Part shown: positions 1 through 33,900 of the stretch, one piece after another | Layout of the letters: every line of letters begins with the position of its first letter | Numbering within the stretch: position 1 is the first letter of the stretch | IMG/VR virus record: IMGVR_UViG_3300045131_001128 | Span: 1 to 33,900 of that record | Length of the DNA: 33,900 bases | DNA from: a virus | Reading direction: 5' to 3' (one strand) | Translations under genes and position numbers: made by a program | The notes under the pieces: generated by a model | Told to the model about the DNA's origin: nothing | The model's input: the letters and a program-made list of their open reading frames with translations, nothing else | Database searches by the model: none

Positions 1-1390
1 AATCAGAAGTAACTACTGCTGGAAATGTAAAAGTCCCTACAGTTGTCTGTGGTGTTGTTTGGTCTAAGTGTAAAACCCCTGACAAGTCAGTAACTCCAAC
101 AGGTGATGGAACGTCTAGTCTTGAGAAAGTATCATCTTCTACTGATAAAGTAACAGTTGGGTCTACACCTACACCAGACTTTAGGACAGTAACAACAAAC
201 TTAATACGCATTGTGGAGTCTATAACTAAAGAATCTCCCCACACATTTGTTTCATATAGAGCATCTACTTCTGTAAGTTGTTCTGAAAGATTAGAAGTTC
301 TTAAAAGAACAGGATTAGCCCCAGCTACATCTGTTTTAAATACATAACCTCTTAATTGCTGTGGTTTAGCTTCGTTAGAAGTCTTGGCAGTAAAATAGAA
401 GAAACGTGAACCATCTGTTACACGATAGGGAGTAGTAGCAACATCTGTAATAAATTCTGCGATTGTAGTTTCACCCTCAGCAGCGGTGGCGGTAAAGGTC
501 TGTATTCCACCAGGGGGTAGAATTAAAGAAGCAATATACATTCCTGCGACATCAGAGGCGGTCTTAGTAAAGAAAAAGGATTTCATACCTCCACCTGCCA
601 GGGAGTCAGCATATTCTTTGTCAATGAGTTGGTGGTCTAAGGTAAAGTCTGCGTGGTCAGAAGCCAACAAAGGAATACCACCTGTGATAGTTTGAGGGGT
701 TGTCTGGTCAAGGTGAAGTGAAAGAGGGTCGGTTTCGGTCGTAACTATTTCTGTCCAACTTCTGTTTTTTCTACCATAAGTCTTTCCATCTTTTGGTGCT
801 TCACGAACACCGGTAGATCCACCAATCAATCTTTTTGTTTCATCTTGGTATTCTTTAAGCCCTTTAATTGCTGAGGCATCCAGACGTTCTTCTCCCTGCA
901 ATAATTCTAGGCCATCTCTAAAATATTCGCCAAAAGTAGGCAATTTCTGCTCTAGCTCTAACATACTAGGCATCAAGGGTATAAGGCCTTCTAGGGCTTG
1001 TTTTGAAGCAATAGAGGCTATTTCTAGGGGGTTTGGAGAAAAACCCGGATCACCTTTCGGGCCAGGTTTAGTTGAATCTTTACCTTTCTCACCCGGATCA
1101 CCTTTAATTGACTTACCAGGCTCTCCTTTTAATTCCTTTTTTAGTTCAGGACTAAGTGAGATGGATTGTATAGATTTTTTTTTTACTTCACTCGAAAGAT
1201 TATCAAGTTTAGAATTCAATTCACTTAAATTTGTTTCTGGTATTTTAATTCCAGCAATTTTATCTGTTACTTCTTCAAGTTTATCTTCTAAGTCATTTAT
1301 TTTTTTAACTAAAATTAAAGGACCGTCACCAGTCTTTTTGGCATCCATCATATCAGCCATTTCCAATAGTCTTTTAGATTTCTTATCCAT
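1..1390 (-). CDS. Collagen-like tail fibre protein, C-terminus beyond the window
   Basis: An open frame starts at ATG 1390 and runs off the left edge without a stop (463 codons seen). Residues about 25-75 are heptad-like and probably form a coiled coil. Residues 89-116 hold collagen-type Gly-X-Y triplets (GEPG, KGDPGEKG, GPKGDPG). The remainder is beta-rich, with the module HLDQTTPQT seen twice. Coiled coil plus collagen stalk plus beta-rich distal part is a usual design for phage side fibres and appendages, so a receptor-binding or stalk role is inferred. The start is supported by a promoter whose predicted transcription start falls on the ATG. It is the first gene after a terminator at 1429-1452, so it is transcribed on its own. 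The receptor-binding end is not visible. Confidence 0.8.
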   Translation of the reverse strand, partial: MDKKSKRLLEMADMMDAKKTGDGPLILVKKINDLEDKLEEVTDKIAGIKIPETNLSELNSKLDNLSSEVKKKSIQSISLSPELKKELKGEPGKSIKGDPGEKGKDSTKPGPKGDPGFSPNPLEIASIASKQALEGLIPLMPSMLELEQKLPTFGEYFRDGLELLQGEERLDASAIKGLKEYQDETKRLIGGSTGVREAPKDGKTYGRKNRSWTEIVTTETDPLSLHLDQTTPQTITGGIPLLASDHADFTLDHQLIDKEYADSLAGGGMKSFFFTKTASDVAGMYIASLILPPGGIQTFTATAAEGETTIAEFITDVATTPYRVTDGSRFFYFTAKTSNEAKPQQLRGYVFKTDVAGANPVLLRTSNLSEQLTEVDALYETNVWGDSLVIDSTMRIKFVVTVLKSGVGVDPTVTLSVEDDTFSRLDVPSPVGVTDLSGVLHLDQTTPQTTVGTFTFPAVVTSD

Positions 1391-1397
1391 TCGCTAT

Positions 1398-1427
1398 ATC
1401 ATAGCATATGGTAAAATGGTCGGATAT
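1398..1427 (-). promoter_or_regulatory. Late promoter copy 1 (TCCGACC type), leaderless start
   Basis: On the minus strand TCCGACC (1424-1418) is followed by exactly 14 nt and TATGAT (1403-1398), with TGC just before the -10 (extended -10). Seven nt separate the -10 from the ATG at 1390, which puts the predicted start of transcription on the AUG. The same layout recurs at 7123, 15263 and 19648. Confidence 0.65.
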
Positions 1428-1428
1428 G

Positions 1429-1452
1429 AAAAAACCACCCTTTCAGGTGGTT
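1429..1452 (-). terminator. Rho-independent terminator
   Basis: On the minus strand a 7-bp stem AACCACC/GGTGGTT is followed by six T. It lies 6 nt after the stop of the small gene at 1459-1650 and before the promoter of the fibre gene, closing the small-gene cassette. Confidence 0.8.
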
Positions 1453-1458
1453 ATTCTC

Positions 1459-1650
1459 CTAAGCTATGTTTTCAACCCAGACTTGTCCATTCCCTTCAAC
1501 CGGTGTAACCAAGTATCTAACATTTCCATAGGATCGTTTAACATCTAAGATAATTACTTTGACATTTAATCCCCCTTGATTAACGTGAACCCGTTTTTGA
1601 AGTAGTTTAGTAAACTCTACTGCTGATGCGAAATTTTGTTTTTTATCCAT
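1459..1650 (-). CDS. Small protein of unknown function (63 aa)
   Basis: Not recognised. It is a basic, soluble-looking protein with a helical first third (residues 1-22) and a beta-rich remainder ending in VWVENIA. There is no signal peptide or membrane segment. It is the last gene of a four-gene cassette (2379 down to 1459) with its own promoter region and a strong terminator just after it. No Shine-Dalgarno; the start follows AATAAA, as for most genes here. Its place inside the late region but in a separate transcription unit suggests an accessory (moron-like) role. That is inference. Confidence 0.6.
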   Translation of the reverse strand: MDKKQNFASAVEFTKLLQKRVHVNQGGLNVKVIILDVKRSYGNVRYLVTPVEGNGQVWVENIA

Positions 1651-1660
1651 TTTATTTTGA

Positions 1661-1876
1661 TTAGTTTTTAAAAAGAGTTGTGTAACTCCCTATGCGAGAA
1701 CCATCTAATTTGTAGTAGGCAAAACCGTGATTTGTCTTAACACAAAAGAGTTCAGCGCCATCTTTTTTTACAAGTGTATAACCTTTATCACCGTGAAAGT
1801 CAGAGGCCTTAAAGAAAACTCTATTACTTTCATTATTTCTGATAGTTTGAATTTTATCTTTTAATAATGTTTTCAT
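1661..1876 (-). CDS. Small protein of unknown function (71 aa)
   Basis: Not recognised. A short lysine-rich helical start is followed by a compact beta-rich region with repeated aromatic and glycine positions (GYTLVKK, GFAYYKLDG, GSYTTLF). No cysteine pair, signal peptide or membrane helix. It lies 1 nt downstream of the 66-aa gene and 10 nt upstream of the 63-aa gene, clearly one operon. A host-interaction or regulatory role is possible but nothing in the sequence shows it. Confidence 0.6.
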   Translation of the reverse strand: MKTLLKDKIQTIRNNESNRVFFKASDFHGDKGYTLVKKDGAELFCVKTNHGFAYYKLDGSRIGSYTTLFKN

Positions 1877-1877
1877 C

Positions 1878-2078
1878 TTATTTTGTTATTACTCCTTCTT
1901 CGATTAAAGCACTCGCGGTTCGACCAAACCAACCTTGTAATTGCCAAACTAATTTAGTGTCAACTAGATATTGCCAAGCCTCAATTACTGCTTCTTCACA
2001 AGGTGCTTCCTCAAAACCTTCGGCATAAGCTGTAGCCATATAACTTGATTTGATATATTTGTATATTTTTTCTTTCAT
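1878..2078 (-). CDS. Conserved small phage protein (66 aa)
   Basis: Acidic, helical protein. The core (residues 30-62) reads as AWQYLVDTKLVWQLQGWFGR followed by ASALIEEGVI. From memory, this W-x-YL ... W-x-LQG-x-x-GR-x-A-x-x-LI-x-x-G pattern is widespread among uncharacterised phage and plasmid proteins; no function is known to me. Second gene of the small-gene cassette, 4 nt after the 98-aa gene. Confidence 0.65.
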   Translation of the reverse strand: MKEKIYKYIKSSYMATAYAEGFEEAPCEEAVIEAWQYLVDTKLVWQLQGWFGRTASALIEEGVITK

Positions 2079-2082
2079 AAAT

Positions 2083-2379
2083 TTATTTCTTAATTGCTAA
2101 GATGAATGATCCACAACAGTTATAGATTTCAATTCCCTGATGAACTCCGTCATCATAAACAGTGAACAAATCTCCTGATGACCCTACCAACCAACAACCA
2201 CATATTCCTAAAGTATATTGATTATCCGGTCTATCATCTGATTTGATTGGTCTAAAACCTTTATCATCACAAGGCATTACACAATCGACCATACCGTCAA
2301 AATTTGTTTTGTTGTTAATTAGTAGTTTACCTTGATTTTTCTTGATGAAACTCTTTAAAGTTGCTCTAGTTATTTTCAT
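2083..2379 (-). CDS. Conserved hypothetical phage protein (98 aa)
   Basis: First gene of the small-gene cassette. The visible pattern is an N-terminal TRATLKSFIKKN helix, an FDGMVDCVMPCDD segment, a TLGICGCWLVG-S/D-D strand pair, and a C-terminal YNCCGSFILAI. Similar spacing of FDGM ... LGI-x-G-x-W-V-G ... N-x-CG-x-F occurs in many phage and bacterial hypothetical proteins (recalled, not searched). Six cysteines, with C69/C71-like and CC pairs, could bind metal. No SD; it follows an A/T leader about 90 nt downstream of a predicted promoter at 2470-2498. Confidence 0.7.
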   Translation of the reverse strand: MKITRATLKSFIKKNQGKLLINNKTNFDGMVDCVMPCDDKGFRPIKSDDRPDNQYTLGICGCWLVGSSGDLFTVYDDGVHQGIEIYNCCGSFILAIKK

Positions 2380-2398
2380 ATATTTTTTAATTAGTTTT

Positions 2399-2417
2399 AA
2401 GGTTGGACTAGAACCTT
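2399..2417. other. Leader hairpin of the small-gene cassette
   Basis: Perfect 6-bp inverted repeat AAGGTT/AACCTT with a 7-nt loop in the 5' leader of the cassette. No T-run follows on the minus strand, so it is not an intrinsic terminator. It could protect or pause the leader RNA. Confidence 0.4.
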
Positions 2418-2469
2418 ATTTGCTACTCTCTATTCTGTTATCAATGAACCCTCCTTCCTTATGCTTATA

Positions 2470-2498
2470 ACTATAAAGCATAGGGAATGAGAAGTAAA
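2470..2498 (-). promoter_or_regulatory. Sigma70-like promoter of the small-gene cassette
   Basis: On the minus strand TTTACT (2498-2493) and TATAGT (2475-2470) are separated by 17 bp. That is 4/6 and 5/6 to consensus with ideal spacing. Inverted repeats AAACGC/GCGTTT (2496-2513) and ATGCTT/AAGCAT (2461-2481) overlap it and may be operators. The promoter at 29045-29072 has the same GCGTTTAC and TAAGCAT elements. Confidence 0.5.
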
Positions 2499-2528
2499 CG
2501 CTGTTTTGCGTTTCTTTTCATTTCATAT

Positions 2529-2537
2529 GTTAGTAAC
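2529..2537. promoter_or_regulatory. GTTAGTAAC palindrome, site 1
   Basis: Odd palindrome GTTA-n-TAAC, 53 bp upstream of the cassette -10. It lies within an 18-bp exact match to 28825-28842 (ending GTTAGTAACT) and recurs at 29094-29102. The placement fits an activator or operator site for a phage regulator. Confidence 0.5.
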
Positions 2538-2538
2538 T

Positions 2539-2567
2539 AAAAATAGCCTTGATTTACAAGACTATTT
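2539..2567 (-). terminator. Terminator after the 61-aa gene
   Basis: On the minus strand an 11-bp stem AAATAGTCTTG/CAAGGCTATTT (one G-U pair, 5-nt loop) runs into five T. It ends the late transcript coming from the 940-aa and 61-aa genes before the cassette promoter. Confidence 0.7.
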
Positions 2568-2593
2568 TAACACTATATTTTAAGTGATTTAAG

Positions 2594-2779
2594 TTATTCG
2601 CTACTATTTACTGAATCCATTGCTCGAATTATGTTATCTTCTCTTGCATCATATTCATTTGGTTCGGTTGTTTCTTCAGGTGGAAGAAAACCCTTTGCTT
2701 GTAGTTGAGCAGTAGCTTCTTCAATTATTTCTTCTTTTGTTTTCCCTTCTGTGGGAATCATTGCTATTAGTTTTTTCAT
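2594..2779 (-). CDS. Small acidic protein of unknown function (61 aa)
   Basis: Not recognised. The N-terminus MKKLIAMIPTEGKTKEEIIEEATAQLQAKG looks like a strand followed by a helix, then an acidic, probably disordered tail. It lies 2 nt after the 940-aa gene and before a terminator, so it is the last gene of that late transcript. It may be a small virion or assembly protein. Confidence 0.6.
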   Translation of the reverse strand: MKKLIAMIPTEGKTKEEIIEEATAQLQAKGFLPPEETTEPNEYDAREDNIIRAMDSVNSSE

Positions 2780-2781
2780 AT

Positions 2782-5604
2782 TTATTTTTTAGGTTTCTTT
2801 AAATAAATAGTTTCAAATGATTCAAGATCAAATATACCTATCTGATCTGCCTTGTTACCGACCTTAATGGCTTCACTCTTACTATTAAAGACAGTTGGAA
2901 TATCAAAGTAAACTTTTCCTTCATCTACCCACATTCCTAAATGCCTACCTGATTTTAACGCGTTATCCAAATTTTGTAAAACATAGTTACGCACAGCCTC
3001 CTTTGTTAGGTCTTTTTGAGGGATAGCTTTTTCAGTCAATTTACTATCAGCAACAGAGAAGCCTTTGGTTGGAATATCTCCATTTAAAGCTATAGTTACA
3101 CCACCATTCTTCTTTGTAAGAGCTTTAGCCTTAGTAACTATGTCATCTAATTGAGAACTTTTAGCAGTTACATCAAATAGAGCCGGATTAGTTCCTTTTG
3201 GCACTTCATTATTAAAGCCTGTAAAGCTACTGATCCTTTTATCAGTTCTTAAAGCATTGTAATTTTCAAAAGGTTTGTTTCCTACTTCGGTAGTTATATA
3301 TGAGGTTGGTATTTCACGACCAGTTGCCTTAGCTCTTATTTTAGCTCTTTGTAAAGCAATTTCAGGTGATACTTGATTCAAAGATAAGTGAACATCATAA
3401 CCATTAGCTTTAGCTTTATCAATAATGATCTGTAATTTATCCATTTTAGCTCCAACGGTTGGAAGCACAATGTTATCTCCATTCTTCATAGCGCGGATCA
3501 AGAGATTACCTTCAAGAATGTCATTTGACTCTCGGTGGACTACTTTTGCTCCTTTACCACCATCATATTCAGGTAGTTTAACCTTAACCCTATCAGAATC
3601 AATTACTAGAGATTGGAATTTCTTTGAAAGTGGATTAACTAAAACTTCTGATTTACCAGAGGCCGGTGGCCCAATAACTAAATCAAGTCTTTTACCTTGT
3701 TTAACTTTTCCACCAAAAACATCTTCACCGGTTGCTGATTTACCAGTCCAAGCTCCCTCTTTATAAATATCGTCAGCTATTTTATTATGTAGTTCAAGTC
3801 TGTTTGCTGGGTAAGATGATTTTACATCTGGAACTTTACCCGCTATAATATCTTTAGGTTTTTTATTAACAGTCGGTGTAAGGTCTAACACTGATTTCTC
3901 ACCGGTAACCCCGTTAACAACATTTATGGAATTATTTGCACTCTTACTTGTCGGAATAATTGTCTTTGAAGTGCTTAACTTTGTCTTCTTTGACAGTAAA
4001 CTCTGAACCAAGTCCAAACCCATTTCTTCATAAATATCTTTATACTTTGCTTTTAATGTTTTAAGAACAGCAGCAACTTCTTTTGGTGTTTGTTCACCTA
4101 AGTTTTGAATCAATAATCTTTTCATCGGATTAGAGATAAATTCACTTTGAACTACATCAGCTACCTTATTAGACACCGCGTGTCCTAGAGCTGTCCCTAA
4201 GATTGGATGTCCGATACTTTGTCCTACAGTTAAACCAACAACATCACCGGTTAGTTTCATAAACATTCTTGATAAAGCACCGCCATTCACTTTTTTACCA
4301 TTTAAAGCATCAAGAAAATCAATGGCATCATAATGTCCTTGAATCAATTTATTTAAATCTCTAATGGTATCACTCTCGGTTGCTCCTTCAATTATTTCCT
4401 TAGCTGCCTTTCCCACCATTGAATGAGCATCATAACTAAATTTAGCATTTGGGTTTTTGTATGATTTTGATAAAGCTGCTTGTTCGGTTTTTAACTTATC
4501 AAGTTCAATTAACTCTATACCATCTTGATATAGTGGAGATCCTTTATAACCTTCGCCAATTTCAGCTAATACTTTTAAGGCTTGTTTCTTTTCAGCGGCT
4601 TTTTTTGCACCTGACCAAGGTTGAGCCTCAATCAAAGCATCGGTATAATCTGTTATAGCCTCAATAGATACTCTTGCATCACTCAAGAATAAATCTTCCT
4701 GTTTTAATTTTGAAAGTTCTCCAATTTTTTTCCATAAAAATTCCTGTCCTTCTACTGTTGAAGCACCATTCCCTACCATATCTGGTAAGGTATTTTTTCC
4801 ATACATTTGTAAGACACCAATTGGATCAGTTTTATTGACCATTTCCGCTGTATCAAGAATGGCTTGTGGTTTTACATATTTAGCAGCCGATTCTCGATAA
4901 ACTTGACCTAATTGACCTCTAACCATCGTTTCTCTCATCGTTGGGTTAGCAAACTTAACTGCTTTTGAGATTACAGGTGTCACTGCACCTCCTACAAGGC
5001 CCGTAGTAGCACCAAAAGCTCCACCCTTAGTAGTTTCTATACCTATGCTTTTAAGGGTTGAATCTGGGCTTTGTGCCTCTGCACCACCAAACATTAAGGC
5101 ACCGCTAACTGATTCATATTTAATACCAGTTTTAATCGCATTGATAATTTGCTGTTTGATTCCCTCTTTAATGGCTCCGGTTGCACCATATCCACCAACT
5201 AGATAAGAACCCATCTCGGCACCAGCACCAATAGCCTCCTTAACTGATCCTAAAGGTTTTACCTTACCAAAATAACCAAAGTCATAACCTTCGGCTTTTC
5301 TTCTTTCTACCTCAGCGGCGCTTTGATCTAAAGTTTGTTGAGCTTCAACTCCTTTACCACCTATTTTTTGTCCAATAGATTTAACCAGATCCATTCCAGT
5401 TCCTAAAGCCGTAATACCTGAGGCAGCAGTTTTAAGAAAAGGGGAAGCGGCACTCTGAACAAAACTTTGAAACATACCCGGACCTTTTTCGGCTAATGGT
5501 TTTTTACTTACTGGAGTTCCATATTTAGAAAAATCAGTAGCACCAACTGGCACTCCTGTTTTTTCATTTATAGGTTGTCCATATTTACTAAAATCTGTTG
5601 CCAT
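2782..5604 (-). CDS. Large virion (probable ejection) protein with zeta-toxin-like kinase domain
   Basis: 940 residues. ATDFSKYG occurs twice in the first 30 residues. Residues about 40-230 and 440-480 are Gly/Ala-rich and may contact membrane; 290-430 and 500-545 are helical. Residues about 605-815 look like a zeta-toxin/AAA-type small-molecule kinase: Walker A GPPASGKS at 645-652, IDSDR at 668-672, H690 in VVHRES, and an Arg-rich segment LQRAKIRAKATGREIP at 751-766. Residues about 868-935 (GRHLGMWVDEGKVYFDI ... IGIFDLE) recall a domain often found near the ends of large phage polyvalent proteins. Position after the tail genes suggests a protein carried in the virion and ejected into the cell. 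If active, the kinase would phosphorylate a nucleotide sugar such as UDP-GlcNAc; that is inferred from the family. No antitoxin-like partner is evident. Confidence 0.75.
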   Translation of the reverse strand: MATDFSKYGQPINEKTGVPVGATDFSKYGTPVSKKPLAEKGPGMFQSFVQSAASPFLKTAASGITALGTGMDLVKSIGQKIGGKGVEAQQTLDQSAAEVERRKAEGYDFGYFGKVKPLGSVKEAIGAGAEMGSYLVGGYGATGAIKEGIKQQIINAIKTGIKYESVSGALMFGGAEAQSPDSTLKSIGIETTKGGAFGATTGLVGGAVTPVISKAVKFANPTMRETMVRGQLGQVYRESAAKYVKPQAILDTAEMVNKTDPIGVLQMYGKNTLPDMVGNGASTVEGQEFLWKKIGELSKLKQEDLFLSDARVSIEAITDYTDALIEAQPWSGAKKAAEKKQALKVLAEIGEGYKGSPLYQDGIELIELDKLKTEQAALSKSYKNPNAKFSYDAHSMVGKAAKEIIEGATESDTIRDLNKLIQGHYDAIDFLDALNGKKVNGGALSRMFMKLTGDVVGLTVGQSIGHPILGTALGHAVSNKVADVVQSEFISNPMKRLLIQNLGEQTPKEVAAVLKTLKAKYKDIYEEMGLDLVQSLLSKKTKLSTSKTIIPTSKSANNSINVVNGVTGEKSVLDLTPTVNKKPKDIIAGKVPDVKSSYPANRLELHNKIADDIYKEGAWTGKSATGEDVFGGKVKQGKRLDLVIGPPASGKSEVLVNPLSKKFQSLVIDSDRVKVKLPEYDGGKGAKVVHRESNDILEGNLLIRAMKNGDNIVLPTVGAKMDKLQIIIDKAKANGYDVHLSLNQVSPEIALQRAKIRAKATGREIPTSYITTEVGNKPFENYNALRTDKRISSFTGFNNEVPKGTNPALFDVTAKSSQLDDIVTKAKALTKKNGGVTIALNGDIPTKGFSVADSKLTEKAIPQKDLTKEAVRNYVLQNLDNALKSGRHLGMWVDEGKVYFDIPTVFNSKSEAIKVGNKADQIGIFDLESFETIYLKKPKK

Positions 5605-5606
5605 AA

Positions 5607-7115
5607 TTATTTATATTCAACTAACATTCCGTCAGCGATTGCATTGTTAATTCCTTCTCTATTTGATTGAATTACTAACCTTTCATTGGTATTTGGATTT
5701 ACAATTTCAACTGTGGCTGTCATTCCATTTGCAGTCGCTAAAGCACCTCTTACTTTAGCTAATTCTACTCTAGCGGATTTGTCACCTAAGTTTGTGCCAA
5801 GTGAAGTAACGGATCTTGCTAATGTCTTAGCTTCAAAGTCGGAAATTGCACCAGAACCTTTCATTTGAGCACGAGCCTCGATAGATAATTGAGAAATAAG
5901 CTGACTAACTTGATTTTTAACTTGCTGTTCATTAGAACCTGGAGTCCAATAAGTAAAAGGATTCTTGGCACCAAATACCTGGTCAAGATAAGGGGAATTT
6001 ATAATAGTATCGACTAAACCAAGTTTCTCTAGGACAGCACTCTGTTGAGTAGCAGCAATAGTTCCGGGTGCTGAAGCTGTAATTTTTTGCTGTAGTTCTT
6101 GCATCTGTAATTTCTCTAATTGAGAAGTTCCATAGCCTTGAATTGCAGCATAGGCTTCATCAGAAGTGGTCGCAGCACCAATTGCTTGTAAGACAGAAGC
6201 CGGAGCACCTGCCGCCACCGCAGTTTGATAAGCATCTTTTTTAGCATTAGCGAAATCAGCCGCTTTAGTTTTAGCTGCATCAATAGCATTTTGCGCATCA
6301 AACTTCTCACTCTCTGTCATATCATTTTGATACATTCCATACATCTTTTCTAGGGTTGTGATTTGATTATTGATTGGTTCAAATTCTGCTTTTATCTTAG
6401 CGGCCACAATAGAATTAGCAGTATCAAGATCACCCAAAGCAACCGCTTTAATAATCGACAAATCAGCAAGGTGTTCATCTCTTTGTTTGGTTATTTGACT
6501 TTTAGCAGCAGAAAGATGACCAGTTGATTGTCCTTCAGCATTTAAAGCCAATTCTCTTAATTGTTTCTCATAAGCGCGAGAAGTAATAAGAATATTTTTA
6601 TCAGCTTCATTTAAGGCTCTAGTTTTGTCATCAATTTTTTGCTGTTCTTGTAAAGACAAGGTTTTCTCTCCTTCTTTTCCTTGTTTAGCATAAAGACCAG
6701 TTAAATTCTCTCGGATCGTATCAGATTCAGATTTATCCTTCTTTGTTGCACCTTCTACACCGGTTGCACCATAAATACCTAAAGCGCTACCAGCTTTATT
6801 GTTATTTTCTGCTGGTGGAACGATTGGTGTGCCATTTCCGGCTAAAACACTAGAAGTGATTGGGGTATTTTGGGTTTTAAGGTAATTTAACAAAGTAGAG
6901 AAGTTTGTATCATTACTAAAATCCATTGGCCCTTTATTAGAAATAGGACCAACTAGTTTTGAATTAGGAACAGGTGTTGGAGTTAAAACCGGTGCGGTGG
7001 CAGTAGGGGAATCATACTGAGTGGCCGGTGCTATCTTTCCTTTACCTAAAACAGGCATCTTAAAGGTGTTATTTGTAAGATATGAATCTAATGATTTTAA
7101 AGGGTCTATTGCCAT
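5607..7115 (-). CDS. Probable internal virion / DNA ejection protein (502 aa)
   Basis: Residues 1-110 are Pro/Thr/Asn-rich and low in complexity. Residues about 125-360 are long Ala/Lys/Gln/Glu-rich helices typical of internal rod-forming proteins. The C-terminal part (IEARAQMKGSGAISDFEAK followed by TLARSVTSLG) resembles a conserved helical motif in phage proteins encoded beside tail genes; I cannot name its family. It lies 2 nt upstream of the 940-aa gene and starts at a TCCGACC-type promoter with a predicted leaderless start at ATG 7115. The pair may form the ejectosome of a short-tailed phage. Confidence 0.65.
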   Translation of the reverse strand: MAIDPLKSLDSYLTNNTFKMPVLGKGKIAPATQYDSPTATAPVLTPTPVPNSKLVGPISNKGPMDFSNDTNFSTLLNYLKTQNTPITSSVLAGNGTPIVPPAENNNKAGSALGIYGATGVEGATKKDKSESDTIRENLTGLYAKQGKEGEKTLSLQEQQKIDDKTRALNEADKNILITSRAYEKQLRELALNAEGQSTGHLSAAKSQITKQRDEHLADLSIIKAVALGDLDTANSIVAAKIKAEFEPINNQITTLEKMYGMYQNDMTESEKFDAQNAIDAAKTKAADFANAKKDAYQTAVAAGAPASVLQAIGAATTSDEAYAAIQGYGTSQLEKLQMQELQQKITASAPGTIAATQQSAVLEKLGLVDTIINSPYLDQVFGAKNPFTYWTPGSNEQQVKNQVSQLISQLSIEARAQMKGSGAISDFEAKTLARSVTSLGTNLGDKSARVELAKVRGALATANGMTATVEIVNPNTNERLVIQSNREGINNAIADGMLVEYK

Positions 7116-7122
7116 ATTGTTT

Positions 7123-7151
7123 ATATTAACATATTTAATAATGGTCGGATT
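7123..7151 (-). promoter_or_regulatory. Late promoter copy 2 (TCCGACC type), leaderless start
   Basis: TCCGACC (7149-7143), 14-nt spacer ending in TGT, then TAATAT (7128-7123). Seven nt lie between the -10 and the ATG at 7115. The upstream end overlaps the stop codon of the 674-aa gene. Confidence 0.65.
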
Positions 7152-9175
7152 TATTTACTAGGAATAAGGCTATCATTATCTATTTGTAACTCCTCAATGG
7201 TTACTCCAATACCTCTCATTTCAACTTTAACTTGAATAAATTTACCATCAGAACCAAGCTGTGTAGAATAATAGTTGATAGTATTCTCATTAGTAATTGT
7301 GGTAAGTTCTGTCCAGTTATCAACATTAAAATAGAAGGCATCATTTACTACTGCAAAAGGGAAGGCTTCCCCAATGGCTACAGTCCAAGTTCCAGAGGCT
7401 AAAGTTAGAGAATCTATCCTTGCCATATGTCCTGATCCTACACCTCCTGTTATTTCTAGTTCATCCTCCACTGCTACATCTGACATATCAGCTGTAGTAG
7501 TAAAGGTTGAGGTTGTAACCCATTTAGCTGACCATTGTGTTGTTGATTCAAATCTAACGGAAGAAAAAGGAAGCCCATATCTATCCTTTGTTTTATATTT
7601 AATGATAATAGAATCTTCAGGCCCTAGTGGTTTAAATTTTAAAGTAATTAAATTATGATTATCAGTAACGTTTGCTGAGTTTAATCTTGGTGTTACAAAA
7701 TACCCCCTATTAGGTAAGAAAGCTGAAATAGGACAGAATACAGCTCTATTTGTTGAAAGAGTTTGTTTGGAAACCAAATCGGCAGTCATACAAATTCTAC
7801 CAACATAAGAAGAATCAAATAACAGAGAGTTTAATACTGCCATTGCTGAACGATTATTTGGAGAATAAGACCAACCATAATCATTAGTTTTAACACAATA
7901 GAAAGCTGGATTAGTTCCGGCAGCCGAAAAATCTATTGCGATTCCAGCAAGGGCGTCAGCATAAGTATCAGCAACTTTAAATACTCTCGCACTAACCTTA
8001 ATTATGAAGTAACACCTACCACCAGTTTTTAATTCTGGTATTGCAGTTGTTGCCTCGTGGAAAATTGGCATACCAGTAATTACCCCAGTTAAATAACTAT
8101 CGGCACCAGTTGTTACTGTGTTTACATTAGCATCTACAGTTACGGCAGTAAATGGCATACTGACGGTATTAGAGTAACTAGGAGAATATTTATGATAGAA
8201 AGCTCCATTTGAGTCATCATAACACCAAATACCAGCTGGGAAATCAGGTAAGACTTTTAATCCACTAGTATAAAGACCTGAGTCGAGATTAACCAAAATT
8301 AAATCTCCATCTGTTGCTAGTCCACGATTCGATACCCTTGAATAATCGTTTAGAGCATCGCACCATTCTAAATTGTTTTTATAAACAGGAAGTGTAGCTA
8401 AAGTATCAAATCCACCTCCGTTGAATCTTACAAGTTCTCCTAAGGAGTTAATACCAACAATCGTAGACTTAAACGTCTTAATTGAAGCTAATTCAAATGT
8501 GCCGACAGGGTAAGCATAATCGTGAGTAGCTTTTATCGCATCAATAATAAATAGTTTAGCCTCTCCACCTGATTTGCTTCTAGTCGCAATATATAGGTTA
8601 TTACCAACTGATGCCATAGAAGATACTTGATATTCGGTTGGGAGAACCAAGACAGTTGCATTAACGGCCCAAGAGGTATTTATAAATTTAACACAGTTAT
8701 TATTACCAACCGCTAGGCCAGCACCATATAAAGTTAAACAAGTTGGAACTGAAGTGGAAAACACACCACCTGATACGCTGACATCTGTCCAATCTGTTCC
8801 AACCCTATAAGAAACATTAGAACCATCTGTCGCCATTTGGCATCCATTAAAATAAATACAGTCTTCTTCCACTCCAGGGGTTGGGGTATCAGTCCAACCA
8901 TAATTAGCAGCATCATAAAGTTGGTCAAAACCAGCGACACCATTATAAATATCATCTGAGTTTAAAAAAATAGTGCTATCACCGGCATAAATACAATCTA
9001 CCACATCAAAATCAGCATCCTTATCTTCAGAATATTGAGCAAAAGTAGCTTCAGCTAATTTAATATAGCCTTGTTCATCTAGGGAAATATTCCTAGACTT
9101 ATAAATCGTTCCGGTTAGATCCGATTTATTATCTTGAAGATGTTTCTTTGTTTCTTGATTTGGAATTATAAACAT
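7151..9175 (-). CDS. Tail knob/tube-like structural protein (674 aa)
   Basis: Almost entirely beta-stranded, with repeated short segments such as VGNNLYIATR, SLGELVRFNGG and ATDGDLILVN that look like propeller blades (residues about 60-330). A second beta-rich half ends in INYYSTQLGSDGKFIQVKVEM-like strands. Size, fold type and position after head-tail genes match the large tail (gp12/tubular B-like) proteins of short-tailed phages; no sequence motif proves this. It starts 4 nt after a 47-aa coiled-coil gene and ends at late promoter copy 2. Confidence 0.6.
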   Translation of the reverse strand: MFIIPNQETKKHLQDNKSDLTGTIYKSRNISLDEQGYIKLAEATFAQYSEDKDADFDVVDCIYAGDSTIFLNSDDIYNGVAGFDQLYDAANYGWTDTPTPGVEEDCIYFNGCQMATDGSNVSYRVGTDWTDVSVSGGVFSTSVPTCLTLYGAGLAVGNNNCVKFINTSWAVNATVLVLPTEYQVSSMASVGNNLYIATRSKSGGEAKLFIIDAIKATHDYAYPVGTFELASIKTFKSTIVGINSLGELVRFNGGGFDTLATLPVYKNNLEWCDALNDYSRVSNRGLATDGDLILVNLDSGLYTSGLKVLPDFPAGIWCYDDSNGAFYHKYSPSYSNTVSMPFTAVTVDANVNTVTTGADSYLTGVITGMPIFHEATTAIPELKTGGRCYFIIKVSARVFKVADTYADALAGIAIDFSAAGTNPAFYCVKTNDYGWSYSPNNRSAMAVLNSLLFDSSYVGRICMTADLVSKQTLSTNRAVFCPISAFLPNRGYFVTPRLNSANVTDNHNLITLKFKPLGPEDSIIIKYKTKDRYGLPFSSVRFESTTQWSAKWVTTSTFTTTADMSDVAVEDELEITGGVGSGHMARIDSLTLASGTWTVAIGEAFPFAVVNDAFYFNVDNWTELTTITNENTINYYSTQLGSDGKFIQVKVEMRGIGVTIEELQIDNDSLIPSK

Positions 9176-9179
9176 AAAT

Positions 9180-9323
9180 TTATAGATTAGCTATTATTGT
9201 TTTTGATACTTGATCTAAAGGAAAGGTTAGTTGATTCTGCTTTCGCTGCTCAATATACTGCTCTAATTTGGCAATTCTTTCTTCTAGTTCCTTTATTTTG
9301 TTTTTTTGTTCTTCACTTGTCAT
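9180..9323 (-). CDS. Small coiled-coil protein (47 aa)
   Basis: Start ATG 9323, stop TAA 9180. The protein begins MTSEEQKNKIKELEERIAKL and continues as a highly charged heptad pattern to about residue 30. It ends with FPLDQVSKTIIANL, a motif I have seen at the ends of tail-associated proteins (recalled). It is separated by 4 nt from the 674-aa gene, so probably co-translated. It may be a trimerisation or assembly factor. The short region upstream (9324-9383) holds an A/T-only hairpin ATTATTT/AAATAAT at 9350-9367 but no gene. Confidence 0.6.
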   Translation of the reverse strand: MTSEEQKNKIKELEERIAKLEQYIEQRKQNQLTFPLDQVSKTIIANL

Positions 9324-9383
9324 TTTAGTTTATTTTATAGGCAATTATGATTATTTCTATAAATAATATTAGGTATAGGTATT

Positions 9384-12017
9384 TCATTTTGCTTCATTAG
9401 TCCAAATTGATGGTGGATATTTAAGACCTGCACCGGCATTGTAAAGTCTTAATACTTCGGTGGCAGTGATTGCTCTGTTCCAAATGCCAACTTCGTCAAT
9501 CTTTCCAGTTATAAATTCAGTAGTTCCTGCTGGATATGAGTTAATATCAAAAGCAACAGTATTGCCGGTTTGAACTGCTGTTGAGGAAGCTGTCTTTAAA
9601 ACACCATCTATATATATTCTAGTGTTTGTTCCATCATAAGTTACAACACAATGATACCAAGTATTTACTACTGGAGTAAAGTCACTATCTGCAACGACAG
9701 CTCCCCCCCATTTTGTAACTCTTATTTTTGAACCAGTAGCAATGGTGCTTAGAACAACTTGAAAGGAAGAGGTGGGTGAAGAAACACTATTATATAAACC
9801 TAATATTGTCCTAGTGACAGTGTATAAGTCATAGATATTAAACCAAAATGAGACCGACTTAGTTGCTTCTATTGCTGGAAGACCATTTGTGGTCGCAAGT
9901 AACCTGCTAGGTGAGGCCAATGCTAAACCAACTGAAGCATTATATAAATCAGTAATCTCTGCTTGTCCTAAGGCACGATTCCAGATACCCACTTCATCTA
10001 TTAGACCTGTTAATACTGCTGAGCCTCCTATATCAGCACCGACAGATAAATTAAAAGTTGGAGCAATCGTTTCTGTAGTCTCAAATGTGCCTTCCCAATC
10101 AAGAACACCATTTACATAAATTTTAGCCGCGTTTGTTGTAGTTGTTCCGTCCCACGTGCAGGTTATATGTCTCATAACACCATCATTAACTGCCATTGAA
10201 GTTGAGAGCCATTGTATACTTGTGACTGTATCTCTAAATCCAAATAATAACTTTCCACGATTAACTATGTTTGTAAACTCATCAATTATAATAGCTGTTC
10301 CGTGTTGTGCGCCAAAGAAATTACAATTTTGAATAATTGTAGGGCTGGTAAATATATTGTTATATGTCGTCTTTAACCAGAAAGATATTGTTTTAGCGCC
10401 AAGAGGAATAACAGGTGCAGCGGCAGATAATTTACTAGGTAATGCATAAGCCAATCCAGCAGTGGCATTATATAGTTCTGTTATATCATTTGTGCTTAAA
10501 CATCTACTCCAAATACCTAGTTCGTCAAGACCTCCTTTATAAGGCGCTCCAGCAGCATCACTAATAACCATACTTGTTAATGGATTGAATGTATAAGGAG
10601 AAATAGCGGAAGCAACAGATACTCCATTTTTATACATAGTAGTAGTTGTTCCATCAAATGCAATCGTAATCATTTGCCAAGCACCAAAAGTTAAACCTGA
10701 CATTCTAACATTTCCTATTTCCCCATTAACCTGGTCAAATTCCATTTCTCCAGTATCGCCAGGAAATAATCTCAGTAAATCAGTTCCATTTCCTATTAAA
10801 AGAAGCATTGAATATCCAATACCGCCTATAAGTTCAGGTTTCATCCAAAGATTTATAGTAAAAGCAGTTTTAGATATTGTTAACCCTGATGCAATTGTAT
10901 ATTGAGCAGTCGTGCCATTAAAAACAGCGCCATTGTTTATTTTAGATGCCGCATAAGTTACATTTGAATTAACCAATTCTTTTGCATAACACAAGTCAAC
11001 AGCATTTCCGGAGGCTTCATCAAATTTCCAATAGTAACTTAACCCATAAAAACAAGAACGAAATCTTGCGGCATTATTTATCTTACCTGTTTCATAAGTT
11101 ACACCTTGATTTGTTAAAGTATAACCGCCAATACTGTCAATTGCGTTTCCACTCGCTTCATCAAACTTATAATAAGCAAGCAAGTCAGCAAAACAGCTCT
11201 TAAATCTAGCTCCATTATTTATTTTGCCAGCTTCATATTTAACAGAGGTATTTACACCGTTATTACCAGCAACAGAATCAACTGCATTGCCGGAGATTTC
11301 ATCTAATTTATAGTAAGCAACTAATCCTCTTTGTGGCTCTATTTTATTTTGTTCATTTGTGACAGATACTACATTTTTAGTCTCGTTAGTATATTCAAGA
11401 TTAAATGGATAGGACAATCCTAATCCGCCATTATATAGTGACTGAATTTCTGTCAGAGATAATGCTCGTGACCATAATCCTACTTCGTCTAAAGCACCGT
11501 TGATAGTATTACTATCTCCTGAACCAAATTTCATACCACCAAAATCAACAGGCGCGGTTTGAGCTTTTGTGGCCAATAAAATGCCATTTTTATAAAACCT
11601 GCCATTTGCACCGTCATAAGTATAAACGATATGATTCCAAACATCTTGTGTTAACGTTCCTGTCGGTAATTCTGTTATAGAAAATCTAGTTGCAAGATCT
11701 GTTCCGCAATATATACCACCAGTCGAGGTTGTGTGAAATACAAAACTATTCCAGCTATTAACAGCTAACATTTGGCTGTTGTAGTTTGATATAGTTGTTG
11801 GATATACCCACCAGGATATTGAAAATGCAGTTGGTGCAAATGAAAAAGTGGACTGTATTTTGCTAGTAAGACCATTCCCAAGCATTCCCTGTTTTATTTT
11901 TCCATAAGATATACCATAACTAACGGCAGTATCTACTCCGTTGTTTCCACCTACTGAATCATTCGAATTTCCATCCAGCTTCCAATATGATACTAAATTG
12001 TCTTTTAAGTTTGACAT
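9384..12017 (-). CDS. Multidomain LamG (concanavalin A-like) virion adhesin (877 aa)
   Basis: Four LamG-type lectin/glucanase-like beta-sandwich domains are visible at about residues 1-203, 325-525, 526-702 and 703-872. Each ends in the same signature, G-x-(I/L)-DE-(V/L)-G-(I/L)-W-(S/N)-R-x-L/I ... LYN ... GL. The first begins with YWKLDGNSNDSVGGNNG, the usual opening strand. Between domains 1 and 2, the opening module (YYK-x-DE-x-SGNA-x-D) is present three times in tandem (about 231-276, 279-324, 326-372), the first two ending in SCF. LamG domains bind glycans, so host-surface attachment or capsid/tail decoration is likely. It lies 5 nt after the adaptor gene. No SD. Confidence 0.8.
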   Translation of the reverse strand: MSNLKDNLVSYWKLDGNSNDSVGGNNGVDTAVSYGISYGKIKQGMLGNGLTSKIQSTFSFAPTAFSISWWVYPTTISNYNSQMLAVNSWNSFVFHTTSTGGIYCGTDLATRFSITELPTGTLTQDVWNHIVYTYDGANGRFYKNGILLATKAQTAPVDFGGMKFGSGDSNTINGALDEVGLWSRALSLTEIQSLYNGGLGLSYPFNLEYTNETKNVVSVTNEQNKIEPQRGLVAYYKLDEISGNAVDSVAGNNGVNTSVKYEAGKINNGARFKSCFADLLAYYKFDEASGNAIDSIGGYTLTNQGVTYETGKINNAARFRSCFYGLSYYWKFDEASGNAVDLCYAKELVNSNVTYAASKINNGAVFNGTTAQYTIASGLTISKTAFTINLWMKPELIGGIGYSMLLLIGNGTDLLRLFPGDTGEMEFDQVNGEIGNVRMSGLTFGAWQMITIAFDGTTTTMYKNGVSVASAISPYTFNPLTSMVISDAAGAPYKGGLDELGIWSRCLSTNDITELYNATAGLAYALPSKLSAAAPVIPLGAKTISFWLKTTYNNIFTSPTIIQNCNFFGAQHGTAIIIDEFTNIVNRGKLLFGFRDTVTSIQWLSTSMAVNDGVMRHITCTWDGTTTTNAAKIYVNGVLDWEGTFETTETIAPTFNLSVGADIGGSAVLTGLIDEVGIWNRALGQAEITDLYNASVGLALASPSRLLATTNGLPAIEATKSVSFWFNIYDLYTVTRTILGLYNSVSSPTSSFQVVLSTIATGSKIRVTKWGGAVVADSDFTPVVNTWYHCVVTYDGTNTRIYIDGVLKTASSTAVQTGNTVAFDINSYPAGTTEFITGKIDEVGIWNRAITATEVLRLYNAGAGLKYPPSIWTNEAK
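10902..11327 (-). repeat. Tandem coding repeat: LamG opening module x3
   Basis: Three imperfect copies of a module of about 46 codons inside the 877-aa gene. Shared protein features: YYKxDE, SGNAxD, a GKINN or SKINN element, and F(K/R)SCF closing the first two. Copies 1 and 2 lack the rest of the LamG fold; only copy 3 continues into a full domain. Confidence 0.7.
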
Positions 12018-12022
12018 TCATT

Positions 12023-12745
12023 TTATATAAACCTGGTTATATTCTGACCAATTACTTTTCTAGTATCTCTTTCTCTTTGGCCAATACCTTTAGTCATTTT
12101 CTTTTCCATTAAAGCTAAATCAATCGCATAACGATCAGCTAGAGCAAACATCTTATTCCTCTTACAATAACGAACAGAACAATCCAAGGCAATATATTCG
12201 TGGTAAAGACCTGGTATTCCGGGCATTTTAGAGCTATCAGTAACAGTAAAGTGTGATCCTTCACGATTGATAAAAACTTTCAAACCTAAAGCAACATTAG
12301 CTTTTGGTATTTGATCTAATTCAATTCCATTACCAGTTTTGTTATAACGATAAACATCTCCTTCAACATTTCTTCCATCATAGAAACTCTCCATTCCTGG
12401 ATCAGTTTCTTTATCAACTGGATAGATTTCTTGGTAAGAAACACCATTATCATTTGAGACCATTACCTTATAAATATCTAGGATAAGATTTCCTGAACCA
12501 TCAACTGTAAATGAGTAATTCCTTTGTCCATCTACTAAGTTTGTTAAGATTGTATTTGAATCTGTATGGTTAGGATCATCAAATTGCCAAGTTCCACTAT
12601 TTTTAAGTAAAATATCTATTGCATTATCTAGGGCAAGGTTCTCATCAGCAGTCATATCGGCTACTGGGTATGAAATTGTATTAGTGCTTTCAATCTTACA
12701 GTTTCTTTTGATTAAAGCGTCTAGTTGGGTTTTGGTTAATGACAT
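12023..12745 (-). CDS. Head-tail adaptor / tail tubular A-like protein (240 aa)
   Basis: Residues about 50-75 read WQFDDPNHTDSNTILTNLVDGQ, followed by a YSFTVD strand and VSNDNGVSYQEIYPVD. This W-x-FDD-x-N-x-TD ... NLV-x-GQ pattern is common, from memory, in connector proteins of uncultured short-tailed phages. The C-terminal half (GLYHEYIALDCSVRYCKRNK, then helices to residue 240) is helical, as in gp11-like adaptors. Position just after the capsid gene supports a neck role. It follows a switch-like hairpin at 12752-12811. No SD. Confidence 0.6.
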   Translation of the reverse strand: MSLTKTQLDALIKRNCKIESTNTISYPVADMTADENLALDNAIDILLKNSGTWQFDDPNHTDSNTILTNLVDGQRNYSFTVDGSGNLILDIYKVMVSNDNGVSYQEIYPVDKETDPGMESFYDGRNVEGDVYRYNKTGNGIELDQIPKANVALGLKVFINREGSHFTVTDSSKMPGIPGLYHEYIALDCSVRYCKRNKMFALADRYAIDLALMEKKMTKGIGQRERDTRKVIGQNITRFI

Positions 12746-12751
12746 TTTATT

Positions 12752-12811
12752 TTATGGGGTTATCTCATAAGACAAAGTTTATCTTATAGGATAGCCCCAT
12801 AAGGGACTATC
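12752..12811 (-). promoter_or_regulatory. Two mutually exclusive hairpins between capsid and adaptor genes
   Basis: On the minus strand, GATAGTCCC (12811-12803) can pair with GGGGCTATC (12798-12790) through a 4-nt loop. TTATGGGG (12802-12795) can instead pair with CCCCATAA (12759-12752), extended inward by TATC/GATA and further pairs. Both use the same GGGG, so only one can form. No T-run follows. It may tune expression of the adaptor relative to the capsid protein, by processing or attenuation. Confidence 0.5.
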
Positions 12812-12817
12812 ACGTAG

Positions 12818-13669
12818 TTAGGCTACAGTAACATCGAACAATACTGGAACAGTATTTGCCCAAGCCTTGAAAGCGTAATCTACTCTCATTATGACCGCTA
12901 CTGCTGACATTGCTCCGTCTGCGGTTGCAGGCTCACTATCAACAACAACCTGGCCATAAGTTTCTTTAACAATTCCTAAGTGGAACTGCTTTTTGACACC
13001 AGCAAACAAGTGACCGGCTGCAATCTTGTTTGAAGAATAGTGGGTCATACCCATATATTCCAAACCTGACTTACCACCATTTCTTAATGCGGAATCAGAA
13101 GTTACGAAACCATTAGCTTGCATATAAGCTTCTAATAGTTCGAAATCTGCTGGGCGCCATACGATAAAACCTCCATTTCTCTCTAACAAAGAATCTCCGT
13201 TAGCTTCACGAATCTCTCTCTTGATACCTCTGATAATATCATCAATGTTACTTGAGGTAACAGTAATAACACCAGCTGGTCCTCCAATAGATGCGTTTGT
13301 GAAGTTAGTCCACTGTCCGTGTGCTGCGAGCATTGCAGTTTCGATTGCTTCGTTCAAAAGGATAGCTTGTTTATCAGCTAGATCCATTTGCTTAACAAAA
13401 GTCTGTTGTGCTAGATCAGCGCGATCAATTAACTGTGGAATTATACCAATACCATTGATAGTAATTGATTCATCAGTAATAACAACGTTCTGATGAGTGT
13501 AAGCAGAACCTCTTGCAGTAGTCTGAACTGTTGGTTCAGTGATGTAAGGATTGTGCAATACACGATCATTGGTGTATTCAACATTACAAATTTCTTTCCA
13601 TTTGTTATTCTCTGATAATCTCTCTTGGGCTTTGATTGTCCATTCCTCTGCGTAAACGATTGTGTTCAT
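12818..13669 (-). CDS. Major capsid protein (HK97-like fold expected)
   Basis: 283 residues, within the size range of small HK97-type capsid proteins. Seen: an N-terminal arm with EEWTIKAQERL, a central helix FVKQMDLADKQAILLNEAIE (about 91-110) that fits the spine helix, a GGFIVWRPADFELLEAYMQ segment, and a beta-rich end (AFKAWANTVPVLFDVTVA). It sits directly after a scaffold-like gene and before the adaptor, the standard position. Start ATG 13669 with an A/T leader and no SD. The codon choice looks even and strong expression is expected. The identity rests on pattern and context. Confidence 0.85.
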   Translation of the reverse strand: MNTIVYAEEWTIKAQERLSENNKWKEICNVEYTNDRVLHNPYITEPTVQTTARGSAYTHQNVVITDESITINGIGIIPQLIDRADLAQQTFVKQMDLADKQAILLNEAIETAMLAAHGQWTNFTNASIGGPAGVITVTSSNIDDIIRGIKREIREANGDSLLERNGGFIVWRPADFELLEAYMQANGFVTSDSALRNGGKSGLEYMGMTHYSSNKIAAGHLFAGVKKQFHLGIVKETYGQVVVDSEPATADGAMSAVAVIMRVDYAFKAWANTVPVLFDVTVA

Positions 13670-13709
13670 TTGATTATTAAAATTATTAAACTAATAAAGA
13701 CAAATGTTT

Positions 13710-14309
13710 CTATTTCCCGGCGACTGGATTTGAAGTAAAGTTGTTCTTACTTTTTTCAGTATTGATTCGAGCATTAACCACTTTCTGTCGAAGTTCTCTT
13801 TGGTCCACTGGAGGTAATTGACCTTTTGCGATCCAATAATCTACTTCGTTTGATTGTGTTTGGCCTGATCGTTTAGATCCAGTAGGGATCGCATCTTTCG
13901 TGGCTTTTAATTCTCTCATCTCTTTAAGTTCAGCTTGAAAATATTTATTCTCAATAACTTCCTCTAAAGATTTTCCTGATGAAGTCATAACTTCTTTAGC
14001 TAGTGTCATCTCATCATTTCCTTTAATGCCATTTGCTACAAGAAAGGCTTTTGCACCGTAATCTAACTCATCTTTTTTGCTAGTTTTCTTTGTAGGAACC
14101 TCATCCTCAATTCCAGCATCAGCTTTCGCGCGCTTTAATTGTCTTTGAAGTCTAGCCACCCTATCTGCTGGTGATTCAGCTGGTTTTTCAACTGGCTTGT
14201 CACCCTCTTTGTTTAAATCAACATCAACCTCCTTTTCTTTTAAATCGATGTCAACTTCTACTTCACCCTCTACTTTCTCTCCTGACTCATTGTTGTTTAT
14301 TTCTGACAT
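13710..14309 (-). CDS. Capsid scaffolding protein (199 aa)
   Basis: Highly charged and low in complexity. The first 60 residues are acidic (VEGEVEVDIDLKEKEVDVDL), then a basic helix RVARLQRQLKRAKAD, a helical middle, and a basic C-terminus rich in Asn, Arg and Lys. This is the usual make-up of tailed-phage scaffolds, where the basic end binds the capsid protein. It is immediately upstream of the capsid gene, 40 nt apart. No protease motif is visible. Confidence 0.75.
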   Translation of the reverse strand: MSEINNNESGEKVEGEVEVDIDLKEKEVDVDLNKEGDKPVEKPAESPADRVARLQRQLKRAKADAGIEDEVPTKKTSKKDELDYGAKAFLVANGIKGNDEMTLAKEVMTSSGKSLEEVIENKYFQAELKEMRELKATKDAIPTGSKRSGQTQSNEVDYWIAKGQLPPVDQRELRQKVVNARINTEKSKNNFTSNPVAGK

Positions 14310-14391
14310 AATGATATTGTCTAGTTAATCACTTTTGTAAGGTGTGAGAACCATAAATCAATTTGTAAAATTGAGAAACTTTTATTAAATA

Positions 14392-14805
14392 CTAATCTGG
14401 GACTACTGCTGCAACTACTGCTCCTACCGCTGAATAACCACGTGCCATCCACCCGATTGTATCACTGATTTTAACCACCTTAACAATCTGTGTGTCGGTA
14501 AATAGATATTCTTTTGTTCCGTCACAATCTTCAGAGTTAATTTCTTCTGCTGAAGTTGCTGGGGTTCGAATTTCAAAGTTAGCACCGGCTGCACCAACAA
14601 TAGTAATTTCGTGTCCGATCTGAACGTTTTTTACTGGTGGTAACACTATGTAATCATTAGCATCATTAGTTACACCAACTACAATAACAGATTTTGTTCC
14701 AGCGGGAATTGAGTTCAAAGTTGAATCAGAATCATCAGCCGTAATATTCATTGGTTTGAAGTTGACTCCTTTGACTGTGGGATTTATTGAATTATTAACT
14801 GACAT
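14392..14805 (-). CDS. Head decoration-like protein, paralogue B (137 aa)
   Basis: Beta-rich and Gly/Val-rich. Shares with the preceding gene (14817-15233) the motifs SIPAGTKSVIVVG / VLPPVKNVQIGHEITI / EIRTPATS / GTKEYL and GW-x-A-x-GYSAVGAVVAAVVPD. I estimate about 40-45 percent identity along the whole length, so the two arose by tandem duplication. Position before the scaffold and capsid genes suggests a head decoration or vertex protein. An 82-nt gap to the scaffold holds a weak hairpin CAATTT/AAATTG (14359-14373). Confidence 0.6.
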   Translation of the reverse strand: MSVNNSINPTVKGVNFKPMNITADDSDSTLNSIPAGTKSVIVVGVTNDANDYIVLPPVKNVQIGHEITIVGAAGANFEIRTPATSAEEINSEDCDGTKEYLFTDTQIVKVVKISDTIGWMARGYSAVGAVVAAVVPD

Positions 14806-14816
14806 ATATTTATTGA

Positions 14817-15233
14817 TTAAGCATCAGGAGTGATAGCGGCAATTACTGCACCAATAGCGGTATAGCCGTGACCTTCCCAACCTATTGAGTTACTAATTTT
14901 AGTAAAGTAATGAATCTGACTACCGGATGGAACTGTATATTCCTGAGTTCCGTCTGAATCAGTATTGTTAATCTTCTCTCCACTTGATGCAGGAGTTCGG
15001 ATCTCCATACCAGCTGCATTACAAATTACTGTGATAACGTGACCAATATTTACTGTGGCCAAACCAGGAAGAATGATAAAGTCATCTGTCCCGTTTACAT
15101 TAGCTCCTACTACTACAACACTAGCTCCTGATGGAATAGTGTTTGTTACTTTTTCTGTTGAATTTGGAAAAAGTAATGCTCCCTCTATATTTAATCCTTT
15201 TACTGAAGGATAATCACTTGATGGAATTGACAT
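14817..15233 (-). CDS. Head decoration-like protein, paralogue A (138 aa)
   Basis: First gene of the capsid transcript after late promoter copy 3. Beta-rich; contains NTIPSGASVVVVG, IILPGLATVNIGHVITV, EIRTPASSGEKINNTDSDGT and GYTAIGAVIAAITPDA, each matched in the neighbouring paralogue. It lacks cysteine pairs and membrane segments. A decoration role on the head is inferred from its partner position and from similar proteins recalled in uncultured phages. The start follows nine A's with no SD. Confidence 0.6.
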   Translation of the reverse strand: MSIPSSDYPSVKGLNIEGALLFPNSTEKVTNTIPSGASVVVVGANVNGTDDFIILPGLATVNIGHVITVICNAAGMEIRTPASSGEKINNTDSDGTQEYTVPSGSQIHYFTKISNSIGWEGHGYTAIGAVIAAITPDA

Positions 15234-15262
15234 TTTTTTTTAAGTTAATTGATAATAAATAA

Positions 15263-15291
15263 ATTCTACCATTATTCTTATTGGTCGGATA
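15263..15291 (-). promoter_or_regulatory. Late promoter copy 3 (TCCGACC type)
   Basis: TCCGACC (15289-15283), 14-nt spacer ending in TGG, then TAGAAT (15268-15263). Here the ATG (15233) is 29 nt beyond the -10, so a short 5' leader is expected, unlike the other copies. It lies just after the stop of the 615-aa gene. Confidence 0.65.
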
Positions 15292-17139
15292 TTACTCAAG
15301 AATAACAGAACAATCTAAGACGCCTCCGACCGTTATATAAAGGCCTCTTGTAAAACTGGTATCAAACAAATCGATAAATCTCTCTCCAGTTGTAGCTACT
15401 GCTGACAAAGTGTTGGTGTTTAGAATCAAACTTCCAACTGCACCCGATCCACTAGCTAAAGTAGCAGCACCCCAAGTAGTATTAGCTAAAGTTTCAGTGG
15501 TAGTAATAGCATTTCCAGCACTTCCAAGTAGTCTAGCTTGGATAACCTGTGAATCAGCAGCGTTTGTAGTTGCTATAACATCACCGTGTGGGATAGTTCC
15601 AGTTGAATATAGACTTCCCATACCAGAACCTCCATTTATTGCCAACTTCATATTATCAAGGGCATTTGCAACAGCAGCACCGTGTAAGATTTGATCCGCA
15701 ATAGCACTGGCTCCAGATGTTTCTGACAAAGCAGTTACAAAAGTATAGACTCGGCCATTGATTGTAATTGTAGCAGCCGCAGTTGTAACACCAGCATCAG
15801 AAGCGCCTGTTCCTCCCCCCAAAGTGGTATCTTCCCAAGCAGTATTAGCACAAGTGGTTGTAGTTGCATAAGCGTTTGGAGTTACTCCAGGAGTTCTAGC
15901 AATAACAGTTTGTTCAGTATCAGTATTTGTAGTTGCCACAACACCAGGATGAGCTAGAGTTCCGGTTGAATAATTAGTTCCAACAACTCCACTAGCATTG
16001 ATAGCGGCTTTAAGATTATCTAAAGCAGTAGCTTCATCTCCACCATATAAGACTTGGTAAGCCACAGCATCAGCACCTAGTGATTCAGAAAGTTCTGTTA
16101 CAAAAGTGTAAACAGTTGAACCAATAGTTACAGTTGCACCAGCAACGGTTACTCCGGCATCAGACGCACCAGTTCCTCCACCTAAAGTAGTATCTGGGAA
16201 CGAAGCAGCAGCACAAGTTTCGGTTGTAGCTACTGTATTAAGTGAAGTTCCTGCTACCCTACCTTTTAAAGTAATTGTAGTAGCATCAAAAGCACTTACA
16301 GTTACTTGGGTATGAGCAACAGTTCCAAAACCAAAAGTTGTTCCAGCTAAACCAGAAGTTTCATTTGCGATGATAGCGTCTTTCAAGTTAACAAGAGAAG
16401 CTTCAACAGTCGCACCAATTAAAACTTCATTTGCTACTGGAGGATTTACACTTAAAGAATCTCTAAAAGTATAAACTTTTGTTCCGATAGTTACTGTTTC
16501 AGCAGCCAAACCACCAGTTAAAGCATTTTTATCTCCGTCCCAAGTTAAATGAGCAGAAGATTCATCACAAGCAATCGAGTTACCGGCAGTTCCACCTAAT
16601 TTAGCAGTAGCAGTAATTACTAAACCTGAATCACTTAATGATAAGGTTATCCCTTCATTTACTTCGGCTGATATGGTTCCAGATGGACCAGATCCAAATT
16701 TAGCAGCCTTATAAAGATTAAGCATTGATAAGACAGCGGTTCCACCAACCAATACTTGATTAGCAGCAACAGGATCAGTTTTAAAGGTATAGACTTGGGT
16801 TCCAAAGGTTGCAGTATCTCCGTCTGAAACATCTGTATCATCAGAGGTTAAAGTTCCGGATGCTTTCACAACATCCTTATGATTAGTTCCAGCATTTGTA
16901 AAGACAGTAACAGCGTGTGAACCTGGCACTAATGCACCACTCGATACAATTTTAGATGTAGCGTGTGAAGCAGCAGCCATAGCTCCTACACTTGTTAAAG
17001 TTCCAACAGCAACAGCACTACCTTCGGTTCCATCAATCAAAGCGATAGTTCCGTTTGTGTGAGAGTTAATATTGATACCTTTTACGATACCAGGACCAAC
17101 TTTTATTATTCCACTTTCATTTTTGTTTATAACAGTCAT
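15292..17139 (-). CDS. Repeat-bearing virion surface protein (615 aa)
   Basis: Four repeats of about 110 residues (about 100-210, 213-321, 332-442, 452-562). Each has (V/I)TI-G-x-(K/T/R)-VYTF, an NQVL/YQVL (I/Y)GG element, a (D)N(L/M)K-x-AI helix, a TGT-x-(A/P)H strand and a GN/PN-A-x-TT segment. The flanks (GIVKGININSHTNGTIALID at 19-38, and DTSFTRGLYITVGGVLDCSVIL at 593-614) look like two halves of one small beta domain resembling stand-alone phage decoration proteins, so the repeats appear inserted into that domain. A head or tail surface display role is inferred. It lies between the portal and capsid modules. Confidence 0.65.
   Translation of the reverse strand: MTVINKNESGIIKVGPGIVKGININSHTNGTIALIDGTEGSAVAVGTLTSVGAMAAASHATSKIVSSGALVPGSHAVTVFTNAGTNHKDVVKASGTLTSDDTDVSDGDTATFGTQVYTFKTDPVAANQVLVGGTAVLSMLNLYKAAKFGSGPSGTISAEVNEGITLSLSDSGLVITATAKLGGTAGNSIACDESSAHLTWDGDKNALTGGLAAETVTIGTKVYTFRDSLSVNPPVANEVLIGATVEASLVNLKDAIIANETSGLAGTTFGFGTVAHTQVTVSAFDATTITLKGRVAGTSLNTVATTETCAAASFPDTTLGGGTGASDAGVTVAGATVTIGSTVYTFVTELSESLGADAVAYQVLYGGDEATALDNLKAAINASGVVGTNYSTGTLAHPGVVATTNTDTEQTVIARTPGVTPNAYATTTTCANTAWEDTTLGGGTGASDAGVTTAAATITINGRVYTFVTALSETSGASAIADQILHGAAVANALDNMKLAINGGSGMGSLYSTGTIPHGDVIATTNAADSQVIQARLLGSAGNAITTTETLANTTWGAATLASGSGAVGSLILNTNTLSAVATTGERFIDLFDTSFTRGLYITVGGVLDCSVILE
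15454..16842 (-). repeat. Four tandem coding repeats of about 330 bp
   Basis: The repeats in the 615-aa gene are clear at protein level. The last two are also similar at DNA level: both borders share GGTGGAGG-type glycine codons encoding LGGGTGASDAGVT. This points to recent internal duplication and possible copy-number change. Confidence 0.65.
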
Positions 17140-17159
17140 TTTATTAAGTTAATTATTTA

Positions 17160-17498
17160 TTAAAGCGCGGGATTTCCTTCTTTCTTTTCTTTGGGTGGCT
17201 CTACGACCCTTGCCATCCTTTTCAATTCATTGAAACCACCCTCTAAAGCATTGATCCCATACCACAATGCTCGAAGATCAGCTCCAACTTGCTCATTTGA
17301 TACTTCCTTATCTATATTTGCTACCAAGGTAAAGGCCATATTTCTTGTTGGGCTAGATGCTACTCCTTTTCTCAAGGTTCCATTACTATATAGCCCGGTC
17401 AGTAATATTTTTCTAACTGCCTCAAATTGTATTGGATTATTAACAAACTTATGAATTTCATTTGCCTCTAATTCGGTTAAATAACTTTTTTCGTCCAT
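17160..17498 (-). CDS. Small helical protein between portal and decoration genes (112 aa)
   Basis: Not recognised. All-helical by pattern: SYLTELEANEIHKFVNN, then FEAVRKILLTGLYSNG, and a last helix ALEGGFNELKRMAR before a lysine/glutamate-rich tail. It is 12 nt after the portal gene. Small helical proteins at this place can be head-completion or chaperone proteins, but no motif is decisive. Confidence 0.6.
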   Translation of the reverse strand: MDEKSYLTELEANEIHKFVNNPIQFEAVRKILLTGLYSNGTLRKGVASSPTRNMAFTLVANIDKEVSNEQVGADLRALWYGINALEGGFNELKRMARVVEPPKEKKEGNPAL

Positions 17499-17510
17499 AA
17501 TATTTTATAA

Positions 17511-19310
17511 TTAAGCAACTGGCACTACCGGTTGTCCGGTTGGTGGTGCTATTGGGCTAATAAGACCTTCATTTCCTGGTTCAGGTGTAACTGGAGTCGC
17601 TGGCATCATAGTAAATTTAGTAAAATCTCCTGGTGATAATCCTGATGCTTCTAACATTTCGTTAAATATCTTAGCCATTGCTGGATTTTGTAGAACTGCT
17701 GGATTTCCAATAATACCTCTAAAGATATTACTAAACTTATCTGTTAATTGATTTAGGTTCTTTTGTTTACCAGCAATATTAACCTTAACATCTATGTTGG
17801 CATCTTTCATCTCCTCTTTGAAGATAGACATAAAATGCTTATTGCCTTTTTTCTTAAATTCTTCTACGGCTTGATCTACAAATTGGTCAATCTGTTCTTG
17901 GGTTGTTACCTTTCCTTGAGTCATACCTTTTCTAATACCAACTGTGGCAAAAGTATTAGCTAATGAAGTGGCTACAAATTGCATCTCATCCATTGATAAT
18001 TCTTCCATCCAATCTGCACCTTGATTCATTTCGGCTACTAAATCATTGATAATCCAATCTCTATACATCTCACCAAAGAACGTAGCAATCCTACCTTGTC
18101 GGAATTCGTGAATACCTAATCCTTGTCCAGTTACAATTTGTGTAGTTCCAAGAGGAGTTCCTGATACTGGAGTAATACCTAGTTGAGCATCATTTGCTGA
18201 TCCAGTTGTTCTTCCATTTATTTCCCAATCTTGAATAGACTTCTCAAACCTCTCATAGTTCATTGGTTGTAAGACTACTTGTGATATGGTTGTGTTCTCC
18301 TCAGTCGTTAAGATTTCTCCTTTCTTTAAATCTGTTAAAGATTTATTCTTTCCAGCAAATGATTGATCTGTGGTTTGAACTGCAATGATAGAAGCAACAT
18401 CAAGCATTTCTCTGATCTGAATGATTGAGTAGTTAATCCAAATTTGTGGTTCAAACAATTCCTCTATTCCACCAAATCCACAAGCTCTACCATAAATTTC
18501 ATCTCTAACAATAGCTTTATAAGGTGATTTGCTTTCTTTTCCTTTATACAAAGTAATACCGTGTTTCTTATCATCTTTAGATTTGTAGAAACAAACAACG
18601 TGTAATTGACGTGAATATACTCCAGGATCTCCTTCTGGGTCTAAGTCAGTTTCAGGTCTAACAGCGTGTAATTCGTAAACTTCAATATATCTTCCTGGTG
18701 TCTTAGCTTTGTTGTTATCAGCTTGATCGGCAGACTTCTCGGCCTTAGCCATTGTAATAGCCTCATCAATAGCATCTGAATCCCATTTACCTTTCATTTC
18801 AGCTAACTGATCTGGTGCATAGGAATGTTTCTCACAAATTGGGCCGGAAAGAATATCAGTCTGGTCACAAAAAGCTATTCTCTGTAATGGCACTCTCTCT
18901 GGTCGTTTAGCATTAACCTTTTTAACTAAAGCTAAACCATAATCAACATAGCTCTCAACAACTTCATCAATCAAAGTGTCAAAGCTATATTTATAAGTCC
19001 AATTATCGTGATATTTCCTTACTAAAAGAGATTTATATGATTCATCAATATTATCTACATATGGTTCAATATCTGTGACGTTAAATCCTTCTGAACGATA
19101 CTGAACATTTAAAATAGGGCGAATAATATTACGAAAAGGTTTCTTACCCAATTCTGTATCTTCATAACGAGAGTTCTTTAAAAGAGTGGATCGTCTAATA
19201 TGTTCATACATATTCCATTCCCAACCACCAACAACCGGAACTTTCTGTGTTTTAAAAGCAGTTTCTTCAGTAATTATATATTCATAAATCGAATCTTTTT
19301 TTTCCTCCAT
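17511..19310 (-). CDS. Portal protein (599 aa)
   Basis: Length and position (upstream of scaffold and capsid, downstream of the terminase) match a portal. Seen: an N-terminal segment with RPILNVQYRSEGFNVTDIEP, a wing region with alternating strands (IEVYELHAVRPETD ... LHVVCFYKSKDDKK), GFGGIEELFEPQIWINYSII (stem-like helix), a long helix YRDWIINDLVAEMNQG, and a Pro-rich tail (PVTPEPG ... PTGQPVVPVA). The portal ring is the DNA gate and the docking site for the terminase and tail. It lies 1 nt after the 108-aa gene. I assign it by layout and composition rather than by an invariant motif. Confidence 0.75.
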   Translation of the reverse strand: MEEKKDSIYEYIITEETAFKTQKVPVVGGWEWNMYEHIRRSTLLKNSRYEDTELGKKPFRNIIRPILNVQYRSEGFNVTDIEPYVDNIDESYKSLLVRKYHDNWTYKYSFDTLIDEVVESYVDYGLALVKKVNAKRPERVPLQRIAFCDQTDILSGPICEKHSYAPDQLAEMKGKWDSDAIDEAITMAKAEKSADQADNNKAKTPGRYIEVYELHAVRPETDLDPEGDPGVYSRQLHVVCFYKSKDDKKHGITLYKGKESKSPYKAIVRDEIYGRACGFGGIEELFEPQIWINYSIIQIREMLDVASIIAVQTTDQSFAGKNKSLTDLKKGEILTTEENTTISQVVLQPMNYERFEKSIQDWEINGRTTGSANDAQLGITPVSGTPLGTTQIVTGQGLGIHEFRQGRIATFFGEMYRDWIINDLVAEMNQGADWMEELSMDEMQFVATSLANTFATVGIRKGMTQGKVTTQEQIDQFVDQAVEEFKKKGNKHFMSIFKEEMKDANIDVKVNIAGKQKNLNQLTDKFSNIFRGIIGNPAVLQNPAMAKIFNEMLEASGLSPGDFTKFTMMPATPVTPEPGNEGLISPIAPPTGQPVVPVA

Positions 19311-19311
19311 A

Positions 19312-19638
19312 TTATTTTAGTTGTAGCATTGTGTTCTTTGCAAAAAACTCTGCCATTAGCTTGTTATTAAATAACTTCCTAGCTTGAAATGGGTGCATTA
19401 TCCTAGTAACTTTCTTTCCATTATGAGTAACCTCAATAATAACCTTACCAGTAACCTTCTTTGGCTTAATAGTTAAAATAGTTTCGGCTAAATTATCTGT
19501 ATTAACAGTTAGTTTCTGACCACAAACAGATACAACAAATTCAAAAGAATTCTCTATTGCTTTTTTTGCATCCTCAATAACCTTACCAACATTCTTATTA
19601 GTAACCTCAACTCCTTTTGTTTTTTTAGTTCTTGCCAT
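19312..19638 (-). CDS. Small basic protein before the portal gene (108 aa)
   Basis: A lysine-rich N-terminus (MARTKKTKG), a central alpha/beta region with VVSVCGQKLTVNTDNLAETILTIKPKKVTGKVIIEV, and a C-terminal helix FQARKLFNNKLMAEFFAKNTML. Proteins of this pattern precede portals in uncultured phages (recalled); the function is unknown. It is the first gene of a late transcript, and its ATG lies 9 nt beyond the -10 of promoter copy 4. Confidence 0.65.
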   Translation of the reverse strand: MARTKKTKGVEVTNKNVGKVIEDAKKAIENSFEFVVSVCGQKLTVNTDNLAETILTIKPKKVTGKVIIEVTHNGKKVTRIMHPFQARKLFNNKLMAEFFAKNTMLQLK

Positions 19639-19647
19639 ATTGATTAT

Positions 19648-19677
19648 ATGTTATCACTTTAATAAATGGTCGGATAT
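19648..19677 (-). promoter_or_regulatory. Late promoter copy 4 (TCCGACC type), near-leaderless
   Basis: ATATCCGACC, then 14 nt ending in TGA, then TAACAT (19653-19648). The ATG is 9 nt beyond the -10. The promoter begins directly after the last base of the structured RNA at 19678-19807. Confidence 0.65.
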
Positions 19678-19807
19678 GGGGTGTGCCGAATTGAACGGCC
19701 TATATCACAAAGTAAGCTACCAAGCTATGAAAATGACGGAGAATCGAACTACCGTTACCTTGTTGTTCAAAATTGTAAAAAAGAACTGATACTTCACCTG
19801 TCACCCC
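19678..19807 (-). ncRNA. tRNA/tmRNA-like structured RNA
   Basis: It fills the gap between the terminase stop and late promoter 4. On the minus strand the ends pair like an acceptor stem: GGGGTGA (19807-19801) with ACACCCC (19684-19678), 6 of 7 pairs. Next to the 3' strand is a T-arm: GCCG, loop TTCAATT, CGGC (19699-19685). GTATCA (19792-19787) pairs with TGATAT (19707-19702), in the place of the anticodon or tmRNA P2 stem. Inside it are a GTTC/GAAC hairpin, a second T-arm-like hairpin with loop TTCGATT (19755-19736) and a D-arm-like AGC-TTGGTA-GCT (19726-19715). No standard tRNA of 70-90 nt can be folded with confidence, and no CCA is encoded. It may be a tRNA relic, a nested pair, or a new tRNA-like RNA. 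Confidence 0.45.
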
Positions 19808-20983
19808 TTATAATGCTGGATTCTTATGATCCACACTTGCCCAATGACGTTCTGGTCGTTTAAAATTTATTTTATAAGCTATGGTATAACGAATAGCATC
19901 CATACTGTGAGAGTATTGATGTTCCGGCACATTTAAAACCTTTCCATCTCTATCTGTTTCCCATAAATAGTTACGGTATTCTTTAATAATATTTATCGAC
20001 CTTTTTGTAACTGAAATCTGTTGATTCTGAACAAACTGAATACCAACATTAACTGAATCCTTACCCTTAACTGCACCAACGATTGGAATACCATAACTCT
20101 TAATTTCATCTATTGATTTAGGTTCAGCACTATCGGCTATAACCATTCCGTATTTCTCGGCTTGGAGTAAATCAACGATTTGCTTGTTGGAAAGACCTTT
20201 TGTGTAGGTTACCTCATCCAATATAATGCCACCATTGAAGCTATATTGAGCCACAAGGCTTGTTGGATCGTTTGTATAGCCAAAGTCAAGCCCATAGCGT
20301 TCTAGGCGCGCCTCGTGGGGTATTTCATCAATTATCTTCCAGTCTTTATATATCTTACCTTCAACCTCTCCAAGTTGACCTAAACCATAAACCTGCCACC
20401 AACCGGTTCTATTCATACGTTGTTCAAGTGATTTGATAATCTCTGGTGGACAACCTTCGTTATCCTTATAGGTTAGAATCATAAAATCAACGTCATCTCT
20501 CTTTTGCACCAATTCAGTATGCGCCCAAAATTCATTAGTTGGGTTGTAGTCTATTATAAAAAATTCTTTTGTTCGGATCTCTAACTGTTCAAAGGCTTCA
20601 AACTTATTATTGTTAGCCTCATTCATAAAACACCTGTCACGTCTTGCTCCTCTTAATTTATCTCCGTTATCAGTTGAGAAGAATTCAATCTGTGATCCAG
20701 TTTCAAAAGTATAGATTGAATCAGTTGCATTCCACCGATTCTCTTGCCAATAATTATGAGCTTGCATTATATTTTTAAAATCTCGGATAGCACCCTTCTT
20801 TAAATGGGGAATGGACTCAGAAACAACTGATGTAAGTGTTGGTATCTTATCTGTTTGCGCCATTGCTATAAGATAGATCAGGATTGAGATAGTTTTAGAA
20901 GCTGATGAACCACCCTGAATAACCCTTATTCTTTTAGTTAAAATACTAATCCTTTTGTATGCTGTTGTTTCTAAAAAACCCAT
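19808..20983 (-). CDS. terL: Terminase large subunit (ATPase and nuclease)
   Basis: 391 residues, matching the Terminase_3 type. The Walker A is the variant GGSSASKT at 24-31; FMNEAN (119-124) fits Walker B plus the catalytic Glu; a possible coupling motif is FIIDYNPTNEFW (142-153). The nuclease domain shows GLDFGYTNDP (231-240, first Asp), IADSAEPKSIDEIKSYG (282-298, second Asp) and YSHSMDAIRY (357-366, third Asp). It drives headful or cos packaging through the portal. The ATG at 20983 overlaps the 3' end of a tiny membrane-protein gene by spacing only 1 nt. The stop abuts the structured RNA. Confidence 0.93.
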   Translation of the reverse strand: MGFLETTAYKRISILTKRIRVIQGGSSASKTISILIYLIAMAQTDKIPTLTSVVSESIPHLKKGAIRDFKNIMQAHNYWQENRWNATDSIYTFETGSQIEFFSTDNGDKLRGARRDRCFMNEANNNKFEAFEQLEIRTKEFFIIDYNPTNEFWAHTELVQKRDDVDFMILTYKDNEGCPPEIIKSLEQRMNRTGWWQVYGLGQLGEVEGKIYKDWKIIDEIPHEARLERYGLDFGYTNDPTSLVAQYSFNGGIILDEVTYTKGLSNKQIVDLLQAEKYGMVIADSAEPKSIDEIKSYGIPIVGAVKGKDSVNVGIQFVQNQQISVTKRSINIIKEYRNYLWETDRDGKVLNVPEHQYSHSMDAIRYTIAYKINFKRPERHWASVDHKNPAL

Positions 20984-20984
20984 T

Positions 20985-21071
20985 TTATATACTTGTTAAA
21001 ATTACCCCCAACACCAACACCCCTACCACTACCCATAAACAGAAACATATTATTTTTATAAAGGTGGGCAT
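20985..21071 (-). CDS. Tiny single-pass membrane protein (28 aa)
   Basis: Start ATG 21071 lies directly after the TAG of the 93-aa gene, and TAA 20987-20985 is 1 nt before the terminase ATG. MPTFIKIICFCLWVVVGVL and the following residues form one hydrophobic helix over most of the length. The perfect tiling between two genes supports that it is translated. Function unknown; a membrane microprotein such as a lysis or exclusion factor is possible. Confidence 0.5.
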   Translation of the reverse strand: MPTFIKIICFCLWVVVGVLVLGVILTSI

Positions 21072-21353
21072 CTATTTTACTTTTATTATTTCATAGACTC
21101 TTTCGGTTTTTGTAGCAATATGTTCAGAAGGGACTTCCTTAAATGTTTTTCGTGGTCTTAGTTTCAGATACTTAGCCATTCCATAAACAAACTCCTTTAA
21201 GCTATCTTCCTTAGCTGACTCACCTACAAAAATTGAACCACCGTCTTCACATTTTTTTAGCTTCTCCTCTAAAATATTACAACGACATCTTAAATCTGTA
21301 ATTGCTTCAGCGTGATATTCCATACCTAACCATTTTCTAATTGCGTTTTTCAT
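21072..21353 (-). CDS. Small helical protein of unknown function (93 aa)
   Basis: Not recognised. N-terminal amphipathic KNAIRKWLGMEYHAEAI, then a coiled-coil-like segment with CRCNILEEKLKKCEDGG, and a basic alpha/beta end (FKEVPSEHIATKTERVYEIIKVK). Three cysteines lie within residues 23-36. It is followed without a gap by the tiny membrane protein. The N-terminal helix and cysteines could suit membrane anchoring, but this is speculative. Confidence 0.65.
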   Translation of the reverse strand: MKNAIRKWLGMEYHAEAITDLRCRCNILEEKLKKCEDGGSIFVGESAKEDSLKEFVYGMAKYLKLRPRKTFKEVPSEHIATKTERVYEIIKVK

Positions 21354-21363
21354 ACTCTATTTT

Positions 21364-21756
21364 TTATTTAGTGTCACTTGTTGATAAATCAGCTATAATC
21401 TCCTCTAATGTATCTACTGCATCATCATCTCCTTCAACCACTTTTCTTAAATCTGCTTTACATTTCTCATACCCCGCTTTTTCCGCTACTTCATAGGTTT
21501 TTTGGAAAAGTGGCAAATAACTCCTAGTTTCTTTTCTGTCGCTTTCTTTCTCTTGTTCAGACAAATCAGCATATTTGGTATCAATCTGCCTAAACCACCT
21601 TTCAACATACTCTTTAGGAACAATTAAATTACCTAGACTATCTTTCTCAAACTTTGAAAACATATACTTCTGCCACCTAGCCCACCTATCGTGTTCTAAA
21701 TCAGCACCTTTCTCTACAAACTCTCTCTCCCACTCTTTTTTTAATTCTTCTGACAT
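21364..21756 (-). CDS. Conserved phage protein with EHDRWARWQKY motif (130 aa)
   Basis: Residues 20-34 (LEHDRWARWQKYMFS) followed by IVPKEYVERWFRQIDTKYADLSEQEKESDR form a pattern that I recall from many uncharacterised phage and prophage proteins related to the RyR-domain group. The C-terminal third is an acidic helix (EGDDDAVDTLEEIIADL). No catalytic residues are evident. It lies between the Dam-like gene and the terminase operon. Function unknown. Confidence 0.7.
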   Translation of the reverse strand: MSEELKKEWEREFVEKGADLEHDRWARWQKYMFSKFEKDSLGNLIVPKEYVERWFRQIDTKYADLSEQEKESDRKETRSYLPLFQKTYEVAEKAGYEKCKADLRKVVEGDDDAVDTLEEIIADLSTSDTK

Positions 21757-21769
21757 TTTATTGGGGTGA

Positions 21770-22234
21770 TTATTTTTTAATAAGCTCTATTTCAAATTTA
21801 TCTTGTAATTTCATCACAACACTTCCAAAAGCTGGTGATTTCCCTTTTTTACCTAAACCACTTTCAAAGTTAATTCTTCCGCTAGGAATATAGATTTTGC
21901 CCCCCCCTACTGAATTATGGAAACGAGCCGTGGTAATAAACTCAATCGGAAATAAGATATATATTTCGTTCTTTGCCCTTTGGTATGTTTCCCAAGCCTT
22001 AATCATAAACTCGTGCTTTCTGGTAAAAGGTGGGTTAATCCAAATCCGTTTATGTGGTGTCCAGTCTTGTGCTAGTCCATCCGTTTCAATCGTGTCAAAG
22101 AGTGGTATTCCTAAATCTTCTGCCTTCTCTTTTGTGGTAGCTGGGTCATAATCAAATACTCCAAATCTCGCCACAAACTCTTTTGGAGTATAGTATTCGT
22201 TATCTTTTGTAAATTGAACTTGTGATTTTGCCAT
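21770..22234 (-). CDS. Dam-like phage N6-adenine methyltransferase
   Basis: 154 residues, near the length of the phage Dam family (PF05869-type). Seen: EYYTPKEFV near the N-terminus, FDYDPATTKEKA (the D-PATT segment is typical), and IWINPPFTRK (about 64-73), the catalytic (N/D)PP(Y/F) motif. IPSGRINFESG and FGSVVMKL resemble the C-terminal strands of the family. The predicted reaction is transfer of a methyl group from SAM to adenine N6 in phage DNA, probably for protection from restriction. A riboswitch-like leader (22255-22405) precedes it; the ATG is 20 nt beyond its last hairpin. No SD. Confidence 0.85.
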   Translation of the reverse strand: MAKSQVQFTKDNEYYTPKEFVARFGVFDYDPATTKEKAEDLGIPLFDTIETDGLAQDWTPHKRIWINPPFTRKHEFMIKAWETYQRAKNEIYILFPIEFITTARFHNSVGGGKIYIPSGRINFESGLGKKGKSPAFGSVVMKLQDKFEIELIKK

Positions 22235-22254
22235 CTTATTTTTTTATTATCTTG

Positions 22255-22405
22255 CTAGACTAACTCGTAAAAGCTCGTCTAGGTTTGTGAGAGTGGGAGG
22301 ATTCAGGCTGGAAAGCGTTCGGATAAACTTTAAAGGGGTTTCACCTCTGCTGTGTATTGCACACTAGTTTCCCCATTTTCCAATCTGATTTCTCACACCC
22401 TCTTT
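22255..22405 (-). ncRNA. Structured leader, riboswitch-like, before the Dam-like gene
   Basis: The 185-nt gap has no gene but pairs extensively. On the minus strand: P1 TGTGAGA (22397-22391) with TCTCACA (22292-22286); P2 GATT and GGAAA (22385-22377) with TTTCC and AATC (22314-22310 and 22303-22300); P3 GGGG (22374-22371) with CCCC (22338-22335); P4 TGTG-CAATA-CACA (22363-22351). After P1 comes a separate hairpin CTAGAC/GTCTAG (22282-22255), 20 nt before the Dam-like ATG. Nested helices closed by P1 and then a downstream hairpin is the shape of a riboswitch with expression platform. I match no known class. Confidence 0.4.
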
Positions 22406-22419
22406 GATTTGTTAAATAG

Positions 22420-22761
22420 CTAATCCCTAATTACTGTTGCGATTGGTGTCGGTAAATCTTTTCCATTAGTGGTTATATCAGTTTTAATCGTAGCCGTTCC
22501 GTGTAAACGATCTAAATCATCTTTATAAAACTTGAAATCTCCTTTCCTAGCCCTTAATAAACTAGCTTCAACTAATTCATTTTCTATTTCATCTTCTGTC
22601 TTACCTAGTTTTTTACCTAGACTAACAATAGCTTCAGCTCTGATCGTGGCATAATTCCTCTGACCTTTAGGGCGACCATTAGGATTATTAGTTTCTCCTG
22701 GTTTACAAGGTTTAAGATTGAGCAATCTCTTATCAATGTTTTTTTCTTTGTTTTCAATCAT
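22420..22761 (-). CDS. Terminase small subunit candidate (DUF5681-type N-terminus, 113 aa)
   Basis: Residues about 17-33 read KPCKPGETNNPNGRPKG, the Lys-Pro-Gly-x-T-x-NPNGRPKG signature of DUF5681-like phage proteins that are often annotated as DNA-packaging or terminase small subunits. Helices follow (RAEAIVSLGKKLGKTEDEIE), then FYKDDLDRLHGTATIKTDI near the end, also typical of these proteins. It would recognise phage DNA and hand it to TerL. It is separated from terL by the Dam-like gene and three small genes. A promoter at 22771-22800 puts the start almost at the ATG. Confidence 0.65.
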   Translation of the reverse strand: MIENKEKNIDKRLLNLKPCKPGETNNPNGRPKGQRNYATIRAEAIVSLGKKLGKTEDEIENELVEASLLRARKGDFKFYKDDLDRLHGTATIKTDITTNGKDLPTPIATVIRD

Positions 22762-22770
22762 ATTGCTATA

Positions 22771-22800
22771 ATTATACTACTAAACTTCTAACTTGTCCAA
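22771..22800 (-). promoter_or_regulatory. Promoter for the terminase small subunit candidate
   Basis: TTGGAC (22800-22795), 18-bp spacer, then perfect TATAAT (22776-22771); the ATG is 9 nt beyond the -10, which again implies an almost leaderless mRNA. It lies in the 3' end of the C5-methylase gene. Confidence 0.5.
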
Positions 22801-23796
22801 CCATTGTTCTTTAATCGCTTTAGATACACCATAAACCATTAGAGGTGGCACAGACATTCCTACTACATATTTTACATCTATGCCCATAAAGTCGTAATCA
22901 GTTGGGAAAGAACTCGATAAGATTAGATCCATATCAGAGGCTTTCTTTCTATCATACGATCTGTAATTCTCTCCACCTGACGTGACGGTTGGATAAACGA
23001 CTTCATCATCTACAATAAAACAAGTGAAACCGGATAATTTACCATTTACTCTTTCCACTATATCAGCGACACACTTATCTCCCCTCTGATAATTCAATAA
23101 AACTTTTTTCATATGATCTGTTGGTTCCTTTCCGTCTGGAGATCGATATTCCCCATACTTAATAGGTTTCTCGTGAAACTCTAACTTTAAAGGTGGTAGA
23201 TTTAGATCAGTTCTCCTACCTATCACAAAGATTCTCTCTCTACGCTGTGGCACACCCATTGAAGCACCATTCAATAGAAATATCTGAGGTTCATATCCTA
23301 TTTCTCTAAACTTCTTTAGAATGTTATTTAGATAGACCTTCGCGTTTCCTTTAGCTAAACCTGATACGTTCTCGCTTACAATTATCTTTGGTTTGAGTTT
23401 ATCTGCGAGTTCAAGAAATCTAAAATATAAATCATCAAGAGTTTGAGATACATTACCCTCGACATATTTCCTTTCCTTACCCCAGCTTTCCTCTCTCTTA
23501 CCGGCCATTGAAAAGGTTGTGCAAGGTGGCGAGCCATCAAGAATATCAAGAGTAAAGAGTGCCGGGTCTAAATCTGTTCGTTCTGTCAATGCTCTAATAT
23601 CTTCTAAGTAATACAATTTAGGTTTGTGGTTCTCCTGATATATCTTGGCCATCTTTGGATCTATATCATTAGCGCCAATTACATTATATCCAGCTAGTTT
23701 GTAACCCATTGAGCTACCACCTCCACAAGCAAAGGTTGAGAATACATTATGTTTTCTTTCCTTTGGATATTCTGCTTTAGTCCACCTGTAATTCAT
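22780..23796 (-). CDS. DNA (cytosine-5) methyltransferase
   Basis: 338 residues with the C5-methylase motifs in order: I VFSTFACGGGSSMG (18-31), IV GSPPCTTFS (88-96, catalytic C92), VI SENVSGLAKG (141-150), VIII QRRERIFVIG (184-193), then a variable target-recognition region (about 200-300), and the C-terminal YVVGMSVPPLMVYGVSKAI that completes the SAM site (motifs IX-X). All key residues are present, so it should be active. No partner endonuclease is seen nearby, so it is probably an orphan phage methylase that protects DNA from host restriction. It is 3 nt downstream of the ParB-like gene, a common pairing in phages. Confidence 0.92.
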   Translation of the reverse strand: MNYRWTKAEYPKERKHNVFSTFACGGGSSMGYKLAGYNVIGANDIDPKMAKIYQENHKPKLYYLEDIRALTERTDLDPALFTLDILDGSPPCTTFSMAGKREESWGKERKYVEGNVSQTLDDLYFRFLELADKLKPKIIVSENVSGLAKGNAKVYLNNILKKFREIGYEPQIFLLNGASMGVPQRRERIFVIGRRTDLNLPPLKLEFHEKPIKYGEYRSPDGKEPTDHMKKVLLNYQRGDKCVADIVERVNGKLSGFTCFIVDDEVVYPTVTSGGENYRSYDRKKASDMDLILSSSFPTDYDFMGIDVKYVVGMSVPPLMVYGVSKAIKEQWLDKLEV

Positions 23797-23799
23797 AAC

Positions 23800-24276
23800 T
23801 TAAAATTCATATCCACAACTTGGACACTTTTTAGCTGAATAATCTCCAGCTTCTTTTCCAAGTTCTACTTGATCTAATTCAGTATTCTTGAAGTTATACT
23901 CTAAATCCAAAATACCTGAATCAAAACCTGTTAGTTTTAAGAGTTCCTCATCTAGTAATTTCATATCCTCAATGGCAAAGTCCATATTCCAAGCTGATTC
24001 ATTGAGTTTATTATCTGCAATTCTCAAAGCTGATACCTGCGCATCAGTTAGATCCTTTACCCGAACACAAGGAACTTCCTTTAAATCAAGGTTTAAAGCG
24101 GCTTCAAAACGACAATGACCAATTACAATCTCATTATGCTTATCAACTACGATTGGCTGTAAGAAACCAAAAGCTTTGATTGAATCTGCCACCTTCTGAA
24201 TTTGCTCATCAGTATGCTGTTTAGCATTTTTGGCATAAGGTTTTAAAATACTGACGTTGATATTTTCTATTTCCAT
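23800..24276 (-). CDS. ParB/Srx-fold DNA-binding protein with C-terminal zinc motif (158 aa)
   Basis: Residues 1-95 are a ParB N-terminal domain: LKPYAKNAKQHTDEQI, then VADSIKAFGFLQPIVVD, IVIGHCRFEAALNL (the GHCR/GER box), and RIADNKLNE. The C-terminus ends CPSCGYEF, half of a zinc ribbon. Phage relatives often have this domain fused to a methylase; here the methylase is a separate gene immediately downstream. A role in guiding modification, or in nicking or binding phage DNA, is inferred. Helices lie between 95 and 130. Confidence 0.85.
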   Translation of the reverse strand: MEIENINVSILKPYAKNAKQHTDEQIQKVADSIKAFGFLQPIVVDKHNEIVIGHCRFEAALNLDLKEVPCVRVKDLTDAQVSALRIADNKLNESAWNMDFAIEDMKLLDEELLKLTGFDSGILDLEYNFKNTELDQVELGKEAGDYSAKKCPSCGYEF

Positions 24277-24669
24277 TTATTTAATTAGTTTTAATGCTTC
24301 ACTTCTAGTAATTATACACCCATAGACCGAAGAAGACAAGGTGATTGCTATATCATTTATCATTTGGAATTTTAAATTTCTATCTTTAATAGTCTTATTG
24401 ATCCACTTGACTTCGGCTCGATAGGCTTCAACTTCCATTCTTAATCTAAACTCTTTGTCCGTTATATATTTCTCCCACCACTCATCTTGATTCATCATCA
24501 TCTGTTGAGTAAAATGGACTTCCTCGTGAGCAATCTTTGCTAAAGGTAGAAATGATCCGTTGAAATGAATATTTCCCCCATAAGCAATGATTAACCCCTT
24601 ATCCCACTCCACTCCAAAGGCTTTATGTAACCGGTCATAAATCAATGGTTTTTCATTTATTATTTTCAT
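24277..24669 (-). CDS. Putative zinc metallopeptidase-like protein (HExxH, 130 aa)
   Basis: HEEVHFTQQ at 48-56 is a zincin HExxH motif within helix IAHEEVHFTQQMM, and EVEAYRAEV at 79-87 can give the third ligand (Glu) 27-35 residues later, as in gluzincins. The N-terminus (KPLIYDRLHKAFGVEWDKGLI) and GGNIHFNG strand precede it. Proteins of this size with H-E-x-x-H-x-x-Q-Q occur in phages and are not characterised to my knowledge. It may cleave a host or phage protein or be a metal-binding fold without activity. The stop is directly before the ParB-like start. Confidence 0.65.
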   Translation of the reverse strand: MKIINEKPLIYDRLHKAFGVEWDKGLIIAYGGNIHFNGSFLPLAKIAHEEVHFTQQMMMNQDEWWEKYITDKEFRLRMEVEAYRAEVKWINKTIKDRNLKFQMINDIAITLSSSVYGCIITRSEALKLIK

Positions 24670-24670
24670 A

Positions 24671-24979
24671 TTATCTGTATTTAGAAAAAAGATAATTTGC
24701 TTCTTCTAAAGTAATTTCTAGTTTATCGGCTACTTCTAAAGAATTTAAACCTTGATTTTTCAGATAAACAATAGCCGGGGATAAACTAATTAGACGCAAT
24801 TCTTTATCGTGTTGATCTCTATGTTTTTTAGCCATCTCCTCACTATTCTTATAAATCGCATCCCAGATTGTTGTTTTACCAACACAGAAAACTCTTGCAA
24901 TCTTTCGGTTAGTAAAACCCTCTTTTTCCTTTAATCTCTTGGCCAGTTTTATTTCTGTTTTTAATAAAACCTTCTTCAT
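24671..24979 (-). CDS. Small DNA-binding protein with two helix-turn-helix segments (102 aa)
   Basis: Residues about 15-43 (RLKEKEGFTNRKIARVFCVG then KTTIWDAI) and about 72-100 (YLKNQGLNSLEVADKLEITL then EEANYLFSK) each read as helix-turn-helix. The two are joined by a charged helix (EEMAKKHRDQHDKELR). It is probably a transcription regulator or a recombination-directionality-like factor. The start is 2 nt after the 164-aa gene's stop. It is one of three small HTH or DNA-binding genes in this cluster. Confidence 0.7.
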   Translation of the reverse strand: MKKVLLKTEIKLAKRLKEKEGFTNRKIARVFCVGKTTIWDAIYKNSEEMAKKHRDQHDKELRLISLSPAIVYLKNQGLNSLEVADKLEITLEEANYLFSKYR

Positions 24980-24981
24980 AG

Positions 24982-25476
24982 TTATTTTAACAAGGCGACT
25001 ACATCTTTTAGGGATTCGAGATATTCAAACAAATCAGTATTAAATTTAGCCTCTACCTTCTCAGCTTTTCTATTATCAGCCTTAGCTTGATTATCCTCTT
25101 GAGATTGCAACCTCTTAATATTACTCTCGGTTTCACTCTTAATTTGGTTATTTAGAACTTCAATAATAGTCTGGACATCCTTCTCATTGCCTTTAGTTGA
25201 TATTTCAACTTCTAAACTAAACAATTCTTTCATCTCTTTTGAAAACTTCTTTTTATTTTCAGGAGTGAATTGGAGTTTGTTTTCAACAACAACTTTCTTT
25301 CCATCCTTTTTAGTTGCATACTTATCCTGTATTTCAGTAGTAAATTCTTGCCTTACTTCATCCGCCTCTTTTAAAATTCGTAAGAATCTTCTGCGAGCTG
25401 AGGCTTCACTGACATTCAATTCTAGTGGACTAAGAGATAAAACCAATACTTGAATATCTTTATTTGTTAACTTCAT
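24982..25476 (-). CDS. Coiled-coil phage protein, DUF1617-like (164 aa)
   Basis: Mostly helical and charged. N-terminal LTNKDIQVLVLSLSPLE, then ARRRFLRILKEADEVRQEF, and a strand pair VVVENKLQFTPENKKKFSKE with FSLEVEI. The C-terminal 60 residues are a lysine/glutamate-rich coiled coil. The first 100 residues recall the siphophage DUF1617 family (recalled, uncertain). Function unknown. It overlaps the previous 57-aa gene by 17 nt. Confidence 0.65.
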   Translation of the reverse strand: MKLTNKDIQVLVLSLSPLELNVSEASARRRFLRILKEADEVRQEFTTEIQDKYATKKDGKKVVVENKLQFTPENKKKFSKEMKELFSLEVEISTKGNEKDVQTIIEVLNNQIKSETESNIKRLQSQEDNQAKADNRKAEKVEAKFNTDLFEYLESLKDVVALLK

Positions 25477-25633
25477 TTTCTTTAATTAGATTAAATATTT
25501 TTTTGAATAAGCCATTTACTTTTTTAGTCTTGATAATAAATGGTGGTAAAAACATAAACTCTCTACTTTTCTTTCTGGAATAATATAAACCTTCTTCAAA
25601 AATCTCTATTCGAAATTTTCTATAAGCACTCAT
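25460..25633 (-). CDS. Small basic protein (57 aa)
   Basis: Start ATG 25633, stop TAA 25460, overlapping the next gene by 17 nt and 4 nt after the HTH gene at 25638. Sequence starts MSAYRKFRIEIFEEGLYYSR, then KKSREFMFLPPF and a basic hydrophobic helix to VNK. Such KSREFMFLPP segments are common in minimal phage proteins with basic composition, perhaps nucleic-acid binding. Not recognised. Confidence 0.55.
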   Translation of the reverse strand: MSAYRKFRIEIFEEGLYYSRKKSREFMFLPPFIIKTKKVNGLFKKIFNLIKENEVNK

Positions 25634-25637
25634 ATAA

Positions 25638-25838
25638 TTATAATAACTTAGCTACCTCACTCCAATCTCTCTTAGGTGCAGTTCTTTTTGGAATATCGAC
25701 CCCTATTAACCTTAAAGACCTAATAGCTGTTGAAACTAATCCAGCATTGACCCCTGTCTTTTCATCAATATCGCGAAATTTTACCCCTTGTTTATATAAT
25801 TTGACTGCTTCTGCAAACTGTTCATTTGTTATTTTCAT
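25638..25838 (-). CDS. Helix-turn-helix protein (66 aa)
   Basis: Residues 5-45 read FAEAVKLYKQGVKFRDIDEK then TGVNAGLVSTAIRSLRLIG, a classic tri-helical HTH of the type found in resolvase C-termini and small phage regulators. A basic tail (DIPKRTAPKRDW) follows. No dimerisation domain. It probably binds DNA to regulate early genes. It overlaps the upstream 55-aa gene by 17 nt. Confidence 0.7.
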   Translation of the reverse strand: MKITNEQFAEAVKLYKQGVKFRDIDEKTGVNAGLVSTAIRSLRLIGVDIPKRTAPKRDWSEVAKLL

Positions 25839-25989
25839 TCTCTTGTTTTTTTAACTTATAAGTGTCCCACCTCTTTTTTGCACCAATTTTTCCAATTTTA
25901 GAAAAGTGTTCCGGGCCGTTGTTCTTCAAGGTTGCTAGACCTCTTTTTCTTCCTATCTTTTTCAGATATTCTGTTATTGCTTTTTCCAT
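25822..25989 (-). CDS. Small KGG-like basic protein (55 aa)
   Basis: ATG 25989 to TGA 25822. The core IGRKRGLATLKNNGPEHFSK then IGKIGAKKRW shows two G-x-x-G/A-x-x-x repeats as in small KGG-type or stress-induced basic proteins found in bacteria and phages. Its 5' end overlaps the last 92 nt of the 130-aa frame at 25898-26290 in another frame. The conserved pattern here suggests this frame is the real one and the tail of the other is doubtful. Confidence 0.6.
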   Translation of the reverse strand: MEKAITEYLKKIGRKRGLATLKNNGPEHFSKIGKIGAKKRWDTYKLKKQENENNK

Positions 25990-26290
25990 ATATGTTTTTC
26001 TTTTCTTTATAGATTACCCACCAAAGGGCGGGGGGGTTAATAAATTGTTCTGCTAGATGTAATGTCGTATAAATTTGTTCGATTGACCAACCTTTAGTTA
26101 AAGAACAGATTTGTCCAAATGGTTTTTTCAATAATAAAGCCGTTTGGGTTCGCAGATCAGATATTTGATTCCCCCCTTTTTTGGTAAGAATATCCTTTTG
26201 AAACATCAACTTGTAACGATCTAAAGTTGCATTTATTGCCTTTATACTCGTATCAAGAATTTCATCTCTATAACGATATTCGTGTTCCAT
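25898..26290 (-). CDS. Small phage protein, possible frameshift near the C-terminus (130 aa)
   Basis: Helical protein: EILDTSIKAINATLDRYKLM, then ISDLRTQTALLLKK and GWSIEQIYTTLHLAEQFINPP. This first 90-residue part is coherent and compares with recalled phage proteins of about 95 residues. After a run of seven C (26036-26030) the frame continues with a lysine-rich tail that overlaps another gene by 92 nt. One C fewer would end the protein at TAA 26014 as INPPPFGG. The tail may thus come from a sequencing or mutational indel, or from slippage. Function unknown. Confidence 0.6.
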   Translation of the reverse strand: MEHEYRYRDEILDTSIKAINATLDRYKLMFQKDILTKKGGNQISDLRTQTALLLKKPFGQICSLTKGWSIEQIYTTLHLAEQFINPPALWWVIYKEKKNIYGKSNNRISEKDRKKKRSSNLEEQRPGTLF

Positions 26291-26293
26291 AGG

Positions 26294-26839
26294 TTAGAGT
26301 CCTTCGCTTATTTCATCTTCTTCATTGTCTGAACCATCATCAATCGGATATTTTCCATCAAATAATTTAGTTAAATCAATTTCTGATTTATGATAAGCCT
26401 CAAGAATTTCAGGCGCTACCGGCTTTGGTGGAATTCCTATCACACTATAGGTAACCTTATCTCCCTCCTTTTTCTTATTGATCTCAATATCATAACCTCT
26501 TAAATCTCCCCAATCAGGATTCTGCTCTAAATCATTATAGAGAGGATTCATAATTGTTTTCTGAGTAATCTCTAAGGTCTGAATCAACTTATCAACATAA
26601 TTCCAAACGACTACCGCCCAGAAATAATTGATATTTGGTTTGCCATTCTGATTTACATCAGCATCTTCTGATTTGAATTTACAAACAGATCCTTCGTGCC
26701 TAGTTGGTTTCTTGTTCTGCCACATTTCCCAACCAACAACGACTTCTGATAAAATCCTAAATCTATTTTTTCCGTCTTGTAATTTAGCGAACTGAGATGA
26801 CCCTTTTGGTATCTCTGTTCCTTGTGGTATTGTTCCCAT
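26294..26839 (-). CDS. Single-stranded DNA-binding protein-like (181 aa)
   Basis: N-terminal IPKGSSQFAKLQDGKNRFRI (a P-x-GSS-x-x-KL-x-DG-x-x-x-FRIL opening), then GWEMWQNKKPTRHEG, YFWAVVVWNYVDKLIQTLEI and NPDWGDLRGYDIEIN: an OB-fold order seen in gp2.5-like phage SSBs. The C-terminal tail DDGSDNEEDEISEGL is acidic, as expected for recruiting replication proteins. It would coat ssDNA during replication and recombination. It is the last gene before the origin-like region. A predicted extended -10 at 26920 and a leader of about 75 nt precede it. No SD. Confidence 0.75.
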   Translation of the reverse strand: MGTIPQGTEIPKGSSQFAKLQDGKNRFRILSEVVVGWEMWQNKKPTRHEGSVCKFKSEDADVNQNGKPNINYFWAVVVWNYVDKLIQTLEITQKTIMNPLYNDLEQNPDWGDLRGYDIEINKKKEGDKVTYSVIGIPPKPVAPEILEAYHKSEIDLTKLFDGKYPIDDGSDNEEDEISEGL

Positions 26840-26919
26840 TTTATTGTTTTATTTATTAGTGCTGTTAAGCGTATTTTTAATTTTTTGTTTTTATGAGATA
26901 CCGACCAATCCCTCTAACT

Positions 26920-26928
26920 ATTATAACA
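26920..26928 (-). promoter_or_regulatory. Extended -10 promoter of the SSB-like gene
   Basis: TGT followed by a perfect TATAAT on the minus strand. No good -35 lies 17 bp upstream (TAGCAA), as is usual for extended -10 promoters. The core reads almost the same on both strands (ATTATAACATAAT), so plus-strand activity cannot be excluded. Confidence 0.45.
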
Positions 26929-26958
26929 TAATGTCAATCGTATTGCTAAATATTCAAC

Positions 26959-26989
26959 TGTGCATATCCTGTGGATAACTTGTGTATAA
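26959..26989. promoter_or_regulatory. Three DnaA-box-like motifs in 11-bp phase, candidate origin
   Basis: TGTGCATAT (26959), TGTGGATAA (26970) and TGTGTATAA (26981) follow each other at exactly 11 bp. The middle is a perfect reverse complement of the DnaA box TTATCCACA; the others differ at one or two positions. The 272-nt gap around them (26840-27111) is A/T-rich and has no gene. The next upstream box copy is at 29104. Candidate replication origin or DnaA-controlled promoter. Confidence 0.5.
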
Positions 26990-27089
26990 CCCCTTGACTT
27001 ATAACAATCGCTTTGCTATGCTTAGAAAGTCTCGTAATACAGACCCGCTTTGTTTGCATTTTTACGGTAATAAAATTGAAATTTCGTAG

Positions 27090-27113
27090 AATAGTCCTTA
27101 ATAGGGCTATTTT
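27090..27113 (+). terminator. Terminator-like hairpin, better on the plus strand
   Basis: AATAGTCC/GGGCTATT with a 6-nt loop and four T following on the plus strand; the U-G pair forms only in plus-strand RNA (A-C mismatch on the minus strand). It overlaps the stop region of the 61-aa gene. It may stop plus-strand RNA coming from the origin region, or serve both strands. Confidence 0.4.
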
Positions 27114-27297
27114 ACTTTAATCTTTTAAAGGCCTTCTTCAATTCTTGTATTACCATTCTTTGATCCCGACCTAAGGCTTCATAATCCTCACTTGAAACCC
27201 AACTATTAACCAAGTAGTTATCTAAAACCCGGTTCCACTCTAAATGGGGTAACCCTTCTGATTCTTCAACTGGCGGTTTTTCTTTAATACAACTCAT
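27112..27297 (-). CDS. Small protein of unknown function (61 aa)
   Basis: Not recognised. N-terminal charged stretch, LEWNRVLDNYLVNSWVSSEDY in the middle, and a basic C-terminal helix VIQELKKAFKRLK. ATG 27297 overlaps the TGA of the zinc-finger gene by 4 nt (ATGA), a sign of coupled translation. Last gene of the early operon before the origin-like gap. Confidence 0.6.
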   Translation of the reverse strand: MSCIKEKPPVEESEGLPHLEWNRVLDNYLVNSWVSSEDYEALGRDQRMVIQELKKAFKRLK

Positions 27298-27425
27298 TTT
27301 AGATGTTTAATTTTACCTTTTAATTTTTCTATTCTATTAAGTTGCGCAATATGATTTTTAATCCAATCAGCACTTACTTCTTTTAAACAGAAAGGACACT
27401 TAACTTTTCTCTCGGTTGATTTCAT
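27294..27425 (-). CDS. Zinc-finger microprotein (43 aa)
   Basis: MKSTERKVKCPFCLKEVSAD then WIKNHIAQL: C10-x2-C13 and H25 could form a single C2H-type finger, followed by a basic helix (RIEKLKGKIKHLK, with H41). Both ends overlap neighbours by ATGA (27422-27425 and 27294-27297), strong support that it is a real gene. DNA or RNA binding is likely; partner unknown. Confidence 0.65.
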   Translation of the reverse strand: MKSTERKVKCPFCLKEVSADWIKNHIAQLNRIEKLKGKIKHLK

Positions 27426-27748
27426 AATCTTTTGTATTCAGTCTGACTATTAACCCAAGTGCGATATTCTTCCTCTAAGACTCTTCTCCTACGTCTAACC
27501 TTTTCATCTGTTGGCAACCACCTATGCTCATCATTCTGAATGATTGCCCGGACTCTTTTAATACTCTCTTGAGTTGGTAAGGTATAAAGGCTTGAAAGAA
27601 AGATACCCTGACCCCCTGAAGTGTTTTTAATGTGTGCTGGATAATACTTATTCCATAAATATATCATTAGTTTAATATCGCAGTTTCTTGTATCTGGAAA
27701 TTCAGCTAAGACACCTGACACCCTAGTTTTTAATTGATCTTGTTTCAT
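27422..27748 (-). CDS. Conserved phage protein with basic helical core (108 aa)
   Basis: FPDTRNCDIKLMIYLWNKYY (15-34), then LPTQESIKRVRAIIQNDEHR and WLPTDEKVRRRRRVLEEEYR. The pattern P-x-TRN-x-D ... W-x-x-YY ... SI-x-R-x-RA-x-IQN ... LPT-x-E-x-V-x-x-x-R is recalled from many phages and prophages without known function. Strongly basic C-terminal half suggests nucleic-acid contact, perhaps in replication. It ends in an ATGA overlap with the zinc-finger gene and begins 1 nt after the transglycosylase gene. Confidence 0.7.
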   Translation of the reverse strand: MKQDQLKTRVSGVLAEFPDTRNCDIKLMIYLWNKYYPAHIKNTSGGQGIFLSSLYTLPTQESIKRVRAIIQNDEHRWLPTDEKVRRRRRVLEEEYRTWVNSQTEYKRL

Positions 27749-27749
27749 A

Positions 27750-28169
27750 TTATTTATTCCAACAATGTTTTGAGGCTTCCCAATCTACAGTTCCTCTCGT
27801 CTGATAAAGGAATTTGGCATAAGCTCTATTATCAGCTTCCTTTGTTAAATCTAACCCCATCTTGGTTGCTTCGGCACCGTGATATTTAAGATTCACCTGA
27901 AACAAACCCACATCCACACTATCCCGACCATTAGTGTTACCTCTCATAAGAACCTGACCATTCTTATCAAACTGACTTCCACCACTCTCACATTGAGCTA
28001 TTCTTTCTAGGACTGGATAATTTACTTCCTGATTAACATATACTTTTACTTCTCGCGTTTCTATTTGTGGGTAAGCCCATCTAAAATATTGAACCACCCC
28101 ACCCAAAGCCACTATAATTACTAACCAAAACACTAAAACCTTAATTACTCTTTTTATTTTTTGTTGCAT
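27750..28169 (-). CDS. Membrane-anchored lytic transglycosylase-like protein (139 aa)
   Basis: A basic start and one transmembrane helix (about 8-27), then a lysozyme-like domain: VLERIAQCESGGSQFDKNGQ (53-72, catalytic Glu61 in CESGG), VDVGLFQVNLKYHG (85-98), GLDLTKEADNRAYAKFLYQ and DWEASKHCW (129-137). C60 and C136 may form a disulfide outside the cell. It would cut peptidoglycan glycan strands. From memory, close patterns (CESGG-x-QFD ... DVG-x-(F/M)Q-(V/I)N ... S-x-x-CW) are frequent in Patescibacteria genomes. Its place among early replication genes, away from the lysis cassette, is odd; it may act in host takeover or exclusion. Confidence 0.8.
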   Translation of the reverse strand: MQQKIKRVIKVLVFWLVIIVALGGVVQYFRWAYPQIETREVKVYVNQEVNYPVLERIAQCESGGSQFDKNGQVLMRGNTNGRDSVDVGLFQVNLKYHGAEATKMGLDLTKEADNRAYAKFLYQTRGTVDWEASKHCWNK

Positions 28170-28302
28170 TTTTCTTTTTTTTATTTTTATAAGTTATTTC
28201 CGAGCACACCCTTCGTCTTTCAGTCTTACATTTGAAACAAGAATTTCCTTTAAAATATGGAAGTTTGTCAATAAAGACACCACAATGTTTACAGATTGCC
28301 AT
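28141..28302 (-). CDS. Zinc-ribbon microprotein (53 aa)
   Basis: MAICKHCGVFIDKL ... SCFKCKTERRR: C4-x2-C7 and C22-x2-C25 make a zinc ribbon, followed by a lysine-rich tail (KNKKKKNATKNKKS). Start ATG 28302, stop TAA 28141; it overlaps the transglycosylase start by 29 nt. Nucleic-acid binding is likely. Confidence 0.65.
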   Translation of the reverse strand: MAICKHCGVFIDKLPYFKGNSCFKCKTERRRVCSEITYKNKKKKNATKNKKSN

Positions 28303-28303
28303 A

Positions 28304-28468
28304 TTAGTCAGTTATCGTTATGTTCATAAATTCACACCACCTTTCGATTCGACCAAGTTCTTCATCAGCATCATCTGAAATACAAGTATGATTTGAATAG
28401 TATAAATCTTCGGCTTCTTCAGCTGTCATTACACGCCCGTCTAAATCTTGTTCAATTATATTTTCCAT
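28304..28468 (-). CDS. Small acidic protein (54 aa)
   Basis: MENIIEQDLDGRVMTAEEAE and then DLYYSNHTCISDDADEELG, ending CEFMNITITD; strongly acidic and helical. It ends 1 nt before the zinc-ribbon start and begins 8 nt after the 84-aa gene. Not recognised; acidic early proteins can mimic DNA or inhibit host enzymes, but nothing here shows this. Confidence 0.55.
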   Translation of the reverse strand: MENIIEQDLDGRVMTAEEAEDLYYSNHTCISDDADEELGRIERWCEFMNITITD

Positions 28469-28476
28469 AATTTTAT

Positions 28477-28731
28477 TTAGTTAAATTCTTCTAACTGACA
28501 AATACATTTTTCTGTTCCAACCCCCCTCATCATATGACCTTCGCCATCTGATTCATCAACTGATACTAAACCAGTTCCTTCACAGAATTCACAGACTTGA
28601 TCTTTAGCATCTTCAAAGGCCTTCCATTTTTTATCAGCTCCAATAAACTCTAAGTTGCCATATTTATCCTTTCCGGCATAAACTAGACCAACTTGTTCCG
28701 CCACCTCTTTTTGTTTTCTTTCACTTAACAT
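28477..28731 (-). CDS. Small zinc-finger protein (84 aa), first gene of the leftward early operon
   Basis: N-terminal VAEQVGLVYAGKDKYGNLEF, then a DnaJ-like cluster CEFCEGTGLVSVDES ... TEKCICQ: C47-x2-C50-x-GTG and C76-x-C78. This C-x2-C-x-G-T-G is the half-zinc-finger of DnaJ type, common in tiny phage proteins. It may bind RNA or a host protein. An extended -10 at 28785 drives it, with a leader of about 47 nt that contains a GTAGA/TCTAC hairpin. Confidence 0.7.
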   Translation of the reverse strand: MLSERKQKEVAEQVGLVYAGKDKYGNLEFIGADKKWKAFEDAKDQVCEFCEGTGLVSVDESDGEGHMMRGVGTEKCICQLEEFN

Positions 28732-28784
28732 ACTTTTTTTACTTAGCTTATAACTTGTAGAAGCCGACTTTCCTCTACCCTTAT

Positions 28785-28793
28785 ATTATAGCA
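28785..28793 (-). promoter_or_regulatory. Early promoter: TGC plus perfect TATAAT
   Basis: Extended -10 on the minus strand, 54 nt before the ATG at 28731 and 42 nt downstream of the GTTAGTAAC palindrome at 28833-28841. Confidence 0.6.
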
Positions 28794-28832
28794 AACGGAT
28801 TGTTAGAAATACATAGTTTTTAAATTTCATAT

Positions 28833-28841
28833 GTTAGTAAC
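28833..28841. promoter_or_regulatory. GTTAGTAAC palindrome, site 2
   Basis: Same 9-bp palindrome as at 2529 and 29094. Here the match to the site-1 region extends over 18 bp (28825-28842) and, more weakly, through the next 40 bp (AAGCCTT or AGCCTT, ACAAG). Confidence 0.5.
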
Positions 28842-28882
28842 TTTTAAAAGCCTTATAATACAAGCCTTAAATAGAGTCTTAT

Positions 28883-28899
28883 TCTAAACGAGGTTTAGA
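28883..28899. promoter_or_regulatory. Perfect 7-bp inverted repeat, candidate operator
   Basis: TCTAAAC-GAG-GTTTAGA in the divergent control region; half-site-like TTTAGA recurs 8 nt further (TTTAGAAC). A second inverted repeat CTAGA/TCTAG surrounds AATAATTATT at about 28974-28995. The rest of 28900-29040 is A-rich without a gene. Confidence 0.45.
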
Positions 28900-29044
28900 T
28901 CATTTAGAACAAAACAAAACGAAATAAAGAAAAACCCTTTTTAATAAAAACAAAAAAGAAAAAGTCCCTAGAAAAATAATTATTCTCTCTAGTTCAAAAC
29001 ATAGAGATTAGATTATCCTATTAAGAGGACCATCCGTTTCAAAC

Positions 29045-29072
29045 ATTATATGCTTAAAAAAATAAACGTAAA
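29045..29072 (-). promoter_or_regulatory. Second leftward early promoter
   Basis: TTTACG (29072-29067), 16-bp spacer, TATAAT (29050-29045) on the minus strand. It shares GCGTTTAC and TAAGCAT with the promoter at 2470-2498, and has the GTTAGTAAC site 43 nt upstream of the -10. Confidence 0.5.
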
Positions 29073-29082
29073 CGCCACTTCT

Positions 29083-29116
29083 GTGGTTAAACTGTTAGTA
29101 ACGTGTGGATAACCAC
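29083..29116. promoter_or_regulatory. GTTAGTAAC palindrome, site 3, with a DnaA box inside an inverted repeat
   Basis: GTGGTTA (29083-29089) and TAACCAC (29110-29116) form an inverted repeat enclosing GTTAGTAAC (29094-29102) and a perfect DnaA-box complement TGTGGATAA (29104-29112). The cluster suggests joint control of early transcription and replication. Confidence 0.45.
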
Positions 29117-29171
29117 TTTAAATCCTTATGTTATATGGCTAGAAATAGAATTGTATTTTTAAAAAATTAGG

Positions 29172-29177
29172 TATATT
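29172..29177 (+). promoter_or_regulatory. Plus-strand -10 for the recombination genes
   Basis: TATATT lies 9 nt before the ATG at 29187, the same spacing as in near-leaderless promoters elsewhere in the window. A weak TTGTAT lies 15 bp upstream. No SD is present. Confidence 0.4.
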
Positions 29178-29186
29178 ATTATATAT

Positions 29187-29696
29187 ATGTCAAACTCTAA
29201 CGACAAAATAATATTCAGTTGTATTGGTGAATTTAAAGATGTTGATGGTAGGAGAAGATTCATTCCAGATAGCCCGGACTATTATGTCGATCGTTCATCT
29301 AAACAACCCTTAAATAAAAAGTATACTTGTGATTTTACGACAAAAGTGCCAACTAGAAGTGAAGCTCAATTAGCTTATCACTGGATTCTTTGCCAATACA
29401 TTTCCGAACATACTGGATTTCAACCGGGTGAAGTTCATCAAATGGCTAAGCAATTAGTTTGGGGAACTAAGACTGTTAAAATCGGTAAATATACCACCCA
29501 AGTGTGTAAATCAATTTCTGATAAAGCAATGACGCCAAAATATGAAGTGGTTTTGTTGATCGAAAAAGATTTAGAGATGTGTGCCGATAATGATATTAGA
29601 GTTCCAACTCGTAAGGAGTTAGGTTACATTGATACTGATGAAAAAATAAAACCTATTAAAAATTATCCCAAAGAAGATATTAACCCAACTTTTTAA
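29187..29696 (+). CDS. NinB-like recombination-associated protein (169 aa)
   Basis: The core RSEAQLAYHWILCQYISEHTG then FQPGEVHQMAKQLVWG (57-92), CKSISDKAMTPKYEVVLLIE and ADNDIRVPTRKELGYI resembles the phage NinB/Orf group: a helix ending in (N/H)TG ... VH-x-x-x-K-x-x-(F/L)-x-G ... S-x-x-(L/M) ... I-x-VP. Such proteins help load recombination proteins on ssDNA. First gene of a plus-strand trio with an HNH-like and a RusA gene, the order seen in lambdoid nin regions, which supports the call. Function by similarity of pattern only. Confidence 0.6.
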   Translation: MSNSNDKIIFSCIGEFKDVDGRRRFIPDSPDYYVDRSSKQPLNKKYTCDFTTKVPTRSEAQLAYHWILCQYISEHTGFQPGEVHQMAKQLVWGTKTVKIGKYTTQVCKSISDKAMTPKYEVVLLIEKDLEMCADNDIRVPTRKELGYIDTDEKIKPIKNYPKEDINPTF

Positions 29697-30008
29697 ATGA
29701 GGCCAATTCCAGAACAACTTAAAGAGGAAATTCAAAACGATAAGTATTATAAAAAATGCTGTCTATGTCCGGTTCGCCAAGTTCAATGGCATCATAATTT
29801 AATCTTTGCCGGGCGCCAAGTGAATGAGAAAGAATGCATCTTACCTATTTGTGAGGTTTGTCATAACAAAGCTAGAAATACAGAGATTAGAGAGCAACTG
29901 GATTTGATTATGCTAACTAGAATGAGTCCTGAACAAATGCAAAAATATTCTAAAGCTGTGGATCTCTTTCAAAGGTATAATTATTTATGTCAAAAATACC
30001 CACTATGA
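29697..30008 (+). CDS. HNH-like zinc protein (103 aa)
   Basis: CCLCPVRQVQWHHNLIFAGR (21-40) and LPICEVCHNKAR (49-60): two CxxC-type knuckles around a WHH motif form a zinc-stabilised beta-beta-alpha-metal nuclease core, as in NinG/Rap-like or HNH proteins. A final NxxH or NxxN can be supplied by H55/N56. Start directly after the TAA of the upstream gene. Probably acts on recombination intermediates together with RusA, by analogy to the nin region. Confidence 0.7.
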   Translation: MRPIPEQLKEEIQNDKYYKKCCLCPVRQVQWHHNLIFAGRQVNEKECILPICEVCHNKARNTEIREQLDLIMLTRMSPEQMQKYSKAVDLFQRYNYLCQKYPL

Positions 30009-30343
30009 TTAGACTCAAACTAAAGGCTCTATCTCTAAATTCGGCCTACAGAGGGCGCCGGTTCACTACTCCAGCGCTAAAGGCCTATAAAGAGTTAATT
30101 CGCTATCTAGCACCCAAAATGGACCTCACAGGTGGTCATTTAGAGGTATTCTATCGATTCGGTGTGTCTTCAAAGGCTTCAGATGGAGATAATCTAATAA
30201 AATGCTTCCAAGATGCTATTTCTGAAAAATATGGCTTTAACGACCGGGAAATATATAAATGGACTGTTGAAAAAATAAATGTTAAAAAGGGAGAAGAATA
30301 TATTGAATATGAAATAAAATCCTATAACGACAAAAGCCGTTGA
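30005..30343 (+). CDS. rusA: RusA-type Holliday junction resolvase (112 aa)
   Basis: Motif SSKASDGDNLIKCFQDAI then NDREIYKWTVEKI carries the catalytic Asp set of RusA (D60, D62, D70 and D80 from this start) and the Lys (K90). The N-terminus has LNSAYRGRRFTTPALKAY, the usual RusA substrate loop. I choose ATG 30005, which overlaps the previous TGA as ATGA, over the upstream ATG at 29987. RusA cuts four-way junctions before packaging. Length is normal for the family (about 110-130). Confidence 0.9.
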   Translation: MIRLKLKALSLNSAYRGRRFTTPALKAYKELIRYLAPKMDLTGGHLEVFYRFGVSSKASDGDNLIKCFQDAISEKYGFNDREIYKWTVEKINVKKGEEYIEYEIKSYNDKSR

Positions 30344-30464
30344 GTTTCAAATTATTGATCTCTCCGGCTTCTTCGACCTCCAGTGCTTAGTCGGCACAGA
30401 GATGAGTTTGAAATCTCTACTGAATCACGTCTGCTTGGCCATTTAATCTACTTTCTAGGCAGAC
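30342..30464 (+). ncRNA. Structured RNA after rusA with alternative helices
   Basis: No gene lies in 30344-30496. On the plus strand GAGTTTCAAA (30342-30351) pairs with TTTGAAATCTC (30407-30417, one bulge), and ATCTCT (30358-30363) pairs with AGAGAT (30398-30403). AGAGAT can instead pair with ATCTCT at 30413-30418, breaking both. A separate 10-bp hairpin GTCTGCTTGG/CTAGGCAGAC (30429-30464) has two G-U pairs that would be mismatches on the minus strand, so a plus-strand RNA is more likely. There is no U-run, so it is not a simple terminator. Confidence 0.4.
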
Positions 30465-30496
30465 ATAGGTGGCTAGGCGATGAATGAGTAAAGATA

Positions 30497-30673
30497 CTAT
30501 CCTAAATTGTTACTTGATACTGGAATATTATATTTGTTTAAAATTGCTACTAAGATGTTCAAGGCCACACCAACTCCAATAAGAATAAGTCCGGTATTTA
30601 AATTATTCTGGATCAAAGTTAATCCAGCACCCATTAAAGCACTACCTGTTCCACTAATTGTTTGATTATACAT
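30497..30673 (-). CDS. Small membrane protein, holin-like (58 aa)
   Basis: ATG 30673, TAG 30497. It starts MYNQTISGTGSALMGAGLTL; a first Gly/Ala-rich hydrophobic stretch (about 7-22) and a strong transmembrane helix (about 27-46, LNTGLILIGVGVALNILVAI) follow, and the C-terminus is KYNIPVSSNNLG. It overlaps the 3' end of the peptidase gene by 8 nt. Size, membrane character and position beside the endolysin candidate suggest a holin or antiholin. Confidence 0.6.
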   Translation of the reverse strand: MYNQTISGTGSALMGAGLTLIQNNLNTGLILIGVGVALNILVAILNKYNIPVSSNNLG

Positions 30674-31649
30674 AAATTTCCTTAAGTTTTGCTTGCGTAA
30701 GTGGCCCGAAGTTTCCTAGCGCAGGCGTTATGTTGTATCGCTTTTGGAAAGCAATACAAGCTGTTCTAGTAATATTACCCCAGTTCTCGACTTCTGGAAT
30801 ATTCGAGGGAAAAATCCCCTCCCATTTAAAACACTTTTGAGCTGACATAATTGATCCATCAAACTTTGGTCGGCCTAATGGAACTATATCATTATCTTGT
30901 GTTTCAAAGGTTTTTAGATAAGAAGCAAGAAAGCATCTAGCGTTGAAGTATTCCTCTGAGATGAGACGATAGCCTTTAATCGCATAATTCTTCCCCCAGG
31001 AGTCTACTATCAAAATGTATTTCTTTCCATCGTGTAGAAAATAATCAATAGCAGTAACTGAGTGTCCTGATGTCGGAGCTTTAGTTCCGATAGTTGGTTT
31101 ATCAGTCCATTCTTCAGGATGAAAACGAACCCAGATCATCACTCCCTTCCCAGTGGCTTGGATTGTAGAGGCCACTGTTTCAAAGTCCAAAGGTAGTTCT
31201 ATCCTTGAAACCTTAAAAGTTTTAGCTAAATCATCATAGTATTTCTCTTTTTTTACTGCCATCATTTCAGCATCGTTCATAAGCATTGAAGGCATATAGT
31301 TTTCAAATAAGTTACCAAGTTTTGGGAAGACAGAAAAAATATCGACTGAATTACAACCTGATACCATTGGTTGACTTCTTAATTGATATGGAAAGGTTGA
31401 TGAAAAATCTACCCAGACTCCATACTTTTGTTCAAACATAATAGAGAGTTCAGTCGCATAGGTCATACAAACACAAGAACCGGAACCATCTTGATTACGA
31501 ATGGTTGGTAGTTTTCTCCATTGGTCTTGAGATTTCTCTAACCAGATCACCGGGGCCGGAGACAAACACACTTCTGAAAGGGAATAGTTCTTGGCTTTCT
31601 GCTCAGAAGTCTGGTTATCTATTGCGCCATTGTATGTTTCTTCTTTCAT
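30666..31649 (-). CDS. Endolysin candidate: papain-like cysteine peptidase with peptidoglycan-binding domain (327 aa)
   Basis: I take ATG 31649 (MKEETYNGAIDN), directly after the upstream TAA and with the usual AATAAA leader, instead of an alternative start 42 nt upstream that overlaps the holin-like gene. Papain-like core: RNQDGSGSCVCM with C59 six residues after the Gln, as in C1 peptidases; SGHSVTAID with H196; and IVDSWGKNYAIKGYRLI, in which the usual catalytic Asn is Asp216. Residues about 265-327 (AQKCFKWEGIFP ... TACIAFQKRYNI ... FGPLTQAKLKEI) form a PG_binding_1-like domain. No signal peptide, so release needs a holin. Cleavage of peptide cross-links is inferred. Confidence 0.75.
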   Translation of the reverse strand: MKEETYNGAIDNQTSEQKAKNYSLSEVCLSPAPVIWLEKSQDQWRKLPTIRNQDGSGSCVCMTYATELSIMFEQKYGVWVDFSSTFPYQLRSQPMVSGCNSVDIFSVFPKLGNLFENYMPSMLMNDAEMMAVKKEKYYDDLAKTFKVSRIELPLDFETVASTIQATGKGVMIWVRFHPEEWTDKPTIGTKAPTSGHSVTAIDYFLHDGKKYILIVDSWGKNYAIKGYRLISEEYFNARCFLASYLKTFETQDNDIVPLGRPKFDGSIMSAQKCFKWEGIFPSNIPEVENWGNITRTACIAFQKRYNITPALGNFGPLTQAKLKEIYV

Positions 31650-31650
31650 T

Positions 31651-31860
31651 TTATTCTTTATTAAAAATCTTACCCCAGGCGACGATAACACCGCCTAACA
31701 TTGATAAAAAAACTAGGAAAGCCATAAGCCATTTAGCCATTAGCCCTACTGTTTTGTAGGTTTCTGAGATAGGGACTAGGAGCTTATTATTGGCTTCAAT
31801 TGCCTTAAAAATTTGCTCGTGTTGATCCTTATTTTGTTGATTGATTTCGTCTTGTGTCAT
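31651..31860 (-). CDS. Holin-like protein with one transmembrane helix (69 aa)
   Basis: A charged cytoplasmic helix (MTQDEINQQNKDQHEQIFKA) precedes a transmembrane segment at about 39-62 (VGLMAKWLMAFLVFLSMLGG) and a short basic end (KIFNKE). This N-in layout with a coiled-coil-like head is common in phage haemolysin-XhlA/holin accessory proteins. Its TAA is 1 nt before the endolysin ATG. Together with the 58-aa membrane protein it could form a holin-antiholin pair. Confidence 0.7.
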   Translation of the reverse strand: MTQDEINQQNKDQHEQIFKAIEANNKLLVPISETYKTVGLMAKWLMAFLVFLSMLGGVIVAWGKIFNKE

Positions 31861-31921
31861 TTGTTTATAAATTATGTTTGTGTGCTTTCATTACCACAAA
31901 CGCTGATAAATAAAGTTTAGT

Positions 31922-31943
31922 TACTCCGATATAGCTCGGAGTA
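31922..31943. other. Perfect 8-bp hairpin between HNH-like and holin genes
   Basis: TACTCCGA/TCGGAGTA with a 6-nt loop, 9 nt after the stop of the HNH-like gene. No T-run follows on the minus strand; it may be an RNA processing or transcript-end protection site, or a factor-dependent terminator. Confidence 0.45.
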
Positions 31944-31952
31944 GGCTAGAGG

Positions 31953-32183
31953 TTATGTGTTATCGGGTTCTTGTTCGGTTTCCCTGGGAACTGCAATCAG
32001 TTTCCATTTAGGGTCAATCCAAACATTGGTGATGTAACGAGCAATATCTCTAGGATGTCTTGTCCCAAAAAGATAATGCCAAGCTCGGTGACGTTCCTGA
32101 GTAACAATACTGATGTTCTCACCAGAATCATTACCTCCGTTCACCTTCTCGTGCCTGTGGTGGCGAGTCATTTTGTCTCTCAT
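31953..32183 (-). CDS. HNH-like small protein (76 aa)
   Basis: I choose ATG 32183: it has GGAGG 5 nt upstream and an ATGA overlap with the preceding gene's TGA; an upstream GTG at 32195 would place the SD inside the gene. The sequence RHHRHEKVNGGNDSGENISI followed by QERHRAWHYLFG resembles the H-H-R ... GG ... N(I/L) ... H core of HNH-type domains, ending with a W-x-DP motif. The region is visibly more GC-rich than the rest and uses a canonical SD, so it may be a recent acquisition such as a homing-type nuclease. Confidence 0.65.
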   Translation of the reverse strand: MRDKMTRHHRHEKVNGGNDSGENISIVTQERHRAWHYLFGTRHPRDIARYITNVWIDPKWKLIAVPRETEQEPDNT

Positions 32184-32380
32184 ACTTTCCTCCACGGTTC
32201 ATCACGAATCTTGTCCATTTCGTTGGGGTGCGTTTCCATCCAGTTTTGCACGAGCCAATCTGGACGTAGATACAATTCCTCATCTGAGCAATCGTGTCTG
32301 ACCCTTGTTTCGTGCCTATTTTTAGGATTGTTTAACGACTCCACAATAACGTGAGTAGATAAATGATAGTAACCCCACAT
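32180..32380 (-). CDS. Small protein of unknown function with strong SD (66 aa)
   Basis: AAGGAGG lies 5 nt upstream of ATG 32380, unlike nearly all other genes here. The protein is hydrophilic, rich in His, Arg and Asp/Glu (NRHETRVRHDCSDEELYLRP, then DWLVQNWMETHPNE). Not recognised. It overlaps the HNH-like gene by 4 nt, so both form one acquired two-gene unit. Higher GC than its neighbours. Confidence 0.6.
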   Translation of the reverse strand: MWGYYHLSTHVIVESLNNPKNRHETRVRHDCSDEELYLRPDWLVQNWMETHPNEMDKIRDEPWRKV

Positions 32381-32413
32381 ATAACCTCCTTGTGTTAAAG
32401 AACTCTTAGAAGT

Positions 32414-32581
32414 TTATAGACTTTCTTGGGTCTCTGTATCCTTGATAACTGGTATAACGACTGGTGTTTCTTCCTTAGTTATCTCAGCGACTAATTTGAC
32501 TATCTGTTCCTCTGCTTTAGACTTCATATCCTCGGCTAAAATCTTCCTTGCTTTTAATACTTCTAATTTTGTTGGTATCAT
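32414..32581 (-). CDS. Small helical protein (55 aa)
   Basis: ATG 32581 (MIPTKLEVLKARKILAEDMK) is preferred to an ATG 87 nt upstream that would overlap the adhesin gene. The first 40 residues are a charged helix, followed by VVIPVIKDTETQESL. It lies 4 nt after the adhesin stop, in one operon with it. A fibre-associated or chaperone role is possible; no motif supports it. Confidence 0.55.
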   Translation of the reverse strand: MIPTKLEVLKARKILAEDMKSKAEEQIVKLVAEITKEETPVVIPVIKDTETQESL

Positions 32582-32585
32582 ATTT

Positions 32586-33900
32586 TTAATTATGGTTAAT
32601 TCTAAACCCCTTTTGATATTCCCAGAATACCCAATGAGGTGTTGCTGATAATTTGTCTGTGTTTCCACTATCTATCGACCTCTTTGCGTTTATGTCGCTT
32701 CCTGAAACTTGGCTATCTTGTATATCCATATAGGAAAATGTCATAGCTCCTACAGATGCATTGTCTATTGTAAATCGTGTGCCTGGAGTTGTTGAACGAA
32801 GCGTAACTAAACTGCCTACTGTTCCATTAAAGTCTGGAGTTTCGTCTGCTAATGTATAAGTTTCTCCGTCTTGAAAAGTGTATGTTTTACCAGCAGTTAG
32901 CTTCAAATAATAAAATGTAATTCCAGTTCCTGTTAGTGTGCAGTCATCCATCAACCAAGTATTACCAGCACCATCCCAAGTTCCTTCATTGTTTATATCG
33001 CCATAGAAATGTATTCCCTGTGAATGAAATGTTCCTTGATTATCTAAGTCGCCTAGTATATTACCAAAACAAGAAGCCTCTCCACCAGATGCAATAGTTA
33101 AATCCCTAATACCTGCTCCGTTGCTTTGAATTTTTGAATAGCCACTAACAGTTACATCACAGGTCGCATTATCCATCGGCACCCAACCAGTTCCAGTTGT
33201 TCCACTGATAGTAATTGAGGTTGGACTTTCAAGAACAGGAGTCGTTCCACCAAAAGTTCCAGCGATTGTAATTGAACCTGTTTCACTTGTATCTTGTCGG
33301 ATTGCGTAGTTACTGTAAGTACAACTTGTTGGGATTAAAACATCACAACCATCTCTATAATATAGAATATTTGAAGTTGCTCTAAAACAATAATCAGTTG
33401 TAGCTGTTGGAGCTACTGTGTTTGCTGTGGCATAAGTAACTGATGGATTGAGGTTTGTATCACCTATTACCATAGTGTCTTGCTCCATTGTGACGCCTGT
33501 GACTGCTGTTGTTCCCTCTGTTAAGTTTGTAAGCAAAGCACCCTTAACTGTTTCTCCATTGATGAAAAATAAAACAGGTGTTCCATACATTGAATCAACT
33601 CCAGTAAAAGCAAAGTCGCCTGAGCCTGTGGTATCTACTCTTCTTTTTAATTCAGCACATAATACACTCGTTGACCAAGTTGGAGTAGGAATAGTAATAG
33701 TATTTCCACCAACTAAATCTGTTGCTGTTGTTCCTGTGCCTTCGTCAAAATGCCACAAGTGAGTTATGTTTGCTTCGGAAGTATAATAGTATTTCCCATT
33801 CCAGCCTGGTCTTGTCGCAAGAGTCCAATCGTCGGTTACCCAAGAAGCACTTTTAGCATCTGAAGATATAAATATTTCACCATACTTTGCTGTTGTGTAA
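32586..33900 (-). CDS. LamG/beta-helix-like virion adhesin, N-terminus beyond the window
   Basis: The frame is open to the right edge (at least 437 residues); the apparent first codon at 33758 is TTG and is internal, because the frame continues upstream without a stop (YGEIFISSDAKSASWVTDDW ... GKYYYTSEANITHLWHFDEG). LWHFDEGTGTTATDLVGGN is the opening of a LamG-type sandwich. Later repeats of short strands with GDINNEGTWDGAGNTWLMDD and YLKLTAGKTYTFQDGETYTL suggest a beta-helical distal part. The end (RSIDSGNTDKLSATPHWVFW) is common, by recall, in surface proteins of uncultured phages. Probably an appendage or surface adhesin. Confidence 0.75.
   Translation of the reverse strand, partial: YTTAKYGEIFISSDAKSASWVTDDWTLATRPGWNGKYYYTSEANITHLWHFDEGTGTTATDLVGGNTITIPTPTWSTSVLCAELKRRVDTTGSGDFAFTGVDSMYGTPVLFFINGETVKGALLTNLTEGTTAVTGVTMEQDTMVIGDTNLNPSVTYATANTVAPTATTDYCFRATSNILYYRDGCDVLIPTSCTYSNYAIRQDTSETGSITIAGTFGGTTPVLESPTSITISGTTGTGWVPMDNATCDVTVSGYSKIQSNGAGIRDLTIASGGEASCFGNILGDLDNQGTFHSQGIHFYGDINNEGTWDGAGNTWLMDDCTLTGTGITFYYLKLTAGKTYTFQDGETYTLADETPDFNGTVGSLVTLRSTTPGTRFTIDNASVGAMTFSYMDIQDSQVSGSDINAKRSIDSGNTDKLSATPHWVFWEYQKGFRINHN

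Follow-up and report, generated by a model that had tools for sequence, protein, structure and literature searches.

A phage-encoded activator probably brings host RNA polymerase of the sigma70 type to the late promoters of an uncultured phage by way of a conserved box that replaces the -35 element, a reading to which we assign a probability of roughly three in four. The DNA analysed is a 33,900-nucleotide stretch of the IMG/VR virus record IMGVR_UViG_3300045131_001128, hereafter the window. The features on which this reading builds can be seen directly in the sequences: the motif, its conserved spacing, its position before virion genes, its conservation at orthologous sites, and its co-occurrence with a gene for a small protein with two helix-turn-helix (HTH) domains. 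They amount to a clean regulatory code of box, spacing, and leaderless start that is paired with a single candidate protein.

Four predicted box promoters in the window

The pattern TCCGACC-N11-TGnTAnnAT has exactly four matches in the window (1398-1424, 7123-7149, 15263-15289, and 19648-19674), all on the minus strand and all upstream of virion genes, and it has none in 100 dinucleotide shuffles of the window. These are the four copies reported in the original prediction, whose start positions are right and whose ends run 2-3 bases beyond the box. TCCGACC alone occurs five times against 0.64 expected; the fifth occurrence (15325-15331, plus strand) is without a -10 and falls within the last part of a coding sequence. 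With the flanking bases the same in all four copies, the full box is the 9-base ATCCGACCA (Table 1).

Table 1. Predicted promoters, genes, and neighboring features in the window
Feature	Position	Strand	Remarks
Tail-fibre-like gene	2..1390	-	463 aa, open at window end; predicted to be driven by site 1
Predicted late promoter, site 1	1398..1425	-	box-14-TATGAT with TGC; ATG of tail-fibre-like gene 7 nt past -10
Intrinsic-terminator-like hairpin	1433..1452	-	stem of 8 pairs with T-rich tail; immediately precedes site 1
Virion-associated gene	5607..7115	-	502 aa; phrog_2534, 'released from the phage upon host infection'; predicted to be driven by site 2
Predicted late promoter, site 2	7123..7150	-	box-14-TAATAT with TGT; ATG of 502-aa gene 7 nt past -10
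Major head protein	12818..13669	-	in block downstream of site 3
Predicted late promoter, site 3	15263..15290	-	box-14-TAGAAT with TGG; 29-nt leader, ORF start 15233; head-gene block up to major head protein
Portal gene by position	17511..19310	-	599 aa; in site 4 block; homologue of a box-driven gene of contig G001
Predicted late promoter, site 4	19648..19675	-	ATCCGACCA-N10-TGATAACAT; directly after TerL; ATG of 108-aa ORF 9 nt past -10, then 599-aa gene
Terminase large subunit (TerL)	19808..20983	-	immediately upstream of site 4
Host-type promoter-like site	22771..22799	-	TGGACA-17-TATAAT; 10 nt before ORF start 22761 (DUF5681-like); upstream of terL
Candidate late activator	24671..24979	-	102 aa, two HTH domains; co-occurs with box; N-terminal recognition helix block VGKTTIWD conserved

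Wherever the genes after the four promoters can be assigned, by PHROGs scans or by position, they are of virion type, in agreement with the original placement of the copies before virion gene blocks; the block of site 4, which follows TerL, consists of the 108-aa and 599-aa genes. The earlier account of the start codons also stands, with 7 nt between -10 and ATG at sites 1 and 2 (ORF starts 1390 and 7115) and 9 nt at site 4 (ORF start 19638). Site 3, with its 29-nt leader, is not leaderless. A terminator-like hairpin immediately precedes site 1, so a new transcription unit plausibly begins there; taken as a whole, terminator-like sites in the window are no commoner than expected by chance. At site 4, ARAGORN and Rfam gave no tRNA or structured RNA, and the fold z was -1. 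The single TGGACA-17-TATAAT match upstream of terL contrasts with the box promoters, and promoter-like sites overall are not above chance.

Conservation of the box and the leaderless starts of relatives

Fifteen promoter copies from diverged phages were compared, drawn from the window and from contigs L184, G001, L010, L168, L165, L212, and L167. CCGACC is kept in every copy, an A follows it in 15/15, and a T precedes it in 14/15. The distance from box to -10 is 14 bp throughout, except for 11 bp at all four sites of L165 and L212, which shows that the predicted promoter geometry varies within the family. A genome carries 2-4 copies, all of them with a -10 at the fixed distance and the majority followed by a start codon after 6-9 nt; L167 has a single box in 15 kb. 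TGn is present in all eight sites with a non-consensus -10 and in three of the seven with TATAAT (Fisher p=0.026, the copies not being independent), and its apparent association with imperfect -10s is as expected of sigma70 extended -10 promoters.

Orthologous positions are likewise conserved. Seven contigs (the window, G001, L010, L165, L166, L167, and L212) have a box between TerL and a portal-type gene, and site 3 has a counterpart in G001 at 22528, before scaffold/head-type genes. The site 2 orthologue in L184 (85, minus strand; TCCGACC-14-TATAAT, 9 nt to the ATG of MDPLKALDSYL) keeps ATCCGACCATTA despite diverged flanks. A second L184 box (2435, minus strand) was dropped, as it lies inside a 140-aa ORF and codes for part of it, and ACCGACC in L011, 10 bp from a weak -10, was kept only as doubtful. 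An IMG/VR search with a 15-base pattern returned 49 matches, most of them single; most look like chance, within coding sequence, and the real ones are those in G001, G013, L108, L110, L127, L130, and L120. A relaxed pattern that included the ATG gave 45 matches, among which only L165, L195 (the same as L184), and L212 hold up. No paper describing a TCCGACC box was found in a literature search.

Many relatives are without the box. Those examined at the same position mostly carry an ordinary sigma70-type -10, and some have a TTGACA-like -35 as well; those with TTGACA-17 use the same -10 (TATAAT / TGnTAnnAT), and box-less L183 has TTGTTG-17-TGCTATTAT at the corresponding position. Because the -10 of box-less relatives also lies 6-9 nt before the ATG, leaderless starts appear to be a trait of the whole family and not, as originally proposed, of the motif, and the box appears to be a replacement -35. 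On these predicted promoters, mRNA starts at or near the AUG would be usual in this SD-less phage family. Box-less relatives were also searched de novo for repeated boxes of another kind; TTGACA-type sites in L031/L032 turned up, but nothing that convinces as a second code. Two candidates were set aside: TATGAC in G003, with scattered matches mostly far from starts, and weak HTH+Zn proteins in L025/L027/L046 (E about 0.01), which have no common box.

A two-HTH protein as the candidate activator

The trans-acting factor for the box is likely the 102-aa two-HTH protein encoded at 24671-24979, a gene that the original prediction did not name. Besides TerL and structural genes, the window and G001 have only this gene and a HExxH-like gene in common, and the latter is also found in box-less L183 and L188, from both of which the HTH gene is absent. 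Profile searches of IMG/VR found the HTH gene first in 4 and finally in 6 contigs, every one box-bearing, although such protein searches rely on a short conserved peptide and distant homologues in box-less phages may be missed. L165 and L167, found via portal homology, have both box and HTH gene. The box also aids recognition of fragments of this phage group, as L212, found by the DNA motif only, proved to encode the HTH protein as well. Of the 44 TerL relatives whose upstream sequence extends to 2 kb or more, 2 have box and HTH gene and 42 have neither, the co-occurrences coming from few, partly related lineages (window/L184, G001/L010, L165/L212, and L167); several contigs in which only the box is found are fragments that lack the HTH region and so fall outside the check. 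The original prediction looked to related phages that keep the proteins to keep the motif too. Many do not, L183 among them, and the absence of the HTH gene from these same relatives supports the pairing of box and factor.

Across the contigs compared, this pairing crosses structural phylogeny. The major head protein of L183 is 72% identical to that of the window, yet L183 has neither box nor HTH gene; the portals of the window and G001 are only 25% identical, yet both phages have the pair; and the TerL of L165 looks unrelated in sequence, and L165 has the pair nonetheless. Such a distribution speaks against a box that is the operator of a host activator, with an HTH gene that co-occurs merely through common ancestry or a common host. 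Host regulators can act from -30, and some of these phages do have structural genes in common, but with close structural relatives differing in the pairing and distant ones having it in common we consider this account improbable.

In G001, L010, L165, and L167 the gene order is HTH, terS, terL, box, portal, whereas in the window the HTH gene is about 3.7 kb away from terL, on its upstream side. RinA/ArpU-type late activators of Gram-positive phages are encoded just upstream of terS, and the likeness extends to a small HTH regulator with virion genes as its predicted targets; the Pfam searches showed no match to those families. The protein is predicted to be all-helical, and its homologues agree best in the recognition helix block (VGxTTIW); the L167 homologue retains the N-terminal HTH alone and has an unrelated C-terminus. 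Database matches are weak: phrog_836, 'late transcriptional activator', is sub-threshold (E 0.04-0.05), Pfam at E up to 0.1 or 1 gives generic HTH families and weak unrelated matches only, and solved-structure and fold searches give weak generic HTH matches only.

The proposed mechanism starts from promoters with a conserved box at fixed spacing to a sigma70 -10 and no host -35. Host RNA polymerase would transcribe the late genes, with a host sigma70-type factor reading the -10 (TAnnAT, TGn helping where the -10 is imperfect). ATCCGACCA would take the place of the -35, at about -34 to -26 with its center near -30, on the assumption that the transcription start is the A of the AUG or a base adjoining it and that the -10 element occupies -12 to -7. 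The two-HTH protein, probably made before the late genes, would bind ATCCGACCA and recruit or stabilise polymerase. Portal, head, tail, and fibre operons would be switched on together, and at sites 1, 2, and 4 mRNAs would start no more than about 3 nt from the AUG. It is also conceivable, if rather unlikely, that the HTH protein is a detached phage stand-in for sigma region 4, with its sigma4-like C-terminal HTH docked at the place of sigma4 on polymerase, its N-terminal HTH reading ATCCGACCA, and the host sigma reading only the -10. Differences in the protein would then explain why the box stands at 14 or at 11 bp.

Other roles for the box and comparison with known systems

Promoters with TGn and a -10 can work without a -35 element (PMC2988021), and the box covers the -35 region, so the HTH protein, or another, might be a repressor of otherwise ordinary host extended -10 promoters. 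A repressor site need not stand at an identical distance from the -10 each time, however, nor replace a -35 that is present in box-less relatives; the sites precede virion genes, which need switching on, and the HTH gene occupies the usual place of a late activator gene. We give repression little credence. The original prediction had left the choice between a phage-encoded sigma and an activator that recognises TCCGACC; the activator gains support here, and a phage sigma is unlikely. If the box were the -35 of an alternative phage sigma, with the HTH protein doing another job, a conserved -35-like box at fixed -10 distance would equally result, and the C-terminal HTH of three homologues does weakly resemble sigma region 4 (E 0.03-0.04). 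Against this, the -10 (TATAAT, TGn) is identical in relatives that lack the box and have a TTGACA-type -35 spaced by 17 bp, and because it is common to both kinds of promoter, host sigma region 2 seems to read it. Spacings of 14 or 11 bp are far from the sigma70 norm of 17, and PHROGs scans of 40 window ORFs name no sigma-like family. The one DNA-binding protein found to go with the box, at about 100 aa, is too small for a complete sigma; a search of the 102-aa window protein for sigma regions 2 and 4 gave HTH matches only. That the repeats are packaging, recombination, or replication sites is very improbable: one copy adjoins terL, and HTH proteins are common among terminase small subunits, but terS is a separate gene beside the HTH gene in L010 and L165, and most of the 2-4 copies lie 6-9 nt before start codons, each with its fixed-distance -10.

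The closest known parallel to activation through the box is the middle promoter of phage T4, in which a phage box centered at -30 likewise takes the place of the -35 and is followed by a sigma70 -10, often with TGn. The MotA box lies 12 +/- 1 bp from the -10 (PMC2988021), compared with 13 bp for ATCCGACCA. MotA, too, has two domains, but its double-wing fold differs from the predicted all-helical two-HTH protein, and its box, wwwTGCTTtA, is unrelated to ATCCGACCA; CCGACC, not TGCTT, is invariant in all copies here. The PHROGs scans of the 40 window ORFs named no MotA or AsiA family, although small or diverged proteins can escape such scans and the window may be incomplete. The genes here, unlike those of T4 middle promoters, are late virion genes, the mRNAs would be mostly leaderless, and one clade has the box at 10 bp. 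A MotA-like promoter architecture with an unrelated protein suggests that a phage box in place of the -35 arose more than once.

Thermus phage P23-45 has middle and late extended -10 promoters that are used by host polymerase with little dependence on a host -35 (PMC7403470). Transcription of phage genes by host polymerase from extended -10 promoters would be a common feature, but P23-45 relies on the sigma4-binding protein Gp39, and the paper describes no sequence-specific box for it (PMC7403470), in contrast to the conserved box found here. As to the host, a TerL search of genome bins gave matches scattered over DPANN archaea, Woesebacteria, Elusimicrobia, and others, and the nearest isolate TerLs are those of Flavobacterium phages. 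The housekeeping promoter of Bacteroidota has TAnnTTTG at -7; despite these nearest isolates, the box-promoter sites have TAnnAT.

A nine-base box at the proposed late promoters

TCCGACC-N11-TGNTANNAT, from which the original prediction drew a new late promoter, has exactly four matches in the window, each of them on the minus strand, whereas none of 100 shuffled sequences contains it; TCCGACC by itself occurs five times against 0.64 expected. The sites had been described accurately, but with end coordinates a few bases too long. A nine-base box, ATCCGACCA, stands at all four, with the -10 hexamer 13 bp downstream (14 bp from TCCGACC). If the -10 is placed at -12 to -7, the box extends from -34 to -26, with its centre at -30.

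The related contigs compared are all metagenomic fragments, of few and partly related lineages. G001 (IMGVR 3300020201_000056) has three box copies, each TCCGACC in it being a box promoter site, and G013 has two. A motif-blind portal search yielded L165, L166, and L167, where the box directly follows terL in 3/3. In L184, close kin of the window (head protein 85%), the site-2 promoter is kept before the orthologous gene although its surroundings diverge. Across 15 promoter copies (16 listed rows minus L184_sX, left out as coding), CCGACC is invariant, preceded by T in 14 and followed by A in all. The box lies 14 bp from the -10 in 11 of these and 11 bp in the other four, all of L165 and L212; this clade thus presents a natural spacing variant with the same box at all four places. 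TGn accompanies 8/8 copies whose -10 departs from TATAAT and 3/7 of the others.

Most of the terminase relatives screened for the box do not have it. L183 (head protein 72% and portal 48% identical to those of the window) is box-less and has TTGTTG-17-TGCTATTAT at the corresponding position, where L013 has TTGACT and L030 has TTGACA. Judged by these -35-type sequences, the box occupies the place of other relatives' -35, but about 3 bp nearer the -10.

Promoter style of the terminase family

The window is a 33.9-kb piece of an uncultured tailed phage (IMG/VR). The nearest isolates by terminase are Flavobacterium phages (46.6% identity), there are hundreds of closer metagenomic relatives, and a host search scattered related contigs over varied genome bins. 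Shine-Dalgarno sequences precede 1 of 31 window starts, and the bases upstream of starts are A-rich. Over 1186 starts in the terminase family, a TATAAT ending 6-9 nt short of the ATG was counted 35 times, where the frequency at other distances predicts about 6; for TATAAT sites near starts, the commonest spacer to a TTG-type -35 hexamer is 17 bp, and the contig L032 uses TTGACA-17-TGnTATAAT repeatedly before genes. These patterns argue that sigma70-type promoters are read by host polymerase in this family and that mRNAs starting at or near the AUG are usual. Such starts, originally proposed as a trait of the box promoters, are therefore not box-specific.

In box promoters the ATG lies 6-9 nt past the -10, save in head-gene promoters, which have leaders of 29 nt (window) and about 75 nt (G001). 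The head-gene box promoter is also followed by a conserved leader, some 75 nt long, at L140:3955-4030, L168:631-705, L165:5051-5135, and L212:4186-4100, with the pattern TGTTATYAGC...AAGCATAAYC...GCC...GGCATRA and a few covarying pairs; it is possibly a regulatory 5' UTR.

A candidate activator

In an all-ORF comparison of the window and G001, only an HExxH-like protein and a helix-turn-helix (HTH) protein were common beyond TerL and structural genes. The former is present in box-less L183 and L188 too, at different genomic places, and its gene seems to travel separately from the box. Matches to the HTH protein in IMG/VR were limited to box-bearing contigs (four with two- and three-sequence profiles, six with an N-terminal profile), in searches that depend on short conserved peptides. 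Its gene is carried by L165 and L167, both found via portal, and by L212, found via the DNA motif alone, a prediction that could have failed. Of the terminase relatives, 44 have 2 kb or more of upstream sequence; box and gene are both present in 2 of them and both absent from 42 (Fisher p=0.001, relatedness ignored). The order HTH, terS, terL, box, portal recurs in G001, L010, L165, and L167.

In the predicted structure (pLDDT 81, pTM 0.45) a long helix connects two HTH domains. Conservation across six homologues is highest in N-terminal HTH helices 2 and 3 (TxRxxAxxFxVxxTTIW), as expected if this domain reads a common DNA sequence. The L167 homologue keeps the N-terminal domain with an unrelated C-terminus, and three homologues have a C-terminal HTH with a weak resemblance to sigma region 4 (E 0.03-0.04). 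Box-less L025, L027, and L046 have weakly similar HTH proteins (E ~0.01) with a zinc-finger-like tail, which might be regulators with a different DNA code.

We infer from these sequence comparisons that the HTH protein would bind the box and, once bound, activate host polymerase at late operons. In T4 middle promoters the -35 is replaced by the MotA box, whose centre lies at -30 and whose distance to the -10 is 12 +/- 1 bp; about half of these promoters carry TGn (PMC2988021). The window box has this geometry of centre and replaced -35. The box sequence is not that of MotA, and the fold predicted for the protein consists of helices only, so MotA membership is not claimed. A host activator or a repressor acting at the box would account less readily for the constant spacing and for the joint occurrence of box and gene than the HTH protein as activator. 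The size of the HTH protein and the host-type -10 make a complete phage sigma factor unlikely.

Other features of the window

Features of the window
Feature	Coordinates	Strand	Remarks
Box promoters, sites 1-4	1398, 7123, 15263, 19648	-	-10 to ATG 7, 7, 29, 9 nt
Adjoining head-region genes	14392-14805, 14817-15233		both match one L170 gene (55%, 46%)
tRNA-like stretch	19680-19810	-	between terL and site 4
Two DNA methyltransferase-like genes, ParB-like gene	21770-24276		clustered, just upstream of late region
HExxH-like protein, 130 aa	24277-24669		common to window, G001, L183, L188
HTH protein, 102 aa	24671-24979	-	common to window and G001
Papain-like cysteine protease match	30666-31691		PF00112, above cut-off; peptidoglycan-binding match weak

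The tRNA-like look of one stretch comes from an acceptor-like GGGGTG/CACCCC and a T-arm-like hairpin; ARAGORN and Rfam returned no tRNA or structured RNA there, and folding was no better than for shuffles. The protease-like product is perhaps a lysis or structural protein. Given their shared match, the two adjoining head-region genes look like a tandem duplication.
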